From the NCBI GenBank assembly GCA_949282305.1, contig CASDPB010000039.1, positions 1-64,000 on the forward strand: DNA of 64,000 nt. The letters run 5' to 3'. The notes below the pieces were generated by a model. It made no database searches. It was not told the origin of the DNA and worked only from the letters and a program-made list of their open reading frames with translations. This DNA comes from an uncultured Lentisphaeria bacterium. GTDB lineage: Bacteria > Verrucomicrobiota > Lentisphaeria > Victivallales > UBA1829. This document shows, piece after piece, positions 1-64,000 of this stretch (the stretch's first letter is position 1; the number at the start of each line of letters is the position of its first letter). Made by a program: the position numbers and the translations under genes.

Positions 1-546
1 CTGAAGGAACTGTATCTTTCCCGTGTGATCCTGGATGAACCTTCTTTATTAAATTCCTTACAACTGGAAACACTGGTATTGGACGGCTTAACATACAGTG
101 ATGACATCATGACGAATATTGCTCAGATGAAAAGTTTGAAGAGGCTGGGGCTCAACTTTTATTATAAGGATAAATCGGATGGATTATGGGAATGGAGAAA
201 TGATATTCCCTTTGTGACATTGAACAACCTGTCCTTAACAGCATTGAATTTGGAATATTTCACCCCGACAATTCTATATTTTCTGGAAAAACAAAAACAG
301 CTGAAAATTCTGAGAATCAATGTGGGGTGGTTAAGTATGCCACATCTGATTCCGGTCATTGCCGGAAGAGAATTTGACTTTTTAGCGATGAACTTGTTAA
401 CTAAACCGGAGCAAAGGAAACTGAAAAAACTGTTAAGAGAATACCATGTCAAGACAAAAGTTTTATTTGTGGATGGTAAGCAGGTGATTCCGGAAAATGA
501 TAATGAAGAGAAAAGACAGGAGCAGGCAGAGTCTGCGGGAATATGA
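1..546 (+). CDS. Leucine-rich-repeat-like protein, 5' truncated by window edge
   Basis: The frame is open from base 1 to a TGA at 544-546, so the gene begins outside the window. The 181 visible residues match the C-terminal half of the next gene almost line for line, including LYLSRVILDEPSLL, SLKRLGLNFYY, FLEKQKQLKILR and VIPENDN. Regularly spaced leucines and the L.LxxNx-like segments suggest an irregular leucine-rich solenoid. The C-terminus is charged. Together with the following gene it forms a tandem duplication, and more copies may lie upstream. A GTG at 25 is an internal codon, because homology continues upstream of it. No function is assigned; a role in protein-protein contact is only inferred from the fold type. 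Confidence 0.75.
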   Translation: MKELYLSRVILDEPSLLNSLQLETLVLDGLTYSDDIMTNIAQMKSLKRLGLNFYYKDKSDGLWEWRNDIPFVTLNNLSLTALNLEYFTPTILYFLEKQKQLKILRINVGWLSMPHLIPVIAGREFDFLAMNLLTKPEQRKLKKLLREYHVKTKVLFVDGKQVIPENDNEEKRQEQAESAGI

Positions 547-658
547 TGGAAAGCGGCATAGACCGCTTGTGTCATGCCATCCTTTTTTTTCAGAGATGGC
601 ATACACTTCTTGTTTGCAGTGCAGATTTTCATATCGTAAGAAAAGAGAGGTGACAACC

Positions 659-1594
659 ATGAAACGATTTGGCTTATTGAAATTTTCCCTGTTTTTTCTG
701 TTCTCCTTTATGAATCTATCTGTTCCTGGTATGGATGATCCGCGTGATCTTTATTTTGTATCTCAATATCGTGCAGGTTTTCCCCCGTTTGCAACGAATG
801 ATGAGATTATGGAATACTTTCGGAAAGTGTATCAAGCGGAAGAGGTCTTTATTCATGGTCCCCAAGCAGGGAAGTATGACTTTTCTGTTTTGAAAGGGAA
901 GAAACTGAAATGTTTTGCTGCATTTGTTGATAAAAAATCCAAATTTGAAGCCGATGCGCTAAAAGATATGCCGCTGGAGGTGTTGAATCTGTTATTCGCT
1001 GTCCCCAGGAAATTGAGTGAACTGCAGCCATTGCTTACTCCTTCTCTGAAAGAACTGTATCTTTCCCGTGTGATCCTGGATGAACCTTCTTTACTAAGTT
1101 CCTTGAAACTGGAAACACTGGTACTGGATGTATGCACATACAATGATGACATCATGACGATTATTGCTCAGATGAGAAGTTTGAAGAGGCTGGGGCTCAA
1201 CTTTTATTATAAGGAAAAATCGGATGGATCATGGAAATGGAGAAGGGATATTCCTTTTGCGATATTGAACAATCTGTCTCTGAAGGCATTGGATCTGGAA
1301 TGCATCACTCCGACAGTTCTATATTTTCTGGAAAAACAAAAGCAGCTGAAAATTCTGAGAGTCAATGCGGCTCCTCATTTAGGCATGCCGCATCTTGCCC
1401 CGGTCATTGCCGGAAGAGAATTTGATTTCTTAGCAGTCAATGTCATGCACAACAATAGACGGAGAGTTTTGAAGCTTTTAAAAGAATATCGTGTTAAAGC
1501 AGAAATTTTATTTATCAACAGGGAACAAGTGATTCCGGAGAATGACAATGACGAAAAGAGAACGGAGCAGACAAGAGCAGCAGGAATAGAATGA
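659..1594 (+). CDS. Secreted leucine-rich-repeat-like protein, tandem paralogue
   Basis: This is a 311-residue protein. I start it at ATG 659, which follows an AGAGG ribosome binding site and gives a clear signal peptide (MKRFGLLKFSLFFLFSFM, then SVPG before the mature part). An in-frame ATG at 497 would lie inside the previous gene and would destroy the signal peptide. The mature protein has leucine-rich segments: PLEVLNLLFAVPRKLSELQPLL, the LKELYLSRVILDE stretch, LKLETLVLD and SLKRLGLNFYY. The C-terminal half is a close copy of the truncated gene at the window start. The export signal and repeat character suggest an envelope or extracellular binding protein. I do not recognise a named family beyond LRR-like. 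Confidence 0.8.
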   Translation: MKRFGLLKFSLFFLFSFMNLSVPGMDDPRDLYFVSQYRAGFPPFATNDEIMEYFRKVYQAEEVFIHGPQAGKYDFSVLKGKKLKCFAAFVDKKSKFEADALKDMPLEVLNLLFAVPRKLSELQPLLTPSLKELYLSRVILDEPSLLSSLKLETLVLDVCTYNDDIMTIIAQMRSLKRLGLNFYYKEKSDGSWKWRRDIPFAILNNLSLKALDLECITPTVLYFLEKQKQLKILRVNAAPHLGMPHLAPVIAGREFDFLAVNVMHNNRRRVLKLLKEYRVKAEILFINREQVIPENDNDEKRTEQTRAAGIE

Positions 1595-1908
1595 AAATCA
1601 GCTTGTTGAACCGTATCGTTTTTTTGAAAACGGATATGGCGGCATGGCAAAATGCGGGGCAGGAGACTTTGGCAGAGACTGCTGCCGTTGTTTTTGAAGA
1701 TTTTGGCATATCAAATAAATTCAGGAGCGGCAATGAGTCTTGGGAGCAGTGAAATATTATTGCTTGCAAGACTGATTATCATGATATGCGGAATTGCCAT
1801 TCTCGCAAGAAAGATTGCGAGATAACGGCGATTGCAATCGGAAAGAATTTGCAGATACTGAAGAAGGCGGTTCAAGTTTTGAAGAAATAACGCGAAAGGA
1901 AATCGGCT
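1591..1908 (+). other. Intergenic stretch with three overlapping small open frames
   Basis: No normal-length gene is present between the LRR paralogue and the next gene. Three short frames follow one another: 53 codons at 1591-1752, whose ATG overlaps the preceding TGA; 30 codons at 1733-1825 (MSLGSSEILLLARLIIMICG..., one hydrophobic segment followed by RKIAR); and 34 codons at 1786-1890, ending in a lysine-rich amphipathic stretch (NLQILKKAVQVLKK). None has a strong ribosome binding site. They could be small peptides or the remains of a frameshifted gene. The sequence alone does not decide this. Confidence 0.3.
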
Positions 1909-3339
1909 ATGTATCATAAGATGACTAAATATTTGTTGTTTTCTGTGATTTTTACAGTTGCTGCCATTTCTGCGATTTGCTGTCTGCATGTAATAAGGGT
2001 GAAAAAGAATGCAGAAAAATCCGGGATTCCACCGGCGGAATCTGAATTGAATTCTTTTTTCGGTTTCTCATCTGTAACGACTGCCGGAGAAGGTGTTTCA
2101 GAGGAGTATAAGAAGATTCATCGCTTTTTGCAGAATTACAATGAGAAAAATGAATATGACAGCGGTTTCCCGTATTCCGTTTTACGCAATCCTGCTGTTT
2201 ACATGCAGAATAAAAATAAGCAGAAGGAACTTGCTGATTTTCTTAATGCCAATAAATCGTTGATCCAGCTGCTTCATAAGATGTATATGGAGCGGAAAAG
2301 TCTTCTTGATAAAGTTCCTGCACATGAGGGTGTCATGTCCATTTATCAAGATGCTTTCCCCATATTATATCTCTACCATGTCAGATTGATTGATATTCTT
2401 GCACAGAGACAGTTTGAAGAAATTCCGGAAATCACAGATGAAAGTTTTTATTTTACCGGAATCTCAGGTAATATCCCATATTTGCTGATGCAGCAGCGTG
2501 CCGGTACAATGATGCTGTATTGGCTGCTGCACATGTTTTATCCTTATGTGAAATATGCGGAGGTCTCTCCTGAAAGACTGAAGATATGGATTGTCAGGTT
2601 AAAAGAATATAACAGAAACCGTGTTCTGGAATTTCAGAATGCGGTGAAGGTTGATGCCTTCTTTTTTTGCCGGGCAATGGACATGGGAAATACTGATTTC
2701 AACTGGCGCAAGATTTCATCTCATGCACAGACTCCGTGGAAACCGTTCAGTTTTTTCCGGGAAAAAATCAAAATGTTGAGTTTTGCGGCAAAACTGGTTA
2801 ATGATTTTATGGAACCGGAAAACTATTATTGTTTCAAGAAGGAGTTCATGAACTTCTGTGAGCCGTATTTCAATACGATAACGCGGGATGAATGGATTCA
2901 TCAGAAGTCTAATCATCCTATGGAGCATTATTATCAAACTGTTTTATTTTACCTGCAAAGTGAATTTTATGTCTATACGGTGGTCAAGGCAAACATTGTA
3001 CTGACTGCCGCATTATGTTATTCTCTGGTTCATAAGAGGTATCCGGCTTCGATTCATGAACTTGTTCCTGAATTTCTTGACAAGACAGATATTATCGACC
3101 CATTGTCTGGCGACAACTTTATCTTTTCCGCTGACGAGAAGCTGAAATCTGTTTCAGTTTCAAGCGACGGGGAAGTAACAACTCTGTCCTCCGATCTGAA
3201 AGTCAAGGTGCATTTTTCCTTTTCTGAACTGAATTTTGGGGCGGCGGGTGATAAAGAGGAAAGCAATTTGTCAGGAATGGAAGCCCCATGTATATCCATC
3301 GCATTTAACAACATAAAAATGGAGTGCCAGCCACAATGA
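1909..3339 (+). CDS. Hypothetical membrane-anchored protein
   Basis: This 476-residue protein starts at ATG 1909 behind AAAGGAAA. An N-terminal hydrophobic helix (residues about 8-27, FSVIFTVAAISAICCLHV) is followed by a large hydrophilic region, so it is probably anchored in the cytoplasmic membrane with its bulk outside. Near residues 365-410 it contains ALCYSLVHKRYPASIHELVPEFL, then DPLSGDNFIFSADE. This 'ageing-row' arrangement is common in uncharacterised proteins of Planctomycetota, Verrucomicrobiota and Lentisphaerota. No catalytic motif was identified. Its stop overlaps the start of the next gene (ATGA), so the two are probably translated together. Confidence 0.75.
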   Translation: MYHKMTKYLLFSVIFTVAAISAICCLHVIRVKKNAEKSGIPPAESELNSFFGFSSVTTAGEGVSEEYKKIHRFLQNYNEKNEYDSGFPYSVLRNPAVYMQNKNKQKELADFLNANKSLIQLLHKMYMERKSLLDKVPAHEGVMSIYQDAFPILYLYHVRLIDILAQRQFEEIPEITDESFYFTGISGNIPYLLMQQRAGTMMLYWLLHMFYPYVKYAEVSPERLKIWIVRLKEYNRNRVLEFQNAVKVDAFFFCRAMDMGNTDFNWRKISSHAQTPWKPFSFFREKIKMLSFAAKLVNDFMEPENYYCFKKEFMNFCEPYFNTITRDEWIHQKSNHPMEHYYQTVLFYLQSEFYVYTVVKANIVLTAALCYSLVHKRYPASIHELVPEFLDKTDIIDPLSGDNFIFSADEKLKSVSVSSDGEVTTLSSDLKVKVHFSFSELNFGAAGDKEESNLSGMEAPCISIAFNNIKMECQPQ

Positions 3340-3722
3340 ATTTCAATATATCCAAAACAGCTGTTTTGATTTTATCAAGTCTTATTCTTTCTGGAGGATG
3401 TTCCAGGCAGGTCAGGATCACCGACGATATCAGACTATGCGACGGCAGATCGGACAGGCTGAATCTTGTTGTGGACGGTGAGCTACGCTGCTCAAATATC
3501 AATGATGTCTGGTTGGATAATGCTTGCCTGTATGGATGGTTTTATTCAGAAGGGAATTACACAATGTTCCTTTTTGATATTTTAACCCGGAAAATTTTAA
3601 CAGGCGACAATGCCCGCAGGAAAATTTCAGAACTGCAGCTTCCTGTGGATCAATGGACGAATCATGCAGAAATTTTCAATGAATTTGTAACGGATCATGA
3701 AAGGCGCAGTCGTTTTTTTTGA
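3336..3722 (+). CDS. Small putative lipoprotein
   Basis: This 128-residue protein starts at ATG 3336, which overlaps the upstream TGA in ATGA. A GTG at 3324 is possible but less likely. The N-terminus has lysine, then a hydrophobic run (AVLILSSLILSGGC) ending in a cysteine, which fits a lipoprotein signal. The lipobox SGGC is not canonical at position -3. The remainder contains short beta-rich segments (LNLVVDGELRCSN, LYGWFYSEGNYTMFLFDI) and no recognisable domain. Translational coupling suggests that it works with the membrane-anchored protein encoded just before it. Confidence 0.6.
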   Translation: MNFNISKTAVLILSSLILSGGCSRQVRITDDIRLCDGRSDRLNLVVDGELRCSNINDVWLDNACLYGWFYSEGNYTMFLFDILTRKILTGDNARRKISELQLPVDQWTNHAEIFNEFVTDHERRSRFF

Positions 3723-4026
3723 AAATATGGGAAAGCTGAATGAATAACACCTTGTGAAGTTATCTTGCGGAGGAAAGGATTTTCTTCATTTATCGCGGAG
3801 TGTCGAGAAACGCGGCACAAAGCGCAGGCGGCTGCCGGAAAAAGACAACTGCGGAGCTCCGGACAGAGATTTCATGCCGCGCAGGGACCGACGTTCAATG
3901 CCGGACGATGGCAGGAATAGTGCTTCCCCCACAAAAGAGTTTCAGATGTTTTTCCATTTCAAAGTCGTCCTGTCCCCGGAGAGCCAGGAAGCGGATTCGT
4001 TGCCGATGAATTGATTTTTTCATGAA
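3723..4026. other. Non-coding stretch before the MarR operon
   Basis: About 300 bases hold no supported gene. Short frames exist (for example 3754-4014), but they are arginine-rich with no ribosome binding site, which looks like chance reading of GC-richer DNA. Base composition changes here, from the AT-rich first 3.7 kb to the GC-richer remainder of the window. Confidence 0.5.
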
Positions 4027-4031
4027 TTGAC

Positions 4032-4059
4032 TTGAAAAAAATGAATTTCGCTGTATAGT
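4032..4059 (+). promoter_or_regulatory. Sigma-70-type promoter of the marR-MATE operon
   Basis: A TTGAAA -35 box at 4032-4037 is separated by 16 bases from a TATAGT -10 box at 4054-4059. The start codon of the MarR gene lies 35 bases downstream. A palindromic operator begins inside the -10 box. Confidence 0.6.
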
Positions 4060-4079
4060 TCTATTATAGAACAGTTCTA
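4058..4079. promoter_or_regulatory. Probable MarR operator: palindrome plus a third half-site
   Basis: GTTCTA-TTA-TAGAAC at 4058-4072 is a perfect 6-3-6 inverted repeat, and a third GTTCTA half-site follows at 4074-4079. The palindrome overlaps the -10 box and the transcription start region. That position fits autorepression by the MarR protein encoded immediately downstream, which is how this family usually works. Confidence 0.65.
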
Positions 4080-4093
4080 AAACAGGATGATTT

Positions 4094-4552
4094 ATGCAGA
4101 AGACGGAAGCCTTTTTTGAAATGCACCGCGAGATTGAGATTTTGCGACAGCAGGCAATCTCAGCATACTGGAATGATAATCAGACCGACGACGTGATTGC
4201 ACAGCTGAGCCTGCGCCAGCTCTCTCATCTGATTACGATTGAGCGGCTCGGTCCCTGCTCCCTGCTGACCGTAATGCGGCATACGGGCCTCTCCAAATCG
4301 GCGGTATCGACGGCTGTGGACAAGCTGGTCCGTCTGGGGATTCTGAGCAGGATCAGCAATCCGGACAACAGGCGCAAGATCCTGATTGAGGTTCTGCCCG
4401 CAGTAAAGACACACCTGAAAAATATTGATGCACGTTTCCGCTGTCTGGTGAACGGCATTTTTTCTGAAGAATGCACCGGAGAGGAAATCGACAAAATTGC
4501 CGCGGTATCGGCTCTTATTGTAAAAAAACTGAAGAAATACGACCTGAAATGA
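4094..4552 (+). CDS. MarR-family transcriptional regulator
   Basis: This 152-residue protein has the winged-helix layout of MarR. The recognition region runs through LLTVMRHTGLSKSAVSTAVDKLVRLGILSRISNPDNRRKILIEV (about residues 56-100), with helix-turn-helix residues TGLSKSAVSTAVDKL and a wing carrying DNRRK. MarR proteins are usually dimeric repressors released by small hydrophobic or phenolic ligands. The gene follows a palindromic operator and overlaps the start of a MATE transporter by four bases. It most likely represses both genes until a toxic substrate appears. The ligand is unknown. Confidence 0.9.
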   Translation: MQKTEAFFEMHREIEILRQQAISAYWNDNQTDDVIAQLSLRQLSHLITIERLGPCSLLTVMRHTGLSKSAVSTAVDKLVRLGILSRISNPDNRRKILIEVLPAVKTHLKNIDARFRCLVNGIFSEECTGEEIDKIAAVSALIVKKLKKYDLK

Positions 4553-5982
4553 AAACCAGAAACGGCTCCTTTACCAGTGCCCCGATCGGGCGCACCATGA
4601 TTTCAACCGCAATTTCGATGCTTCCCGGAACCCTTGCCATTTCCGGTTACAATATTGCGGACACCTACTTTGTCGGGCAGCTTCACAATACCGTTGCGCT
4701 TGCCGCCATGGGATATACGTTTCCCGTGATTATGATTGTCGGCTGCATCTTCCGCGGACTGGCGACCGGAATCATGGCGACCGCGGCGCAGGCGCTCGGC
4801 GGAGCAAAACACGGCAAGGCGGCGAAGCTGATTACCTCGGGGCTGTGCCTGACTCTGGTGCTGTCCATCATCTGCGGACTGCTCGGTGCGCATTACATTG
4901 ACTGGACTTTCCGCCAGTTCGGTGCGCAGGACAATGTCATGCCCTACATCCGCAGCTACATGGTGATCTGGTACTGGGGCGTCTGCACGGCGGCGCTTAC
5001 AATGAGCTGCAATGACATCCTGATGGCGGCGGGTGCCACGAAAATCGCCAGCGGCATGATGGTGGCGGGAATGCTGATAAACGTGGTGCTGGATCCGATT
5101 TTCATTTTCGGTTTTGCCGGGATTCCCGCGATGGGCATTGCGGGGGCGGCATGGGCGACGGTGCTTTCGCAGGCGTTTGCGGCGGTGGTCATGCTGCTGA
5201 TTCTTCATTTCCGCTACCGGTTCCTGACGTTTGTTGCGCTCCAGTGGAGATTCCTGAAAAACACCTGGCTGATGATAACACGTTTTGCGATTCCGTCCAT
5301 GTTCGGAATGTTGCTGATGCCGATCGGAAACGGCGTGGTGACGTGGGTTCTTTCCCAGTTCGGAGACGAAGCCGTTGCCGCCTCTGCCGCCGCGGGACGT
5401 CTTGAAGTCATTGCATTTTTCTTCCCGATGGCGCTTGGAACCGCGCTGATGCCGATGGTGGGGCAGAATTACGGCGCACGGCTTTATTCGAGGATCAACC
5501 AGTGCCGGCGTTTTGCCATGCGTTTTGCCTTCTACTACCTCCTGGGAATGGCGGTGCTGTTTATCATATTTGCCCCGCAGCTGGTGAGATTCTTCTCCGT
5601 TGACCCGAAAGTGATTCCGATCATGGTGGCATACCTGCGGATCATCTCGCTTGGCTTCGGCATGATTGAGATTCACCGTTATTCGACGTTCTTCTTCACC
5701 GGATGCGGACGTCCCGGAGTTTCCGCATGGCTGAATGCCCTCCGGATTGCGGGGCTGATGATCCCGTTTACGCTTCTTGCCTTGTGGTTCCGCTCTCTGG
5801 ACGGAGTTTTTGCGGCGCGGCTGGTTGCGGATCTCATTGCCGGAGGCATCGGGCTGTATTGTGCAAGGCGTATGACCATGCGTCTGCCGGAGGATGGCCA
5901 GCCGGATCGCGCGCTGCTGAAATCCATTTCCGAAATCATGCTGGAGCCTGAAACCGAACGTGAGGCGGCGGCAGGGAAGTGA
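4549..5982 (+). CDS. MATE-family multidrug/cation efflux transporter
   Basis: This is a 477-residue membrane protein with about twelve hydrophobic segments in two homologous halves. The first half begins with PIGRTMISTAISMLPGTLAISGYNIADTYFVGQL and the second with LMITRFAIPSMFGMLLMPIGNGVVTWVLSQFGDEAVAA. Both fit MATE (MatE, NorM/DinF-like) exporters, which drive drug or cation efflux with sodium or proton gradients. I start it at ATG 4549, in ATGA overlap with the MarR stop. A longer in-frame start at 4471 would lie within the regulator. Coupled translation with marR supports an inducible efflux operon. Substrate and coupling ion cannot be read from the sequence. Confidence 0.92.
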   Translation: MKTRNGSFTSAPIGRTMISTAISMLPGTLAISGYNIADTYFVGQLHNTVALAAMGYTFPVIMIVGCIFRGLATGIMATAAQALGGAKHGKAAKLITSGLCLTLVLSIICGLLGAHYIDWTFRQFGAQDNVMPYIRSYMVIWYWGVCTAALTMSCNDILMAAGATKIASGMMVAGMLINVVLDPIFIFGFAGIPAMGIAGAAWATVLSQAFAAVVMLLILHFRYRFLTFVALQWRFLKNTWLMITRFAIPSMFGMLLMPIGNGVVTWVLSQFGDEAVAASAAAGRLEVIAFFFPMALGTALMPMVGQNYGARLYSRINQCRRFAMRFAFYYLLGMAVLFIIFAPQLVRFFSVDPKVIPIMVAYLRIISLGFGMIEIHRYSTFFFTGCGRPGVSAWLNALRIAGLMIPFTLLALWFRSLDGVFAARLVADLIAGGIGLYCARRMTMRLPEDGQPDRALLKSISEIMLEPETEREAAAGK

Positions 5983-6064
5983 ATGACGCCGTTCTGTCCG
6001 CGGAACCTGTGCCTTTTTTTCTTATGATGCTGGAAAACAGTGGAAAACCAGTGTATTTTCCTGC

Positions 6065-8326
6065 ATGATGTTCTCGAGATTGTTCAAAAAAATGACAGCG
6101 GTCCGCGACAGATTTCTATTTCTGGCCGGAGAATTTTCGCGGACACTCCCCTGCGGAGTGGTTCTCACGGGAATTCTCTGCGTACTTCTTCCGGCATTTC
6201 TGGCGGCGGATACGAGGGCTGCGGTGATTCTGATTCCGCCCTTGGCGTCCCTGGCCGCATTGTGGTGCCTTGGACCGCGGGATGCGGCATTCAAATTCGC
6301 TTTGCCGTGTCTTCTGGCAATGTTTTCCCTGATATGGCATACGGAGCGCTGCGTGCGTGATCCGGTTGCGGCGTTTGCGCTGGAACGTCCGCGGATCGGT
6401 GCAGTCGGAGAACTCACCGTCGTTGATCCGTCCGTTTGCGGTCCGCGTTTGCGCTGGATGCCTGCCCCGGGAAACATTCTCTGCCGTCTTGACCGTGCGA
6501 AATACAGCAGCTACGGGAGCTGGCACAAGATCGACGGGCTTGTGATGGTCCGGCTTCCGAAAGAACGTCCGCCTCTCGCCTATGGTGACAGGCTTCTTGC
6601 GGAAGGGGTGCTCGAACAGTCGGAGCCGCCCCTTTTCCCCGGAGCGTTTGACTATGGCGCTTATCTGGAAAACCGGGGAATCCGTTATCTTTTCCGGCTG
6701 ACCGGAGTTCCGGAAATAACAGGGCGGGAAACGGGTTTTATGAGCCGTCTGCTGGATTTTCGCGACGTTCTGCTTGACCGCATTCTTCTGCCGGTTGCAT
6801 CCGGACCGAACAGGAGTCTTTGCGCAGCCATGCTGTTCGGATGCCGTCAGGGAATCGAGTATCAGACGAGACTGGACTTCATCCGAAGCGGCACGATTCA
6901 CATTCTGACAGTAAGCGGACTGCATGTCGGCATGTTCGCCGGAGTCATGTTTCTGCTGCTGACATTTCTGCCGTTTCGCATGCGCTGTGTCATCGTTCCC
7001 CTGCTGACGGTTCTCTATGCCTTGAGCACGGGGCTGCAGATGCCCGCATTCCGGGCTCTTGCCATGCTTTGCACATTGTGCTTCATGCGTGCTTTTCTGC
7101 TGCGCGGTTCAGCTCTGAACTCCGTATTCATGGCTTGCGCGATTCTGCTGATCTGGAATCCGCGGCAGCTGCTGGATCCCGGTTTTCAATATTCGTTCAC
7201 GGCAGTGATTTTCCTTGTGGCGTCATTGCCTCTGACTTCTGAATGGGCTTCCATGCTGTTTGAGAAAATGCACTGGGTTCCCGCGGATCACATTCCGCAT
7301 GCGAGATTCCGGCGTCTGCGTCTGGCCCGGATGCTTTTCGCATCCTTGACCGGCTGCATTATTGCATGGCTGGCGAGTTTCGGGCTGACTTTGATTTATC
7401 AGGGAATCACGGTTCCTTTTTCGGTGCTGACAAATCTTCTGATCCTGCCGCTTTCCTGGCTCTGCTTTTTTGTATTCTGCCTCGGTTCCCTGATCGGATT
7501 GCTGATACCGCCTGTCCTTGCATTCAGCGCTTGTCTTCTGGATCTGCTGTCCGGCGGGATCAACGGAGTCTGTTCCTTCTTCTCCGGGCTTGGTGAGTTC
7601 ATCCGCCCTGTCCCTTGGGCATGGAGCGTCCTGCTGTCTCTGGTTCTCCTGATGGTGATTCTCCGTTCTTCGTCGAAGAAGGCGGTGCTGTGTTCGCTGG
7701 CGCTGTCCGGAATCATTCTTTTTTTCTGGTGCACGGATCTTTTTCATACCCCTGAACCGGAAGTCGCCGTGATTGCCGGCGGGAATCTATGCCGTCCGGT
7801 AATTCTGCTGAGCGTGCCGGAATATGATTTTTCCGTATTGGTCAATGCGCCGGATTTTTCTCTTGTCCGAGATGCCGCTGCCTATCTGAAACGGCGCGGG
7901 CATGCTTCCCTTCCATATCTGATTCTTACGTCCGGACAGCGTTCCGAAACCCGCGGTGCGAAATATCTTTTCCCGATCATGCGCGTCGACAATCTGGTGA
8001 TGGTGAAACCTGCGTTCAATGCCGTTGCCGCAAAAGAGGCGTATGCGACGGCATACGGCAACGGTGTGCGGATTTCATTTCTGGAACGTTGCGGGAAAGG
8101 GGAATACCGTTATTTTTCGCAAAAAGTGAAAACATTTGTCAAAAACGATGCTCTGCTCTTTGAATTTTCTCATTTTGACTTTAAAATAATAATGGAAATC
8201 AGACATGAAAACGGAATTTTTCATGCGGCCGTTTACGACAGGCAGGGAAAGCTGATGGATTCAGTTTCTCTTCCGGCGGCGCGGGAAAAGACTTTTTCCG
8301 TTTTAACAGTTCAGAAAGCGAGTTGA
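6065..8326 (+). CDS. comEC: ComEC/Rec2-family competence protein with degenerate C-terminal domain
   Basis: This 753-residue polytopic protein has the ComEC layout. An N-terminal hydrophobic segment is followed by an OB-like extracytoplasmic region (about 100-220, ending FDYGAYLENRGIRYLF), then a competence domain with many membrane helices. That domain contains the family hallmark ILTVSGLHVGMFAG (SGLHVG at about 284-289). ComEC forms the channel for single-stranded DNA during transformation. After residue 560 a domain with metallo-beta-lactamase-like layout follows, but the usual HxHxDH metal cluster is absent; ILTSGQRSETRGAKYLF stands about where it would be. The start is uncertain between ATG 6065 and 6068, with no clear ribosome binding site. 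Confidence 0.85.
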   Translation: MMFSRLFKKMTAVRDRFLFLAGEFSRTLPCGVVLTGILCVLLPAFLAADTRAAVILIPPLASLAALWCLGPRDAAFKFALPCLLAMFSLIWHTERCVRDPVAAFALERPRIGAVGELTVVDPSVCGPRLRWMPAPGNILCRLDRAKYSSYGSWHKIDGLVMVRLPKERPPLAYGDRLLAEGVLEQSEPPLFPGAFDYGAYLENRGIRYLFRLTGVPEITGRETGFMSRLLDFRDVLLDRILLPVASGPNRSLCAAMLFGCRQGIEYQTRLDFIRSGTIHILTVSGLHVGMFAGVMFLLLTFLPFRMRCVIVPLLTVLYALSTGLQMPAFRALAMLCTLCFMRAFLLRGSALNSVFMACAILLIWNPRQLLDPGFQYSFTAVIFLVASLPLTSEWASMLFEKMHWVPADHIPHARFRRLRLARMLFASLTGCIIAWLASFGLTLIYQGITVPFSVLTNLLILPLSWLCFFVFCLGSLIGLLIPPVLAFSACLLDLLSGGINGVCSFFSGLGEFIRPVPWAWSVLLSLVLLMVILRSSSKKAVLCSLALSGIILFFWCTDLFHTPEPEVAVIAGGNLCRPVILLSVPEYDFSVLVNAPDFSLVRDAAAYLKRRGHASLPYLILTSGQRSETRGAKYLFPIMRVDNLVMVKPAFNAVAAKEAYATAYGNGVRISFLERCGKGEYRYFSQKVKTFVKNDALLFEFSHFDFKIIMEIRHENGIFHAAVYDRQGKLMDSVSLPAAREKTFSVLTVQKAS

Positions 8327-8334
8327 GACCTGTT

Positions 8335-9498
8335 ATGAAGGTATGCCATTTTATCACGCGGCTGATTGTCGGCGGCGCTCAGGAGAACACGTTTCTTTCC
8401 GCGCGCGGGCTTGTGGAGGCCGGACACGAGTGCGTCATGCTGACGGGCCCCTCCGAGGGGCGCGAGGGGCAGCTGCTCCAGAAAATGAAAAATCCGGGTT
8501 TTGAAGTTGTCGAGTGCCCTCTGTTTGTGCGTGAAATTTCACCTCTTACCGATCTCCGGGCAATTTTCTTCCTGAAAAAATTCCTGCAGGAGCGCAAGTT
8601 TGACGTGCTTCATACGCACAGTTCCAAAGCGGGGATCATCGGACGCATTGCCGGGCGTATGGCGGGAGTGCCGATGGTGGTTCACACGATTCACGGGTTG
8701 GCGTTCGGTCCTTATGAAAGTAGGCTGAAAAATCTGATTTATATCAATGCCGAGCGTTATGCCGCCACGAAATGCGACAGAATCTATGCTGTTGCGCAGG
8801 CAATGATTGACCAGTGCCTCGCAGCGGGGATCGGCCGTCCGGAACAGTATAAGGTCGTTTACAGCGGCATGGAGCTGGACCGCTTTCTGGAGGCGGAACC
8901 GGACGATGGATTGCGCCGTTCCCTCGGGATTCCGGAAAACCGCAAGGTGGTGGGGGCGATCGCGCGTCTGTTCCCGAGGAAGGGATACGAGGATTTTTTC
9001 CCGATTGCCGCGAAGATTGTCAAGGAACTGCCCGATACCCATTTCCTGATTCTGGGAGATGGTCCGAAGCGTTATGAATATGAGGCCTGGACCGAAGCCC
9101 TGGGAATCCGGCATCACGTCACTTTTGCAGGGCTGGTGTCGCCGGAAGAGGTTCACCGTTATATTGCCCTGATGGATGTTGCCGCCCACTTCTCATTGAA
9201 GGAGGGACTGCCGCGCGTTGCCGTCCAGGCTCTTGCGGAGGCAAAACCCGTGGTGGCGTATCATCTGGACGGCACTCCCGAGGTCGTAATCAGCGGCAGA
9301 ACCGGGTTTACGGTTCCCGCGCAGGATGCGGATGCCGCGAAGAATGCCCTGCTTCATCTGCTGAAACATCCCGGGGAAGCTGCTGAAATGGGGCTTTGCG
9401 GCAGGGAGCTGGTCAAGGATAAATTCCCCTGGCAGAAAATGTCGGAAATCCTGATTCACGAATATGAGACATTTCTTGCGGACGGAAAGCTGTCCTGA
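8335..9498 (+). CDS. Family 4 glycosyltransferase
   Basis: This 387-residue protein opens with MKVCHFITRLIVGGAQENT, the typical GT-B family 4 N-terminus with a GGAQ acceptor-side loop. The N-terminal domain continues through FDVLHTHSSKAGIIGRIAGRMAGVP. The C-terminal nucleotide-sugar domain has VVGAIARLFPRKGYEDF, FLILGDGPKR and FSLKEGLPRVAVQALAEAKPVV (E-x7-E-like). Such enzymes add hexoses to lipid- or polysaccharide-linked acceptors at the cytoplasmic face. The start codon ATG 8335 lies eight bases after the ComEC stop; a TTG at 8323 is an overlapping alternative. No glycan-export genes are adjacent, so donor and acceptor are unknown. Confidence 0.88.
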   Translation: MKVCHFITRLIVGGAQENTFLSARGLVEAGHECVMLTGPSEGREGQLLQKMKNPGFEVVECPLFVREISPLTDLRAIFFLKKFLQERKFDVLHTHSSKAGIIGRIAGRMAGVPMVVHTIHGLAFGPYESRLKNLIYINAERYAATKCDRIYAVAQAMIDQCLAAGIGRPEQYKVVYSGMELDRFLEAEPDDGLRRSLGIPENRKVVGAIARLFPRKGYEDFFPIAAKIVKELPDTHFLILGDGPKRYEYEAWTEALGIRHHVTFAGLVSPEEVHRYIALMDVAAHFSLKEGLPRVAVQALAEAKPVVAYHLDGTPEVVISGRTGFTVPAQDADAAKNALLHLLKHPGEAAEMGLCGRELVKDKFPWQKMSEILIHEYETFLADGKLS

Positions 9499-9562
9499 TA
9501 TTCCCCCGTATGCTGGGAATCCGGCTTGCCGCATATTTTTCCATTTTTCTTTGTTTTCCCTC

Positions 9563-9591
9563 TTGACAATAATATAGCAGTTTGCTATAAT
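9563..9591 (+). promoter_or_regulatory. Consensus sigma-70 promoter of cassette A regulator
   Basis: TTGACA at 9563-9568 and TATAAT at 9586-9591 are separated by exactly 17 bases, a perfect match to the sigma-70 consensus. The start codon of the GntR-type regulator lies 38 bases downstream of the -10 box. Such a strong promoter is normally held by a repressor, and an operator overlaps it. Confidence 0.85.
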
Positions 9592-9599
9592 ATATAGCA
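9573..9599. promoter_or_regulatory. Probable autoregulatory operator: TATAGCA inverted repeat plus third half-site
   Basis: TATAGCA-GTT-TGCTATA at 9573-9589 is a perfect 7-3-7 inverted repeat filling the spacer and the first half of the -10 box. A third TATAGCA copy lies at 9593-9599, 20 bases after the first. The position predicts steric repression by the regulator encoded directly downstream. Confidence 0.7.
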
Positions 9600-9629
9600 G
9601 AATAGAAATTGTTAAGAAAGGGGGTTGCA

Positions 9630-10754
9630 GTGCAGTCCAAAGTTCAGGCAAAAAGAACGGCGGATATTCGCAAACATCTGTTGCGGCAGATTGAAATCGG
9701 GAATTTCTCCCGCGGCGCAGTTCTTCCATCGGAGCGTGAGCTGGCAGAGCAGCTTGACGCGAGTTATATGACGGTCCGCAAGGCGATCGGGCAGCTGGTG
9801 GACGAATGCTACCTGGAACGGATACCACGAGTCGGAACTTTCGTTTCTTCCCGGGTGTCTGCCAGCAAAGTTCTCCGACAGCTGGGGGTTGTCATCCCGG
9901 CATGGACGGCTCCCGAGAATTCTGATTTCATCATGTACGCGAGCGAGGCTGCTGAACAAAACGGCTGGCTGCCGAAGTTTTATTTTGCCCGCCATTGGGA
10001 AGATCGCACGTTGACTGATGCATGGCAGAACAGCGATGCGCTGCTGTGTGTTCCGCCGCAGTCAGTCAACAGAATGCCTGACGATTTGCTGGAGCGGTTC
10101 CGCAGTCATGAGAAGCCGGTGGTTCTAGTCGGTGTTCCGGCATATCATTTTGGATTGGATACCGTTGCGGGGGCGGTGGAACTGGAGCTTGGGATGCTTC
10201 TTGACCGACTGGCACAGGCGGGGCACATCCGCATTGCGCTGGTCGAGCAGTATACTCTGATGAATGACCAGCTTGAATTGGATACCCCGACATTTTATTC
10301 CGTCTGGAAGCAGCGGATTACCGAAAATCTTGGTGCGGATGCGGTTTCCGAACTGGAAATTCTGGTGGAAACGCCCCGTTTCGAGCTTCCGCACCGGGCA
10401 ATTTATGAAAAATTGAAGGCTTTTGGGCACAAACTGCCATTCAGCGCAATTATTACACGGGTTCCTTTTCTATGGGGGGTGACGGCGGCACTGAGCGATC
10501 TTGGCTTCCGAATACCGGAAGATGTTTCGCTGGTTTCAAACGGCGACCGCCAGGAGGTTCCTTTTTACCGTCCAAAGCTCAGTTACCTTAAAGTTCCGCT
10601 GAGGGATCATGCATTCAAGGCGCTTGAGCTGATTCAGCTCCGTTCGCAGAACCCCAGACTGCCGGTTCAGTATGCGATGATTCAACCGGTATTTATTGAA
10701 GGCGAAACACTGAAAACATTCAAGCATTCAAAGAATGAAAAGAGGGTTTCATGA
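9630..10754 (+). CDS. GntR-type regulator with LacI-like sugar-binding domain (cassette A)
   Basis: This 374-residue protein starts at GTG 9630, seven bases after AAAGGGGG. Residues about 8-75 form a GntR winged helix (IRKHLLRQIEIGNFSRGAVLPSERELAEQL, SYMTVRKAIGQLVDECYLERIPRVGTFVS). The rest is a periplasmic-binding-protein-like sensor (LGVVIPAW, VSLVSNGDRQEVPFYRPKLSYLKVPLRDHAFKALELI), the AraR-like GntR/LacI fusion type. These proteins are usually repressors relieved by a sugar. A consensus promoter with an overlapping palindrome precedes the gene, and a pseudopilin and a secreted hydrolase follow. It is therefore the probable local sensor for the glycan that the hydrolase attacks. Confidence 0.9.
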   Translation: MQSKVQAKRTADIRKHLLRQIEIGNFSRGAVLPSERELAEQLDASYMTVRKAIGQLVDECYLERIPRVGTFVSSRVSASKVLRQLGVVIPAWTAPENSDFIMYASEAAEQNGWLPKFYFARHWEDRTLTDAWQNSDALLCVPPQSVNRMPDDLLERFRSHEKPVVLVGVPAYHFGLDTVAGAVELELGMLLDRLAQAGHIRIALVEQYTLMNDQLELDTPTFYSVWKQRITENLGADAVSELEILVETPRFELPHRAIYEKLKAFGHKLPFSAIITRVPFLWGVTAALSDLGFRIPEDVSLVSNGDRQEVPFYRPKLSYLKVPLRDHAFKALELIQLRSQNPRLPVQYAMIQPVFIEGETLKTFKHSKNEKRVS

Positions 10755-10910
10755 AGCATTGTGCTTATGGAAAAATCGGGATTCTGCCTGTTGTTTTCAA
10801 GGAACAGGCGGTATGCGGCAGTGCAATTGTTCCCGGAGTCAATGAGAGGAACCGGTGCCGCGGGAGCGACTTTCCGGATAATATTAACCATGTCGTCGGG
10901 AGAAACGGTC

Positions 10911-11579
10911 ATGAATAAAATTTTTACACTTATAGAGCTTCTCATCGTTATTGCGATCATCGCGATTCTGGCGAGCATGCTGTTGCCCGCTTTAAACAAG
11001 GCACGAGAGAAAGCCAGGGATGCATCCTGCCGTTCCACCTCCAGGGGAATTGGATCGGCTTCATTGCTTTATGCAAATGATTTTGATGGTTTCGTGCCTC
11101 CGACCGGTGGTGTCGGTGCCGACTATGCGAAAAGCAAAAGTTATCCATGGCCGGGCAAACTTGCTTCCTACCTGGGGCTCACAGTAGATTCCAAGTGGCT
11201 GTTTCCGAATGAAGATAAACTTTATAAGCAGTTCATCTGCGCAGCCGACAACCGCGTTCCCAATTACAGTAACAGGCTGACATGGGGAGGAAAACTCAGC
11301 TACGGCATCAACATCAATCTTGCCGGCCGTACCGAACAGCCGTTTCAAAACATTCGGTTCAGTTCCATCCGCAATCCCAGTATGAAATACTTGTTCATGG
11401 ATGCGACTGAACATCGCATTACCTATGATACAGGGCATGTTAGATTTGCCTGGCGTCATAGCGGCGGACGTTTTCTCAATACGGCTTATGCAGATGGTCA
11501 TGTCGGTTCTCTGAGTTACAGAGTGAGACTTACCGGAGCCGATGACGAGACGAAACGAAACTGGAAACCTGATCTTTGA
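10911..11579 (+). CDS. Prepilin-like (pseudopilin) protein, cassette A
   Basis: This 222-residue protein starts at ATG 10911 behind GGGAG; upstream in-frame ATGs would bury the leader. It begins [21 protein letters not shown], a short basic leader followed by the class III prepilin helix with Glu at +5. Position -1 is isoleucine instead of the usual glycine. After the helix come [13 protein letters not shown] and a globular C-terminus ending in [19 protein letters not shown], a variant of the H-x9-DG signature of DUF1559-type pseudopilins. It sits between a sugar regulator and a secreted hydrolase. A surface or periplasmic pilus-associated role is likely; its precise function is not known. 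Confidence 0.88.
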
Positions 11580-11592
11580 GGAGGGATATTTT

Positions 11593-14250
11593 ATGAGAGT
11601 TCCGGCAATCTTGGGAATAATTTTTCTGGCAGCCTTTACTGTGGAGGCGGCTGAGCTGCTCCGCAATCCGCAATTCGATAAATGGAGTGCATCCGGCGTT
11701 CCTTCCGGCTGGACATTGCGCGACACCGGACTGAGACCGGAAGCGCCGCCCCGTCCTGTCGGGCGTCCCGCACTTTCTGCTGCGAACGGAGTGCTGTGTC
11801 TTGATACTGCGGATGGCAGGTATGAAGTCATGCTGATCCAATACCGGCTTCCTCTGAAGAAAGGAAACAATTATGTGCTTGCCTTTGAAGTGAAAGGAGA
11901 CGGCGCTGTTTCCTGGCGTAGTCCGGTTTTCAGACAGGCCACTGCCCCGGGTGGAAAAACGGTTTGGAAAAATACACCTGCCGCATGGAAAGCCGCACCG
12001 CGGGAATGGGAAAGCAGACAGATCATTTTTGATTTTCCCCCTGAGGCAAAGGATGCCTATTTATATTTCGCGGCAACTGGTCCCGGCAAACTGCTGTTGC
12101 GCAATATCCGACTGCGTGAAAATGGAATTGATCTTGAAAGCAGTGCGGAACTTCCGGTTTTCCGTCCGACAGAAACGGTTTCTTATCGGATCGGGTTCAA
12201 ATCTGCCCCGGAAAACATGGTTCGTTACACTCTCCGGAATTTTCTCGGTACTACCGTGGCGAGCGGTACAGCCTCTGACAGGATTCATTTCAGCACTCTT
12301 GCAAATGGCTGGTACGAGCTTACTGCAACGGAAATTAACTCCGCAGGGAAGGCCGTGTCCGCTGCCCGTAGGACATTTGCCGTAATTCCTGAATTTCCGG
12401 CGGAACTGCGTGACGCTCCCGGCAATCAGTTTGGAGTGATGGTCAACCCGCATACCGCATACCCTCTTGACCGGAAGGAACTTGACATGAAATATGCAGC
12501 CCGGATCGGCGTGCGCTATCTGCGCACCCACCGGTTGAACTGGGGGCGCATCCAGTCCGCCCCCGGCGTTCCGTACAACTGGGACGAAGCAGATGCGGAG
12601 ATGGCGTTATATGAAAAATATGGAATTCATCCCGTGGCAACTATAGGCTGGCCGGTGCCGGGATGGGCTTCGAGTGCCGCCGGAACCGGAGAGCCGAATA
12701 TCGGTAATTATTTTCCCCAGGAGAAATACTTGCCGGAATTAAAACGTTTTCACCGCGAACTGGCAGCCCGCTACGGCAACCGAATCGCCTATTATGAAGT
12801 TGGTAATGAAGTGGATGCCTCTAATTTCTGGATGGGACGATATGAAAATTCAAAGCGTGGCGATGAAGATGCGGTATTCCGGGATTATGTGGATTTCTAT
12901 ATTGCAGTCGCATCGGGGCTTCTGGAAGGCAATCCGAAGGCGCAGGTCGGACCGGGAACCACTGGTTCCATGCCGTCCGGGCATACCTACCGCCCATGGC
13001 TGGAACGTTTCTGGGCAGTTCCGGAGGCATTACAGGTCACAACGATCTTCTGTCCGCATTATCAAACGGATATTCCAAAGATACGGGAAGTGATGCGCAG
13101 ACACGGTAAAGAAGTGCCGATTGTTCTGACCGAAATCGGAGGTCTGATTAAGACCCAGAATTATCAGACGACACTGGAAGAACTTCGACAGATCATCAAA
13201 CGCACCTATGTCCAGTATGCCACACAATTGAATCAAGGCGGACTTGCCCTATGCAAATTTCTGCTTCGACAGATTCCGGGAGTTCGCGAAGGCTGGGTTT
13301 CGGAAATGCTTGCCGCCGATTTTGAACTCCGCCCGGAATATGTAGCCTATGCGACTTTAATCCGCATTGTTTCCGGCGGTCGCTTTGAACGGGAACTGAA
13401 TGTGACGGCAAATGCGTCACAGGGCTGGGTTCAAGCCTTCCGCATTATCCGGCCGGATGGTGTCATGAATCTTGTGATGCTGAATGATGCTCCGGAAGCG
13501 GAAGTTGTACTGGAGACACCGGAACAGAAACTGACCGTTACCGATGTAATGGGCAGTTCCCGGACATTCCGTGCACAAAACGGCAGACTTTCACTTGCCA
13601 TGAAAGAAGATCAGCCGCTGTTCATTTCCGGTGAAATCAGGGAAAATCCCGGCCCGGTCAGGCATCCGGAGCCGGTGTTGGTTCTGAAACGCAGGCTTAT
13701 GCTGGAAAATGATGGTTTTGAACAGGGAAAAGGCAGTTCAATTCCCGGCTGGCGCATGATCGTGGATGAAATGGGCGGTATCGGTGGTAACGCTCCGTTT
13801 ACCGTGGAATCCGACCCGAAAGATCGGAGCGAGGGACTCCGTTCTCTTCGGATGTCCGCCAAGGTCCGAACCCGTTGGTATGGTGTTCTCTGCAAGTTGC
13901 CGAAACAGGAGATTCCGGTGCCGAAGACCGGAGAATTTCTGGTTTTTAAAATTGCTTATGATCAGAAACTTGACGGAGTTGCCGGTACCGGTGTGGGAGT
14001 GACGCTTGCTTTCCGCGATGGGAAAATGCGGCGTGTTGGCTTCAATGACGGCAACTGGAGCCGCGGCACTTCCGGCTGGATTCGGAAAACCTGGCAAAGT
14101 CGGAAGTTCGAGGAATTTCCACGCGGTACCGAACAGATCACGCTCGAATTCTATCTCGGGCTTGCCACCGGAACCGTCCAGATCGACCGGGTGTCAGTCG
14201 AAGTGGAACTTTACCGCAAAAGCAATGCGTCAAGCGCATATATCAATTAA
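11593..14250 (+). CDS. Secreted clan GH-A-like glycoside hydrolase with flanking carbohydrate-binding domains (cassette A)
   Basis: This 885-residue protein starts at ATG 11593 after GAGGAGG, with a signal peptide (MRVPAILGIIFLAAFTVEAA). A jelly-roll, CBM-like domain lies at about 20-180 (LLRNPQFDKWSASGVPSGW), followed by a beta-sandwich segment to 270. The (beta/alpha)8-like catalytic region (280-600) carries YYEVGNEVD with the likely acid/base Glu406 and IVLTEIGG with the likely nucleophile Glu514. A second CBM-like domain is at about 705-885 (ENDGFEQGKGSSIPGW). It resembles GH39/GH5-like retaining enzymes, but I cannot name the family or substrate. The preceding pseudopilin ends 13 bases upstream, so the two are co-transcribed. 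Confidence 0.82.
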   Translation: MRVPAILGIIFLAAFTVEAAELLRNPQFDKWSASGVPSGWTLRDTGLRPEAPPRPVGRPALSAANGVLCLDTADGRYEVMLIQYRLPLKKGNNYVLAFEVKGDGAVSWRSPVFRQATAPGGKTVWKNTPAAWKAAPREWESRQIIFDFPPEAKDAYLYFAATGPGKLLLRNIRLRENGIDLESSAELPVFRPTETVSYRIGFKSAPENMVRYTLRNFLGTTVASGTASDRIHFSTLANGWYELTATEINSAGKAVSAARRTFAVIPEFPAELRDAPGNQFGVMVNPHTAYPLDRKELDMKYAARIGVRYLRTHRLNWGRIQSAPGVPYNWDEADAEMALYEKYGIHPVATIGWPVPGWASSAAGTGEPNIGNYFPQEKYLPELKRFHRELAARYGNRIAYYEVGNEVDASNFWMGRYENSKRGDEDAVFRDYVDFYIAVASGLLEGNPKAQVGPGTTGSMPSGHTYRPWLERFWAVPEALQVTTIFCPHYQTDIPKIREVMRRHGKEVPIVLTEIGGLIKTQNYQTTLEELRQIIKRTYVQYATQLNQGGLALCKFLLRQIPGVREGWVSEMLAADFELRPEYVAYATLIRIVSGGRFERELNVTANASQGWVQAFRIIRPDGVMNLVMLNDAPEAEVVLETPEQKLTVTDVMGSSRTFRAQNGRLSLAMKEDQPLFISGEIRENPGPVRHPEPVLVLKRRLMLENDGFEQGKGSSIPGWRMIVDEMGGIGGNAPFTVESDPKDRSEGLRSLRMSAKVRTRWYGVLCKLPKQEIPVPKTGEFLVFKIAYDQKLDGVAGTGVGVTLAFRDGKMRRVGFNDGNWSRGTSGWIRKTWQSRKFEEFPRGTEQITLEFYLGLATGTVQIDRVSVEVELYRKSNASSAYIN

Positions 14251-14259
14251 GCAGTCAAT

Positions 14260-14715
14260 ATAAAGCGGTCATTGTTTTCGGTGGTTGTTCTGTCGGTTGC
14301 AGTTACGGCAATGGCTGTACCTGTTTCTTGAATGAACAGCGGGACAGATTGCTGACGCTGGCTGTTACAGGAAAACTCGGACTTGATGAACCATTACCTG
14401 GTGAGTGGCTGGCTGCACAGCGGCGGATCCTGAAGAACCTTAGTCGGCAATCGCGACCGATCCGGCGCAGGCTGTCTGAAGCTCGAAAAGCTCGGAAACT
14501 TGCGCATCGTCGTGGGACCGTGAACTGAATTGCTGTTGCCGGAGCCGTCTGATGTGGCTGTGCGCCTTGAGCAATGCGACAACGTTGGACTCAGGAATCT
14601 GAAGTTCACTTATCTGAAAGTCCCTTAAGTCGGCAGGATTGTCGGTTTTCCTGCCGATGACACCATGCGTATTGAAATTACTCCGGGAATGGCGGCTCCT
14701 GCCGATCCTAAATAG
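14260..14715 (+). pseudogene. Decayed secreted right-handed beta-helix (pectate-lyase-like) protein remnant
   Basis: A single reading frame from 14260 translates into a recognisable N-terminus but is broken by six stops: TGA at 14329, 14353, 14431 and 14521, TAA at 14626 and TAG at 14713. It begins with ATA where ATG is expected. KRSLFSVVVLSVAVTAMAVPVS follows as a signal peptide, then SGTDC, LEKLGNLRIVVGP, LLLPEPSDVAVRLEQ, CDNVGLRNLKFTYLKVP and VGRIVGFPADDTMRIEITPG. The N-x-x-LRNLKF and I-x-P-G pattern matches secreted beta-helix hydrolases common in this phylum. No frameshift is needed to read it. It was probably the last hydrolase of cassette A and has lost its C-terminal part. Confidence 0.65.
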
Positions 14716-14748
14716 TCGGTGATTTGCTGACGGCGGAATGCCACATGG

Positions 14749-15612
14749 TTATTTCCTGAAAATCCGTGCATAGATTCCTGCGGGGAGAACACGTCCGCTG
14801 TTGTTTTCCGGAATGGTCATTTCACCGGTTTCAATCAGATCCGCATCCCGGCGGAACACTTCTCCGAGGCATCGTCCGAGTGAGACCGGAGAAAAGCCCT
14901 GGGAATGGCAGCTCAGAAGAATGAAATACGGCTTTTCCGTGTCCAGAATCCGTTTGCAGTTCTGCAGCATGTTTTCGATGCCTTCCTCAATTTTCCAGAC
15001 CTGTCCCTGCGCACCGCGGCCGAAGCTCGGCGGGTCAAGCACGATTCCGTTGTATCGATTGCCGCGGCGCTGTTCGCGCCCGACAAATTTCATTGCGTCG
15101 TCGCAAATCCAGCGGATTCTGCCCGGATTTTCCGCAAGCGCCTGATTTTTCTTCGCCCATTCGATGATCCCGTTGGAGGCGTCCAGATGGCAGGTATCCG
15201 CGCCGGAAGACGACATGGCGAGCGTCGCGCCGCCGGAATAAGCGAACAGATTCAGCGTTTTCGCATGAGGAGGCATCTGTTTCAGGCATGAACGGAGCCA
15301 GTCCCAGTTGGCTGCCTGTTCTGCGAAAAAACCGAGGTGCCCGAACTGGGTCGGCTTGATATAAAGGTTGATTCCCCCCCAGGAAACGGTCCAGTCTTTC
15401 GGCTGATGCCCGTTTTTCCAGGTCCATGTGCCACCGCCGCCGGAATCGCGTTTGAATTCGGCGTCAATCCTGTTCCATTCGCTTTCGGGAAGCGTCGGCT
15501 TCCAGAAGGCGTTGAGCGCGGGGCGCACAATCCGGTATGCGCCTGCCTGTTCCAGTTTTCTGCAGTTGCCCGAATCGAGCAGAATATACGGAAGATGAGA
15601 AGTGTTTTTCAT
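14749..15612 (-). CDS. SAM-dependent methyltransferase, RlmI/RlmK-like
   Basis: This 287-residue class I methyltransferase has the AdoMet-binding motif LNLFAYSGGATLAMSSSGA (about 120-138), HLDASNGIIEWAKKNQ and the motif IV LDPPSFGRG (about 193-201). The layout matches the C-terminal catalytic domain of RlmI/RlmK-type 23S rRNA methyltransferases (Methyltrans_SAM). The N-terminal PUA domain of RlmI is missing; a short unrelated N-terminal segment (ILLDSGNCRKLEQAGAYRIVRPALNAFWKP) precedes the fold. Its ATG overlaps the stop of the NagA gene by four bases, so it is the last gene of the minus-strand operon. The substrate (rRNA or other) is inferred only from the family. Confidence 0.85.
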   Translation of the reverse strand: MKNTSHLPYILLDSGNCRKLEQAGAYRIVRPALNAFWKPTLPESEWNRIDAEFKRDSGGGGTWTWKNGHQPKDWTVSWGGINLYIKPTQFGHLGFFAEQAANWDWLRSCLKQMPPHAKTLNLFAYSGGATLAMSSSGADTCHLDASNGIIEWAKKNQALAENPGRIRWICDDAMKFVGREQRRGNRYNGIVLDPPSFGRGAQGQVWKIEEGIENMLQNCKRILDTEKPYFILLSCHSQGFSPVSLGRCLGEVFRRDADLIETGEMTIPENNSGRVLPAGIYARIFRK

Positions 15613-16781
15613 AGTTTTCCTGGTGCTTTGTATACAATTGATCCGTTTGAGACTGTCATGCAGACATTGTTGGTTTCAAGATCGAAGAACGTGATGTCGG
15701 CGCGTTTTCCGGGGCGGATTTCACCGCGTGTAATGAGTCCGAGATCCTGCGCGGGATTGCTGGTGAAGCAGGCGGCGGCAAGATTGTCCGGCATATTGGA
15801 ATAATTCTTGAGATGCGCCCAGCCGGTTTCCAGAGTCATGGTTGTTCCGGCGATGACGCCGTTTTTGGTATAAATGAGTCCGTCTTCTTTCTTGAGGTAG
15901 CGGGAACCGTCCGTATTCTCGAATTCAATTGCATTGCTGATGCCGATGATTTTGTCATTCGGCTTGACGCGCGCCGTAATGTCGACCATGCGCGGATCAA
16001 TGTGCGCGCCGTCGACAATCAGCTCAACGGCAATGTCGTTATGCGTCAGGACAACATCGGTGATGGAGGAGATTCTGTGATGCAGCGGCGGCAGACCGTT
16101 GTAGAGATGGGTGCACCGCCGCGCTCCCGCATCAATTGCCCGCAGGACTTCTTCCGGACTTGCCATGCTGTGCCCCATGGACGGGATGACTCCGTTTTCC
16201 AGCAGCAGTTCAATCAGCTTGTCGGCGTCTTTGAGTTCCGGCGCGAATGTCAGCAGTTTGACTCTGCCGTTTCCGGCGGCGATCAGTTCGCGCGCATAGC
16301 CCATGTCGATGGGGCAGATCGCCTCGGGATTTTGCGAACCGCATTTTCTGACATTGATGAAGGGACCCTCCAGGTTGATGGCGCAGGGATCGGCGCCTTC
16401 ATAACTTTTCTCTACCAGTTCGGCGAGTTTTGCCGTCAGTGCAATCATCCTGTCGCGCGGATAACTCATGAGCGTGGGCAGAAACGTGGTGATGCCGTGC
16501 GCCGCCAGATGGCGGCAGAGAATATTGATGTCCGCGTCGGGGTCCGGCGCTTTTGCGGTGTCGTAACCGCCTCCGCCATGAATATGGCTGTCGATGAAGC
16601 CGGGGGTGGCATACGCATCGGTAAGGTCAATGACATGCAGTCCCGGTTCATCCAGGGAGAATGCGGAGGCGCCTCCGACGGCAATGATCTTTTTTTCCTC
16701 GCACAAGATTCCCGCATTCGGAATATGGACATGCGGGGTCAGGCAGTAATCCGTCAGAAAAAGAGTCCTGTTTTTAGCCAT
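15609..16781 (-). CDS. nagA: N-acetylglucosamine-6-phosphate deacetylase-like amidohydrolase with altered catalytic residue
   Basis: This 390-residue protein shows the NagA series: DSHIHGGGGYD (His66/His68), NLEGPFIN (Glu138), MGHSMAS (His204), THLYNGLPPLHHR (His225) and VDGAH (His260). The family converts GlcNAc-6-phosphate to glucosamine-6-phosphate and acetate in the cytoplasm. At the position of the general acid/base aspartate (the TDA motif, Asp273 of E. coli) this protein has ISNA with Asn283, so activity may be lost or changed. It follows a secreted multi-domain hydrolase and overlaps the methyltransferase downstream. That placement suggests processing of an amino-sugar released by cassette B. 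The ribosome binding site is AGGA, in front of ATG at 16781. Confidence 0.85.
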   Translation of the reverse strand: MAKNRTLFLTDYCLTPHVHIPNAGILCEEKKIIAVGGASAFSLDEPGLHVIDLTDAYATPGFIDSHIHGGGGYDTAKAPDPDADINILCRHLAAHGITTFLPTLMSYPRDRMIALTAKLAELVEKSYEGADPCAINLEGPFINVRKCGSQNPEAICPIDMGYARELIAAGNGRVKLLTFAPELKDADKLIELLLENGVIPSMGHSMASPEEVLRAIDAGARRCTHLYNGLPPLHHRISSITDVVLTHNDIAVELIVDGAHIDPRMVDITARVKPNDKIIGISNAIEFENTDGSRYLKKEDGLIYTKNGVIAGTTMTLETGWAHLKNYSNMPDNLAAACFTSNPAQDLGLITRGEIRPGKRADITFFDLETNNVCMTVSNGSIVYKAPGKL

Positions 16782-16903
16782 AAAGCAATCCTGTCAGTTA
16801 AATTACAGCAACATGGCGTAATATGGCTCTTCATGGAGACAATTTCAACTCAACACATCTTAAAAAAGAGGAAAAACGGGGATTGAGAATCCGAATCTGC
16901 GGA

Positions 16904-19900
16904 TTATTTTTCCTGAAGGGATTCCGCAAGGCGCAGCAGTTCCACTCTGCATGACGCCATGGTTTCACAGTCCCCCTGAATTGCGCGACTTACGATTTCA
17001 TCCAGTTTCTTTTGCGCTTCAGGATTTTCTTTCCGTTTCAGCAGCTGACGGCAGAGCTTTGCCGCCTTATAGTCGTAAAGCCCCTGAAAATGCGCTTCCA
17101 TGCGGCGGCTGGTGAGTGCCTTTCCGAAATTGAAATCGGCGTAGACGGTGCCGTAGTCAGTTCTGTTCTTCCTGTTGTAGCGGTTGGAGTCGTAGGGGTT
17201 GAATCCGTCGCCGCCCGCCATGCCGTCGATATGCCAGAACGCCGCGACGTCATCCACTCCGTCGCGGAAATTTTCCCAGTAAATCCGCCGGTAAACTTCC
17301 GGCGCCGTTTCCTTCTGAAGAATGTTGTAGGTCCAAAGTTCGCGTTTTGCCTCTTTGACAACCCTGATGGTTTCCGGTGTCACCATTTTCGGACGGTAAA
17401 GTTCGATGATGTCGAACAATTCACAGCAGCGTTTCAGAGTTTCCAGATATTCCTGATCCGGCTGTTTTGAAAACGGATTGATCATGATGCGGCATTCGGG
17501 CAGAGCTTCCTTGATCAGTTTGCCGAATTTGAATGCCAGGTGGTTTTTGGAGTTCGGGTCGTCTATCTTTCCATTGGGTTCATCGACGGGGTAGAATATG
17601 ATACGTTCCGGGGACAATTTATATTCCTCCCGGATGTGCGACACCAGCTCTTTCAGGAAGGTTTTTGCCGCCTTATCCCATTGCGGAGTTCCGAAGGCGC
17701 AGGGGGGAGGAGTGACTTTACCGCCCTTCCGGGATTCCCCTTTTTCTCTGCTGACGGGTTCGCTGTAATACAGACGTGTCCAGGTGTGTTCCCAGCCAAG
17801 ATAAAAGCAGGCGGAAAGTTCATCGGCAGGGACGCCGGAGGCGATTAGACCGTCAAACACTCTGTCAATCTGGGTAAAGTCACAGGGGCCGATATTGCCG
17901 TCGGCGTCAACTTTCGGGAAGGCGACGTTGAAAGGAGCCATGAAATTAATTCCGTGTTCCGCCAGAAAACGGGTCAACGGTGAAACTTCTCCCTTTTTCA
18001 GAAGATCCTCATGAAATGTATAAGGACGTTCAAGATAAGTGTAATTGAAATTTTTAACAAACACTTTCCCGAGATCAGGCGTCAGCACTTCAAGCTCAAA
18101 GGGCACTTTTTCCAGAGCGAACCCCTGATCGGCAGGTTTCAGAACGAGAGTTCCCGTATAATTTCCCGCCGGAAGATCGGCGGTGGAAAGCTCCATCCAG
18201 AGCGGAACGGTGCTTTTCGGAGGGATCCGCAGCAGCGTGTTCAGAGGCAGGGGAACCATGGCGTCGTAAAGAGTGGCTCCGGATGTGGTCGTCTGGGGAA
18301 TTCCCTCCTGTATTCTGACTCTGCTGAACAGTTCATGAAAAGCCGAATCATACGAAAAGGAATTCTCATTTGTTTTGGAGGGATATTTCCCCGGGAAAAG
18401 TTTGATCTGTCCGAGAAACGGTTTGTCGGTGAGGTTGGATACTGCGAATCCATAGAGAACTCTGCTGTTTCTTGCGGAAACGAGTGCGATCTTCTCCAGC
18501 GGACGCGAGACCATGGAGATTTCGACGTCATTTCCCCATACGTCCGGTTTCCAGATCAGTGCGGAACATCCTGCAAGGCGCATGGCAACCATGGATTTCC
18601 GGAGGTTTTCCAGCTGATTTTCCAGCTTGTTGAAACAGGCGGGATTGTCGCCGGAGATATTGTTGAGCTTTTCCGCTTCGGCGAATTGTTTTTCCATTGC
18701 CGCTTTCGGCTCTCCGGTTGAATTCCGGTGCGCAAGTTCTTTTTTCAGCTGGGCAATCCGCCGGGAGAAATACGCCTTGCGGGAACTGAAGATCAGTTTG
18801 CCGAACTGTTCCGGATTATGGAAAATGGAACCGACCGGCGCCCAGGTGGAAAGCCCGCCGCAGGATGCACCTGTCCGGGTAAAATTGCCGGAAGCCGTCA
18901 TTCCCGGTTCAAATTTGTCCAGCCCGATTTCCGATCCGGGAATCTGCATCTCGACGGAGTAACCGTTTCCGGCGCGTGAAACATTGCAGACGGCTTTGCT
19001 CTGAAATGCCTTGTCCTGATTCCCCGTTGCGGAAAAGCGCATTGCTTTGAACTTGCCATTGGCTCCGGCGGCAAACTGGTAATAGACCGGTGATTCAAGA
19101 TCGGGACGGAAAAAGAATTCCACGCACTCCTTCCACAAAGAATCTCCGACCTTGGGTTCTATTTTCATATCCCCGGGAACAGGGCATTGAAAATAGACAT
19201 GAAGAGTGCTGTCTTCATATCGGAGTGCCGCCCGCGAGGCGTTTTCCACAAATTTATCTTCGGCTTTATGGTAATTGCCGGCGGGTCCTGTCTCTCTGTC
19301 CAGGATTTGGAAAGGCGCACTCCATTCTTTTTCCTTTCCGCTGATCAGGACATAATTCCATGTCCCGGCGTTTCCAGTGGCGGCGGAAAGGGCCGGCGGT
19401 TCTTCGTAGCTTTTCCAGATTTTCAGGTCATCCACAACGCCGAAAAGCGGTGATTCCGCTTTCGACGGATTCCGCGGATTGCAGCCCAGGGACACCTGCG
19501 GGTACCATTCGTAGTTTTTTCCGTCATTCAGGTCGGAAAGCGCAAGCGCATTCTCTTTGCCCGCAACCATTTCTCCGTCCAGCCAGATTCTCGCGGGACC
19601 GCCTGATTTTGACGCAACGCGGACCGTATACCACTTCCCCGGCTGCCAGGAACGTTTTTCCGAAGAGAAGGTGAACTGTTTGGCGACTGTTTTTTCCGGC
19701 ATTTTCAGTCTGCGGAAATCACCGGTCAGTTTTCCGTTTCTGTCGATATAAAGAAGAAAGCGGGCACGGTTCCATGAAGTGTGTTCGTATGCGAAAAGAT
19801 AACGGGGAGCGGCGGAATCGGCGCGGTCAAGTTTGAATTTCAATTCCGCCGTCCATTCTCTGCAGTCAAGAGGCAGAACAATCTGGTTGCGTTTTTTGCC

Positions 19901-20092
19901 GTTGCAGAGAAGTCCGTTTGTGCCGTTGACTCCTCCCTTTTCAACTGTCTGGGCGTTGTGATAAGGGATTCCGCTGCTGGTGACGGGAATTCCTTTCGGA
20001 TTGACGCGGTCGAAATCCCAGTCGCAGACCGGCTGGGCGGCGGACAAGGAAACGGCAAGCGTGATGAACAGTCCGGACGGTAATAATTTCAT
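16904..20092 (-). CDS. Secreted LamG + CBM9-like + DUF4091-like multidomain protein (cassette B)
   Basis: This 1062-residue protein starts with a signal peptide (MKLLPSGLFITLAVSLSAAQ) after GGGAGAA. Residues about 25-225 form a LamG-like concanavalin fold (WTAELKFKLD, GKWYTVRVAS, GVVDDLKIWKS). About 245-430 is a CBM9/DOMON-like beta-sandwich (ALRYEDSTLHVYFQCPVP, WKECVEFFFRPD). A helical, coiled-coil-like segment spans 435-500. From 520 onwards lies a DUF4091-type (beta/alpha)8-like domain with RIIFYPVDEPNG (a D-E pair that could be catalytic), RIMINPF and AAFWHIDGMAGGDGFNPYD. DUF4091 proteins are treated as putative glycoside hydrolases. Substrate unknown. It follows the pseudopilin of cassette B by 45 bases. 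Confidence 0.82.
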   Translation of the reverse strand: MKLLPSGLFITLAVSLSAAQPVCDWDFDRVNPKGIPVTSSGIPYHNAQTVEKGGVNGTNGLLCNGKKRNQIVLPLDCREWTAELKFKLDRADSAAPRYLFAYEHTSWNRARFLLYIDRNGKLTGDFRRLKMPEKTVAKQFTFSSEKRSWQPGKWYTVRVASKSGGPARIWLDGEMVAGKENALALSDLNDGKNYEWYPQVSLGCNPRNPSKAESPLFGVVDDLKIWKSYEEPPALSAATGNAGTWNYVLISGKEKEWSAPFQILDRETGPAGNYHKAEDKFVENASRAALRYEDSTLHVYFQCPVPGDMKIEPKVGDSLWKECVEFFFRPDLESPVYYQFAAGANGKFKAMRFSATGNQDKAFQSKAVCNVSRAGNGYSVEMQIPGSEIGLDKFEPGMTASGNFTRTGASCGGLSTWAPVGSIFHNPEQFGKLIFSSRKAYFSRRIAQLKKELAHRNSTGEPKAAMEKQFAEAEKLNNISGDNPACFNKLENQLENLRKSMVAMRLAGCSALIWKPDVWGNDVEISMVSRPLEKIALVSARNSRVLYGFAVSNLTDKPFLGQIKLFPGKYPSKTNENSFSYDSAFHELFSRVRIQEGIPQTTTSGATLYDAMVPLPLNTLLRIPPKSTVPLWMELSTADLPAGNYTGTLVLKPADQGFALEKVPFELEVLTPDLGKVFVKNFNYTYLERPYTFHEDLLKKGEVSPLTRFLAEHGINFMAPFNVAFPKVDADGNIGPCDFTQIDRVFDGLIASGVPADELSACFYLGWEHTWTRLYYSEPVSREKGESRKGGKVTPPPCAFGTPQWDKAAKTFLKELVSHIREEYKLSPERIIFYPVDEPNGKIDDPNSKNHLAFKFGKLIKEALPECRIMINPFSKQPDQEYLETLKRCCELFDIIELYRPKMVTPETIRVVKEAKRELWTYNILQKETAPEVYRRIYWENFRDGVDDVAAFWHIDGMAGGDGFNPYDSNRYNRKNRTDYGTVYADFNFGKALTSRRMEAHFQGLYDYKAAKLCRQLLKRKENPEAQKKLDEIVSRAIQGDCETMASCRVELLRLAESLQEK

Positions 20093-20137
20093 GAGTTCTC
20101 CCTGTATTTTATATTGAAACCGTTTGAATGCGCATTC

Positions 20138-20947
20138 CTACCAGTTGACCTTGTCCCCGCGGGTCCACATATTGCCTGACGTGTTTGCCCCTTTTGCTAC
20201 ATTGCGGTGAAGATAGTTCATCCCGCGGAGCCCTTCGCATGGCGCCTTGAGACTGGAGACGTTTCCCGCGGCGAAAAGAGTGTTGCACGAACCACCGTGG
20301 CGCGGAGAAAGATAGCCCAGCCCATTTTCAGAAGTGGATACGGAAGAGTAAAAAATCAGATTCGCTCTGACGCCGTCGATGGATGCCGTGGCGGTGTCGT
20401 AAGACTGTATGTCCGCGTTCAGTATTTTCCGGGACGGACTTTTGATAGACTGCACTTTTGCCGGTTCATTCGTTCCGCCGCCGCTGTATCTTGCGCGATT
20501 GCTTCCGATGAAATAATGGTTGTAGCCGTATTCCGGATTGTCTGCGGCGTAAGAGGTGAAATCCCGTGTGTCGGCGGAATTCATGGAACGCAGGGACTCG
20601 CGCCATATTCGGTTTGAATTCTTCTTCAGTCCGTGATTTCTCCCCGGGCAAATCAGAATGTTGCCGGTGGTGTAACCGCAGCGGATCATTCTGCGGACCC
20701 AGTTGTCATTTCTTCCCCCGAATTGCATCCCGAACGATGCAGCAGGCACGAAATAATCCTGGAAGTCATTGGTATAGCTCATCATGCCGATGCCGAGCTG
20801 TTTCAGGTTTGAGACGCAGGCGGCGGTATAAGCCCGTTTTCGCGCCTGATTCAATGCCGGAAGAAGAAGGGAGGCTAAAATGGCGATGATCGCTATGACG
20901 ATAAGTAATTCTATTAAGGTGAATATTTTTGTCTGTCTGTTCCTCAT
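20138..20947 (-). CDS. Prepilin-like (pseudopilin) protein, cassette B
   Basis: This 269-residue protein starts at ATG 20947 behind a strong GGAGG. It begins [20 protein letters not shown], with isoleucine instead of glycine at the predicted -1 position and Glu at +5. The helix continues into [18 protein letters not shown]. The C-terminal part contains [21 protein letters not shown], where the DG of the family signature has become AG. A conserved middle ([29 protein letters not shown]) resembles DUF1559-type proteins. Its start overlaps the stop of the GntR/LacI regulator in ATGA, so the two are translated together. It precedes the LamG/DUF4091 protein gene. Confidence 0.87.
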
Positions 20948-22041
20948 AATGCCTCCAACATGTTGTTTGAATGATATTGACTGCAGGATGTGGATTCCCG
21001 CTCTATAATCCGGTAGGGGGTTGCCAGAAGGGAATGTTCCGGGGATTCCGGCCAGGACGGCGACGTCAGCAGACGGACAGCCATCCGCCCGATGTCCGCA
21101 TATCCCAGGTCAACGGTGGAGAGCGGAGGGTCCAGCAGGGTGTCGCCGGGGTAGCCGCAGTATCCCATGACCGCGAGCTCTTCCGGAATCCGGATTTTTT
21201 TCTCCTGAAGATATTTCATTGCCTCCATCGCGTAAAAATCGGAATAGCAGTAAACCGCAGTCTGTGCATCGCATTCGGGAAGCATTTCATCCATTGCCCC
21301 GCGAATGGAATCCCGGCTCAGATCCGCTTCATAGACAAGGCGCCCGGTGTCCTTCAATCCTAAATCCCGGAATAATTCGCGGTTTTCCGCCGGAGTCCAG
21401 CCACGGTTTCTGCCTCTCATCATCAACAGCTTTACATTCCGGTACCCTTTCTGCGCCAGATATTCCAAACCGTCCTTCCATGCCCGGCGGGTATCGGAAT
21501 ACAGCACGGGGAAACCGGCAATTTTGTCTCTTTCATCGCCGTGGACAACGATAACCGGAAGATTCAGCTGTTTCAGGATGCCCAGTTCCGGTTCATTTCC
21601 GTTCAGGTTCGAGACTACCAGAAGGGCGCCGCACAGATTTTTGCCCCGGAGAATTCTGAGCGCCTTTTCCGGTTCCAGCTCCCGCAGATATTCGACGAAG
21701 CACTGTTCCGTCCGGTATCCCATTTCAGATGCTTCCGCACTGATTCCGGGGATGATATAGTTATGCGGCAGTTCCACGGTGTTTTTCCTGATGATTCCGA
21801 TCAGGATCAGATTCGGTTTCCGATCTCCCCGGACGAAAGTCCCTTTGCGCGGCAGACGAACAATCAGCTGTTCCGTTTCGAGGCGTTCCAGTGCAGAGCG
21901 CAGCGTGACTTTTGCAACTCCCAGCATCCGGCTGAATTCCAATTCCCGGGGAAGCCGCGACCCCGGAGCGTATTTCCCCGAGATGATTCCCTGCTTCAGC
22001 TCTCCGTAGAGTTTGTCTTTTTTGAATATGCCGGATTCCAT
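20944..22041 (-). CDS. GntR-type regulator with LacI-like sensor domain (cassette B)
   Basis: This 365-residue protein has a GntR winged helix at residues about 8-72 ([59 protein letters not shown]). A LacI-like ligand-binding domain follows ([76 protein letters not shown]). It heads the minus-strand operon of pseudopilin, LamG/DUF4091 protein, nagA and methyltransferase. A TTGACA/TATAAT promoter and paired GATACTAT repeats precede it. It is probably a repressor of its own operon, induced by a sugar from the glycan handled by this cassette. Confidence 0.9.
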
Positions 22042-22053
22042 CTTTTCCCTCTC

Positions 22054-22071
22054 GATACTATCTGATACTAT
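22054..22071. promoter_or_regulatory. Direct repeat GATACTAT, possible operator of cassette B
   Basis: GATACTAT occurs at 22054-22061 and again at 22064-22071, ten bases apart (one helical turn). It lies between the -10 box and the start codon of the divergent minus-strand regulator. The position suits a roadblock operator, but the direct rather than inverted arrangement makes this uncertain. Confidence 0.4.
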
Positions 22072-22073
22072 TA

Positions 22074-22101
22074 ATTATATTGATTTTTCCCTGATTGTCA
22101 A
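22074..22101 (-). promoter_or_regulatory. Sigma-70 promoter of cassette B (minus strand)
   Basis: Read on the minus strand, TTGACA (22101-22096) is followed after 16 bases by TATAAT (22079-22074). The regulator start codon at 22041 is 33 bases further on. Confidence 0.75.
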
Positions 22102-22350
22102 CCCCTCCTTTGATATAAATTGCAATTTTTTCGGAAAAACGGGATTGTGCCGGGGAAAGAAAGCGGACGGAACACAAGGGCGGAATTCTTCCGCCGGGGA
22201 GACATGGGAGGTTCTGCCCCGCCGCGGCGGTATTTTAAAATCGAAGGCTTTGAACTGTAAAAAAAAGAGATGGAGGCTTGTTTCTGCCCTCTTTCATGCT
22301 ATATTAGTCCCTTTTATATGCGAATGATGGGAAATCACGGATGTGCAAAA
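22102..22350. other. Divergent intergenic region with two palindromes
   Basis: The region between the minus-strand regulator and the plus-strand GT2 gene holds GGCGGAA-TTC-TTCCGCC (22179-22195), a perfect 7-base hairpin, and the self-complementary CCGCCGCGGCGG (22219-22230). The second is followed by TATTTTAAAA, which is terminator-like, but no gene on either strand clearly ends here. A weak promoter for the GT2 gene lies at 22278-22305. No open frame of useful length was seen. Confidence 0.4.
22278..22305 (+). promoter_or_regulatory. Possible promoter of the GT2 synthase gene
   Basis: TTGTTT (22278-22283) and TATATT (22300-22305) are separated by 16 bases. A start near 22312 would place ATG 22351 on a leader of about 40 bases, which is why I prefer that start codon. 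Confidence 0.45.
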
Positions 22351-23868
22351 ATGACGAAAAGTCAAAAGAAAAGACATTTGGTGCTGCTTTTTATTCTGGT
22401 TTCTATCCGTAAGTTGATTGAAGTGCTGCAACGATGGGCGGATGGACTGGAGCACTATATCGAGTCCGCGGGGAAAGACACGGAGGAGATTGCCGGCGGA
22501 ATCGAATTGAACAATACGGTCAAGATGCTGACAGGACTGACGATTCTTGCCGTCATCGGCTCCCTGACGCTGGCAGGATGGTTGGAATCGTTTGTTTCAG
22601 GGCTCCGGACCGTGGATTTTTATGTCCTGATTTTCAGTTTCATTCTTCTTGCCGGAAATCTTTTTTACTTCGCATGGCAGATTATTCTTGCATTCCACTA
22701 TCGTCCGTTTGATGAAGTGACGGATGAACAGCTGCCGCACTGCGCCGTCATTGTTCCGGCGTATAATGAGGGAAAACAGGTGGTTTTGACGCTGGACAGT
22801 CTTTTGAAAAGCGATTACCCGCCGTCAAAAATGGAGATTATCGCCGTCAATGACGGAAGCTGTGATGATACCTGGGACTGGATCAGCGAGTCCGTCAAAT
22901 CGTCAAACGGCAGAATCAGGGCCGTCAATTTAAGGCAGAATGCCGGAAAGCGCAATGCACTCTACCAGGGATTCCTGAGCTCGCAGGCGGAAATTGTCGT
23001 GACGATTGACAGCGATTCGATTGTTCTGCCGGATACCGTCCGGAAAATCGTTGCTCCTTTCATCGGTCATCCGAAGACGGGAGGCGTTGCCGGAAATATC
23101 CGCGTCCTGAATTTTGCCGATGGAATCATTCCCAAAATGCTGGATGTGAATTTTGTTTTCAGCTTTGAATTTCTGCGTTCCGCGCAGAGCATGATCCATT
23201 CCGTATTCTGCACTCCGGGCGCGTTGAGCGCCTACCGCAGGAGTGTCGTCATGCCGTTCATGGAGGAGTGGGTCAATCAGAAATTCATGGGGCGTCCCGC
23301 CAACATCGGAGAAGACCGGGCAATCTCCAATATCATTCTGCGCGAGGGTTATCATGTTGTTTTTCAGAAGAGCGCTTTTGTTTACACGGAGGTTCCGAAG
23401 TGCTACGGCGGATTGTGTAAAATGTTTATCCGCTGGTCCAGAAGCAATGTCCGGGAGAACCTCGGAATGTTCAGATTCGCCTTCCGGCGCATTGATTTTA
23501 CGGACGAGAATCTTCTCGGAATGCAGATCAATCTGATCATGCAGACGTTTTGGACGCTTACGCCGATGCTGTTCGTCGCATCGACGATTTACTGTCTTGT
23601 GATTTCTCCGCTGACATTCCTTTATGCTTCGATCATGGCCGCCCTGATCTGGTCTACCCTTCCGGCATTTATCTATGCCAGCAAATACAGTAAAAAAGAC
23701 GCTCTGTGGTCTTATGTTTACGGCGTCTTCAACTTTCTTTCGCTTTCCTGGATCGGTCCTTATTCGATTCTGACGATTCACCGTTCCGGCTGGCTTACCC
23801 GCGGCAAGCCGAAGAAGGATACGGAAAGCGTCATCGAACTGGTAAAAGAGAGTGCCGTGACCAAGTAA
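22351..23868 (+). CDS. Processive membrane glycosyltransferase, family 2 (hyaluronan/chitin-synthase-like)
   Basis: This protein of about 505 residues has two N-terminal membrane helices (TGLTILAVIGSLTLAGW and VLIFSFILLAGNLFYFAW), a cytoplasmic GT-A domain and three or four C-terminal helices. The GT2 motifs are in order: CAVIVPAYNEG, IIAVNDGS (the usual DDGS), VTIDSDS, TPGALSAYRR, NIGEDRAISN and FIRWSRSN, the RW pair standing for the QxxRW motif of processive synthases. Such enzymes extend and export beta-linked polysaccharides from UDP-sugars. The start is uncertain among ATG 22318, 22327 and 22351; none has a good ribosome binding site. The gene stands alone between two cassettes. The polymer cannot be named. 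Confidence 0.85.
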   Translation: MTKSQKKRHLVLLFILVSIRKLIEVLQRWADGLEHYIESAGKDTEEIAGGIELNNTVKMLTGLTILAVIGSLTLAGWLESFVSGLRTVDFYVLIFSFILLAGNLFYFAWQIILAFHYRPFDEVTDEQLPHCAVIVPAYNEGKQVVLTLDSLLKSDYPPSKMEIIAVNDGSCDDTWDWISESVKSSNGRIRAVNLRQNAGKRNALYQGFLSSQAEIVVTIDSDSIVLPDTVRKIVAPFIGHPKTGGVAGNIRVLNFADGIIPKMLDVNFVFSFEFLRSAQSMIHSVFCTPGALSAYRRSVVMPFMEEWVNQKFMGRPANIGEDRAISNIILREGYHVVFQKSAFVYTEVPKCYGGLCKMFIRWSRSNVRENLGMFRFAFRRIDFTDENLLGMQINLIMQTFWTLTPMLFVASTIYCLVISPLTFLYASIMAALIWSTLPAFIYASKYSKKDALWSYVYGVFNFLSLSWIGPYSILTIHRSGWLTRGKPKKDTESVIELVKESAVTK

Positions 23869-23984
23869 TTCCCCGCTGCCGGAACAAAACGGCGTCCGAT
23901 AGTCCTGCCCTGATTCCCTGTTCATGTTTCCACCGGTGAAAGATGAAAATTTCTGATTTTTTCAGGAAAATCACGCTTTCTCCA

Positions 23985-24012
23985 TTGACAAACCCGGATT
24001 TTTGATTATAAT
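23985..24012 (+). promoter_or_regulatory. Sigma-70 promoter of cassette C
   Basis: TTGACA (23985-23990) and TATAAT (24007-24012) are 16 bases apart. Downstream, ACATA is repeated directly at 24026-24030 and 24037-24041, eleven bases apart, between the transcription start and the GntR gene. This could be part of an operator. Confidence 0.75.
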
Positions 24013-24065
24013 TAAAAAAAGATGGACATATACTGTACATAGTGAGCTTTTACATACGGGGGAAC

Positions 24066-25208
24066 ATGAAGCGCGACCAGATATTCCATGAACTGAAACG
24101 GCGGATTGCGGCAGGAGAATATGCGGTGGGGGAGAAGCTGCCCACGGAATTTGAACTGTCCGCACAGTATGCCGTCGCCCGCGGCACAATCCGGCAGTCT
24201 TTGAAGCTGCTGGAGGCGGAAGGTTATCTGGAACGTGTCAAATCCAAAGGGACTTTCATCCGTCAGCCTGCACAGAAGCCCGGCGCGGACAAGGTGATTT
24301 CTTTTCTGATGCCGTATCCCGGGTATATCCGCCCGAGCGATGATCCGGTGTTTATCACTTTTTCCCGGATTTTTTACGGTGCGATCCGTGCCGCCTCGGA
24401 AGCCGGGTGGCGTGTTGAGGCCGTTCCCTTTTCCAGAACCAACGACAACTTCAACATCGACTGGGATGCGCTGGAGCACATCGGGAAAGATTCCAGAGTC
24501 ATGATATTCAACCACTGGTACCATCCGGCGTTCGATGCGTTTCTGAAACGCGGGGCGAGAGTCGGGATCATCCGCTATTTCAGCCATGTGAAGAGTCCGT
24601 GGGATCATTGCTTTGAAAATTGGATCGATGCCGTGATCGACACGAAAAAAGTTGCTTCGGATGCAGTTTATTTTCTTCATTCGCTGGGATGCCGGAAAAT
24701 TCTGAATGCCGGCTGGTATTATCAGGATGCGTACAACGAGAAACCCATCGGCTATCGTGAAGCCGTGGACCGCCTCGGTCTGGAACGGCTTGAACTGGAT
24801 TACGACACTTTAAGCGGAAAAACGGGTTATGGGAGAGATGTTGCGGAGACGATTCGGAAGATCTGGGAGGAAACGCATTTCGACGCCATGTTTGCGGACA
24901 ACCCGCAGCATTATTTTACGGAGAAGGGAAATATTTATCGTGCCATAGGAATTCCGGAGAGCGTGAAGATTCTCCTGAACCATGACGAGCCGCAGCATTA
25001 TTTACGGACTTCCCCGCAGGTCAGTGCGTTTTCCATTGACATGGACAAGGTGGGGTATACCGTTGCCAAGTGCCTCGTGGAAGACAGCGCCGCTCCCCGC
25101 CAGCTTGTTTTTGAACGGACACTCTGCAACAGGGAATCCACCGGAGGAGCTTATGTTCCGCCATGCGATACAACGGAGGAGGAGAAAACATGGATGGCTA
25201 TGGTATAA
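24066..25208 (+). CDS. GntR-type regulator with LacI-like sensor domain (cassette C)
   Basis: This 380-residue protein starts at ATG 24066, five bases after GGGGGAA. A GTG at 24042 is in frame but lacks a ribosome binding site. Residues 1-70 are a GntR winged helix ([59 protein letters not shown]). The remaining 300 residues form a periplasmic-binding-like sensor ([44 protein letters not shown]). It is followed closely by a pseudopilin and the DUF4838 protein, repeating the order of cassettes A and B. It is probably a ligand-responsive repressor of this operon; the ligand is unknown. Confidence 0.88.
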
Positions 25209-25227
25209 CCGAAAGGAGATGAGAAAT

Positions 25228-26007
25228 ATGGGACGCAGAAGGATATGTTTCACACTGATCGAACTTTTAATCGTTATTGCGATCATTGCAATTCTTGCCG
25301 CACTTCTTTTTCCGGCTTTGAACAAGGCGCGGGAAAAGGCGAAATCAGTCGCCTGCAGCGGGAATCTGAAACAGATTGGAACCGCTTTCAGCATATATAC
25401 CGGCGATTACGGGGACTGCTATCCCACCACGATAGCCCTGTCCGGCACCTATTCGTGGGATATTCCGAAAACAACATGGATCGGCGCGGTAGGGCAGTAC
25501 ATGGGAAACAGCGTCAGGAACGGGATCAACGCTTCGGGATGGCCGGGCTTGAAACGGCCGGGGCCGTTTGCATGTCCCACGCTTTCCGCACATCAGAACG
25601 GGGAAACTTTCTCCGCACATGTTGTTCACTACGGATATAACGGTGATCTTTTCGGAAAAACGAATTATGAGGTCGACAGAATTTACTGGAGCGTAGAGCG
25701 CCTGATTGCCGCACCGGTGAAAACCGGAAAACTTAGAGCGGCGTCCGGGACGATCATGCTTGCCGATTCCAGATCCTCAAGAACGGACAATCTGAGCGGT
25801 CATTATTCGTTTGCACAGTCCACGTTCGACCGTCTGGCGTTACGCCATTCCCGGAAAGCAAATATCACTTATGCCGACGGGCATGTCGGGCAGGACGGGA
25901 TTCGTGCCGCTGTTGCTCATCCTCCGAGACTGCCGTGGAATGTAGTCGGCAAAGCGATGCCCTGGTATCCGTTTTATGGCGACACTTATGATTACGGTCC
26001 GTTTTAA
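25228..26007 (+). CDS. Prepilin-like (pseudopilin) protein, cassette C
   Basis: This 259-residue protein starts at ATG 25228, nine bases after AAGGAG. The ATG at 25219 lies directly on the ribosome binding site and is unlikely. It begins [19 protein letters not shown], with cysteine at the predicted -1 position instead of glycine. After the helix come [21 protein letters not shown] and a globular part with [17 protein letters not shown]. It ends with [17 protein letters not shown], an exact H-x9-DG signature. The gene starts 19 bases after the regulator stop and precedes a secreted DUF4838 protein. A surface or secretion-associated role is likely, but not proven. Confidence 0.88.
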
Positions 26008-26040
26008 TTTCCAGTAAACAACCGAAAGGAATCAGACCAT

Positions 26041-28536
26041 ATGAAAAAAATCTTGTGCGGAGCGCTCGGAGCGCTGTTGTTGAACATGACGGCTTACGAT
26101 GTCAGGAATCCGGCACTGAATCCTGTGGAATTTCAGATGCCGCCTCGACATCAAAATCTGGAGCTGGTGAAAGACGGCAGACTCAATTTTGCAATCGTCT
26201 TCGATGCAAATGCCGAAAAACATCTGCGTCATCCGAAGCAGAAAGGAATCCGGTCCGCAGTGGACACCCTGGTTCGCGAAATTGAAAAAACCACCGGGCA
26301 GAAACCGGAGGTGTTCGATGTTTCCGAACTTGAAAAGGCGAAAAAATATCCATATCGCCTTCTGGTCGGAGAAAGCGCATTGACAAAACAGCTCGGAATT
26401 GACGTCTCGAAGCTGCCGCGGGAAGGATTTGTTGTCAGGACTTTTTCCGGGGGAGCTGTCATTGCCGGGGATGATTCTTCGCTTGACAGGGCGTTCAATA
26501 AAAGTCCGCTCGACCATGCGGGGGCACGGACGGGAACCTTGTGGGGTGTTTATGATTTCCTGGAACGTTTCTTCGGATGCCGTTACTACTATCCGGGCGA
26601 ATACGGTTCGCTTCATCCGCAGTTAAAGGAGCTGAGCGTTGCCGCTGTGGCTTATACGGATAGTCCGCATTTCCGGAACCGGTCTCCGGAATGGATTTAC
26701 TGGACACTGTATGACTGGAACCGGGAAAAGCGGATCGTGAAAAAGTGGCGGGACCTGATCGGGGATATGGAACAGGAGGATGTGCGCCGTTTTGCGGAAT
26801 CATGGCGGCTTGCGAAAACTTCGCCTTTCTGGGCGGGGCACAATCCGCGCCCGGAAAAACTTCTGGCGGCATACCCCGATAAAAAGGAGACCATTTTCTA
26901 CCGTGCCCCGAACGGGAACCAGTACTACAACGGGAAACAGCACATCGGCAACTATTTCGATGTGACGAAACTCGAATTCGCGGATCTCCTTGTGGATTCG
27001 CTCAAAAAATATTACGCCTCAAACGGAAAGGAAAACGACGGCTGGGAGTGTGTCAACAATACATATATCCCATTCGGACAGTGTGATTCCGAAGTGCCGC
27101 TTCCGGACATGATCAGCAATCCGGTTGTGAAGAAGGAAAATCTGATTACGCAGGAAAACATCAGGCGCGGATCTTCCTACAGCGATATTTACGGGCGTTT
27201 CTATCAATATCTTGGAAACCGGCTCAAAAAGGAACTTCCCGGAAAGAAACTGGTTCTTCTCCCCTACAGCAACTATACCCACGCTCCGTTGAATCCGAAA
27301 TGGACTCTGCCGGACAACATCGAGCTCCGCGTCTGCGTTTCCGATTTTCCCGCATGGACGCGCAACAAAGAGATCGTTGCAAAATGGCGTAAAAACATGA
27401 ACGAATGGTATCGTGCGCTCGGCGGGCGTCCGGTCGTTTCACTCTGGCTTTACAACGTGCCGGGCAATCCGTTTGCCCGCGCGATCGCCCCGCAGCTGAT
27501 CGCGGATGTCCCGAAGATACTGGGAAAGACTCTTGGTGACGTCGAACTCTTTTTCGATCAGTACGGCGGATTGGAATTTTATTACTATTACGCCAATTAC
27601 GCGGGCGTCCGCAGCATGTGGAATCCGGATTTCAATGCCGACGCCGCCATTGCGGAACATTGGGAGCCCTTCTACGGAAAAGAAGCCGGAGCGCATCTGA
27701 AACAGTTCCATAAGGTATTGTTTGACAGTTACATGAAATATTTTGTCCCGCAGAAGGAGCGCAATCCGCTTTATCCGATACCGGTCATCAATGAACTGGA
27801 ATCGCTTTTGAAGAAGGCGGAGGCTTCCATCCCGCCGGATTCAATCGAAATGAAGCGCTTCAGAATATTCGCCTTTCCGTGGAAAAAGGCATTTGAGTCT
27901 CAGCGGAATCGTCATGCCTATGCCCGCCCGATTTACGGCGCACATCAATTGCTTTCCACCGAAAAAATCACTGTGGACGGCAGGCAGGACGAAGTCTGGA
28001 ACAGAGTCAAAACCATGCCTCTGCTTGACCCGCGCGGAAGCAATAAAAAGCCGGAATATCCGTCCGATATTAAACTTGCATGGGATAAAAACGGCATCTA
28101 CGGACTGGTCGTTTCCCCTTATCCGCCGCTTGCGGATGAGGACAAATCCATCTGGAATAATTCCAATGTCGAAATTCTTGTTTCTCCCGGAACAAAGAAA
28201 GAGGACTATTTCCATTACGCGGTCGACCCGTTCAACAACCGGCATTTCGGAACAAAACAGCTTGTTCCCGTGGACAAACCCTACAACAGATACTGGAAAA
28301 GCCCGGGTTTCCGATCGGCGGTCAATACAACGGAAAACGGCTGGACACTGGAGTTCTTCATTCCGTATGAAGATCTGAAAGTCAAATCGCCACGAGCCTA
28401 TGACACATGGATGGTCAATATCGTAATCAACAAGAATTCCCAGCCGAAGGAATACAGTTCCACAGCCATGACGCTCGGCAACAACCACAATCTGCCGATG
28501 TTCGGACTGCTCAGATTTCTCGGCAAGGGAGAATGA
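26041..28536 (+). CDS. Secreted DUF4838-type protein with C-terminal CBM9-like domain (cassette C)
   Basis: This 831-residue protein follows GAAAGGA and starts with a signal peptide (MKKILCGALGALLLNMTAYD). Residues about 35-150 resemble the alpha-glucuronidase-type N-terminal domain (FAIVFDANAEKHLR, AVDTLVREIEKTTGQKPEV, YRLLVGESALTKQLG). The central 150-560 region is DUF4838-like (GTLWGVYDFLERFFGCRYYYPGE, LPYSNYTHAPLNP, VSLWLYNVPGNPFARAIAPQLIADV). Residues 640-831 form a CBM9-like sandwich (ITVDGRQDEVWN, LAWDKNGIYGLVVS, WTLEFFIPYEDL). DUF4838 proteins are linked to glycan breakdown, often near uronic-acid enzymes, but lack an established activity. It is co-transcribed with the regulator and pseudopilin. 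Confidence 0.82.
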   Translation: MKKILCGALGALLLNMTAYDVRNPALNPVEFQMPPRHQNLELVKDGRLNFAIVFDANAEKHLRHPKQKGIRSAVDTLVREIEKTTGQKPEVFDVSELEKAKKYPYRLLVGESALTKQLGIDVSKLPREGFVVRTFSGGAVIAGDDSSLDRAFNKSPLDHAGARTGTLWGVYDFLERFFGCRYYYPGEYGSLHPQLKELSVAAVAYTDSPHFRNRSPEWIYWTLYDWNREKRIVKKWRDLIGDMEQEDVRRFAESWRLAKTSPFWAGHNPRPEKLLAAYPDKKETIFYRAPNGNQYYNGKQHIGNYFDVTKLEFADLLVDSLKKYYASNGKENDGWECVNNTYIPFGQCDSEVPLPDMISNPVVKKENLITQENIRRGSSYSDIYGRFYQYLGNRLKKELPGKKLVLLPYSNYTHAPLNPKWTLPDNIELRVCVSDFPAWTRNKEIVAKWRKNMNEWYRALGGRPVVSLWLYNVPGNPFARAIAPQLIADVPKILGKTLGDVELFFDQYGGLEFYYYYANYAGVRSMWNPDFNADAAIAEHWEPFYGKEAGAHLKQFHKVLFDSYMKYFVPQKERNPLYPIPVINELESLLKKAEASIPPDSIEMKRFRIFAFPWKKAFESQRNRHAYARPIYGAHQLLSTEKITVDGRQDEVWNRVKTMPLLDPRGSNKKPEYPSDIKLAWDKNGIYGLVVSPYPPLADEDKSIWNNSNVEILVSPGTKKEDYFHYAVDPFNNRHFGTKQLVPVDKPYNRYWKSPGFRSAVNTTENGWTLEFFIPYEDLKVKSPRAYDTWMVNIVINKNSQPKEYSSTAMTLGNNHNLPMFGLLRFLGKGE

Positions 28537-28652
28537 AACAGCAGAACGATTGAACAGGGAACATTCAAAGCAAGAAGGATCGGAAAACATCTTTTCGGAT
28601 CCTTCATGTTTTGCAAATCTTTTTTAAATCAGAAACAGCAGGGAGCTAAAAA

Positions 28653-29546
28653 ATGAAAAAGGAATTGAGCATTCTGGTAGCAGGAATCCTCGCAGGGACA
28701 CTTTGTGCGCAAAGCGCGGTTACAGTCAAGCAGAAACAATACAGAGGTTGGAAAGCAAGGGATTTTACCTATAATCAGCAGGCGGAGATTGTGAACGACA
28801 AGAATTTCTACCAATTCAATCTTCTTCAATATCAGCCGGATAAAGACGGAAAGATGCAAACGTTCATGAACATTTCCGCGCCGCGGCAGGAATGGGGATT
28901 CGGGCGGGCGCCGATCAACTTTCTTTCCATTACGGTCAACGGAATCAGGGAGCGGAATCTTCAGCCGAACGAGGACAGCTTCAAGACATGGACAAAACCG
29001 GATTCCGCCGGTGTCACGGTAACATTGAACTTCGATGGAGCCGGAGTTGTTTTTGACGCCTACATGAAGAAAGGATCGCCGGTGCTCTGGTTTACATTCC
29101 GCCAGCCGGAGAAACAGCTCGAACCGATCAGGAGCATCACGATCAAAACGGCATTGGTGATTTCGCGTCTGTTCAGCAGGAACGGTGTCACCGTCTGGGA
29201 GGGCGCCTACAACCGTCAGGCGCAGACCGCCGCCAGAACGCTGGAACAGCGGAAAGCGGTCTATCCGCTGGATGCCGGGGATCAGTATGTCATTTTCAGC
29301 GATAAAGTGCTGGATGGCTCGGACAAGGACAAGGGATTCGGTCCGTCCTTTCTGGCTTTCGGCATGAACGGCGTCAAAAATGCGAGCCTGTTTCTCGGCA
29401 ATTCATGGGAGAACAACATCACTTTCACCCTGAATCCGGATTTCCGGGAATTCCGTTTTGGCATCTGGCAGCAGAAGAATGCGATCACCAATCAGGATTT
29501 CATGAATCTTTTTGAAAAGGAAAAAGATTCCTTTCTGCTGAAATAA
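28653..29546 (+). CDS. Secreted protein of unknown function (cassette C)
   Basis: This 297-residue protein starts at ATG 28653 after GGGAG, with a signal peptide ending near GTLCAQSA. The mature part is rich in alternating hydrophobic strands (INFLSITVNGIRERNL, GVTVTLNFDGAGVVFDAYM, PVLWFTFRQPE, FREFRFGIWQQ). This suggests a single beta-sandwich, perhaps a galactose-mutarotase-like or carbohydrate-active accessory fold. No catalytic motif is evident. It is the last gene of cassette C, 116 bases after the DUF4838 gene, and probably acts on the same substrate outside the cell. Confidence 0.7.
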   Translation: MKKELSILVAGILAGTLCAQSAVTVKQKQYRGWKARDFTYNQQAEIVNDKNFYQFNLLQYQPDKDGKMQTFMNISAPRQEWGFGRAPINFLSITVNGIRERNLQPNEDSFKTWTKPDSAGVTVTLNFDGAGVVFDAYMKKGSPVLWFTFRQPEKQLEPIRSITIKTALVISRLFSRNGVTVWEGAYNRQAQTAARTLEQRKAVYPLDAGDQYVIFSDKVLDGSDKDKGFGPSFLAFGMNGVKNASLFLGNSWENNITFTLNPDFREFRFGIWQQKNAITNQDFMNLFEKEKDSFLLK

Positions 29547-29562
29547 CCTTTCCCGCCGGATT

Positions 29563-29609
29563 CGTCTGCGGCGTCAGCATTTCCGCCCGATTGCGGAACA
29601 CCGCAGACG
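29563..29609. repeat. Nested inverted repeats after cassette C
   Basis: CGTCTGCGG (29563-29571) pairs perfectly with CCGCAGACG (29601-29609). Inside it, TTCCGC (29581-29586) pairs with GCGGAA (29593-29598). The result would be a long two-tier hairpin starting 17 bases after the last stop of cassette C. There is no T-run after it, so a Rho-independent terminator is not clear. Transcript-end protection or a structured RNA is also possible. Confidence 0.5.
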
Positions 29610-29764
29610 CTCCGCATTCTCCGCGGGAGGCTCCCGGAAGATACAGCGGGATGCCTCTTGGCGGAAACCCTGCCCGAAATATTTTCACAGTGTCTGATTC
29701 TGCCGGTTTCCGGCTCTTTCCTGTCGTCTTTCTCATTTTTTCCGGAAAAAATCCGTTTTTTATT

Positions 29765-29782
29765 ATTTCAAGTACTTGAAAT
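29765..29782. promoter_or_regulatory. LacI-type operator, perfect 18-bp palindrome (cassette D)
   Basis: ATTTCAAGTACTTGAAAT at 29765-29782 is a perfect 18-base palindrome that covers the -35 box of the next promoter. The size and central symmetry match LacI-family operators. A LacI-family gene begins 58 bases downstream, so autoregulation is likely. Confidence 0.75.
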
Positions 29783-29803
29783 TTTTTCTGTTTTGATTAT
29801 AAT
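29776..29803 (+). promoter_or_regulatory. Sigma-70 promoter of cassette D
   Basis: TTGAAA (29776-29781) and TATAAT (29798-29803) are 16 bases apart, and the -35 box lies inside the palindromic operator. The regulator start codon is at 29840. Confidence 0.75.
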
Positions 29804-29839
29804 GTAAAGAGAGAGAAATATTTTGAGAGAGACGACACC

Positions 29840-30838
29840 ATGATTTCACTGAAGGAAATAGGAAGAATCTGCGGGATTTCGGAGTCGACCGTATCCAAGG
29901 CGCTCAAGGGGAATCCCGCCATCCGCCGTTCCACGGCGCAGCGGGTGGCGGAAGTCGCGCGCAAATACGGCTACCAGCCCAATGCCATGGTTCAGTGCAT
30001 GCAGACCGGACAGAGCCGCAGCATCGGGATTGCCTACAATAATTTCCGCTGTCAGTTCGCCGGTCAGGTCATGGAGGGAATCCAGCAGGTTCTGCATGAA
30101 AATAATTACGATTCCTTTGTCATTCAATGGGATAAGCTGGTCAAGGACAAGATCGAACTTCTCGGACGGTTTGCCCGCCGCCGTGTGGACGGCATCCTGC
30201 TGTTTCCGCCGGAAGCCGCCGATCCGGGGGAACGTCTTGCGGAACTGCGGAACATCCACAGTCCCATTGTCGTGATTGATCAGCGCTGGCCGGGGCATGA
30301 CTTTGATTATGTCGGGAGCAGCAACCGGAAAGGGATGTATGAGCTTGTTTCTTTCCTGATCGGGCGGGGGTATCGAAGATTCGGCGTGATCTCCTTTCCG
30401 TCAACGAGTTCCGGCGAGGAACGCAAATCCGGTTTTCTGGATGCGATGTTTGAGCATAAGCTGCCGGTCGACGCCTCCCTGCTGGCGGTTGCCGAAGAAC
30501 CGCACCTGAGCCCTTATGAGGCTGCCCGTTCTCTTCTGGAACGCCCCGACCGTCCGGAAGTGCTGGTCTGTTTCAATGATTACATCGCCCGGGAGGCGCT
30601 CAATGCGGCGTGGGACCTGGGGATTCGCATTCCGGAGGAACTGGCTGTGACCGGGTTCGGCAATCTGCCGCTGTGCGATCTGGTTCGTCCGCGGCTTACC
30701 ACCGTGGATCAGTTTTCATTCGAGACCGGGGTTGCCGCCGCCCGTCTTATTCTTGAGCGGATTTCAAGCACTGGAAATCCGGAGCGGCGCGATATTGTGA
30801 TTGATACGAAAGTAGTCATACGTAATTCAACCCGTTAA
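29840..30838 (+). CDS. LacI-family transcriptional regulator (cassette D)
   Basis: This 332-residue protein begins with the LacI headpiece ([47 protein letters not shown]), including the recognition helix STVSKAL and the hinge. The sensor domain contains [91 protein letters not shown] and [12 protein letters not shown]. These repressors release DNA when a sugar binds. A perfect palindrome covers the promoter, and a near copy lies in its own 3' end just before the pseudopilin gene. It is the predicted controller of cassette D. The ribosome binding site is weak (GAGAGAGACG). Confidence 0.93.
30761..30778. promoter_or_regulatory. Possible auxiliary operator inside the LacI gene
   Basis: ATTTCAAGCACTGGAAAT at 30761-30778 differs at only two positions from the palindrome at 29765. 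It lies in the last 80 bases of the regulator gene, 72 bases before the pseudopilin start. Auxiliary intragenic operators are well known for lac-type repressors. Coding constraint could also explain part of the match. Confidence 0.5.
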
Positions 30839-30849
30839 GGAGTTTAACA

Positions 30850-31596
30850 ATGAAAGGAATCTTCATGATGAAGACGGCAAATCTCCGGAACAGGAGCAGT
30901 TTCACTTTGATAGAGCTCCTCGTCGTAATTGCGATTATCGCGATTCTGGCATCAATGCTGCTGCCCGCACTGAACAAGGCGCGCGAGCGGGCAAAGGCAA
31001 TGCAATGTCTCAGCAACGTCAAACAAGCTGTTCAGGGGTGTTTTCTTTATGCGGATGACTACAAGGGAATGCTGATGCGGCCCCACATTGAAAATTCCAG
31101 GCCGACTTACTGGGCAACTCTGCTGATGGACGGCAAATACATCTCTTCCGGAAAGACGTTTTTCTGTCCCGACCAGAAAAATAAAAACACATGGGCTGAT
31201 TCCAATGCCCGGTATACTTACGGCTTGAACCGCAATCTGGCACGGGACAACCGGGACAATGCCGCCGGTTATTATGTCAATATCTATGCACTGGACAAAT
31301 TGCGGGAAAACGGCAAACAGACACTTGCGCCATCCATCACCTGGCTGGTCGGAGACAGCATCATGCGGAGCACCGCAGGGGCGGACAATCTGACGAGCTG
31401 CGCCATTCTCAGCTGGAACAACGGTGCGGAGGGACTCCCTTCTCTGCGGCACAGCCGGCAGGCGAACATGGGATTTCTTGATGGCAGTGCAAGAGCCACC
31501 GGAGCGGACAAGATGCACAGGATTCATCCGCAGATTGAGGAATGGGCATACAATGACTCGCAAATCATCAGGCAGCTTCCGGGAACTTCTCTTTAA
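30850..31596 (+). CDS. Prepilin-like (pseudopilin) protein, cassette D
   Basis: This 248-residue protein starts at ATG 30850, eight bases after AAGGAG. It has a long basic leader ([17 protein letters not shown]), then [17 protein letters not shown] with serine at the predicted -1 position instead of glycine. An ATG at 30865 would give a shorter leader. [23 protein letters not shown] follows. The globular part has [12 protein letters not shown] and [11 protein letters not shown], and ends with [16 protein letters not shown], an exact H-x9-DG signature. It starts 11 bases after the LacI stop and is followed 44 bases later by the CBM-GH protein. The same order occurs in cassettes A, B and C. Confidence 0.88.
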
Positions 31597-31640
31597 AATG
31601 AAAAAATGAAAATAACATCTGCTTGGAAAGGATTTCATTT

Positions 31641-34600
31641 ATGATGAATAAAACAGTTTTCTCCATTCTTGCAATGTCCGCCGGCATTGCGCTCCACGGC
31701 GCTCCCGCTTTTACCAATCCGTCGTTTGAACAGGGAACGGGAGGCTATTGGATTAACAATTCCTCCGCCGCAAGAATTGATCCGGGCGATTCGACGGACG
31801 GCAGACAGAGCCTCGGAATCAAAGTGGTTCCCGGCAAAACGGTCAGCGTCGTTCAGGGACTCGCCTACGAAGCGAATCAGTATTACAAAATCAGCTTTGA
31901 CGCCAAAGGCAGTGACGCCGTACTGCGGCTTCAGGTCATGCTTCAGGGAAAGAAGCCGCTCCAGTTCTTCAATGATCCGGAACTCAAGAAGGCAATCCGG
32001 CTCACGGAGGAATACAAACGCGTGACTCTGGAACTTGGCCCGTTCCCGGAGGCGGTCAACGGCAATGAAGTCAAAAAACTGATGATTTACTTCAATGTCA
32101 CCGGCGACAAGGAAGGCGGCAAAGTCAATCTTGACAATCTTTCCGTTGAACTGAAAGCGGCCGCCAGGACTTCGGCAAAGTCCATTCTGAAGAACGGTTC
32201 CTTTGAACAGGGGCTGGCACAGTACTGGGTCAACCGCCGCAAATGTGCGGAAGTTGATTCCACGGCGGCAAGTCATGGACGCAGAAGTTTAAAGGTGACT
32301 CCGGAAGATAAGACCGTCGATCTGGCGCAGGGCGTTCCGATGAAGCCGGGGGAGATTTACTCCATCCGTTTCGATGCAAAAAGTTCCACCCCAGAAAACG
32401 GACCGGTGCTGAAACTGGGCGTGCTGATGCGCGGCAAGAAGCCTCTGGCTTATTTTTCCGCCAGAGGGGAGCAGAAAAGATTTGCCGAGGCGGTTCCGCT
32501 GGAAGGCGACTTCAAGACGTTTGAATATGAGCTTGGTCCTTTTCCCGAAGACTGGCGCGGGACGAAAATTGAAAGCCTGATGTTTTACTGGCACATCAAG
32601 CCGGGAACAAATCCCGGATCGGTTCATCTTGACAATCTTCAAATCGAAACCGCACCTGCGGCGCAAAAAAAAAATAACGGAATAGTATTTCAGTTTCCCG
32701 GCGACATCCGCATCTTTGAAAAAGGATTTCCGCTGAAAGTTTCTCATGGCGCCGGAACGGGAATCCTGAAGGTGCGCGGCGTCAACGCGCTCGGCAAGGA
32801 ACTTTTCTCCGCGGAATCGAAGCCGGGCAGACCGGAAGTCACCATTCCCGTTTCCGAACCCGATTACTATGCCGTTACCGCCGAAGTTCTTGAAAACGGC
32901 AAAGTGGTCAAGCAGGCGCAAAGCACATTTGCGGTCACTACGCCGCTTCCCGAAGATTATTACACCACATCACAGCCGGCTTTCGGCGTATGGGGCGGTC
33001 TGAATCCGGAACTCCGGCGTCTCGGCGGAGCGAAATGGGACCGCCAGCTTTTCTTCACGATTTTCCAGAAAAAGGATTTCCAGGCGGTCGAACCGAGTCC
33101 CGAAGCGATTGCCGCCCGGGAGCCGGTCAACATCATCCGCTGCATGAATATCCTGAATCCGTTCAAAAGAATGGTGCCGGTGAAGCAGGAGGAATGGCCC
33201 GAACTGGAAAAGCGGCTTGAAAAAGACATTCTTTCCCGGAAAGGGCTGGTTCAGGTATGGGAGACCCAGAACGAACCGATGGTCGGAGAGAACTTCCACG
33301 GAACCATGAACGATGTCATGGACATCATCCGTTTCGAGAGCCGGATTGTCCGCAGAATCGACCCCAAAGCCGCCATTGCGGGAATCTGCATCAACCCGAT
33401 GAACGCCAATCAGTACAATCAATACCTCGGTTACTACCGGAACCATGACATCGGCCGTCTGATTGACGGCGTGATGCTGCATCCTTATATTCCCGGAGCG
33501 CAGAACCCCGATCTTGCCGGATATGTCGAGACGCTCAACCGGCTGAACCGCGAACTTTCCGCGATTGCGGGCAAACCGGTTCCGATGTATATCAGCGAAA
33601 TCGGCTATTCCGCCAAACCCGGCGGCGAAGTGACCGAATACCAGCAGGCAGCCTATCTTGCCCGCGTGATGATCCTGAATTTTACGATTGAAAACCTCAA
33701 GGCGTGCGTCTGGCATATCGGGCTCTGGAATGAAGCGACTTCCCGGCGTGAACTGGATTTCGCGCTGATCCGCAAGCAGGAGCCGGGCAGCAAGGTCTAT
33801 CAGCCGAAGCCCTCCTTTGCCGCGTGGGCGACGGCGTCGCGCATGCTTTACAATGCAAAACTTCTGCGCGAACTCAACGTTGGCAAGACCATGCGCGTCT
33901 GGCTTTTCGAGAAAGAGGGAAAACCGATGCTGATCGCTTATTCCCTGATTCCGGAACCGGTGCGGATGCAGCTTGCCCTGCAGGCGCCGTCCGCGGAAGT
34001 GGTGGATGTCTGCGGACGCCGTTCCACCGTAAAATGCAGGGACGGCATTCTGAATCTCGAACTCGGAGAGGGACCCGTCTACATTTCCGGCGGGACGCTC
34101 GACCAGTTTGCCGCAGGGAAATTCGACGCGGTCTTTACTCCCGATGCTCTTTCCGCAGTTCCCGGAGGAACGCTCAACGTGAAGATCCGGCTGCCGGAAC
34201 ATCTCGCCGACAACGCGAAACTGCGTCTTCAGCCGTTCCGGGCGGGCAAAGGGGAACTTTCCGGCAGCGGGCGCAACTGGACGCTGAAACTCAGGATTTC
34301 ACCTGACGCACCTCTCGGCGACAGCGATCTGTTCCTGATGCTCAGCCGGAACGGTGTCAACCGTTACATCTGGCAGAAACTTCTGCATGTTCAGCCGAAA
34401 CTGGAACTTGCCGATGTAAAGCCCTGCGAGAAAGACGGACTTCCCGCATTGTCCTTCCGCCTGCGTGCCAATGACCCGGCACAGCGCCAGGCGAAAGTCG
34501 AAATTCTTGCCGAACCGGATCGCGTCATCGGCAGCGGCACCGCACGCACCGGGGCGGAGACAATTCTGCCTCTGCCGGACGCGGTCGTTTCCGCACGCCC

Positions 34601-35309
34601 GACCCGCTATTTTGCGCGGTTGACGCCGCCCGACGGGAAGTCTTTCCGCGTGACATTGGCAGGCAATCCGGTCCCGGTCGGAATTCCCTATTGCGCGAAT
34701 GCGGTGAATCTGCCTGTCAGCCAGTGGCCTGCGCGCGGCGTTTACCGACTTGAAACCGGAACATACAGTCGTCATGCGCTCAAAGGCGAGGCGGACCGCC
34801 CGACGGGCAGACTTTATCTGGCATCCGATGAGAATTACCTGTATCTGGCGTGCGATGTAAAAGACCGTGAGTTCCTGCCGGCTTCGGAAGCCGCCTCCCT
34901 CTGGAACGGAGATTCGCTTCAGATCGGGATCAGCGTGCCGCAGACGGATATGTTCCGTGCCAACAACGACGGGATTCAGGAGACCGCTTACGCAGAATTC
35001 GGGGTCGCCGCCGACAACCGTTCGTGGGTGTGGGCGAGCATGAACCTGAACCGCATGCCGCTGGCTGCGCCGATTCCGAAACTGATTTCAAAAAGCACCG
35101 TTGCGAACGGCACGCAATGTTACCGTGTTGCCATCCCGTGGGAATCGCTGAATATCCGCTACCGCGCCGGACTGACGCTCAAACTGAGTGTATTGGTCAA
35201 TGACCGCGACCGTGCGGGACGTCACTGGCTGGAGTGGTTCGGCGGAATCGCCGACGGCAAGGATCCCGGTGCTTATGGGGAAGCTGTAACACTGGAGAAA
35301 CGCAAATGA
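31641..35309 (+). CDS. Secreted glycoside hydrolase with two CBM4/9-like and one CBM9-like domain (cassette D)
   Basis: This 1222-residue protein starts at ATG 31641 or 31644 after GGAAAGGA, with a signal peptide ending near ALHGAPA. Two similar CBM_4_9-like jelly rolls follow (about 24-172, FTNPSFEQGTGGYW; and 182-338, ILKNGSFEQGLAQYW), then an Ig-like segment. The (beta/alpha)8-like catalytic region (445-790) has VWETQNEP with likely acid/base Glu545 and MYISEIGYS with likely nucleophile Glu653. The C-terminus (about 1050-1222) is CBM9-like (LYLASDENYLYLACDVKDRE, LWNGDSLQIGI). The catalytic Glu spacing equals that in the cassette A hydrolase. A retaining GH39/GH5-like enzyme is likely; substrate unknown. 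It overlaps the esterase gene in ATGA. Confidence 0.83.
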   Translation: MMNKTVFSILAMSAGIALHGAPAFTNPSFEQGTGGYWINNSSAARIDPGDSTDGRQSLGIKVVPGKTVSVVQGLAYEANQYYKISFDAKGSDAVLRLQVMLQGKKPLQFFNDPELKKAIRLTEEYKRVTLELGPFPEAVNGNEVKKLMIYFNVTGDKEGGKVNLDNLSVELKAAARTSAKSILKNGSFEQGLAQYWVNRRKCAEVDSTAASHGRRSLKVTPEDKTVDLAQGVPMKPGEIYSIRFDAKSSTPENGPVLKLGVLMRGKKPLAYFSARGEQKRFAEAVPLEGDFKTFEYELGPFPEDWRGTKIESLMFYWHIKPGTNPGSVHLDNLQIETAPAAQKKNNGIVFQFPGDIRIFEKGFPLKVSHGAGTGILKVRGVNALGKELFSAESKPGRPEVTIPVSEPDYYAVTAEVLENGKVVKQAQSTFAVTTPLPEDYYTTSQPAFGVWGGLNPELRRLGGAKWDRQLFFTIFQKKDFQAVEPSPEAIAAREPVNIIRCMNILNPFKRMVPVKQEEWPELEKRLEKDILSRKGLVQVWETQNEPMVGENFHGTMNDVMDIIRFESRIVRRIDPKAAIAGICINPMNANQYNQYLGYYRNHDIGRLIDGVMLHPYIPGAQNPDLAGYVETLNRLNRELSAIAGKPVPMYISEIGYSAKPGGEVTEYQQAAYLARVMILNFTIENLKACVWHIGLWNEATSRRELDFALIRKQEPGSKVYQPKPSFAAWATASRMLYNAKLLRELNVGKTMRVWLFEKEGKPMLIAYSLIPEPVRMQLALQAPSAEVVDVCGRRSTVKCRDGILNLELGEGPVYISGGTLDQFAAGKFDAVFTPDALSAVPGGTLNVKIRLPEHLADNAKLRLQPFRAGKGELSGSGRNWTLKLRISPDAPLGDSDLFLMLSRNGVNRYIWQKLLHVQPKLELADVKPCEKDGLPALSFRLRANDPAQRQAKVEILAEPDRVIGSGTARTGAETILPLPDAVVSARPTRYFARLTPPDGKSFRVTLAGNPVPVGIPYCANAVNLPVSQWPARGVYRLETGTYSRHALKGEADRPTGRLYLASDENYLYLACDVKDREFLPASEAASLWNGDSLQIGISVPQTDMFRANNDGIQETAYAEFGVAADNRSWVWASMNLNRMPLAAPIPKLISKSTVANGTQCYRVAIPWESLNIRYRAGLTLKLSVLVNDRDRAGRHWLEWFGGIADGKDPGAYGEAVTLEKRK

Positions 35310-35962
35310 TGCAGACAAACGAACTGTTTACCGTTCAGGATCGAGAGGAGATTTATGCGTTTTTCCGGACTCGCGACCGCTGGCGCGATATTGTCCGCTG
35401 GCGGACGCTTGAACACGGCCCGGTGGATACGGTCTTTTACGGAGATTCCATCTTCGAGCTCTGGCCGACCGCGGAGGCGTTTCCGGAGCTGTCCCATTTG
35501 AACCGCGGCATCGGCGGCGACAATATCAACGGTCTTTATTTCAGGCTTGACGAGGACATCTTCCCGAATTCTCCCAGGCAGGTGGTAATCAACATCGGAA
35601 TCAACGGGATCGAACGGGATTTCGATGATTCCGTCGCCCGTCTGAAATTCGTCGCCGGACTGATGCGCGAGCGCGGCATTCGTGTCTGGTGCAACAGCAT
35701 TGCGCCGCTGCGGGCGCCCGATGCGTGGGATCGCTTTCAGTATCAGGAGAAGATCGTGGCGTTGAATGAGGTGTGCCGTGAACTTTTTGAACGGGAGTTT
35801 GCCGGATTCTTCGACCTCCATGCGTTGCTTCGCGATTCCAGCGGGCAGCTTGCCGCCGAATATGCCCTGCCGGACGGAACACATTGGACTTTTGCCGCGT
35901 ATCAGGCGGCGTCGAAACTGCTGCGGGAGAAACTGCTGCCGGAAGGGAAGGGAAAACGATAA
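35306..35962 (+). CDS. SGNH/GDSL-type esterase, probable sugar deacylase
   Basis: This 218-residue protein starts at ATG 35306, overlapping the hydrolase stop, with GGAG eight bases upstream. The SGNH blocks are in order: TVFYGDSIFELW with the nucleophile Ser (block I), NRGIGGDNINGL (block II Gly), VVINIGINGIE (block III, Asn within GING) and DGTHWTFAAY with the Asp-x-x-His pair (block V). No signal peptide is evident, so it is probably cytoplasmic. Its placement between a secreted hydrolase and a symporter suggests removal of acetyl or other acyl groups from imported oligosaccharides. A phospholipase-like activity is a less likely alternative. Confidence 0.88.
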   Translation: MMQTNELFTVQDREEIYAFFRTRDRWRDIVRWRTLEHGPVDTVFYGDSIFELWPTAEAFPELSHLNRGIGGDNINGLYFRLDEDIFPNSPRQVVINIGINGIERDFDDSVARLKFVAGLMRERGIRVWCNSIAPLRAPDAWDRFQYQEKIVALNEVCRELFEREFAGFFDLHALLRDSSGQLAAEYALPDGTHWTFAAYQAASKLLREKLLPEGKGKR

Positions 35963-38232
35963 TGACGTGGCTTGACTGGTTGATTGTAGTTGTCCCGATC
36001 GTTCTGCTGATCTGGGTGTCGGTCTATTCGCGGAAGTATGCGCGGGGCGTGGTGGATTTCCTTGCGGCGGGACGGATCGCGGGACGGTATGTGATGTCTG
36101 TGGGAGATATGGCAGCGGCGCTGTCCGTGATTACGCTCGTCGCGGGCGCGGAGCAGTATTATCAGACCGGATTTGCGGTGAGTTTCTGGGGGGCGGTTAC
36201 GGCTCCCGTCGGCGTATTCATGGCATTGACCGGATATTGTCTGTACCGCTGGCGCGAAACACGGTGTCTCTCCATGGGACAGTTCCTCGAACTGCGTTAC
36301 GGGAGCAAGTTTTTCCGTGTGTTCTGCGCGGTTCTGCGCACGGTTGCGGAGATGGTCACAAACGCCATCGGCCCCGCCATCGCGACGAACTTTTTCATCT
36401 ACTACCTCGGACTTCCGCACCGGATCACGATCATGGGGATCAATCTGCCGTGCTACGTAATCATCGTGACGCTCTGCCTGTGCCTTGCGATGGTGTTCAT
36501 CTGGCCGAGCGGACGCATTTCGCTTCTGATTACGGACTGTTTCCAGGGACTTCTCAGCTATCCGATTTTCGTGATCGTCGTAGGTTATGTCATTCTGAAT
36601 TTCTCTTGGACGGATGACATTGCGCCGGTCATGTGGAACCGTGTTCCGGGGCAGAGTTTCATGAATCCGTATGACATCTCGCAGCTTCGCGATTTCAATA
36701 TTTTCGCGTTGATCGTGACTCTGCTCGGTTCCGTCCTGAACCGTGCGGGCTGGATCGGGAACGATACCAGCGGCACCGGCAAGACGCCTCACGAACAGAA
36801 GATGGCGGGCGTGCTCGGCGCCTGGAAGAACGGTTTTTCCTACATGATGATCCTGCTGCTGGCAATCGTGGTGATCGTCTTCATGACGAGTCCGCACTTT
36901 GCGCACTCCGGGAACAAGTTCAAGGTCTCCAGCACGGAAATCCGTCAGGAACTCTCCGCGAAGATTCTGGACAGCGTCATTTCCGATCAGGCTGTCAGGA
37001 CGAAAGTCATGGATGAGATTCACCGGATTCCGGAAACGTTCACGGAAAAGGAGTGGGAACAGCCGCTTTCCCAGCAGAAAAATCCCGATACGCCTTATTT
37101 CAACGCGGTGCGCAACACGCTCGGCGACACGCCTGAAGCGCGCTACCAGTTCCAGAAATACCGTTCGCTTTACCAGCAGATGATGATGCCGTCGGTAGTC
37201 AGTAAAATCTTCCCGGCGGGAATGTTCGGATTGTTCTGTCTCCTGATGATAATGCTGCTGATCTCCACGGACGACAGCCGCATCTTCAACGCTTCCTCGA
37301 CGCTGATGCAGGACGTGATCCTGCCGATGTTCAAGGGGCGTCTGGACCAGAAAAAGCATCTGCTTCTCCTGCGCCTGACGAGCGTCGGCGTGGCGGTCTT
37401 TTTCCTGATCGTGTCGGTCTTCTTCGCCCAGCTGGACTACATCAACATGTTCACGACGATCATGTGCGCGGTATGGCTCGGCGGCGCGGGCCCGATCATG
37501 GTCTTCGGGCTTTACAGCCGCTTCGGCAATCTGACCGGCGCATGGTGTGCGATCATTTTCGGTTCGGGCACCTCCCTGCTCGGACTGATTCTCCAGCGCA
37601 ACTGGGCGCAGAGCATCTATCCCATGCTGGAACGGCTCGGTATGGTGGAATCGCTGAACACTTTCCTCGAAACGGTTTCCGCGCCGTTCAATCCGTGGAT
37701 TGCCTGGAGCATGGATCCCGTCAAGTTCCCGATCAATTCGTTCGAGATTTACTTCATATCCATGATCCTTTCCGTCGGCGGCTACATCGTCGGCTCGTAC
37801 CTCACCTACAAGCCTTACGATCTTGACAAACTTCTGCATCGGGGTGTTTATGCGGACGCTCCCGAACCGCCGAAAGAACGCTGGACGCTCCGGAACGTCT
37901 TCAGCAAAATCATCGGCATCACGGAGGAATATACGCTCGGTGACAGGATCATCGCCTATTCGGTCTTCGGCTACTCAATCGTCTACCAGATCGGGATCGT
38001 CTTCCTTTCGATTGTAATCTGGAACGCAATCTATCCGTGGCCGCACGAGTGGTGGACGATCAAGTTTTTCATTACCTCGCTGGTCGTCCCCGGCATCGTG
38101 GGAGTCATTTCGACGGTCTGGTTCCTGATCGGCGGCATCCGTGACGCCCGCAGGCTTTTCATCGATCTCGAAAAACGTGTCGAAGACCCCGACGACAACG
38201 GACAGATCCTGAATTCGGGAGACGGCAGGTAG
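35962..38232 (+). CDS. Sodium/solute symporter (SSS family) with a large soluble loop
   Basis: This 756-residue membrane protein starts at ATG 35962, its A shared with the TAA of the esterase gene. SSS features include VDFLAAGRIAGRYVMSVGDMAAALSVITLVAGAEQYYQTG, ETRCLSMGQFLELRYGSKFFRVFCAVLR and AEMVTNAIGPAIATNFF, with 13 or more hydrophobic helices. Between helices, residues about 310-410 form an unusual soluble loop (HSGNKFKVSSTEIRQELSAK to RYQFQKYRSLYQQMM). The family imports sugars, amino acids or organic acids with sodium. As the last gene of cassette D, it is the likely importer of the released sugar. C-terminal helices include GIVFLSIVIWNAIYPW. Confidence 0.9.
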   Translation: MTWLDWLIVVVPIVLLIWVSVYSRKYARGVVDFLAAGRIAGRYVMSVGDMAAALSVITLVAGAEQYYQTGFAVSFWGAVTAPVGVFMALTGYCLYRWRETRCLSMGQFLELRYGSKFFRVFCAVLRTVAEMVTNAIGPAIATNFFIYYLGLPHRITIMGINLPCYVIIVTLCLCLAMVFIWPSGRISLLITDCFQGLLSYPIFVIVVGYVILNFSWTDDIAPVMWNRVPGQSFMNPYDISQLRDFNIFALIVTLLGSVLNRAGWIGNDTSGTGKTPHEQKMAGVLGAWKNGFSYMMILLLAIVVIVFMTSPHFAHSGNKFKVSSTEIRQELSAKILDSVISDQAVRTKVMDEIHRIPETFTEKEWEQPLSQQKNPDTPYFNAVRNTLGDTPEARYQFQKYRSLYQQMMMPSVVSKIFPAGMFGLFCLLMIMLLISTDDSRIFNASSTLMQDVILPMFKGRLDQKKHLLLLRLTSVGVAVFFLIVSVFFAQLDYINMFTTIMCAVWLGGAGPIMVFGLYSRFGNLTGAWCAIIFGSGTSLLGLILQRNWAQSIYPMLERLGMVESLNTFLETVSAPFNPWIAWSMDPVKFPINSFEIYFISMILSVGGYIVGSYLTYKPYDLDKLLHRGVYADAPEPPKERWTLRNVFSKIIGITEEYTLGDRIIAYSVFGYSIVYQIGIVFLSIVIWNAIYPWPHEWWTIKFFITSLVVPGIVGVISTVWFLIGGIRDARRLFIDLEKRVEDPDDNGQILNSGDGR

Positions 38233-38333
38233 TCCGGTCCTGTCCGGAAAAGGAGAGGGTGCATCTTCTTTTCCGGGAGCCTGTGCATGTAAAGATACTA
38301 CATCTTTTTTTCGGATTTTATTTCATATAAACA

Positions 38334-38361
38334 TTGAAAAAGAGATTCATTGTGCTAATTT
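38334..38361 (+). promoter_or_regulatory. Promoter of the oxidoreductase gene
   Basis: TTGAAA (38334-38339) and TAATTT (38356-38361) are 16 bases apart. Transcription would start close to 38368, only a few bases before the ATG at 38372, so the mRNA may be leaderless or nearly so; no ribosome binding site is present. Confidence 0.55.
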
Positions 38362-38369
38362 TAGCGCAA
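38350..38369. promoter_or_regulatory. Palindromic operator over the -10 box of the oxidoreductase gene
   Basis: TTGTGCTAA-TT-TTAGCGCAA (38350-38369) is a 9-2-9 inverted repeat with one mismatch. It spans the -10 box and the probable transcription start. LacI-family operators commonly carry a central CG-like core and have this length, but no cognate regulator gene lies next to it. Confidence 0.6.
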
Positions 38370-38371
38370 TC

Positions 38372-39646
38372 ATGAACATGCACAAAAAAATATCAGTCAT
38401 CATCTTGGGCGCGGGCGGACGGGGCACAATCTACGCGAACCTGATCCGACTTATGCCTGAGAAAGCAGAAGTAGTTGCTGTGGCGGAGCCGCGCGACTTC
38501 TTCCGGAACCGTATTGCCATGGAGCATAACATTCCGGAGGTAAACAGCTTTACCGATTGGCATGATGTGCTCAAACGCCCGAAATTTGCGGATGCCGTCA
38601 TTATCACGACGCAGGACCGCATGCATGTCGAACCGGCGGTCGCCTTTGCAGACAAAGGATATAACATCTTGATCGAAAAACCGCTGGCTCCCGATGCGTC
38701 TTCCTGCCGCCGGATTGTGGAGGCTGTCAAGAAAAACAATGTGCTTCTTTCCGCGTGTCACGTCATGCGCTATGCGAATTATACCAGTATGCTCCGCGAT
38801 CTTATCAGGAACGGATCGGTCGGACAGATTGTTTCCATTGAACATCTGGAGCCCGTCGGACACTGGCGCTACGCCCATTCGTATGTCCGCGGCAACTGGA
38901 ACCGGGAAGAGACTTCCTCCTCGGTTCTGCTGGCAAAGTCGATTCATGATCTGGACTGGATCAATTTCATTGTCGGGCGCCGCTGCCGGAGTATTTCCTC
39001 GTTCGGCTCCCTGATGTTCTTCCGCGGGGAAAACCGCCCGGAGGGTGCGGCGGAACGCTGCCTTGACTGTCCGCTGGAGCCGTCCTGCCCCTATTCCGCG
39101 CCCCGGTTCTATCTGGAACGCTGGAAATCAGGACATATTGACAACTATATTGAATCCGTAACCAGTCCGCTTACCGAGGAGAATATTCTCAAGGCGATGC
39201 GGGAAGGTCCCTACGGGCGCTGCGTATTCGCCTGCGATAACGATGTCGCGGATCATCAGGTCGTCAACATGGAGTTTGAAGGCGGGGCGACGGCGGTGTT
39301 CACGCTTGCCGGCTGTTCCAAATACGGTGATCGCCGGACGACGATTTTCGGTTCTGCCGGAGAGATTTTCTGCGACGGGAAAAAGATTCTTCTTTACTCC
39401 TACCTGCGTGACCGGACGACCGAAATCAACATCGAACCGGACAACGGCACCCCTGCAAAATATCATGGCGGGGGCGACAAAAACTGTCTGGAGAGTTTCA
39501 TCGACGCGCTCCGCGAGAATAATCCCGAGCTCATTGTCAGCGGCGCCGATATTTCTCTGGAAACTCATCTCATGGTATTTGCCGCGGAACGCTCCCGGAA
39601 AGAAAAACGCACGATCCTCATGGATGAGCTGCGTTCGGAAAAGTGA
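38372..39646 (+). CDS. Gfo/Idh/MocA-family oxidoreductase
   Basis: This 424-residue protein opens with KISVIILGAGGRGTIYANLI, an N-terminal Rossmann fold with GAGGRG. DAVIITTQDRMHVEPAVAFADKGYNILIEKPLAP follows, containing the EKP motif with the catalytic lysine. The C-terminal alpha/beta domain binds the substrate (GHWRYAHSYVRGNW, DLDWINFIVG, VVNMEFEGGATAVFTLAG). A four-cysteine patch lies in the middle (AERCLDCPLEPSCPY), as in a subgroup of these enzymes. The family oxidises or epimerises sugars and inositols with NAD(P). A palindromic operator covers its promoter, so it is probably induced by a carbohydrate. It ends in overlap with, or 11 bases before, the ABC-F gene. Confidence 0.9.
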   Translation: MNMHKKISVIILGAGGRGTIYANLIRLMPEKAEVVAVAEPRDFFRNRIAMEHNIPEVNSFTDWHDVLKRPKFADAVIITTQDRMHVEPAVAFADKGYNILIEKPLAPDASSCRRIVEAVKKNNVLLSACHVMRYANYTSMLRDLIRNGSVGQIVSIEHLEPVGHWRYAHSYVRGNWNREETSSSVLLAKSIHDLDWINFIVGRRCRSISSFGSLMFFRGENRPEGAAERCLDCPLEPSCPYSAPRFYLERWKSGHIDNYIESVTSPLTEENILKAMREGPYGRCVFACDNDVADHQVVNMEFEGGATAVFTLAGCSKYGDRRTTIFGSAGEIFCDGKKILLYSYLRDRTTEINIEPDNGTPAKYHGGGDKNCLESFIDALRENNPELIVSGADISLETHLMVFAAERSRKEKRTILMDELRSEK

Positions 39647-39657
39647 CCGGTGCGCAG

Positions 39658-41550
39658 ATGGCGGACAGGGTTCTCTGGACAGGCGAGCATCTCAGGCTTG
39701 AAATCGGGCGTCAGATTTTGTTCAACGACGCTTCTTTTTCCATCAATGACGGCGAACGTGTGGCTCTGGTCGGGCGCAACGGATGCGGCAAGTCGCCCCT
39801 GATGAAGATCATTGCCGGGCTCGACACGTTGTCCGCGGGTGAAATCACGATGGCGAAGAACATCCGTATCTCCTATATGCCGCAGGATTTTACGCTGGAT
39901 CCCGATGCAACGGTCCGCTCGGTTGCGGCTGAAGGTGTCCAATATTTCACCGGCATGCTCAAACGCTATCAGGAACTTCCTGCGTCTTCCCCGGAACATG
40001 AGCGGCTTGAACATCTCCTGACATATCATAATGCGTGGGATACGACAAACAAGATTGAGACAATCCTTGCAAAGCTCAATTTGAATGATGCGGAGAAAAA
40101 ATGTTCGCTGCTTTCCGGCGGCGAACGGCGGCGTGTCATGCTGGCGCGGAGCATTATCGCGGAACCCGATCTGCTTCTGCTGGATGAACCGACCAACCAT
40201 CTGGATGTGGAAATGATCGCGTGGATTGAAGATTTTCTCGCGTCCTACAAAGGTGCGTGCCTGTTTGTAACGCATGACCGTTATTTTCTGGATCGTCTGG
40301 CAACCCGGATCGTAGAGCTTGACAACGGCAGATTTTTCTCCTGTGTCGGTTCGTATGCCGATTTTCTTGCGGCGAAAGAGGAGCGCGAATATAATGAAGA
40401 CGTGCTGGAACAGAAACGCAGGAATTTTCTCCGGCTGGAAGTCGAATGGGTGCGCCGTTCTCCGAAAGCCAGGCTGCGCCGCAATCTCGGCAGACTGAAG
40501 CGTTATGATGAGATTGCCGCGCAGAAGGGACCTGTCCGCACCGGCAGTGTCGAGCTGATCATTCCCAAAGCGATGCGCCTCGGAAACAGGGTGGTGGAGG
40601 TCAGAGAAATATCCAAGAGCCTCGGCGGAAAAGAGCTGTTCCGGAATTTTTCCTATGAATTCAGCCCCGGGGGAAAAACCGGCATTGTCGGCGGCAACGG
40701 GTGCGGCAAGACAACGCTGCTGAAGATCATCACCGGTCAGCTTCAGCCCGATTCCGGCGAAGTGTTTGTCGCGCCGACCGTCGAGTTCAATTATATTGAC
40801 CAGGGACGTATTGCCCTGAATCCGGAGAACAGTGTTCTGGAGGAGATTTCCGAGGGACACGATTTCATCAATCTGGGCGAGGAGAAAATTTCCATCTGGG
40901 GGTATCTGAAGCGTTTTCTGTTTGAAGACGACCGGATCAACACGAAAATCAAAAATCTTTCCGGCGGCGAGAAAGCGCGTCTGACGCTTGCCAAAATTCT
41001 GCGCGGCGGCGGCAATTTCCTGATTCTCGACGAGCCGACCAACGACCTGGATCTTTCGACGCTGCGCATTCTGGAAGAAGCGTTGATCCACTACGACGGC
41101 TGTCTTGTGGTGGTCAGCCACGACCGCTATTTCCTGAACCGTGTCTGCGATCATATCATTGCGTTTGAACACAATGCGGATCTTGTGACAAGCGTGGGCG
41201 ATTATGATTATTATCTGGCTAAGAAACAGGAGCGTTCCATGGCGGCGGAGCATCCGAAAGAACCGCCGAAGAGGAACAGCGGGTCCGGGATGTCTGCCAG
41301 GAGAAATCAGCCGAAAAAACTTTCCTTCAAGGAAATGCGTGAACTGGAATCTCTGGAAGGTGTGATTGCCGGTATGGAAAGCCGGATTTCCGAGATTGAG
41401 GCAATGTTTGCCGATCCGGATTTTTTCCGGAAACACGGCAGGGAATCCGCATCGCTTCAGGAGGAACTGGATCAGGCGAAAACGGACTTGGAGAACCATT
41501 ATCTCCGCTGGGAAGAGCTTGAAACCAAGCGTGCTTCTCTTGAGAAGTGA
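39658..41550 (+). CDS. ABC-F ATPase, Uup-like
   Basis: This 630-residue protein has two ABC domains and no membrane segment. The first has VALVGRNGCGKSPLMK (Walker A, with proline where threonine is usual), SLLSGGERRRVMLARS and LLLDEPTNHLD. The second has GIVGGNGCGKTTLLK, NLSGGEKARLTLAK and LILDEPTNDLDLSTL. The last motif is Uup-like, and a C-terminal coiled coil (about 555-628, FKEMRELESLEGVIAGMESRISEIEAMF) fits Uup. Such proteins act on ribosomes or branched DNA intermediates. I start at ATG 39658; a GTG at 39643 overlapping the upstream stop is an alternative. Co-transcription with the oxidoreductase appears incidental. Confidence 0.9.
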   Translation: MADRVLWTGEHLRLEIGRQILFNDASFSINDGERVALVGRNGCGKSPLMKIIAGLDTLSAGEITMAKNIRISYMPQDFTLDPDATVRSVAAEGVQYFTGMLKRYQELPASSPEHERLEHLLTYHNAWDTTNKIETILAKLNLNDAEKKCSLLSGGERRRVMLARSIIAEPDLLLLDEPTNHLDVEMIAWIEDFLASYKGACLFVTHDRYFLDRLATRIVELDNGRFFSCVGSYADFLAAKEEREYNEDVLEQKRRNFLRLEVEWVRRSPKARLRRNLGRLKRYDEIAAQKGPVRTGSVELIIPKAMRLGNRVVEVREISKSLGGKELFRNFSYEFSPGGKTGIVGGNGCGKTTLLKIITGQLQPDSGEVFVAPTVEFNYIDQGRIALNPENSVLEEISEGHDFINLGEEKISIWGYLKRFLFEDDRINTKIKNLSGGEKARLTLAKILRGGGNFLILDEPTNDLDLSTLRILEEALIHYDGCLVVVSHDRYFLNRVCDHIIAFEHNADLVTSVGDYDYYLAKKQERSMAAEHPKEPPKRNSGSGMSARRNQPKKLSFKEMRELESLEGVIAGMESRISEIEAMFADPDFFRKHGRESASLQEELDQAKTDLENHYLRWEELETKRASLEK

Positions 41551-41602
41551 TTGACTGTCTCTGCGGATTCATCTGTAAACGAATTGCCGCTTCTTTGCCC
41601 TC

Positions 41603-42463
41603 TTACCCCAGATTTGATCCAAGCAATGAGAAATAATGCTGCGGGGCATAAGGCGGAACATCGCCTTTCTTCATGCGGACAAGTTCCATGAGCAGAGTCA
41701 TGGAGCGCGATTCCAGAAAGGAAAGGAATTCCGTATGACAGGCGGGAATGTCGGCGATGATTCCGTGATTTTCGTCCGCCATGACGGATTTCAGGAACAG
41801 CGCCTTTGCCGTGGCGGTGCTGTCCGCGATCAACGGACAGATTTCCCGGCAGATGCCGCTCCGGTTTCCGAGACAGAAACCTGTAATTTTCGTGTTTTCG
41901 ACCACTTTGAACGCGAGCTCGGGAGCCGCGTCAAAATATTTTCTTAAAACAGACGAACGATCCATCCGGCTGACCTGAAAATCAAGAGCTGAAATTTCCT
42001 GCAGATCCGTTTTTTCAAGCGGCACTGCAGATTCCGTGTCATCTTCCGGGGATAACTGAAAATCAAAAGTCCGGACTTTCCGGATGCGCGGGAATTCCAT
42101 TTCAGCGAATCCGAGTTTCCGGTACAGCTCTGTTCCATACGGAGAAGAATCCAGCAGAAAAGAGGTTCCCCGGGGATAGGATGCCATGACCCGCTGCATC
42201 AGGTTCATGGCGATTCCGCGTCTGCGGCAGGATTTTTCGACGATCACCTTGCTGATGACGGCATGTTTTCCTTCATAACAGAAGGATACAGCGGAACCAG
42301 CCGGTTTTCCGTCTGCAATGGCGACGAAACAGTGTTCCGGGAACGGCTCCAGAGTCAGGAGCCAGTTTTCCGGAATCATCTTCCATTCGATGGTGGCTCC
42401 CAGCGCGATCAGACCGTCGATGTCGGAAAGCTCCATCCGCCGTATTGCAAAGTCCGTATTCAT
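41603..42463 (-). CDS. GNAT-family N-acetyltransferase with C-terminal acetyltransferase-like domain
   Basis: This 286-residue protein starts at ATG 42463. Upstream in-frame codons to 42697 give a low-complexity tail without homology-like features. Residues 1-140 are a GNAT domain (FAIRRMELSDIDGLIALG, VAIADGKPAGSAVSFCYEGKHAVISKVIVEKSCRRRGIAMNLMQRVM), with the acetyl-CoA loop CRRRGIA, followed by YRKLGF. The second half (ALDFQVSRMDRSSVLRKYFDAAPELAFKV, ITGFCLGNRSGICREICPLIA) resembles the Acetyltransf_18-type tail domain. The acceptor is unknown. The gene is divergent from the arginine decarboxylase gene and convergent with the ABC-F gene. Confidence 0.82.
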   Translation of the reverse strand: MNTDFAIRRMELSDIDGLIALGATIEWKMIPENWLLTLEPFPEHCFVAIADGKPAGSAVSFCYEGKHAVISKVIVEKSCRRRGIAMNLMQRVMASYPRGTSFLLDSSPYGTELYRKLGFAEMEFPRIRKVRTFDFQLSPEDDTESAVPLEKTDLQEISALDFQVSRMDRSSVLRKYFDAAPELAFKVVENTKITGFCLGNRSGICREICPLIADSTATAKALFLKSVMADENHGIIADIPACHTEFLSFLESRSMTLLMELVRMKKGDVPPYAPQHYFSLLGSNLG

Positions 42464-42650
42464 AAAGGTAAGATACACCGTGAAGGCAGCTTTTGCAACC
42501 TCCGGCAGACAGGGAATCCGGCGGGGCGCGGGGGAGTATGGAAAGCAGATCCGGTGTTGTCCGGGAGAGTTCTGTCCGGCTTGTTTCGGAAGGCGGGCAT
42601 GGCACCTTTGTCTTTCCCTCTGGAAAAGTGTTAAATTTTCATAAAATGAA

Positions 42651-42679
42651 TTGAATTTTATGTTGCCGAATTTTATATT
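42651..42679 (+). promoter_or_regulatory. Promoter of the polyamine operon
   Basis: TTGAAT (42651-42656) and TATATT (42674-42679) are separated by 17 bases. The predicted leader to ATG 42742 is about 55 bases and carries GGAGG. Confidence 0.6.
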
Positions 42680-42741
42680 ACAAGCATTTGTTTTCACCGA
42701 TAGTTAGGAAGACTTTTAAATGTGGGAGGAACTACCCGGGA

Positions 42742-44664
42742 ATGAACGTTCATAAAGACGCTTTTGAACACTGGACAGCCCGCGATTCCGCGGATCTTTA
42801 CGGGATCAAGGACTGGGGCGCCGGATACTTTGACATCAATGACAAGGGAGAACTCGTTGTAACGGCTTTCGGTCCGAAGGGACCGGCGGTCAGTCTTATG
42901 GAAATTGTGAACGGCATTCAGGAACGCGGCATGGACATGCCGGTTCTTCTCCGTCTCCGAAATATTCTGGATACGCAGATACGGCTTCTGCACGCCAGTT
43001 TCCGCAAAGCGATCCAGCAGACAAATTATACCGGGCAGTATCGCGGTGTCTACCCGATCAAGGTCAACCAGCAGCAGCAGGTGATTGAGGAGGTTGCCCG
43101 CTTCGGGCGTGAGTTCCATCACGGGTTTGAGGCGGGAAGCAAGGCTGAGCTGATTGCCGCGATCGGAAATATGACCGATCCGGAAGCGTGTCTTGTCTGC
43201 AACGGCTACAAGGATGAGGAGTTCATTGATCTCGGACTTTATGCAACGAAGCTGGGGATCAAGTGCATTCTTGTCGTGGAAATGCCCGGTGAAGTTCCCG
43301 TAATCATTGCGCGCAGCAAGGCGCTTGGGATCAAGCCGAACATCGGGCTGCGCATGAAGCTCTCCACGCGCGCCGGAGGCCAGTGGACCGATTCCGGCGG
43401 CGACCGCAGCGTATTCGGTCTCAATACGGCGGAGCTGATTACGGTTGTCGATCAGCTTCGTGACGCGGGAATGCTGGACTGCCTGAAACTTCTGCATTAT
43501 CATATCGGTTCGCAGATTCCGAACATTCGGGACATCCGCGCGGGCGTCATTGAGGCCTGCCGCGTGTACTGCGGACTTGTGGAAGAGGGAGCGCCGATGG
43601 GCTATCTTGACCTCGGCGGAGGGCTTGCCGTGGATTATGACGGTTCCCATACGAATTATCATGCCAGCAGGAACTACACGCTGGATGAATACTGCGTCGA
43701 TATTATTGAAGCGGTTGCGGAGACACTGAATGCGAAGAACATCCCGCATCCGAACATCATAACGGAATCCGGCCGCGCGACCGTGGCATATTATTCCGTC
43801 CTGCTGTTCAACATTCTGGACGTGACCTGCTTCGAGCCTCCGAAAATTCCGTCGAAGGTGCCGGAGGATGCAAATGAGATGACCAAGGATCTTATGAATA
43901 TTCTCGGCACGATCACGGCGAAGAACCTGCAGGAATGTTATCACGACGCGATTTACTACCGCGACGAAATCCGCATTCTCTTCAAGAACGGGCGCATTTC
44001 ACTGCGCGAACGCGCTCTTGCGGAAAATGCGTTCTGGCATATCATGGTTTCCGTGAACAAGGAGGTCAAACGGCTGAAATACATTCCCGATGAATTCGAG
44101 GGACTGGACGCGGCGCTTGCCGATATTTACTACGCGAATTTCAGTGTCTTTCAGTCGCTGCCCGACTCCTGGGCGATCAAACAGGTGTTTCCGATCATGC
44201 CGATTCACCGTCTGACGGAATGCCCGATGCGCAACGGCATCATTTCAGACATCACCTGTGACTGCGACGGCAAGATCGACAAGTTTGTGGATCTTCACGA
44301 TGAGCGGCGCACTCTGCCTCTGCACCGGGTCAACGATGTGGATGAATACTATCTCGGCGCATTCCTCGTCGGCGCTTATCAGGAGACCCTGGGCGACCTC
44401 CACAACCTGCTCGGCGATACGAACGTCGTCAATATCAACATCAGCCGGGAGACGGGGCATTTCGAGATTGTGAAGGAAATTGAAGGCGATACCGTTTCCG
44501 ATGTCCTGAGTTACGTGGAATACAGCCCGAAGGATCTGATCAACAGTTTCCGCAGCATTGCCGAGCGGGCGATCGAGGAAAAGAAGATCACGCCTGCGGA
44601 GCGCCGCATGATCGTCAACGCATATGAAAACGGTCTGCGGGGATATACTTACTTTGAGCGCTGA
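42742..44664 (+). CDS. speA: Biosynthetic arginine decarboxylase
   Basis: This 640-residue PLP enzyme converts arginine to agmatine and CO2. It starts at ATG 42742 with GGAGG upstream. Motifs include YRGVYPIKVNQQQQV with the PLP lysine at about 107, FEAGSKAELIAAI, LLHYHIGSQIPNIRDIRAGVIEA, YLDLGGGLAVDYDGS and TESGRATVAYYSVL. Length and motif order match SpeA rather than ornithine or diaminopimelate decarboxylases. It heads an operon with carboxynorspermidine synthase and decarboxylase genes 52 bases and 1.4 kb downstream. The set would supply putrescine precursors for spermidine made through the carboxyspermidine route. No agmatinase or agmatine deiminase gene is present in the window. Confidence 0.95.
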   Translation: MNVHKDAFEHWTARDSADLYGIKDWGAGYFDINDKGELVVTAFGPKGPAVSLMEIVNGIQERGMDMPVLLRLRNILDTQIRLLHASFRKAIQQTNYTGQYRGVYPIKVNQQQQVIEEVARFGREFHHGFEAGSKAELIAAIGNMTDPEACLVCNGYKDEEFIDLGLYATKLGIKCILVVEMPGEVPVIIARSKALGIKPNIGLRMKLSTRAGGQWTDSGGDRSVFGLNTAELITVVDQLRDAGMLDCLKLLHYHIGSQIPNIRDIRAGVIEACRVYCGLVEEGAPMGYLDLGGGLAVDYDGSHTNYHASRNYTLDEYCVDIIEAVAETLNAKNIPHPNIITESGRATVAYYSVLLFNILDVTCFEPPKIPSKVPEDANEMTKDLMNILGTITAKNLQECYHDAIYYRDEIRILFKNGRISLRERALAENAFWHIMVSVNKEVKRLKYIPDEFEGLDAALADIYYANFSVFQSLPDSWAIKQVFPIMPIHRLTECPMRNGIISDITCDCDGKIDKFVDLHDERRTLPLHRVNDVDEYYLGAFLVGAYQETLGDLHNLLGDTNVVNINISRETGHFEIVKEIEGDTVSDVLSYVEYSPKDLINSFRSIAERAIEEKKITPAERRMIVNAYENGLRGYTYFER

Positions 44665-44716
44665 GTTTCAGCATAAGCCCGAAAAAGAAACCAATCATCA
44701 ATCAGGAGAAATAAAA

Positions 44717-45916
44717 ATGGCAGGAATTCTGATCATCGGCGCCGGCGGCGTCAGCGGAGTGGCGGTACACAAATGTGCACAGGCGGCGGATGTTTTCACG
44801 GACATCTGCCTTGCCAGCAGAACGAAGTCCAAGTGCGATGCGCTTGCCGCTCAGGTCAAGGAGAAGTACAACCGCACGATTTCCACGGCTCAGGTGGATG
44901 CGGACAATGTGCCGCAGCTGGTCGAGCTGATTGAAAAAGTCCGCCCCGACGTGGTTTTGAATCTTGCGCTTCCTTATCAGGATCTGCATATCATGGACGC
45001 CTGCCTTGAGGCTGGTGTGAACTATGTCGATACCGCGAACTACGAACCGCTTGACGAGGCGCATTTTGAATATAAGTGGCAGTGGGCGTATCAGGATCGT
45101 TTCAAGGAGAAGGGGCTCATGGCGCTGCTCGGAAGCGGGTTCGATCCCGGCGTGACGAACGTCTATACCGCATGGGCGATGAAGAACCATTTCGACACCA
45201 TTGAGACGCTTGACATCATCGACGCGAATGCGGGCGATCACGGACAGCCTTTCGCAACAAACTTCAACCCTGAAATCAATATCCGCGAAGTCACTTCCAA
45301 AGGAAGATACTGGGAAGACGGAAAATGGATTGAAACGGAACCGCTGTCCGTCAAGGAGACCATGGATTTTCCGGACGGGATCGGACCGAAGAACATTTAC
45401 CTGATGTTCCACGAGGAGCTGGAGTCCCTGACGAAGAATCTTGCGCCGAAAGGGCTCAGGCGCGCCCGCTTCTGGATGACGTTCTCCGACAATTACCTCA
45501 AACATCTCGAAGTGCTTGAAAATGTCGGCATGACCCGCATTGACCCCGTGATGTACCAGGGACACGAGATTATCCCGCTTCAGTTCCTGAAAGCCCTGCT
45601 TCCCGATCCCGCCTCTCTGGGACCGCTTACCAAGGGCAAGACCTGCATCGGATGTAAAATCAAGGGCACAAAGGACGGCAGGGAACGCGAGTATTACATT
45701 TACAACGTCTGCAATCATGAGGACTGCTACAAGGAGGTCAATTCACAGGCGATTTCCTATACGACGGGCGTTCCCGCGATGATCGGCGCGATGATGGTCG
45801 CGACCGGCACATGGAAAGGCAAAGGCGTCTTCAATATGGAAGAATTCGAGCCTGCGCCGTTCATGGAAAAACTGACGCAGTACGGTCTTCCCTGGACCGA
45901 AGTCTTCCTGAAGTAA
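44717..45916 (+). CDS. Carboxynorspermidine/carboxyspermidine synthase (saccharopine-dehydrogenase-like)
   Basis: This 399-residue protein starts at ATG 44717 after AGGAGA. The N-terminal Rossmann fold is GILIIGAGGVSGVAVHKCAQ. It continues with DVVLNLALPYQDLHIMDACLEAGVNYVDTANYE and LLGSGFDPGVTNVYTAWAMKNHFDTIETLDIIDANAGDHG, hallmarks of the carboxynorspermidine synthase branch. The enzyme joins aspartate semialdehyde to putrescine or diaminopropane with NADPH to give carboxyspermidine or carboxynorspermidine. It lies between speA and nspC, which supports polyamine synthesis. A cysteine-rich stretch (GKTCIGCKIKG) and a CNHEDC segment occur near the C-terminus. Confidence 0.93.
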   Translation: MAGILIIGAGGVSGVAVHKCAQAADVFTDICLASRTKSKCDALAAQVKEKYNRTISTAQVDADNVPQLVELIEKVRPDVVLNLALPYQDLHIMDACLEAGVNYVDTANYEPLDEAHFEYKWQWAYQDRFKEKGLMALLGSGFDPGVTNVYTAWAMKNHFDTIETLDIIDANAGDHGQPFATNFNPEINIREVTSKGRYWEDGKWIETEPLSVKETMDFPDGIGPKNIYLMFHEELESLTKNLAPKGLRRARFWMTFSDNYLKHLEVLENVGMTRIDPVMYQGHEIIPLQFLKALLPDPASLGPLTKGKTCIGCKIKGTKDGREREYYIYNVCNHEDCYKEVNSQAISYTTGVPAMIGAMMVATGTWKGKGVFNMEEFEPAPFMEKLTQYGLPWTEVFLK

Positions 45917-45934
45917 AACAGAACGCAAAGATTG

Positions 45935-45990
45935 AAAGGACTTGAAAGACCGGGACGGATTTGTCTTCTGCATCTTTCCGGTCCTTTTGA
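45935..45990 (+). terminator. Possible attenuator/terminator between the synthase gene and nspC
   Basis: AAAGGAC (45935-45941) pairs with GTCCTTT (45981-45987), and an inner GACCGG/CCGGTC pairing is also possible. T-rich bases follow. The downstream gene starts 37 bases later, so it may be a partial terminator or an mRNA-stability hairpin. Confidence 0.4.
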
Positions 45991-46026
45991 TTTTTCAGCG
46001 GAACCGTCGGAATCAAGGAACATGCT

Positions 46027-47178
46027 ATGAACAGAAACTGCACTCTGCCTTTGTCTGAAATCAAAACGCCCTGCTTTGTGGTGGATCTTTCTCTGCTGCG
46101 GAAAAATCTTGCGATACTGGATCGCGTGCGGCGCGAAACCGGTGTGAAAATTCTGCTGGCACAGAAGGCGTTTTCCATGTTCTCCGTCTACGGCGTCATC
46201 AGCGGAATTCTCGATGGAACATGCGCCAGTTCTCCACACGAGGCGAGGCTCGGACGGGAGGAGTTCGGCAAGGAGGTCACGGCATTTGCCGCCGCTTATT
46301 CGGAACAGGATCTGAAAGAACTCCTGACAACCTGCAACCGTATTATCTTCAACTCATTTTCACAGTGGAAAAGATTCCGGGAAATCATCCGGAACAGCAA
46401 AGATGTGAAGTTCGGTCTCCGCTGCAATCCGGAACACTCCGAGGGAGACGTTGAGATTTACGATCCCTGCGCTCCGAAGTCGCGTCTGGGAATCCGCCGC
46501 GCGGACTTTGACGGCGAGTCTCTTGAGGGCATCACGGGACTTCACATGCACAATTTATGTGAAAAGAACTCGGATGCCTTTGCGCGCACCCTGGCAGTTT
46601 TTGAGGAGAAATTCGCGGACATCATTCCGCAAATGCAGTGGATCAATCTTGGCGGCGGGCATCATATTACACGTCAGGATTATGACATTGACCTGCTTTG
46701 CCGTCTTCTGAATGAATTCAGGGCAAGATGGGGCACGCCGGAGATTTTTCTTGAACCCGGTGAAGCCGTCGCCCTGAACACGGGATACCTGGTTTCAAGC
46801 GTTCTGGACGTGGTTCACAACGAAACCGACATTGCGATTCTCGACACCTCCGCGGAAGCGCACATGCCAGATGTGCTCGAAATGCCGTACCGCCCGAACA
46901 TCATCGGCGCGGGACTGCCGGATGAAAAAAAATACACTTACCGTCTTGCCGGACACTCCTGTCTTGCGGGCGACGTGATCGGCGATTACTCTTTTGATGA
47001 ACGGCTCGAATACGGTTCCAAACTTGTATTTCTTGACATGGCGCATTATACTATGGTCAAGACAAATACGTTCAACGGGCTTCAGCTTCCGTCCATTGCG
47101 ACGTGGGACGGGGAGACCGGAGAACTGAACATGATCCGTGAATTCGGTTATGCCGATTTCAAATCACGGCTTTCATAA
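46027..47178 (+). CDS. nspC: Carboxynorspermidine decarboxylase
   Basis: This 383-residue PLP enzyme removes the carboxyl group from carboxy(nor)spermidine to give (nor)spermidine. It begins LSEIKTPCFVVDLSLLRKNL and has KILLAQKAFSMFSVYG with the PLP lysine (about 47). Further motifs are LRCNPEHSEG, GLHMHNLCEKNSDAF, WINLGGGHHITRQDYD, IFLEPGEAVALNTGYLV and the active-site CLAGD segment (HSCLAGDVIGDY). These match the NspC family of group IV decarboxylases. It completes the route begun by the synthase encoded just upstream. The ATG at 46027 has AAGGAAC as a ribosome binding site. Confidence 0.94.
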   Translation: MNRNCTLPLSEIKTPCFVVDLSLLRKNLAILDRVRRETGVKILLAQKAFSMFSVYGVISGILDGTCASSPHEARLGREEFGKEVTAFAAAYSEQDLKELLTTCNRIIFNSFSQWKRFREIIRNSKDVKFGLRCNPEHSEGDVEIYDPCAPKSRLGIRRADFDGESLEGITGLHMHNLCEKNSDAFARTLAVFEEKFADIIPQMQWINLGGGHHITRQDYDIDLLCRLLNEFRARWGTPEIFLEPGEAVALNTGYLVSSVLDVVHNETDIAILDTSAEAHMPDVLEMPYRPNIIGAGLPDEKKYTYRLAGHSCLAGDVIGDYSFDERLEYGSKLVFLDMAHYTMVKTNTFNGLQLPSIATWDGETGELNMIREFGYADFKSRLS

Positions 47179-47214
47179 CAATACTCTATCAGTCAGAATA
47201 AGGATGTGGTAAAA

Positions 47215-48042
47215 ATGGCTTGTAACGGACAATGCTCGTCATGTGGCGAAAAAGGCAAATGCGAAGATGAGAAATTGAATCTCGTGCTTGAAAAGATCAA
47301 ACATAAAATCATGGTGCTTTCGGGCAAGGGCGGAGTCGGCAAAAGTTCTGTTGCGGCGTCTCTTGCCGTATCTCTTGCCGGAAAAGGATACAAGGTCGGG
47401 CTGCTGGATCTTGATTTCCACGGTCCTTCCCAGCCGACTCTGTTCGGCGTTCAGCACCTTCGCATGGACGGCAGTGAAGAGGGGCTGCTTCCGATGCAGG
47501 TTGCCGGAGGCGTGGGACTGGTTTCCGTCGGACTCCTGCTTGAGGATGAAAACCAGGCGGTTATCTGGCGCGGTCCGGCGAAGATCGGTGTGCTGAAACA
47601 GCTTCTTGAGGAGGTCGTCTGGGGTGAATTGGACTATCTTGTGCTCGATTTTCCGCCGGGAACCGGAGATGAAGTGCTTTCCGCCTGCCAGATGATTACC
47701 GGCGACAAACAGGCGGTCATTGTCACGACTCCGCAGGAGCTTTCCATGGCGGACTGCCGCAAATGTCTGGATTTCTGCAGGAAGGTCGATGTGCGTGTCG
47801 GCGGAATCATCGAAAATATGAGCGGTTTCACCTGTCCCGACTGCGGACATACGCATCCGTTGTTTTCCAACGGCGGCGGCGAACGGCTTGCAAAAGCATA
47901 TTCCATTCCGCTGATCGCACAGCTTCCGCTTGATCCGAAATTCATGGCGAAGTGTGATGAAGGTTCCATTGCCGCCGCTCTGGAAAATTCTCCCGCGATC
48001 GGTTCCGCCATGAATATCGCCGCTGAAATTCTTTCCCGCTGA
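47215..48042 (+). CDS. Mrp/NBP35-type P-loop ATPase, Fe-S cluster carrier
   Basis: This protein of about 275 residues starts at ATG 47215, with an in-frame GTG at 47206 as an alternative. The N-terminus has a cysteine cluster (MACNGQCSSCGEKGKC, Cys 3, 7, 10 and 16). The deviant Walker A VLSGKGGVGKSSVAAS follows at about 35-47, then GLLDLDFHGPS, LDFPPGTGDE and a C-terminal FTCPDCG pair. Both cysteine sets are features of Mrp/Nbp35 proteins, which bind a 4Fe-4S cluster and pass it to target apoproteins. The gene follows nspC by 36 bases but has no metabolic tie to it. Confidence 0.9.
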   Translation: MACNGQCSSCGEKGKCEDEKLNLVLEKIKHKIMVLSGKGGVGKSSVAASLAVSLAGKGYKVGLLDLDFHGPSQPTLFGVQHLRMDGSEEGLLPMQVAGGVGLVSVGLLLEDENQAVIWRGPAKIGVLKQLLEEVVWGELDYLVLDFPPGTGDEVLSACQMITGDKQAVIVTTPQELSMADCRKCLDFCRKVDVRVGGIIENMSGFTCPDCGHTHPLFSNGGGERLAKAYSIPLIAQLPLDPKFMAKCDEGSIAAALENSPAIGSAMNIAAEILSR

Positions 48043-48118
48043 CAAGTCGCCGTTTGAGAGGTTCGGATGATTTTGCCGCAGCCCTGCTGAAGAGGCGGGA
48101 ATCCGGTTTTCGGGTCTG

Positions 48119-48155
48119 AAAAATCCGGAGTCAGGGGGCATGTCCCTGGCTCCGG
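48119..48155 (-). terminator. Rho-independent terminator downstream of RNase G
   Basis: CCGGAGTCAGGG (48125-48136) and CCCTGGCTCCGG (48144-48155) form a 12-base stem with one G-U pair and a 7-base loop. On the minus strand the stem is followed by ATTTTTC, so it terminates the lipoprotein-fmt-rng operon. It may also slow transcripts from the converging mrp gene. Confidence 0.75.
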
Positions 48156-48179
48156 GGAAAATATATTCGTGCTGTTCCG

Positions 48180-49844
48180 TCAGTATTCTTCGCCGGTCTG
48201 CGGATCCACCAGTTTGAACTGCTCGATATGGATCGTCGGATCGGAACGGAAGGAAAGCGCCTGTCCGTATTGATTTTCCAGTTCTTTCAGAAGTTCCGCA
48301 TCATCGTTTTTCAGACGTGCGAGAACTGCGGGATTCATGATGACGCGGATCTGGAGTCCTTTTTCGCGTTGTTTCCGCTTCAGGATTTCTTTCAGCCGGC
48401 GTTGAATCTCCACGCTCATGCTGATTGCGGATTTGACGCGCCCGGAACCGTGGCAGTAGGGACAGCTGTCATAGACCACATCCTGAATGCTCTCATGTTC
48501 CCGCTGCCGGGTCATTTCCATCAGTCCGAACTTGCTCAGCGGCAGGATTTTGGTTTTTGCACGGTCGTCGCTGACGAATTTCCGCATTGCCTTGTTGATT
48601 GTTTCGCGGTCCTGTGCGCTGCGCATGTCGATGAAATCAATTACAAGCTGTCCGCCGATATTGCGCAGACGCATCTGGCGCGCGATTTCCTCCGCGGCTT
48701 CCAGATTGGTTTTGAGAATTGCGGCATTCTGGTCTTTGGCGCGGCTTTTGCCTGAATTGATGTCGATTGCGACAAGGGCTTCGGTTTCGTCGATACAGAT
48801 GTATCCGCCGCTCGGAAGCTGAACTACGCGCTGGAAGATTGTCGCCGCCTGTTCCATGACCTTGTAACGCTTGAAGATCGGTTCCGCCCGGTTGTGCAGG
48901 ACGACTTTCGTATCGAAATCGGAACCGACGAACTGGCGGAACGCATCTTTGAAATAATTGAACGCCTTCTTGCTGTCGATTACGATTTCATCGATGTCAT
49001 CGGTCAGGAGATCGCGGACGGTACGTTCAAGAAGCGTCGGTTCCTTGTAGACGACCTGCGGGGCATGCGGTGTCTCCAGTGCGGTTTCGACCTTGTGCCA
49101 GAGCGCCAGGAGCATGTCAAGGTCGCGTTTGAAGAACAGCGCCTTGCGTCCCTCGCCGACTGTCCGGCAGATGACTCCCATTCCGTCGGGGATGTCAAGT
49201 TCCCGCAGGATTTTCTTCAGCCGTTCACGTTCCTTGTTTTCGTCGATTTTGGAAGAGAGTCCGATATGGTCGGAGTAGGGGAGCAGGACAAGATAACGCC
49301 CCGGAATCGTCAGGTTGGTGGTGACGCGCGCGCCTTTCGTCCCGATCGGTCCCTTTGTGACCTGAACCAGCAGTTCGGAGCCGCAGGGGAACATCTTGGG
49401 AATGTCTTTGACTGTGATTTTGCCTTTATGGATTGCAAGTTCAAGTTCATGGAGACGGCGCGATTTGTCTCCGCCGCCGAGGAAGTTGCGTATTTTTTCG
49501 GAAAAGCCGCTGAGGAACTTCTTCTTTCTGCCTTTTCCGGCGGCTTCCTCCTGGGCTGCCTTCTCCGCCGCGTCAATTTTTTTGATATTGTCCACGATGT
49601 CATAGGTGGCGGGAAGCATATCCCGGTAGTGAAGGAAGGCGTTTTTTTCCGCGCCGATGTCGACGAACGCCGCTTCCAGTGCCGGTTCCAGGCGTGTAAT
49701 TTTTCCAAGATAGATTGAACCGGGCAGAATGTCATCCGTGCTCCGTTCGATCTCATATTCTTCCAGACGCCCGTTCTTAAGCATTGCGAAGCGTGTTTCA
49801 AGCTGTTCGCAATTGATAATGATTTGTTTTTTGTCTTTTGCCAT
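48180..49844 (-). CDS. rng: Ribonuclease G/E-family endoribonuclease
   Basis: This 554-residue protein has an N-terminal S1 RNA-binding domain (about 35-190: PGSIYLGKITRLEPALEAAFVDIGAEKNAFLHYRDM). The domain is interrupted by a basic insert of about 60 residues (KGRKKKFLSGFSEKIRNFLGG). RNase G/E elements follow: IPGRYLVLLPYSDHIGLSSKI, ALVAIDINSGK and GGQLVIDFIDM with the metal-binding aspartates, and the zinc link SCPYCHGSGRV. The enzyme processes rRNA 5' ends and decays mRNA. The length without a long C-terminal scaffold points to RNase G or short RNase E. It starts ten bases after fmt, behind AAGGA. Confidence 0.93.
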   Translation of the reverse strand: MAKDKKQIIINCEQLETRFAMLKNGRLEEYEIERSTDDILPGSIYLGKITRLEPALEAAFVDIGAEKNAFLHYRDMLPATYDIVDNIKKIDAAEKAAQEEAAGKGRKKKFLSGFSEKIRNFLGGGDKSRRLHELELAIHKGKITVKDIPKMFPCGSELLVQVTKGPIGTKGARVTTNLTIPGRYLVLLPYSDHIGLSSKIDENKERERLKKILRELDIPDGMGVICRTVGEGRKALFFKRDLDMLLALWHKVETALETPHAPQVVYKEPTLLERTVRDLLTDDIDEIVIDSKKAFNYFKDAFRQFVGSDFDTKVVLHNRAEPIFKRYKVMEQAATIFQRVVQLPSGGYICIDETEALVAIDINSGKSRAKDQNAAILKTNLEAAEEIARQMRLRNIGGQLVIDFIDMRSAQDRETINKAMRKFVSDDRAKTKILPLSKFGLMEMTRQREHESIQDVVYDSCPYCHGSGRVKSAISMSVEIQRRLKEILKRKQREKGLQIRVIMNPAVLARLKNDDAELLKELENQYGQALSFRSDPTIHIEQFKLVDPQTGEEY

Positions 49845-49854
49845 TCATCATTCC

Positions 49855-50862
49855 TTATTTAGATTTTGGTGAGAATACCGGGCCGTCGGCAAACACATCT
49901 TCCGGTGTCAGCCTGAAGCCGCGCGCGAAGTCTGCGGCAGACATCTCTTTTTTTCCTTCGGGGATTACTCTTTCGACCAGGAGTGCACCGATGCCGCATG
50001 CCACGGTGATTCCCTCCTTGTCGACTTTGAGGACTCTGCCGGGCTCCGCGACGCAGGAGGTCTGAATGGAGCGCCCGGCGGTGATCTTCACATTGGCGCA
50101 GCGGTCCTGGACAGGCAGGCAGAAGCAGACTGACGGCCACGGATGAAAGGCCCGGATCTTGCGCTCGATTACGACGGCGGATTCTCCCCATTTCATTGCT
50201 CCGTCGCTTTTTTTGATCTTTCTGGACAGCGTTGCGGCAGTATGGTTCTGCGGAATCGCCGCCAGATGGTGTTCCGTGATGTTCGTGATGCACGAAACGA
50301 TTTTCTGTGCCGCCAGGTCGGAAAGCAGAGTTTCCAGAGCGTCGGTATGGATTCCCTGCGGCAGCGTGAGCTTGTGTGATTCAAACACGGCTCCGGTGTC
50401 AAGTCCCTTGTCCATGTGCATGAAAGAGACGCCGCTCTCGTGATCCCCGTGCAGCACTGCCGCGGTAATCGGTGACGCCCCTCTGTATTTCGGCAGAAGC
50501 GACGCATGGACATTCAGACAGCAGAATTTCGGCAGGTTGAGGATCGGTTCCCTGAGTATCTGACCGAAAGAGACCACGACGATGATGTCCGGGCTTTCCG
50601 CCCGGAGCGACTCGAAGAACTCGGGTTCATTGACCGATTTGACCCGTCTGCATTCGATTCCGTGGGCATCGCACCATTTTCCGACCGGTGTCGGAGTCAG
50701 GGTCATCTTGCGCCCCGCCGGTTTGTCGGGCTGCGTGATGATTCCGCACATCTGTATTTTCGGGTTCAGGCAGAGCGCCTCCAGTACGGGAACTGCAAAT
50801 GCGCCCGAGCCAAAAAAGAAAATTTTCACTTTTTTGTTTTCCATCATTCCTGCTGACACCAT
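49855..50862 (-). CDS. fmt: Methionyl-tRNA formyltransferase
   Basis: This 335-residue enzyme formylates initiator Met-tRNA with 10-formyl-tetrahydrofolate. Motifs are KIFFFGSGAFAVPVLEAL, GIITQPDKPAGRKMTLTPTPV, CCLNVHASLLPKYRGASPITAAVLHGD (with the Asn-His pair) and FMHMDKGLDTGAVF (with the catalytic Asp). The C-terminal OB-like tRNA domain holds IRAFHPWP. The start is either ATG 50862 (AAGG six bases upstream, three bases after the lipoprotein stop) or ATG 50847/50844. It is the middle gene of a lipoprotein-fmt-rng operon. Confidence 0.94.
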   Translation of the reverse strand: MVSAGMMENKKVKIFFFGSGAFAVPVLEALCLNPKIQMCGIITQPDKPAGRKMTLTPTPVGKWCDAHGIECRRVKSVNEPEFFESLRAESPDIIVVVSFGQILREPILNLPKFCCLNVHASLLPKYRGASPITAAVLHGDHESGVSFMHMDKGLDTGAVFESHKLTLPQGIHTDALETLLSDLAAQKIVSCITNITEHHLAAIPQNHTAATLSRKIKKSDGAMKWGESAVVIERKIRAFHPWPSVCFCLPVQDRCANVKITAGRSIQTSCVAEPGRVLKVDKEGITVACGIGALLVERVIPEGKKEMSAADFARGFRLTPEDVFADGPVFSPKSK

Positions 50863-50865
50863 TCG

Positions 50866-51552
50866 TTACCTTATCAGAGTCGGCCGTCCCTGTTCATCCG
50901 TGAAACGCAGAGAGAATTTCCGCTCTTTTGCATAATCTCCGCCGTTGTCCATGTACTTTACGACAATGCGGTTCAACCCTTCCCGGAGGGTGATTCCTCC
51001 GATGCTGTCCGAATCCGGCTTGAAGTCCCTGCGGTCTTTTTCATAAGAATAGACAGGCACTCCGTTAATCCAGACTTTGACCTTTCCGCAGCTGCCGGCA
51101 TTGAGAACGAGATTCCTCAGTTCGGAGTCTGTTTCCAGTGTCGCGCATGCATAAAAAATACTCTTTCCTTCGGTCTTGCCTGTAATCCGTCCCGTAAAGT
51201 CAACGGTTCCGGGGACCTCCTCCTCTCCGTCGTTGCTGAACCGGATTACATGCCAGCGGGCTCCTTTCGGCGCCCTGCGTGAACCGTTCAGGTTCTTTTC
51301 ATCGGGAACGGATTCCGCATGAAAGGAAGCGGGGTCCGTCCCTTTTACGGGGCCGAGAATGTTCCAGGACATCAGGAAATTGCGGTCATCCGGAAGCATG
51401 GCGTTTCCCTGATTCTGCGGTGCCATGCCGAGGCTGGAAATTTCAAATTCCGGTGCGAGATCCTGTTCCTCCGCGTCGGTTGACGCACAGGAGGAAAAGA
51501 GAACGGCTCCGGCAACTCCCAGCAGCAGGCAGAGTATTTTGCATTTCATCAT
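50866..51552 (-). CDS. Lipoprotein with a jelly-roll-like domain
   Basis: This 228-residue protein starts at ATG 51552; ATG 51561 is adjacent to the AAGG and less likely. The signal MMKCKILCLLLGVAGAVLFSSC ends in a lipobox (FSSC), so it is membrane-anchored. The mature region (about 60-228) has GRITGKTEGKSIFYACATLE, KVKVWINGVPVYSYEKD and LREGLNRIVVKYMDNGG. This is the beta-sandwich pattern seen in domains that precede glycosidase catalytic modules and in PA14-like domains. No catalytic residues are evident. It is translationally coupled to fmt, which is housekeeping, so the context gives no function. Confidence 0.75.
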   Translation of the reverse strand: MMKCKILCLLLGVAGAVLFSSCASTDAEEQDLAPEFEISSLGMAPQNQGNAMLPDDRNFLMSWNILGPVKGTDPASFHAESVPDEKNLNGSRRAPKGARWHVIRFSNDGEEEVPGTVDFTGRITGKTEGKSIFYACATLETDSELRNLVLNAGSCGKVKVWINGVPVYSYEKDRRDFKPDSDSIGGITLREGLNRIVVKYMDNGGDYAKERKFSLRFTDEQGRPTLIR

Positions 51553-51659
51553 AGCTGTCATCCTTTTCAGTTGCAGTTGACGAAGAGAGGCAAGAAACCT
51601 TCCGTTTTCCGGTTTCTTTTTGCCGTCTTCAAAAATTTACTATTAAATTTACATTCAGG

Positions 51660-51690
51660 TATTGACTTATGCCAGTCAATATGTTATTTT
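51660..51690 (+). promoter_or_regulatory. Inverted repeat and possible promoter before rpsD
   Basis: TATTGACT (51660-51667) and AGTCAATA (51674-51681) form a perfect 8-base inverted repeat. It contains a TTGACT -35-like box, with TTATTT sixteen bases on. The repeat could be an operator or part of a leader hairpin; a second TTGACT lies at 51692-51697. The leader to rpsD would be about 80-95 bases. Confidence 0.4.
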
Positions 51691-51781
51691 ATTGACTCTT
51701 TTTTAAGACAAGCCCGTATGGCCCCTGTTACTGCTTGACACCATGCGGGAAAAACACAAACCTTCAAAGAAAGGAACGGGA

Positions 51782-52384
51782 ATGAAACAAGCTCAAGCCA
51801 AACACAAACTTTGCAGACGCCTCGGTTACTGCATCTGGAACATGCCCAAGTGCCCCAGCGTGAAACGCCCCTATCCGGCGGGACAGCAGGGCAAGAACGG
51901 CAAGAAGAAAAAACTCTCCACCTACGGCGAAATGCTGCAGGAAAAGCAGAAAATCAAAGCCCACTATGCGTTGACTGAGCGCCAGCTCAGAAACATCTTC
52001 CTTGCCGCAAAACGCATTGAAGGCAGAACTGACGAAACATTGATGCGCAGAATCGAACTCCGTCTTCAGTCCGCTGTTTACCATGGCGGCTTTGCTCCGA
52101 CGATCTTCGCGGCAAAACAGCTTGTTGTCCATCGCCACGTCAAAGTTGACGGCAAAATCGTTGACCGCGCCTCTTATCTTCTGAAACCGGGTCAGGTCGT
52201 TACGATTGATGCGGAAAAATCTCCGGCGATTGCCGAAGCCGCAAGAAACGTGAACTCCACTGTTCCGGCTTATTTCGAGTCCAACAAGGAACAGCTCAAA
52301 CTTACGGTTGCGCGTGAACCGATGATCGAAGAGATTCCGGTTCAGGTCGAAGCTCTGCGGGTTGTCGAGTACTACGCCCGTTGA
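51782..52384 (+). CDS. rpsD: 30S ribosomal protein S4
   Basis: This 200-residue protein starts at ATG 51782 after AAAGGAA; the in-frame ATG at 51743 has no ribosome binding site. It begins MKQAQAKHKLCRRLGYCIWNMPKCP, with three cysteines (11, 17, 24), a partial version of the zinc-type S4 N-terminus. KLSTYGEMLQEKQKIKAHYALTERQLRNIF is the typical S4 segment. The S4 RNA-binding domain follows (RRIELRLQSAVYHGGFAPTIFAAKQLVVHRHVKVDGKIVDRASYLLKPGQVVTI). S4 is an early 16S-binding assembly protein. The gene stands alone, away from the usual rpsM-rpsK-rpsD-rpoA cluster, and ends in a strong terminator. Confidence 0.95.
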   Translation: MKQAQAKHKLCRRLGYCIWNMPKCPSVKRPYPAGQQGKNGKKKKLSTYGEMLQEKQKIKAHYALTERQLRNIFLAAKRIEGRTDETLMRRIELRLQSAVYHGGFAPTIFAAKQLVVHRHVKVDGKIVDRASYLLKPGQVVTIDAEKSPAIAEAARNVNSTVPAYFESNKEQLKLTVAREPMIEEIPVQVEALRVVEYYAR

Positions 52385-52404
52385 TTTCAGTTTCCGGAAG
52401 TTCC

Positions 52405-52439
52405 AAAGTCCTGTCTTCCTTTCGAGGACAGGACTTTTT
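52405..52439 (+). terminator. Rho-independent terminator of rpsD
   Basis: AAAGTCCTGTC (52405-52415) pairs with GACAGGACTTT (52427-52437), an 11-base stem with an 11-base loop, followed by T residues. It begins 20 bases after the rpsD stop. Confidence 0.9.
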
Positions 52440-52452
52440 CACGTACGGATTT

Positions 52453-53070
52453 TCATTTCCCGTTCCGGAGCATTTCCCGGATCGACTGTCCTTTGACAAG
52501 CAGATCGTCCACGGCAGAGCTGCCGTCGGAATAGACTTTGACTTTAAGCCGCACCTCGCTTTTGCCGCGGGTATGCTCCCGAACCAGATTTTCCGCCTCC
52601 GGTGCGAGTTTCTCATTCATGTAAAAGCGCTGGAACGGCAGTTTAACGGAATGGTGTCCGGTCTTTTTTCTTTTGTTGTTCTTCGAGTCCCACTCATAAG
52701 AAAAGCCGCAATATTTCACACGCAGGTAATCCCTGCCCTGCGGAATCTCTTTTCTCGTCCTGCACAAGTCGGTAATGACCGCATTGCCGTCTTTTCCGGT
52801 ATCAAGCACTGCAAAACAGTTTTCCATATAACCGGTGACGGCAGTATTCTTCTTCGCCAGAAAAACTTGTCTGTTTCTGAAATTCAGCTGAACGTAACGC
52901 CCGCGCGCCGGATCGTAGGGGTCGTAGATTTCTGTTTCAAAGAAGTACTCCTTCGGCGGGATTTTCGGATATTCAAAAGCAAGAATCTGCCTCACCGGAA
53001 AAGAGGCGATGCCGCAGAAGACAATCAGGTAGCAGATCAAACGGAACTGGTCTTTCTTCAACTTAAACAT
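52453..53070 (-). CDS. GDYXXLXY-type protein, membrane-anchored
   Basis: This 205-residue protein has one N-terminal hydrophobic helix (FRLICYLIVFCGIASFPV) and an extracytoplasmic domain. DPYDPARGRYVQLNF matches the GDYXXLXY-type signature (G-R-Y-V-Q-L-N-F), and RDYLRVKYCGFSYEW forms the second conserved segment. The C-terminal half (KVKVYSDGSSAVDDLLV) resembles the repeat that ends this family. The ATG overlaps the stop of the DUF2157 gene by eight bases and has AAAGGAG upstream. Members of this family commonly sit next to DUF2157 genes. The biochemical role is unknown. Confidence 0.8.
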   Translation of the reverse strand: MFKLKKDQFRLICYLIVFCGIASFPVRQILAFEYPKIPPKEYFFETEIYDPYDPARGRYVQLNFRNRQVFLAKKNTAVTGYMENCFAVLDTGKDGNAVITDLCRTRKEIPQGRDYLRVKYCGFSYEWDSKNNKRKKTGHHSVKLPFQRFYMNEKLAPEAENLVREHTRGKSEVRLKVKVYSDGSSAVDDLLVKGQSIREMLRNGK

Positions 53071-54337
53071 GGGAGGTCTCCTTTCTGATTCTGCGGGAGA
53101 GAATGATGTTGGAAACGATGAATCCGATTCCGAGCAGGATAAAGAGTCCGGCGCGCGGCAGGACTCCTAAATCGGAGTCGAAAAAACGGCATCCCAGCAG
53201 AGTCGCGATCATGATGAATCCTCCGTTGAACGGCAGCATTTTCCGATGTATCCAGCCGTTCCGCAGAAGAGCCGTCCCGAATAACGCGAAGAGGACGTTC
53301 ATCATGGTTTGAAACACCGCGGGAATTTCGGGAGCCCACGGGACAAGCACTGTCAACAGAATGGCAGCCAGCAGAATGCGTTCCGCCGTGATCTGCCTTT
53401 TCACCGCGTCATGAACAAAAACTCCGGCGAAGGCGGCGAGAAGCAGCCCTTCAAACAAGCCGTATAATGTGAGTGTTTCTTCTTTGCGGAAGGCGACGGT
53501 AATCCAGGCTCCGGAACTTCCCATTCCCAGGAGAACCGTCAGGGTGACGAAAGAAAGAATCAGCCAGGGATTGCCCCACATGTTTTCTTTCCGTTCATAG
53601 ACGCGAAGCCCGCAGAGGAAAAACAGCGAGGTCGCCGTAAACAGTGGCAGGGGGCTTGTTTCAGAAAAGACAAGCAGTCCGAACAGGACGCAGACCATGA
53701 CAACGTAGCGCATGACTTTCCGGTAAGGGCTGTTTTCTTTCAGCAGGTGGTACAGGCACATCGGCAGGACGGCGCCGAGCAGGACAAGGCACATTGTCTG
53801 ATCGGTTGTCTGCCATGAAAGCTGGGTGAACAGCATGATACTGTAAACGGCGGTCAGGGAGATACTGTTGAAAAGATAAATCAGAGGAACGGAGAAAAGC
53901 AGGATCAGCATCATGAATTCCCTGAAATCTCCGCCGGTATGGTAGATATGCGACAGGAGGGCGACGGCGATGGAAGCTCCCGCGGCGGTGGCAAGCGCGG
54001 AACACTCCCTCCATGCCTGTCCGCGTCTTCCGGCAAGCGTGAAAACCGAGAGGCAGAATGCCGCGGCAAGCGGAAGAAAGGAAACCGCGATCTGGAGCCT
54101 TTTCCCCAGCATGTCCCAGTTGTAATTGAAAATCAGAATCGTTCCCGCTGTGATGAGGAGCCCGCCGATGATCGACAGCGCCAGCAGAAAATATTTCTGC
54201 GGAGACGGCGCCGCGGCGAGTTTTTCCAGATAATACCCCTTCAGTTTTTCTTCCGTGCCGGGATCAATGATCCCGTTTTCCCGCAATCCCGGCAGTTCTT
54301 CAAGAAACCACCGTATCATACCGGCTTTGTCGGCCAT
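53063..54337 (-). CDS. DUF2157 polytopic membrane protein
   Basis: This 424-residue protein starts at ATG 54337, six bases after GGGAGG. The N-terminus (GMIRWFLEELPGLRENGIIDPGTEEKLKGYYLEKL) is the short helical DUF2157 domain preceding the first membrane segment. About twelve hydrophobic helices follow (FLLALSIIGGLLITAGTILIF, IAVSFLPLAAAFCLSVFTLAG, FMMLILLFSVPLIYLFN and others). It forms a two-gene operon with the GDYXXLXY protein, an association seen in many bacteria. The function is unknown; a periplasm-facing membrane complex is likely. The upstream in-frame extension to 54436 lacks support. Confidence 0.85.
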   Translation of the reverse strand: MADKAGMIRWFLEELPGLRENGIIDPGTEEKLKGYYLEKLAAAPSPQKYFLLALSIIGGLLITAGTILIFNYNWDMLGKRLQIAVSFLPLAAAFCLSVFTLAGRRGQAWRECSALATAAGASIAVALLSHIYHTGGDFREFMMLILLFSVPLIYLFNSISLTAVYSIMLFTQLSWQTTDQTMCLVLLGAVLPMCLYHLLKENSPYRKVMRYVVMVCVLFGLLVFSETSPLPLFTATSLFFLCGLRVYERKENMWGNPWLILSFVTLTVLLGMGSSGAWITVAFRKEETLTLYGLFEGLLLAAFAGVFVHDAVKRQITAERILLAAILLTVLVPWAPEIPAVFQTMMNVLFALFGTALLRNGWIHRKMLPFNGGFIMIATLLGCRFFDSDLGVLPRAGLFILLGIGFIVSNIILSRRIRKETSHV

Positions 54338-54529
54338 GTCATACCTCCCTTTTGGTTTGAACTGTATAATAAATATATATGTTTTTTCCGGGAATGCCAT
54401 ATTGATAATTTGAATGAACAGAATTGATCGGATCAATGGAAAACAGGAGAGACATTACTGCCGTGCCCGGGTGCGGCTGTCTCTTCCTGCGGATTCCCGT
54501 CTCCGCGGAAAGTATTTTCCGGAAATGAT

Positions 54530-54557
54530 TTGACAAAAAGGAATTTCACGCTATTTT
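54530..54557 (+). promoter_or_regulatory. Promoter of purT
   Basis: TTGACA (54530-54535) and TATTTT (54552-54557) are 16 bases apart, about 44 bases before the purT start codon. Confidence 0.7.
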
Positions 54558-54600
54558 TCTTCATTCTGTTTTAATTGATATAACCTTTGAGGAAATGAAA

Positions 54601-55782
54601 ATGACGGAAATCGGAACAGCATTGACCCCTTCAGCTACTAAAGTCTTGTTTCTCGGCGCAGGCGAACTCGGCAAGGAGGTCGTGATCGAAATGCAACGCC
54701 TCGGCGTGGAGGTGATCGCCGTGGACCGTTATGCGAATGCGCCCGGAATGCAGGTCGCGCACCGCAGTCATGTCATCAATATGCTGGATCCGCAGGAGCT
54801 CCGGAGGGTGATTGAACTCGAAAAACCGGACTATATCGTTCCCGAAGTGGAAGCAATCGCAACGCCCGAACTGCTCAAGCTGGAAACAGAAGGGTATCAT
54901 GTGATCCCGACAGCCAACGCCGCGTTCCTGACCATGAACCGGGAGGGAATCCGTCGTCTTGCCGCCGAAAAGCTCGGGCTGCCGACTTCCAAATACAGAT
55001 TTGCCGCGACCTATGAGGAGTTCAGGGATGCCGTGAAGGACGTCGGCATACCGTGTGTCATCAAGCCGATCATGAGCTCTTCGGGACACGGGCAGAGCGT
55101 CGTCAGAACCGAAGCGGACATCGACGGCTCCTGGAAAACCGCGCAGGAGGGCGGACGCGCCGGCGCGGGCAAGGTCATCGTGGAAGGTTTCGTGGACTTT
55201 GATTATGAGATTACGCTTTTGACGGTGCGTCATGTCGGGGGAACAAGTTTTCTGGAACCGATCGGACATCATCAGGTCAACGGGGATTATCAGGAATCGT
55301 GGCAGCCGCAGGCGATGAGCCCGGCGGCAAAGGCAAAGGCTCAGGACATTGCGAGGAAAATTACGGACGGTCTCGGGGGACGCGGCATTTTCGGTGTGGA
55401 AATGTTCGTCAAGGGCGATCAGGTGATTTTCAGCGAAGTCAGCCCGCGTCCGCATGACACCGGCATGGTGACGCTGATTTCGCAGGATCTTTCCGAGTTT
55501 GCGCTTCACGCAAGAGCGATTCTCGGGCTTCCGATTCCGAATATCGCGTTTCACGGTCCGAGCGCTTCCAAGGCGATTGTCGCGGACGGCGTTTCCCGAT
55601 CCGTGAAGTTCAAAGGCGTGGACGCCGCCCTGACAATGCCCGATACTTCGATCCGCCTGTTCGGCAAGGGCGAACTCAACGGACACCGCAGACTCGGCGT
55701 GTTGCTTGCGCGCGGCAAGGATACGGACGAGGCGCTTTCCAAGGTCATGGCGATGCGGGAAAAGATCGAAATCGAGCTGTAG
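54601..55782 (+). CDS. purT: Formate-dependent phosphoribosylglycinamide formyltransferase
   Basis: This 393-residue ATP-grasp enzyme makes FGAR from GAR, formate and ATP in purine synthesis, an anaerobe-friendly alternative to PurN. The start [26 protein letters not shown] matches the family. Further motifs are [32 protein letters not shown] with the ATP-grasp loop, [49 protein letters not shown] and the C-terminal [23 protein letters not shown] 54601 has GAGG eight bases upstream; ATG 54595 would sit on the ribosome binding site. It is a single-gene transcript with its own promoter. Confidence 0.96.
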
Positions 55783-55866
55783 TCTGACGCTTTGCGGGCA
55801 TCTGCGGATGCGCCTGTTTCTCTGTTGTCATGAAAAGCGGCTTTCCCGGATTGAGAAACATCCGAT

Positions 55867-55895
55867 TTGAAAAAATCGGGAAAACGGATTATATT
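55867..55895 (+). promoter_or_regulatory. Promoter of parE-parC
   Basis: TTGAAA (55867-55872) and TATATT (55890-55895) are separated by 17 bases. The start codon lies 29 bases after the -10 box. Confidence 0.65.
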
Positions 55896-55924
55896 ATCAG
55901 GTTGAATATCAGGATTTGGAGCTT

Positions 55925-57757
55925 ATGCAGGATAACAGAGACGATACAGAACTACTTCAGAATTCCGCCGCGGGCGCTTACGATGAAAGCAAGGTCAAAA
56001 CTCTTGATTCCCTCGAACATATCCGATTGCGGCCCGGCATGTACGTCGGGCGCATGGGAGACGGTTCCCACCCCGACGACGGCATCTATGTGCTTCTGAA
56101 GGAAGTCATTGACAACAGTGTTGACGAATACATCATGGGCAACGGACGCCGTATTGACATTTCCATCAACGGAAATGAACTGTCCGTCCGCGACTACGGG
56201 CGCGGCATCCCGCTGGGAAAACTGGTCGCCTGCGTTTCCCAGATCAATACCGGCGCGAAATACAATACGGACGTGTTTCAGTTTTCCGTCGGGCTCAACG
56301 GCGTGGGCACGAAAGCGGTGAACGCCCTTTCCGAGTCTTTCACCGCCATTTCCTATCGCGACGGCAAATACAAGCGCGCCGATTTCGTTCAGGGGAAACT
56401 GGTCAACGAGGAGGACGGAACGACCGGGGAACGCAACGGCACTTTCGTGAAGTTCGTTCCGGACGGCAAACTGTTCCCGAAATACAACATCAAGCTGGAA
56501 TATGTGGAGCGCCGTCTCTGGATGTATGCGTTCCTCAACAGCGGGCTTTCTCTTTACTTCAACAACCAGCGTTATTATTCCAGAAACGGGCTGATGGATC
56601 TCGTCAACAACGAGGTGGGCGGAGACAGTCTGTATCCCATCATCCACTACAAGGACAAGACGCTGGAATTCTCCTTGTGCCATACCAATGACTTCGGTGA
56701 AAAGTATTATTCTTTTGTCAACGGGCAGTTTACCTCGGACGGCGGAACTCATCTTTCGGCGTTCAAGGAGGGCGTGCTCCGCGCGGTGAACGAGTATTCC
56801 GGCAAGGATTACGACGGGCGCGATCTGCGCGACGGCATTGTGGGTTCCATTGCGATCAAACTTCAGGACCCCATGTTCGAGTCCCAGACCAAGAACAAAC
56901 TCGGGAACACGGACATCAAGGGATGGATTGTCGGGACCGTGAAACAGGCGGTCGTGGACTATCTGCACCGTCATACGGACGATGCGGATCTTCTGCTGGA
57001 AAAGGTCAGGCGCAACGAAGAGCTCCGAAAGGAGATTTCGGCAGTCCAGAAAAAAGGACGCGAGATGTCCAAGCGCATGAGTCTGCGCAACAGCAAGCTC
57101 AAAGACTGCAAGCATCATTTCGGCGACCGTTCCAAATTTGCCGACCAGACCATGATCTTTCTGACAGAGGGCGATTCGGCGGGCGGTTCCCTGGAACAGA
57201 GCCGCAATCCCATGTATCAGGCTGTCTTCGCGCTCCGCGGAAAGCCGCTGAACTGCTACGGTCTGAAGCTGGACACTGTTTACACGAATGAAGAGTTTTT
57301 CTACATCGTGCACACTCTGAACATTGAGGAGGACGTTGAAAATCTGCGTTACGCGAAGGTCATTATCGCGACCGATGCCGACGTGGACGGTCTTCACATC
57401 AGAAATCTGCTGATTACATTCTTCCTGACTTTCTTTGAACCGCTGGTTCTTTCGGGACATCTTTATATTCTGGAAACGCCTCTTTTCCGTGTCCGGAACA
57501 AGAAAGAAACGCATTACTGCTACTCGGAGGAGGAACGCGACGAAATGGCGAAAAAGCTCGGGAAGGGGGCGGAGATAACACGCTTCAAAGGTCTTGGTGA
57601 AATCTCTCCGAAGGAATTCGGGCAGTTCATCGGCGATGACATCAAACTTGAGAAGGTTACGATCGAGCATTCCAAGGGAATCAATGAAATGCTCAAATTC
57701 TATATGGGCGACAACAATCCCGAACGCTGGGAACACATTGTCAATAATCTGGTGTAA
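55925..57757 (+). CDS. parE: DNA topoisomerase IV subunit B (ParE-type)
   Basis: This protein of about 610 residues is the ATPase subunit of a type IIA topoisomerase. The GHKL motifs are LKEVIDNSVDEYI, VRDYGRGIPLG and GLNGVGTKAVNALS, with the N-terminal RPGMYVGRMG. The TOPRIM domain has TEGDSAGGSLEQSRNPMYQAVFALRGKPLN and ATDADVDGLHIRNLL. The C-terminus ends with RFKGLGEISPKEFGQFI and EMLKFYMGDNNPERWEHI. The short length and the lack of the GyrB insert favour ParE. I start at ATG 55925; a TTG at 55916 is in frame. It is followed five bases later by the A subunit gene. Confidence 0.92.
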   Translation: MQDNRDDTELLQNSAAGAYDESKVKTLDSLEHIRLRPGMYVGRMGDGSHPDDGIYVLLKEVIDNSVDEYIMGNGRRIDISINGNELSVRDYGRGIPLGKLVACVSQINTGAKYNTDVFQFSVGLNGVGTKAVNALSESFTAISYRDGKYKRADFVQGKLVNEEDGTTGERNGTFVKFVPDGKLFPKYNIKLEYVERRLWMYAFLNSGLSLYFNNQRYYSRNGLMDLVNNEVGGDSLYPIIHYKDKTLEFSLCHTNDFGEKYYSFVNGQFTSDGGTHLSAFKEGVLRAVNEYSGKDYDGRDLRDGIVGSIAIKLQDPMFESQTKNKLGNTDIKGWIVGTVKQAVVDYLHRHTDDADLLLEKVRRNEELRKEISAVQKKGREMSKRMSLRNSKLKDCKHHFGDRSKFADQTMIFLTEGDSAGGSLEQSRNPMYQAVFALRGKPLNCYGLKLDTVYTNEEFFYIVHTLNIEEDVENLRYAKVIIATDADVDGLHIRNLLITFFLTFFEPLVLSGHLYILETPLFRVRNKKETHYCYSEEERDEMAKKLGKGAEITRFKGLGEISPKEFGQFIGDDIKLEKVTIEHSKGINEMLKFYMGDNNPERWEHIVNNLV

Positions 57758-57762
57758 TCATC

Positions 57763-60201
57763 ATGGCTCCCAAAGACAGAAAAGATACGAAGAAGACAAA
57801 GACGAAAGCACGGAAAACCGTCACTCCGGAAGTGGAAAACGAGAAAATTGCGGCGGAGACACCTGAAACGGAGTCTCAGGCGGAAAACGCGGAAGCACAG
57901 GAGGACGAGGACGATTCCGAAGGGGTGGAATCCGCATCTGTTCAGACCGGTTCCAATTCGCGTCTGCGTGCGATGATGGACCAGAACTTCATTGAATATG
58001 CGTCCTATGTCATCAAAGACCGTGCGATTCCCGACATTGACGACGGGCTCAAGCCCGTGCAGCGCCGTATTTTATGGGCATTGTTTGAAAAAGACGATGG
58101 TTCTTTCCATAAAGTCGCCAATATTATCGGCGAGACCATGAAATACCATCCTCACGGCGATGCCTCGATCGGAGATGCTCTGGTCAATCTCGCCAATAAG
58201 GAAACTTATATTGAAAAACAGGGAAATTTCGGCAATATCATCACGGGGTCTCCTGCCGCGGCGCCGCGTTACATCGAGTGCCGTCTCACCCCGCTTGCAA
58301 GAGATGTGCTGTTCAACAAGGACATTACGGAGTTTATTGATTCCTATGACGGGCGCAACCGTGAACCGGTCTGTCTGCCGTCGAAAATTCCGACCGTGCT
58401 TCTGATGGGGGCGGACGGCATTGCCGTCGGCACCAACACGCGCATCATGCCGCACAACTTCAATGAGCTCCTCCAGGCTCAGATTGCAATTCTCAAGGAT
58501 GAACCTTTCACGCTTTATCCTGACTTCCCGCAGGGCGGCATCATGGATGTCTCAAAGTATGAAGACGGCATGGGCAAACTTGTGATCCGGGCAAAAATAG
58601 AAATCGACGGCCGCATCCTGATTGTGCGCGAAATTCCCGCGGCGACCAATACGAACAAGCTGATGGATACGATTGAGGCGGCGGTCAACCGCAACAAGAT
58701 CAAAATTGCCTCTTTCAAGGACTATACGGCGGAAAAGATCGACATTCAGCTGACGCCTCTGCGCGGGTACGACCCGAAAAAGGCGTTGAACGCATTGTAT
58801 GCTTACACTTACTGCCAGATGAGCGTGTCATGCAATCCGATGGTCATTATGGACAATCGTCCGGTGCGCATGACGATCAGCGACATCCTGCGGCGCAACA
58901 CCGACAAGCTCGTGCTGTATTTGAAGTATGAGCTCCAGATTGAAGCCGGAAAGTGCCTGGATAAGATTCTGGCGAGGACGCTTGCGCAAATCTTCATTGA
59001 GGAAGGCATCTATAAGCGGATTGAGAAATGCAGGACACGGGAACTGATGTTCAAGGAAGTTCGCACCGGACTGGAGAAATTCCGTGCGGAATGGCTTCCG
59101 ATCGTTGAAAAACTTCATGAGAATATCGTGAACGGGCCGCATATCATGCCGATGTCTGCGGATTTCATGGCGCGGCTTGAACAGCTTTCCCGCGGGGAAG
59201 TGCCCGACAGCGAAATTGAAAAACTGCTCGAAATCCCGATCCGCCGCATTTCCGCATTTGAGATCAATGAAAACCGGGAACAGATCGAGCTGCTGGAGAA
59301 GACGTTGAACGAAGCGGAAAAGAACCTGAAACGCATCAAGGCATACGCGATCAGATATCTTCAGGGACTTATTGATAAATATGGGAAGTTCTTTCCGCGC
59401 CGCACTGAAATCAAGCTGGACGGTTTCGAGAAAATTGATAAAAGCGCCGTCGCCTTGAATAATATCCGGGTCGGCTGGGATAAAGGCGGATGCTACATCG
59501 GAACCAATGTCAAAAGCGACGATGTGGTGGTTTGCAACGAGTTCGATCATCTGCTCTGCGTGGAGCGGAAAGGAATTTACAAGGTCATCGACATTCCGGA
59601 GAAAATTTTCATCGACCGTCTTTATGAGTTCCGCAAATATGATAAAACCACGGTTTTCGGCGTTGTGTATTCCGACACCAAAACGGGGAAGGTCTATTAC
59701 AAACGCTGTTCCATAGACAAATTCATCAAGGACAAGGAATACCGGATCTGCCCCGAGGGGTGCCGGCTTGAACTGATTACGCCGCGTCCCAACGCCCTTT
59801 ATGAATGCCGGATTGATACGCCGATCAAGGCGAGGAAGGTTCAGACGATCAATCTTTCCGATGCCCCGATGCGTTCCGCCCGCGCCGGAGGCATGCTTCT
59901 GTTCCCGCGGAAACTCCTGAAGATTACGTTCCTGCAGTATCTCGACGGTTCCGAGGACGACGGCGAAGCCGAACTCGGCATTCCGCCGGAAGAAGAACCG
60001 ATGACGGAGCTTCCGCCGGAAGAAGAACCGAAGACGGAGCACCGGGAAAACGGAAAGGAACCTGCGGAGGAGAGGAAGTCGTTGAAGAAAACGGCGAAAA
60101 AGGAGATGGAGAATGCGCCGTCTTCTGCCGGAACCGTAAACGGCAGGGAGGAGCGCGAGGATGAAAACTGGGGAATTTCCCAGCCGGAACTCGGGTTCTG
60201 A
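57763..60201 (+). CDS. parC: DNA topoisomerase IV subunit A (ParC-type)
   Basis: This 812-residue protein is the DNA cleavage-religation subunit. A charged N-terminal extension of about 65 residues precedes the winged-helix domain (YVIKDRAIPDIDDGLKPVQRRILWAL, MKYHPHGDASIGDALVNLA). The catalytic tyrosine is in AAAPRYIE (Tyr170). The coiled-coil gate (about 470-560, KTLNEAEKNLKRIKAYAIRYLQGLIDKYG) is followed by a reduced C-terminal region. At the quinolone-target position after HGD, alanine replaces serine. Near the end PPEEEP is duplicated within a tandem repeat, with a lysine/glutamate-rich tail. It pairs with the ParE gene just upstream. Confidence 0.92.
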   Translation: MAPKDRKDTKKTKTKARKTVTPEVENEKIAAETPETESQAENAEAQEDEDDSEGVESASVQTGSNSRLRAMMDQNFIEYASYVIKDRAIPDIDDGLKPVQRRILWALFEKDDGSFHKVANIIGETMKYHPHGDASIGDALVNLANKETYIEKQGNFGNIITGSPAAAPRYIECRLTPLARDVLFNKDITEFIDSYDGRNREPVCLPSKIPTVLLMGADGIAVGTNTRIMPHNFNELLQAQIAILKDEPFTLYPDFPQGGIMDVSKYEDGMGKLVIRAKIEIDGRILIVREIPAATNTNKLMDTIEAAVNRNKIKIASFKDYTAEKIDIQLTPLRGYDPKKALNALYAYTYCQMSVSCNPMVIMDNRPVRMTISDILRRNTDKLVLYLKYELQIEAGKCLDKILARTLAQIFIEEGIYKRIEKCRTRELMFKEVRTGLEKFRAEWLPIVEKLHENIVNGPHIMPMSADFMARLEQLSRGEVPDSEIEKLLEIPIRRISAFEINENREQIELLEKTLNEAEKNLKRIKAYAIRYLQGLIDKYGKFFPRRTEIKLDGFEKIDKSAVALNNIRVGWDKGGCYIGTNVKSDDVVVCNEFDHLLCVERKGIYKVIDIPEKIFIDRLYEFRKYDKTTVFGVVYSDTKTGKVYYKRCSIDKFIKDKEYRICPEGCRLELITPRPNALYECRIDTPIKARKVQTINLSDAPMRSARAGGMLLFPRKLLKITFLQYLDGSEDDGEAELGIPPEEEPMTELPPEEEPKTEHRENGKEPAEERKSLKKTAKKEMENAPSSAGTVNGREEREDENWGISQPELGF

Positions 60202-60221
60202 AAGGATTGTTTTTTTCCGGA

Positions 60222-60256
60222 AACAGCCGCAACCGGGATGTTGCCGGCTGTTTTTT
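60222..60256 (+). terminator. Rho-independent terminator of parE-parC
   Basis: AACAGCCG (60222-60229) pairs with CGGCTGTT (60245-60252), with inner CAAC/GTTG pairing and a T-run to 60256. It begins 20 bases after the parC stop. Confidence 0.88.
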
Positions 60257-60309
60257 CCATAAAATTTCAAGTTTCTTGCATGATTCATATTCAAAACGAT
60301 ATTTCCCGC

Positions 60310-60338
60310 TTGAAAAATCAGGAAAAGGCGCTTATTTT
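60310..60338 (+). promoter_or_regulatory. Promoter of the pilus/secretion operon
   Basis: TTGAAA (60310-60315) and TATTTT (60333-60338) are separated by 17 bases, 41 bases before the first ATPase start codon. Confidence 0.6.
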
Positions 60339-60379
60339 TGTTGCATTACAGAAATAATATGGACAGATGAGGTATCGTA

Positions 60380-62089
60380 ATGGCACAGAACACTGACTTT
60401 ATTTTGGAACTGCTCCAGGAAAACGGAATGGTCACTGAGGAGCAGGTCAGTGAAGGTTGGAAGAAAGTTGCGGAACAGGACGGTCAGATCAACATTATTG
60501 ATGCGTTGAAACAGCTCAAATATGTCGATGAATTTGAAATGATTTCCATGCTTGCCCAGCAGTATGGACTGGAAGTTCTGGATCTTTCCACTTACCGGAT
60601 CCCGCCGGAAGTGCTGGGAACCGTTCCCCGCGAAATCGTACAGCAGTATAAAATTGTTCCTGTCATGAAACATGACGAGGTGCTGACCATTGCGATGAGC
60701 GATCCGACCGATATGGCGACGCTTGATTCCATCCGCTTTCTGCTGAAATGCGATGTCGACGCCGTGATTTCCCCTCAGAATCAGATCAAGGCGGTCATGG
60801 ATAAATACTATTCCTCGGAGGATGTCGCGGTCAATGCCTTCATTGAAGAAATGAGCGAGATGGAGGCGGTGGAACAGATCACTCAGAAGGCAGCCGAGGA
60901 AGGCGGGGCAAGTGAGGACGATGCGCCTATTATCCGTCTTGTGACCTTGATTATTGTCGAGGCATTCAAGCTGAAGGCTTCGGACATTCACCTGGAACCG
61001 CTTGAGAAAACCTACCGTATCCGTTACCGGATCGACGGTGCGCTCCGTGTCATGGAAAGCCCGCCGAAATATTTGCAGGCAAATATCACCAGCCGTATCA
61101 AAATCATGTCCAGACTGGATATTTCGGAAAAGCGTCTCCCGCAGGACGGACGTATTCAGCTTCGTGTGAAAGGCTGCGACATTGATTTGCGCGTATCGAC
61201 GATTCCGACGACGCATGGCGAAAGTATCGTAATGCGAATTCTTGACAAATCGAGCATTCAGCTTGAAATCCCGCAGCTGGGCTTCTATGCGGACGATCAG
61301 GCGAAAATCAATCAGATCATCAATATGCCGGACGGGGTGTTCCTTGTGACGGGCCCGACCGGTTCCGGGAAAACGACCAGTCTTTATGCGTTCCTGAATA
61401 CGATCAATACGCCGAGCCGCAAGATCATTACCGTGGAGGACCCTGTCGAATATCAGCTTGCCGGTATCAATCAGGTGCAGGTGAATCCGATTGCGAAGAT
61501 GACCTTTGCCAATGCTCTGCGTGCCATGCTCCGCCAGGCGCCCAACATCATTATGGTCGGTGAAATCCGTGACATGGAAACAGCCGTTATTGCAATCAAC
61601 GCATCTCTTACCGGACACCTGGTGTTCAGCACGCTGCATACCAACGATGCTCCCAGTGCCGTGACACGTCTGATTGACATGGGGGTGCAGCCGTTCCTTG
61701 TCGCCTCTGCCGTCAAGGCGATCATGGCGCAGCGTCTTCTCCGCCGTGTCTGCAAAAACTGTGCGGAACCGACGAAGCCGACGGCAAATGAGATCCGTCT
61801 GCTGGGACTTGATGAGAAATTCATGGATACCGCCACCTTGCTGAAAGGACGGGGATGCCCCGTATGCGGCGGAACAGGTTACAAAGGACGTCTGGGCATT
61901 TATGAAATCTTCCTGGTCGGGGAGGAGATTCAGCATTTGATTTACACCAAGTGCTCCGCGGACGTCATCAGGGATGCCGCACGGAAAGCCGGCATGCTGA
62001 CACTCCGCGAGGACGGTCTCCGGAAGGCGGCGACGGGCACGACGACGCTGTCGGAAGTAATTGCAACTACAATTGGCGATGCGGAATAA
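60380..62089 (+). CDS. Type IV pilus/type II secretion assembly ATPase, first copy
   Basis: This 569-residue protein has an N-terminal MshEN/T2SSE_N region (about 1-160: FILELLQENGMVTEEQVSEGWKKVAEQDG, DLSTYRIPPEVLGTVPREIVQQYKIVPVMKHDEVLTIAMSDPTD). The AAA+-like ATPase domain follows: ASDIHLEPLEKTYRIRYRIDGAL, the Walker A GPTGSGKTTSLYAFLNTI, the aspartate-box VEDPVEYQLAGINQVQ, the Walker B IIMVGEIRDMETA and the His box GHLVFSTLHTND. A CxxC pair (VCKNCAEP) and CPVCGGTGYKGR form the zinc site of PilB/GspE. The enzyme powers pilin polymerisation at the inner membrane. A paralogue follows 30 bases on. Confidence 0.93.
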   Translation: MAQNTDFILELLQENGMVTEEQVSEGWKKVAEQDGQINIIDALKQLKYVDEFEMISMLAQQYGLEVLDLSTYRIPPEVLGTVPREIVQQYKIVPVMKHDEVLTIAMSDPTDMATLDSIRFLLKCDVDAVISPQNQIKAVMDKYYSSEDVAVNAFIEEMSEMEAVEQITQKAAEEGGASEDDAPIIRLVTLIIVEAFKLKASDIHLEPLEKTYRIRYRIDGALRVMESPPKYLQANITSRIKIMSRLDISEKRLPQDGRIQLRVKGCDIDLRVSTIPTTHGESIVMRILDKSSIQLEIPQLGFYADDQAKINQIINMPDGVFLVTGPTGSGKTTSLYAFLNTINTPSRKIITVEDPVEYQLAGINQVQVNPIAKMTFANALRAMLRQAPNIIMVGEIRDMETAVIAINASLTGHLVFSTLHTNDAPSAVTRLIDMGVQPFLVASAVKAIMAQRLLRRVCKNCAEPTKPTANEIRLLGLDEKFMDTATLLKGRGCPVCGGTGYKGRLGIYEIFLVGEEIQHLIYTKCSADVIRDAARKAGMLTLREDGLRKAATGTTTLSEVIATTIGDAE

Positions 62090-62119
62090 GCACCGCCGGA
62101 AGATGGAGAAGATGGAAAA

Positions 62120-63826
62120 ATGCTGGATTCCGAGAGTCAGACATTGAAAGATATTCTGATCGGCGACAACCTGATCACTGAAGAACAGATGAAGGAAGTG
62201 GAGGAGGAGCAGGAGCGCAACGGAAAATCGCTGAAGGAAGTGATTATTGATTTCGGGCTTCTGACGGAAATGGACATTCTTGAGGCGATCGGGCGGAGTC
62301 TTGGTCTTGAAGTCCGCGAAACCGCTGTGGAAGAGGATCCGCCCAAGGAAGTCATTAAAATGCTTGACGGCAATACCGCGCGTATGCTGGGTGCGGTTCC
62401 GCTTGCGTTCGATGGAACCACGCTCAGCGTGGTCTTGCGGGATCCGCTGAATTATCAGGCTGTGGACGAGCTCCGCTTCATTGTCGGCAAGGACGTCAAT
62501 CAGATTATTGCCCCCGAAGGGCAGGTGGACGTCGCGATTGAAAAGTTCTATCCGATTGACGTGACGGCAACCATGCATGACATGCTGGCTGAATTGAATC
62601 TTGATGAGGCGGAAATCAAGGAGGACGAGGTTTCCGAGCAGAGCGTGGACCAGTTGGAGGCACAGGCGAACGAGGCGCCGATCATCAAGTTCGTGGATGC
62701 GATCATGTATCAGGCAATCAAGGACAAGGCTTCGGACATTCACTTTGAGCCGTTTGAAAAAGAATTCAAGATCCGGTGCCGTATTGACGGCGCGCTTTAT
62801 GAGATGGCGCCTCCTCCGAGAAATCTTGCTCTTCCCGTAATCAGCCGCGTCAAGATCATGAGCGGATTGAATATTTCCGAGCGCCGCCGTCCTCAGGACG
62901 GCCGTATTCAGCTGAAAGTGGGCGGCAAGCCCATCGACCTGCGCGTATCCACTCTGCCGACACAATACGGGGAATCGGTCGTGCTTCGTGTTCTTGACCG
63001 CTCTGTGGTGAATCTTGATCTCGATGCGCTCGGCATCCGTCCCGAGAATCTTGCCAAGATACGCGACATCATCCAGTTGCCGAACGGCATCTTCATTGTG
63101 ACGGGTCCGACCGGTTCCGGAAAGACGACGACGCTGTATTCCGCATTGAAGGAGATCAATAAGACGGAGGACAAGATCCTGACTGCCGAAGACCCCGTGG
63201 AATACGATTTGGAGGGCATCATCCAGCTGCCGATCAACGAGGGAATCGGAATGACGTTCGGGCGTGCCCTTCGCGCCTTCCTCCGTCAGGACCCCGACAT
63301 CATCATGCTCGGTGAAATTCGTGACCTGGAATCTGCCCGCATGGCGGTCGAGGCATCGCTGACCGGACACTTTGTATTCAGCACGCTGCATACCAACGAT
63401 GCGGCGGGAACAGTGACCCGTCTGATCGACATGGGGGTGGAGCCGTTCCTTATCACAAGTTCGCTTCAGGGAGTTGTCGGGCAGCGTCTGATTCGGCGTA
63501 TCTGTCCGAGATGCAAGGCGTCGTTTGTGCCGACCGATGAAGACCTGATGCTGCTCGGCCTTGACCGTGCGGATGTGGGCGACAACAAGTTTTACTACGG
63601 AAAAGGTTGCCAGAACTGCAACAACACCGGCTACAAGGGCAGAAAGGCTCTTACGGAGATTTTTGTCATGCATTCCCAGCTGATTGATCTGGTTCTGCAA
63701 AGTTCACCGACTGTAGTCCTGCGCGACAAAGCGCGCGAACTGGGAATGATCACAATGCGCGAAGACGGGATTCAGGCTGTGTTGAACGGTGAAACGACAA
63801 TGGAAGAAGTCTTAAGATATACATAA
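62120..63826 (+). CDS. Type IV pilus/type II secretion assembly ATPase, second copy
   Basis: This 568-residue paralogue of the preceding gene has its own MshEN-like N-terminus (LKDILIGDNLITEEQMKEVEEEQ, LGAVPLAFDGTTLSVVLRDPLNYQ). The full ATPase series is present: ASDIHFEPFEKEFKIRCRIDGAL, GPTGSGKTTTLYSALKEI, AEDPVEYDLEGIIQ, DIIMLGEIRDLESARM, GHFVFSTLHTND, and the zinc cysteines CPRCK with GCQNCNNTGYKGRKALTEIFVM. Both copies look intact, so they probably serve different machines or act as a pair. It starts at ATG 62120 behind GAAGATGGA and is followed 19 bases later by a PilC/GspF gene. Confidence 0.93.
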   Translation: MLDSESQTLKDILIGDNLITEEQMKEVEEEQERNGKSLKEVIIDFGLLTEMDILEAIGRSLGLEVRETAVEEDPPKEVIKMLDGNTARMLGAVPLAFDGTTLSVVLRDPLNYQAVDELRFIVGKDVNQIIAPEGQVDVAIEKFYPIDVTATMHDMLAELNLDEAEIKEDEVSEQSVDQLEAQANEAPIIKFVDAIMYQAIKDKASDIHFEPFEKEFKIRCRIDGALYEMAPPPRNLALPVISRVKIMSGLNISERRRPQDGRIQLKVGGKPIDLRVSTLPTQYGESVVLRVLDRSVVNLDLDALGIRPENLAKIRDIIQLPNGIFIVTGPTGSGKTTTLYSALKEINKTEDKILTAEDPVEYDLEGIIQLPINEGIGMTFGRALRAFLRQDPDIIMLGEIRDLESARMAVEASLTGHFVFSTLHTNDAAGTVTRLIDMGVEPFLITSSLQGVVGQRLIRRICPRCKASFVPTDEDLMLLGLDRADVGDNKFYYGKGCQNCNNTGYKGRKALTEIFVMHSQLIDLVLQSSPTVVLRDKARELGMITMREDGIQAVLNGETTMEEVLRYT

Positions 63827-63845
63827 CCCGGAAGGAGAATGAGAA

Positions 63846-64000
63846 ATGCCATTATACCAGTATACTGCAATGGACTCCACTGGTAAGGAGCAGAAAGGCA
63901 GAAGAGAGGCGGGAAGCGAAGAGGAAGTCGCAACTTTTTTAAAGAATCAGGGTCTCTTTCCCACTTCCATCAAGTCCGCCACCAAGGGTGGAGGCGGTAA
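63846..64000 (+). CDS. Type IV pilus/type II secretion platform protein PilC/GspF, 3' truncated by window edge
   Basis: Fifty-one codons are visible from ATG 63846, behind AAGGAG. The start MPLYQYTAMDSTGKEQKG with EEVATFLKNQGLFPTSIKSA is the canonical N-terminus of the inner-membrane platform protein: Y-x-Y-x-A-x-D-x-x-G, then an L-x-x-x-GL-x-P segment. The protein anchors the assembly ATPase. Its position directly after two PilB/GspE genes supports this. The frame is still open at the window end. Confidence 0.88.
   Translation, partial: MPLYQYTAMDSTGKEQKGRREAGSEEEVATFLKNQGLFPTSIKSATKGGGG

Follow-up and report, generated by a model that had tools for sequence, protein, structure and literature searches.

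The genome of an uncultured Lentisphaeria bacterium supports the existence of a recurring, ordered, promoter-headed unit consisting of a sugar-type regulator, a type IV prepilin (pilin), and an exported protein. Four of these cassettes lie in the 64,000-nt window that was analysed, as examples of an arrangement that recurs throughout the genome. Each cassette is best read as a catabolic, self-repressed operon, in which a sugar would release the repressor and so yield the regulator, a pilin for a pilus fibre, and a glycan-active protein together. The probability of this reading is put at roughly 0.55.

The four cassettes of the window

Cassette 1, on the forward strand, consists of a regulator with a GntR HTH and a LacI-type sensor domain (9630..10754), an H-X9-DG type prepilin (10911..11579), and an 885-residue exported protein with a sub-threshold CBM_4_9 match (11593..14250). 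The regulator begins with GTG preceded by a Shine-Dalgarno-like GGGGG, with an alternative start at 9609. Cassette 2 is on the reverse strand, where a regulator of the same GntR HTH plus LacI-type sensor architecture (20944..22041) overlaps by 4 nt a prepilin carrying the motif variant H-X9-AG (20138..20947), followed by a 1062-residue exported protein with a LamG domain (16904..20092). The remaining two are on the forward strand. Cassette 3 contains a further GntR HTH plus LacI-type sensor regulator (24066..25208), a prepilin (25228..26007), and an 831-residue exported protein with DUF4838 and CBM9 domains (26041..28536), after which comes a 297-residue protein with a signal-like N-terminus and no Pfam match (28653..29546). 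In cassette 4 a LacI-family regulator (29840..30838) and a prepilin (30850..31596) precede a 1222-residue exported protein with CBM_4_9 and a sub-threshold CBM9 (31641..35309), a GDSL-type esterase/hydrolase (35306..35962), and a sodium:solute symporter (SSF) that is a candidate sugar importer (35962..38232).

All twelve core genes were thus found in the order and on the strands given by the initial annotation, using an in-house hexamer/DP gene caller that gives a bonus to ORFs with the prepilin motif. Its description of the regulators as sugar-sensing also holds, as three are GntR-HTH and Peripla_BP_3 fusions and one is LacI, with the HTH (GntR or LacI) and Peripla_BP_3 above the Pfam cut-off in all four. 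The junctions are mostly as short as proposed: the pilin-to-enzyme gaps of cassettes 1 to 4 are 13, 45, 33, and 44 nt, and regulator and pilin are separated by 19 nt in cassette 3 and 11 nt in cassette 4 and overlap in cassette 2, the exception being the 156 nt between them in cassette 1. Gap length was dropped as operon evidence, since same-strand gaps among control genes have much the same median.

Genome-wide frequency of the cassette order

The description of "four copies" proved to be an undercount, as the order regulator–pilin–exported protein was found 51 times across the genome, compared with a mean of 1.4 and a maximum of 6 in 1000 label shuffles. This comparison with a shuffled order had been set as a check beforehand and places the order far above chance; overlapping stretches mean that a few genes were counted twice (124 pilin labels for 122 pilins). 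The assembly encodes at least 122 prepilins, a lower bound because 150 of 187 candidates were scored; this set takes in one type II secretion system (T2SS) pseudopilin gene, and eight further pilin-like genes in the scanned stretches were excluded from the counts. The same shuffles revealed that pilin–exported protein pairs are frequent (83 vs. 20.4 expected), while regulator–exported protein pairs lacking the pilin are depleted (4 vs. 13.1). Neither reverse order was enriched, with 3 pilin–regulator pairs vs. 7.9 expected and 14 exported protein–pilin pairs vs. 20.1.

An exported protein is the next gene after 82 of 122 pilins, compared with 36 of 192 control genes that are exported by the same hydropathy rule, which misses some true signals and passes some membrane proteins; the LacI/GntR labels in this count were assigned with whole-length profiles and are not equivalent to HTH type. 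A further 35 downstream neighbours were scored as non-exported, some of which look like misses of this crude rule. With regulator classes assigned by profiles built from HTH hits, 35 of 71 GntR hits and 25 of 58 LacI hits (43%) lie upstream of a pilin, compared with 3 of 65 AraC domains. No recognised GntR/LacI regulator was found upstream of 58 of the 122 pilins by either of two methods.

Promoters and probable operators

Cassette 1 is headed by a TTGACA-17-TATAAT promoter (9563..9591, forward) that matches all 12 consensus bases. An inverted repeat, TATAGCA...TGCTATA, spans the spacer and overlaps both boxes. The region described in the initial annotation began at 9563, the first base of this promoter. 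TTGACA-16-TATAAT sites stand ahead of cassette 2 (22074..22101, reverse) and cassette 3 (23985..24012, forward), and cassette 4 has TTGAAA-16-TATAAT (29776..29803, forward; 11 of 12 consensus bases). The three perfect sigma-70 sites of the window compare with none in 100 shuffles, and a scan of the window for terminators gave no excess above shuffles.

This placement extends to the genome. A sigma-70 promoter with at most one mismatch lies directly upstream of 36 of 50 regulators of full triples, one of the 51 being left out for having less than 150 nt of upstream sequence, compared with 2 of 51 pilins, 0 of 51 enzymes, and 6 of 81 control genes. Across 1.6 Mb there are 64 perfect sites, 45 of them ahead of a called sugar regulator and 9 ahead of a pilin, and in other genomes 10/12 and 10/11 perfect sites are ahead of a regulator. 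As promoters occur ahead of the regulators and almost never at the pilins or enzymes, each triple looks like a single repressor-controlled transcript.

A probable operator of cassette 4, the perfect palindrome TTTCAAGTACTTGAAA (29766..29781, forward), overlaps the -35 box. Fifteen of its bases are kept ahead of the orthologous regulator in locus L125, and its 13-base core occurs in two of 250 loci, L125 and L145 (once, inside a gene). Another site, ATAGCACGAGCTAT, is common to L022 and L231 only, and the few conserved operator-like sites differ from cassette to cassette. No upstream 11-mer was common to the two members of four of seven regulator-orthologue pairs. Palindromes are modestly enriched upstream of LacI-class regulators (27% vs. 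9% in shuffles), although they are also found upstream of 14% of control genes and 12% of enzymes (shuffles 4%).

Pilin family and fold

Judged by sequence, the cassette pilins are members of one known family, the DUF1559/H-X9-DG type, with a conserved core. The window pilins carry the FTLIELL-type N_methyl motif, and their N-terminal regions match DUF1559 weakly. It had been proposed that their C-terminal domains differ between cassettes, but they are variants of one head, since 118 aligned pilins have a common conserved core (the other four of the 122 had too short a head or lacked the motif). In this alignment the C-terminal H-X9-DG motif is conserved at 99% for His, 86% for Asp, and 91% for Gly, and 72 of 120 pilins keep the strict H-X9 spacing (DG or AG). 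All 58 pilins compared with family models matched N_methyl at E ≤ 0.01; the conserved Glu of FTLIE belongs to the pattern by which the pilins were picked and so provides no independent test of prepilin membership. TIGR04294 matched 29 of the 58 at E ≤ 1, the first member scoring 11.6 bits vs. a cut-off of 19. Scores of the cassette 4 pilin against the Verru_Chthon cassette models were 21.5 bits vs. 70 (TIGR02596) and 13.1 vs. 256.5 (TIGR02599).

An AlphaFold model of the cassette 4 pilin (pLDDT 75.3) predicts a long helix and strands, consistent with a pilin fold. Its best VIA match, with a modest Z of 5.3, is PilA4 (rmsd 3.0 over 114). All eight matches listed by VIA are type IV pilins or a pseudopilus; Foldseek returned no PDB match at E ≤ 0.001. 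These results bear on the possibility that the pilin forms no fibre and acts as a lone surface-anchored receptor for glycans or oligosaccharides, similar to a bindosome, passing sugars to importers. The Pfam name of the family, SBP_bac_10, agrees with such a role and is matched by 45 of 58 pilins at E ≤ 0.01, as do the symporters of some cassettes. However, the match in the window pilins covers only ~30–60 residues adjoining the N-terminal helix and exceeds the Pfam cut-off in one pilin (23.9 vs. 23.3) but not in the other three, and the model resembles type IV pilins rather than a periplasmic binding protein. A lone receptor is therefore considered quite improbable.

Exported proteins

All four third genes of the window pass the hydropathy rule for a signal sequence. 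Pfam finds CBM_4_9 below the cut-off in cassette 1, LamG just above it in cassette 2, CBM9 with DUF4838 in cassette 3, and CBM_4_9 with the sub-threshold CBM9 in cassette 4. The original label of "glycan-active" thus rests mainly on binding domains, with another recognised domain only in cassette 3 (DUF4838). In PDB sequence searches the exported proteins of cassettes 1, 2, and 4 had no match, and that of cassette 3 matched only xylanase modules, in two hits that cover its CBM9 region. A structure prediction for the cassette 1 protein was discarded (pLDDT 32). Across the genome, many proteins downstream of pilins match glycan-active Pfam families and control exported proteins mostly do not. 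Scans of the window cassette proteins and of 63 downstream proteins detected neither SusC nor SusD.

Pilus and secretion machinery

The window ends with forward-strand genes for two PilB/GspE-type ATPases with MshEN domains (60380..62089 and 62120..63826), the first a possible assembly motor for the pilins, and the start of a PilC/GspF-type platform protein (63846..64000) that runs past the window (L247:5847-7121). No pilin was found in the PilB/PilC or PilM/secretin stretches, the two type IV pilus loci. The genuine subunits of the type IV pilus may be two standalone pilins. Additional T2SSE, secretin, and A24 peptidase matches occur elsewhere in the genome. PilM was present in 31 of 31 genomes (one below the family cut-off) and so does not separate expanded from unexpanded genomes. 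The T2SSK model was tried as a T2SS marker but was found in 3 of 31 genomes and missed G000 despite its GspK-like gene, so the test of T2SS presence was discarded.

The initial annotation regarded the pilins as dedicated pseudopilins. On one such reading, each would join the T2SS pseudopilus and help to export the enzyme of the adjoining gene. The excess of exported proteins directly after pilins would suit this role, as would the homologous downstream proteins kept in five of ten close pilin-orthologue pairs and an H-X9-DG pilin with a 407-residue protein of signal-like start right behind the T2SS (gsp) operon. The cassette pilins also resemble GspG in their N-terminal helix, prepilin motif, and weak NCBIfam score, but the window pilins reach only 26–34 bits vs. 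the TIGR01710 cut-off of 88.85, compared with 150.6 bits for the GspG gene at C31, and cassette pilins are encoded outside the gsp operon. This operon already has its own GspG and H- to K-like genes. Furthermore, a symporter-like protein directly follows the pilin in three called cases (gaps of 15, 149, and 358 nt), and pilin and enzyme similarities correlate at r = 0.05 at most. Dedicated pseudopilins are thus unlikely, and exchangeable type IV pilus subunits are favoured because the T2SS operon has its own pseudopilin-like genes and the pilus loci have no pilin.

Conservation of cassettes and their partners

The matching of each pilin to its enzyme, as originally proposed, is weak within the genome (r = 0.01–0.05), but partnerships tend to persist between close orthologues. 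BLAST-based comparison (n = 61) gave r = 0.01 (p = 0.35) for pilin and enzyme, 0.13 (p = 0.001) for pilin and regulator, and 0.12 (p = 0.0002) for regulator and enzyme. The alignment-based values were 0.05 for pilin and enzyme (p = 0.0006, n = 107 with duplicates included), or 0.034 (p = 0.10, n = 58), 0.048 for pilin and regulator (p = 0.14, n = 61), and 0.143 for regulator and enzyme (p = 0.0006, n = 58). Strict pilin–enzyme co-divergence was rejected as the two methods disagree and both are weak. Among pairs with pilin-head scores of 45–60 bits, none of 83 had homologous downstream proteins, which together with the weak correlation makes a strict pilin–enzyme lock unlikely.

Another possibility is that the pilin is a generic and interchangeable surface component, unconnected with the genes around it, in cassettes that spread as selfish or easily duplicated units. 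Besides the weak correlation, this would fit the duplicate pair in L085 and first-look pilin candidates that range from 13 to 262 per genome among 31 genomes of one order. Order and promoter placement are strict, however, and whole triples are kept across species in three of seven regulator-orthologue pairs. Numbers of pilin and sugar-regulator candidates in the 31 genomes also rise together (Spearman 0.89; 0.67 with genome size removed). A generic part is consequently very unlikely.

The proposal of a Lentisphaerota-style unit fits its distribution. The plan recurs across Lentisphaerota and was seen at 0 of 24 testable Verrucomicrobia-labelled pilins, in relatives that were picked among the top N_methyl matches listed, with phylum labels taken from record titles and loci sampled as the best 80 of at least 431 confirmed. 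A cultured species, Victivallis vadensis, shows this arrangement too (L146, L167), which opens the idea to bench experiments.

Proposed mechanism and significance

In the self-repressed operon, a near-perfect, strong sigma-70 promoter ahead of the regulator gene would drive the cassette. By binding an operator specific to its cassette, the regulator, either LacI or a GntR HTH with a LacI-type sensor, probably keeps this promoter repressed until a breakdown sugar releases it, whereupon a single transcript would encode all three proteins (regulator, pilin, and glycan-active exported protein). Processing of the pilin probably falls to a PilD-like peptidase. The type IV pilus apparatus, with its two PilB-type ATPases, PilC, PilM, and secretins, then probably incorporates the pilin into a common fibre or attaches it to one, and there the pilin may tether the cell or the cell's enzymes to the glycan under digestion. 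This suggests surface fibres fitted to the sugar being eaten. More tentatively, Lentisphaerota may possess a glycan-programmable type IV pilus, a possible but rather doubtful extension in which tens of pilins are swapped into one fibre as a pilus-based counterpart of SusD. Many of the pilins would then each be controlled by a dedicated sugar repressor and a near-perfect promoter, and attachment and exported enzymes would match the glycan.

Such a role would be a testable one for a greatly expanded family annotated without function in the Planctomycetota–Verrucomicrobiota–Lentisphaerota group, and suggests how bacteria could operate numerous glycan-use operons with pilins at their centre. The promoter–regulator–pilin–enzyme signature is searchable in any genome, and as many pilins travel with a regulator and enzyme, predicted substrates may be read from the neighbours.

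Comparison with known systems

SusC/D-type PULs and CAZyme gene clusters likewise group exported glycan-active proteins at one locus with a regulator and, in some cases, an importer. The cassettes differ in having a pilin in place of SusC/D, and their regulators are one-component LacI/GntR-type proteins. No title or abstract in the open-licence PMC literature described such a cassette; subscription papers and preprints lay outside this search.

The same prepilin family has undergone a similar expansion in Planctomycetes, as far as the relevant passages of two accounts report. Tuwongella immobilis has 100 N_methyl proteins, 91 with both domains (DUF1559/SBP_bac_10 and N_methyl), and the two-domain proteins are often flanked by signal-peptide genes (PMC8567305), while Planctopirus limnophila has 68 DUF1559 paralogues (PMC10632474). 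Unlike the cassettes here, these passages describe no upstream sugar regulator or promoter-headed triple.

In the Sulfolobus bindosome, sugar-related surface proteins with class III signals are reported to need a type IV-pilus-like system for display (PMC4471445, in its section on this system). That system is archaeal and involves sugar-binding proteins, whereas the cassette pilins have a pilin head. Carbohydrate binding by pilins has itself been reported, for the lectin minor pilin PilC of S. sanguinis (PMC9934059) and for PilA1 of R. albus with cellulose (PMC4471445). PilC, as described in the part of its report concerned, has an added lectin module that Pfam does not find in the window pilins. 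The present genome differs from these glycan-binding pilins in having more than 100 pilins, about half of which lie behind their own sugar regulator.

Regulator-pilin-enzyme cassettes in the window and across the genome

The four cassettes of the window (positions 1-64000 of contig C39 in a 4.36 Mb assembly of 132 contigs), each a sugar regulator followed by a prepilin-like protein (pilin) and a large exported protein, were confirmed by gene calls and Pfam as the initial annotation had given them. Three regulators are GntR-type helix-turn-helix (HTH) fusions to Peripla_BP_3 and one is a LacI protein. The pilins match N_methyl and, weakly, DUF1559; the large third genes carry carbohydrate-binding or LamG domains, one below its Pfam cut-off, with DUF4838 also present in one. 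The next genes in cassette 4 encode a GDSL hydrolase (esterase) and then a sodium:solute symporter (SSF family, 35962-38232, Pfam-checked). Symporter-like (putative SSF) genes directly follow the pilin in three further stretches (L018:6015, L045:5741, L049:6844). Downstream of cassette 2 and on the same strand lie amidohydrolase and methyltransferase genes (14749-16781, reverse strand), the former judged by eye to be a possible GlcNAc-6-phosphate deacetylase.

N_methyl matches occur at no fewer than 122 places in the genome (E ≤ 0.001, 150 of 187 candidates scored). Genes were predicted with our own caller in 108 stretches around the pilins beyond the window and in 12 control stretches. A GntR- or LacI-class regulator lies directly upstream on the same strand of 63/122 pilins (for 4/122 the stretch contains no gene upstream), an exported protein directly downstream of 82/122, and both together flank 51/122. 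The expectation that this order would exceed a shuffled control holds, as label shuffles within stretches gave a mean of 1.4 and a maximum of 6 in 1000. The same shuffles revealed no enrichment of the reverse gene orders, while regulator-exported protein pairs lacking the pilin were rarer than expected (4 vs 13.1). Regulator-gene-exported protein order was found in 2/170 gene triples of the control stretches.

HTH coordinates alone place a GntR, LacI, or AraC domain 0.5-2.2 kb upstream of 61/122 pilins on the same strand; random placement on pilin-bearing contigs (n = 2000) averaged 4.8 and never exceeded 14. With AraC hits as the internal control, the share of the genome's regulator domains so placed is 35/71 for GntR, 25/58 for LacI, and 3/65 for AraC.

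Promoters and candidate operators

Three perfect TTGACA-16/17-TATAAT sites exist in the window (0 in 100 shuffles), all directly upstream of cassette regulators, and the cassette 4 promoter matches 11/12 consensus bases. A promoter with at most one mismatch lies within 150 nt upstream of 36/50 regulators, 2/51 pilins, and 0/51 enzymes of full triples, and of 6/81 control genes. This within-cassette comparison is unaffected by the choice of stretches around pilins, which biases the promoter totals: the 1.6 Mb examined contain 64 perfect sites, 45 upstream of a called LacI/GntR-class gene, nine of a pilin, six of another gene, and four with no called gene within 400 nt. HTH hits coincide with 3/4 of the sites without a called gene and 1/6 of those before another gene. 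The simplest reading of this promoter placement is that each cassette would form one repressor-controlled transcript.

Perfect sigma-70 promoters also lie mostly before LacI/GntR sugar regulators in loci of other genomes (L125-L244; 10/12 and 10/11), as do 4/4 in the control stretches. On contig C108 (L085), a pair of a pilin and a 598-aa protein is present in duplicate, with a perfect promoter 250 nt upstream of each pilin and no called regulator between.

A perfect palindrome, TTTCAAGTACTTGAAA, overlaps the -35 box upstream of the cassette 4 LacI gene. Fifteen of its bases are kept at nearly the same distance before the orthologous gene in a Victivallis sp. MAG (L125), in a region otherwise bearing little similarity to cassette 4; its 13-base core occurs in 2/250 loci, namely L125 and once within a coding gene of L145. 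In this orthologous cassette (L125:5995-7907), regulator and enzyme are separated by two consecutive pilins, each a relative of the one pilin of cassette 4. A second sequence, ATAGCACGAGCTAT, is common to cassette regulator L022 and its relative L231, where it occurs twice; a third regulator pair (L013/L210) has 29 upstream bases in common. No common 11-mer was found upstream in 4/7 regulator orthologue pairs tested. Palindromes with arms of at least 6 lie upstream of 27% of LacI-class regulators (n = 49) vs 9% in shuffles, with control genes at 14% and enzymes at 12%. These counts give modest support to operators.

Exported proteins and persistence of partners

A Pfam scan took in 63 of the 80 complete exported downstream proteins. 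Among the 63, DUF4838 (12), CBM9_1 (8), LamG (7), beta-helix (6), GH67 N-terminus (6), and GH123_N (5) domains were found; GH5, GH42, GH20b, NAGidase, and heparinase each had one or two matches. Transport proteins of HlyD type (five) and RND type (three) are among the 32 exported proteins of control stretches, as are various envelope proteins; the 25 of 41 families listed include a single carbohydrate esterase match and a single LamG match.

In the best 80 of at least 431 confirmed loci from other genomes, those labelled Lentisphaerota, among them Victivallis vadensis DSM 14823 (L146, L167), have a regulator upstream of 17/52 pilins, an exported protein downstream of 24/53, and the triple in 7/48. 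The corresponding figures are 0/25, 2/27, and 0/24 for Verrucomicrobia-labelled loci and 3/21, 5/20, and 3/20 for other labels. Forty stretches from 11 relatives gave 18/56, 32/51, and 12/51. Candidate numbers of pilins and Peripla_BP_3 from a first look at 31 genomes of the order rise together (Spearman 0.89; partial correlation controlling for genome size, 0.67). Pilin-enzyme correlation inside the genome is weak and differs by method.

Seven regulators of this genome have relatives at more than 42% identity; in 4/7 of these cases the pilin head, and in 3/7 the next enzyme, is also recognisably related. When pilin heads match at ≥90 bits, downstream proteins are homologous in 5/10 pairs and upstream proteins in 3/7, falling to 1/11 and 1/8 at 60-90 bits and to 0/83 and 1/63 at 45-60 bits (background pairs, 80/14364 and 47/11865). 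As partner homology falls with pilin-head score, some cassettes stay together across short distances and appear reassorted over longer ones.

The pilin family and its assembly machinery

The initial annotation saw different C-terminal domains in the pilins. These are instead variants of one head, since 118 alignable pilins form one family with a common core past the N-terminal helix: two cysteines (100%, 99%), a histidine (99%), and N, D, and G around the C-terminal H-X9-DG motif (87%, 86%, 91%). An AlphaFold model (58 sequences, pLDDT 75.3) combines a long helix with a small sheet. Type IV pilins rank highest among its structural matches, at modest scores (Z 5.3); Foldseek alone gave no match at E ≤ 0.001. 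The sequence match of the pilin profile to type IV pilins and GspG runs through the N-terminal part.

A type II secretion operon on contig C31 (L031:3189-12499) encodes a secretin, an E-type ATPase, an F-like gene assigned by eye, GspG (150.6 bits vs a cut-off of 88.85), and H- to K-like genes assigned from weak sub-threshold matches and gene order. About 245 nt past its end comes an H-X9-DG pilin, together with a 407-aa protein whose start resembles a signal sequence. The type IV pilus set is split between the window end, with two PilB/GspE-type ATPases bearing MshEN domains and a PilC-type protein (from 60380), and contig C47, with PilM and two secretins; the surrounding sequence examined (10 kb and 13.5 kb) contains no pilin. 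A PilD-like peptidase (C39:113133-113987) is one of three A24 matches, and further T2SSE and secretin matches occur elsewhere, e.g., on C23 and C33. Because the type II operon has its own GspG and H-K-like genes and the stretches examined around the pilus sets have no pilin, the dispersed pilins would be natural candidates for the type IV pilus machine.

Two standalone pilins of this genome (L044:3514-4242, L103:6780-7556) bear the H-X9-DG motif without a regulator directly upstream. Three genomes of the same genus hold close orthologues and G024 a weaker one, each of them with the motif. The conserved subfamily, with members at L205:7008-7709, L209:5058-5762, L213:5460-6182, and L234:7103-7645 as well, thus spans the genus and reaches a more distant relative in the order. 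These may be housekeeping type IV pilus subunits, and the cassette pilins would then be accessory ones.

Relation to known systems

A bolder reading would be a glycan-programmable pilus, given roughly one chance in three. No description of a regulator-pilin-enzyme operon was found in titles and abstracts of the open-licence PMC literature. Earlier work describes expansion of the same pilin family, with frequent signal-peptide gene neighbours, in Planctomycetes (PMC8567305, PMC10632474). Carbohydrate-binding pilins have been described too (PMC9934059, PMC4471445).

Follow-up and report, generated by a model that had tools for sequence, protein, structure and literature searches.

In the gal operon of E. 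coli, the dimeric repressor GalR binds two operators, OE and OI, which are approximately 113 bp apart, one of them within a gene, and which are bridged by dimer-dimer contacts requiring HU. To our knowledge, the few known examples of intragenic auxiliary operators come from E. coli. In the lac operon, the auxiliary operators O2 and O3 are located in lacZ and at the lacI-lacZ boundary, respectively. LacI limits its own synthesis by acting as a roadblock at O3, leading to a truncated lacI mRNA (PMC3711431). In a survey of 1303 LacI-family factors, less than 1% of the sites were located in coding regions, lacZ and purB being named; autoregulation was found for 72% of the factors, and among 1251 even palindromes 1173 had a CG center and 49 another central pair (PMC4052901).

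The window analyzed here, i.e. the whole stretch of 64,000 nucleotides of DNA from a Victivallales bacterium, contains an operon whose genes, all on the + strand, encode a LacI-family repressor (gene 1, 29840..30838), a pilin-like protein or pseudopilin (gene 2, 30850..31596; PF07963, N_methyl), and a large secreted-type hydrolase with carbohydrate-binding domains (gene 3, 31641..35309; PF02018, CBM_4_9). The hydrolase displays the NEP and SE motifs of a GH39-like barrel, over which a weak profile match to PDB 5jvk was obtained (E 4e-6). The genes, including the pseudopilin gene, are arranged in this order in nearly all homologous loci, the exceptions being G124, in which the pilin-like ORF was not recognized, and G132b, in which the contig ends. 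The hydrolase was found in every homologous locus whose contig extends far enough. No pertinent literature was found on LacI-pseudopilin cassettes from the Lentisphaerae or the Victivallales.

A perfect 18-bp palindrome, ATTTCAAGTACTTGAAAT, is present at positions 29765-29782 (no strand assigned) and is the putative main operator, designated O1. The -35 hexamer of the lacI promoter (TTGAAA, 29776-29781) is part of the right arm of O1 and is followed by a TATAAT -10 box (29798-29803). This promoter (29776..29803, + strand) matches the consensus at 11 of 12 positions in a consensus scan and is arranged alike in homologues. Since O1 sits on the -35 box, autorepression of the operon is expected. 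The locus thus resembles the surveyed local regulons of LacI-family factors in its predicted autoregulation and in having an even palindrome 30-140 bp before the start codon, but differs from the surveyed regulons by a coding-region site and a TA center (PMC4052901).

The repressor (332 residues) combines a helix-turn-helix module (PF00356, 37.2 bits for a cut-off of 27) with a periplasmic-binding-protein-like sensor (PF13377, 100.8 bits for a cut-off of 26.5), as expected for a member of the LacI family, and its nearest solved structures are PurR and CcpA. It departs from the usual traits of the family, which are a CG-centered operator and a leucine in the hinge helix. The conserved main sites are centered on TA, and the hinge residue (position ~54) is methionine, or isoleucine or valine in some homologues, where most LacI proteins have leucine. 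These features are compatible with membership of the family because another central pair was reported for 49 of the 1251 palindromes of the survey. The best match in the PDB, 1vpw, has methionine at the same hinge position, at which PurR has leucine; we take this entry to be the L54M mutant of PurR. The locus provides a LacI-type factor that combines a TA-centered operator with a methionine hinge. The recognition helix, ESTVSK, is unique to this repressor among the 54 LacI genes compared in the genome and is unchanged in all 17 homologues described below, matching the constant core of the operator. The C-terminal heptad tail that mediates tetramerization of lac-type repressors was not found in the proteins of the genus, which are 332 residues long and end in RNSTR or RNSSR. 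Longer C-terminal tails are present in some homologues and are not conserved.

A near-copy of O1 with two mismatches, ATTTCAAGCACTGGAAAT, is located 996 bp downstream from O1 at positions 30761-30778 (no strand assigned) and is designated O2. Both sites were located to the base where the original prediction had placed them, as a perfect 18-bp palindrome covering the -35 box and a two-change copy in the 3' end of the regulator gene before the pseudopilin gene. O2 is read in the frame of the lacI ORF (29840-30838) as ATT TCA AGC ACT GGA AAT (ISSTGN), and its 3' end is 60 bp ahead of the end of this ORF and approximately 72 bp ahead of the ATG codon of the pseudopilin gene (30850). One of the two mismatches can be explained because a perfect copy in the same frame (ATT TCA AGT ACT TGA) would introduce a TGA stop codon in lacI. 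O2 is predicted to be the weaker site (profile score of 22.3 versus 32.4 for O1). O1 and O2 are the only matches with up to 3 mismatches in the window, compared to an expectation of 0.01, and the sole matches with up to 2 mismatches in the 4.36-Mb genome, which contains 3 further sites with 3 mismatches. Among 6000 resamplings of the synonymous codons of lacI, 12 generated a site with up to 2 mismatches anywhere in the gene. An RNA hairpin at O2 was considered and rejected (folding z-score of -0.76, flanking pairs not conserved, main and upstream copies of the site preceding the transcript).

Conservation of O2 was analyzed in the four genomes of the genus, most of the genomes searched in this work being multi-contig draft assemblies. 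The 18 bp are identical and located at +921 of lacI in all four genomes (86-88% protein identity to the window). Of the 327 six-codon windows of lacI, 154 are invariant at the amino acid level and a single one, O2, is invariant at the nucleotide level. The flanking codons vary, since the nearest upstream codon, CGG, is AGA in one genome and the next downstream codon changes amino acid. Four-fold degenerate sites of lacI show 45-71% agreement between the four genomes, and for six given codons the probability that none has changed is 0.0023. O2 additionally contains two low-usage codons, TCA and ACT, which account for 5-10% and 7-15% of their synonymous sets, respectively. Conservation beyond amino-acid constraint, which the original prediction had proposed as a check, is therefore observed at the DNA level.

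A search for homologues of the repressor, covering 41 relatives and the genomes of the family (36), the order (137), and the class (198), returned 17 genes including that of the window, two of them in one genome (G132a and G132b). The corresponding proteins are distinct from the many LacI paralogues, display 46-88% identity to the repressor of the window, and all belong to the order, no homologue being detected outside the order at E < 1e-50 in the class (198 genomes). Sixteen of the 17 homologues have the core TCAAGTACTTGA (with one mismatch in G124) 64-85 bp ahead of the start codon. The right arm of this core provides the -35 box, mostly TTGAAA or TTGACA, and TTGATT in four. The -10 box is TATAAT in 14 homologues. 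In 14 of the 137 genomes of the order, the combined pattern TTCAAGTACTTGA-N17..20-TATAAT has exactly one match, always at this locus, and a control with the reversed pattern gave no match. This nucleotide conservation, in the genus and beyond, supports the assignment of the palindrome over the promoter as a LacI operator, as had been proposed. In G132b (locus L059), a diverged second copy of the repressor gene, the promoter operator is absent and ATTTCAAGGAATTGGAAA is present immediately before the start codon.

The position of the second site is specific to each lineage. In a second genus (g10, comprising G024, G051, G019, and G012), a copy internal to lacI is present at +505, as TTATCAAGTACTTGATAA, or TTATCAAGTACTTGAAAG in G012. 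The core of this copy is exact, the five codons across it are invariant in the four genomes, and it includes a leucine written TTG, a codon of 2-5% usage there. Two of these four genomes have an additional upstream copy at -175. In a third clade (g13 and g46), copies are found at -128 to -199, which places them 56-124 bp ahead of the main site. In the deep branches G004, G039, and G062, no second site rose clearly above random background. The three arrangements correspond to three separate clades of the protein tree (support of 100/100, 95/95, and 92/96). Considering all loci, 31 operator-like sites were detected in 21.6 kb of lacI and promoter sequences versus a single one in 231.6 kb of flanking DNA. 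The second site scores below the main site in 12 of the 13 loci with two sites, the exception being G124. The spacings between O1 and the second site (56, 90-91, 122-124, 569-590, and 995-996 bp) have no common helical phase.

Together, the DNA-level conservation of O2 in the genus and the presence of second copies elsewhere in relatives make it very probable that O2 is a real auxiliary operator, in support of the original prediction of such a site in the regulator gene. As in E. coli lac, a main promoter operator is accompanied in the same operon by weaker near-copies, one of them in coding DNA, which are kept by selection and all presumed to bind the same repressor, the strength of the copies being predicted from profile scores. 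Unlike in E. coli lac, the repressed operon here starts with lacI, which itself holds the auxiliary site, the repressor is devoid of the tetramer tail, and the palindrome is centered on TA. An operator in a coding region downstream from the promoter is also found in the case of PurR and purB (PMC4052901), although here a main promoter operator is present too and sister lineages have the second site upstream. The pairs of the upstream clade that are 122-124 bp apart have a spacing similar to that of OE and OI in gal, in contrast to the genus of the window, in which the sites are 996 bp apart and the second one is in the regulator gene.

We infer from these comparisons that the lacI-pseudopilin-hydrolase operon is repressed by its own LacI-type protein. 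A repressor dimer bound to O1 over the -35 box would prevent initiation as long as the cognate ligand (probably a sugar) is absent. O2 would be a weaker auxiliary operator of the same repressor, and its occupancy would raise that of O1, most likely because the bound dimers touch and approximately 1 kb of DNA is looped out. Selection appears to maintain a switch with paired sites, in that it would retain a second site somewhere in the operon and leave its exact position free. The explanation that we favor, with a confidence that is only somewhat above even, is autoregulation of the operon together with an auxiliary operator under selection, which would raise occupancy probably through a dimer-dimer contact or loop. 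Looping between the two bound sites is, by itself, likewise rated as only somewhat more probable than not. Looping or dimer-dimer cooperation is considered most likely because the upstream copies of the sister clade are unable to act as roadblocks. The position-independence of the second site is in keeping with the looping that had originally been suggested, which is thus plausible, although the repressor has no lac tetramerization tail. For this reason, bridging by the 332-residue protein would need dimer-dimer contacts of the GalR type or a helper protein. The absence of a shared helical phase and the three deep homologues devoid of a second site also argue against this explanation.

The most serious rival, which we regard as unlikely but which the absence of a tetramer tail keeps in contention, is that the repressor bound to O2 halts polymerases that have escaped from O1, so that the effectors are shut off more tightly than the regulator. 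Such a roadblock would require dimers only and would generate transcripts ending in the last codons of lacI. It would fit the location of O2 in coding DNA downstream from the promoter, 60 bp before the lacI stop codon and approximately 72 bp before the pseudopilin start. It also has precedents in the truncated lacI mRNA generated at O3 by E. coli LacI (PMC3711431) and in the PurR operator in purB (PMC4052901). The pseudopilin and hydrolase genes may be gated in this manner at O2. However, a roadblock is impossible for the copies at -128 to -199 of the sister clade, which lie upstream of the promoter, and the mid-gene copy of g10 would cut the lacI message itself. As judged from the distribution of the sites, roadblocks would account for the two intragenic arrangements only. 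The varied distances and the lack of a common helical phase would suit a bound O2 that merely boosts the local concentration of the repressor or acts as a sink, without loop or roadblock. This is improbable, as a sink has no need to be in the same operon, yet 31 of the 32 operator-like sites are in lacI or its promoter.

Two further explanations have very little probability. O2 could control a separate promoter for the pseudopilin and hydrolase genes, whose separate control had also been proposed, as its location directly ahead of these genes might suggest. However, the four genomes share no suitably spaced -10 box downstream from O2, which makes independent control from a promoter of their own unlikely, the sequence following O2 diverges like ordinary coding DNA, the order of the operon is conserved, and the g10 copy is in the middle of the gene. 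Alternatively, Ser-Ser-Thr-Gly could happen to be written so, O2 being an unbound product of codon choice or amino-acid constraint. This possibility was rejected based on the codon resampling and on the codon-level conservation, O2 being the sole nucleotide-invariant window and including low-usage TCA and ACT codons, and is also at odds with the separate second sites of the two other clades.

Returning to an auxiliary operator kept by selection, the lineage-specific positions raise the possibility, for which our confidence is less than even, that this operator turns over. The pair would be kept, whereas three lineages would have gained or relocated the second site separately, two of them within the gene of the repressor that reads it, with a tail-less dimer acting over nearly 1 kb or metering its own operon at the regulator-effector boundary. 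If so, the intragenic site would dictate which codons are used and might even determine amino acids in a surface loop. The operator constrains the coding sequence of the very repressor presumed to bind it. Within one order, the second site of homologous operons occupies three kinds of position, and both intragenic positions (+921 and +505) show signs of selection in their sequence. This natural series makes it possible to test directly which of looping, roadblock, and local concentration is preserved by selection.

The site is specific to the locus. A larger regulon was considered and rejected since each genome of the genus contains the exact 14-bp operator only once. The site with 3 mismatches on contig C30 neighbors a cas2-like gene and is without counterpart in the genus. 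The genome has a very large set of LacI-domain matches (58 in 4.36 Mb), and several of its LacI genes have perfect private palindromes, such as ATGGAAAACGTTTTCCAT on contig C16. Of 29 candidates among these LacI genes, 6 had near-copies of the palindrome located upstream of them, versus a mean of 3 and a maximum of 6 in controls; an intragenic second site as a general rule for the LacI genes of this genome is therefore unsupported. The sole other intragenic case is a LacI gene on contig C36 (~154910-155150, locus L129) of the same genome (G000), which has a palindrome-like sequence, AATAAAACCGGTTTGATT, at -33 and a copy with two mismatches at +186. The latter copy could be due to chance because the gene has no counterpart in the genus.

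Additional observations concern the neighboring genes. An ORF for a GDSL-type esterase (35234-35962) is located downstream from the hydrolase gene in the window. In G124 (locus L057), a homologue of this esterase gene is divergent from lacI and an operator copy separates the two genes, which suggests that the esterase belongs to the same regulon. Fusions of a GntR helix-turn-helix to a LacI-type sensor are encoded at 24042-25208 (+) and 20944-22041 (-), beside pilin-like and carbohydrate-related genes, indicating that the neighboring cassettes use another type of regulator.
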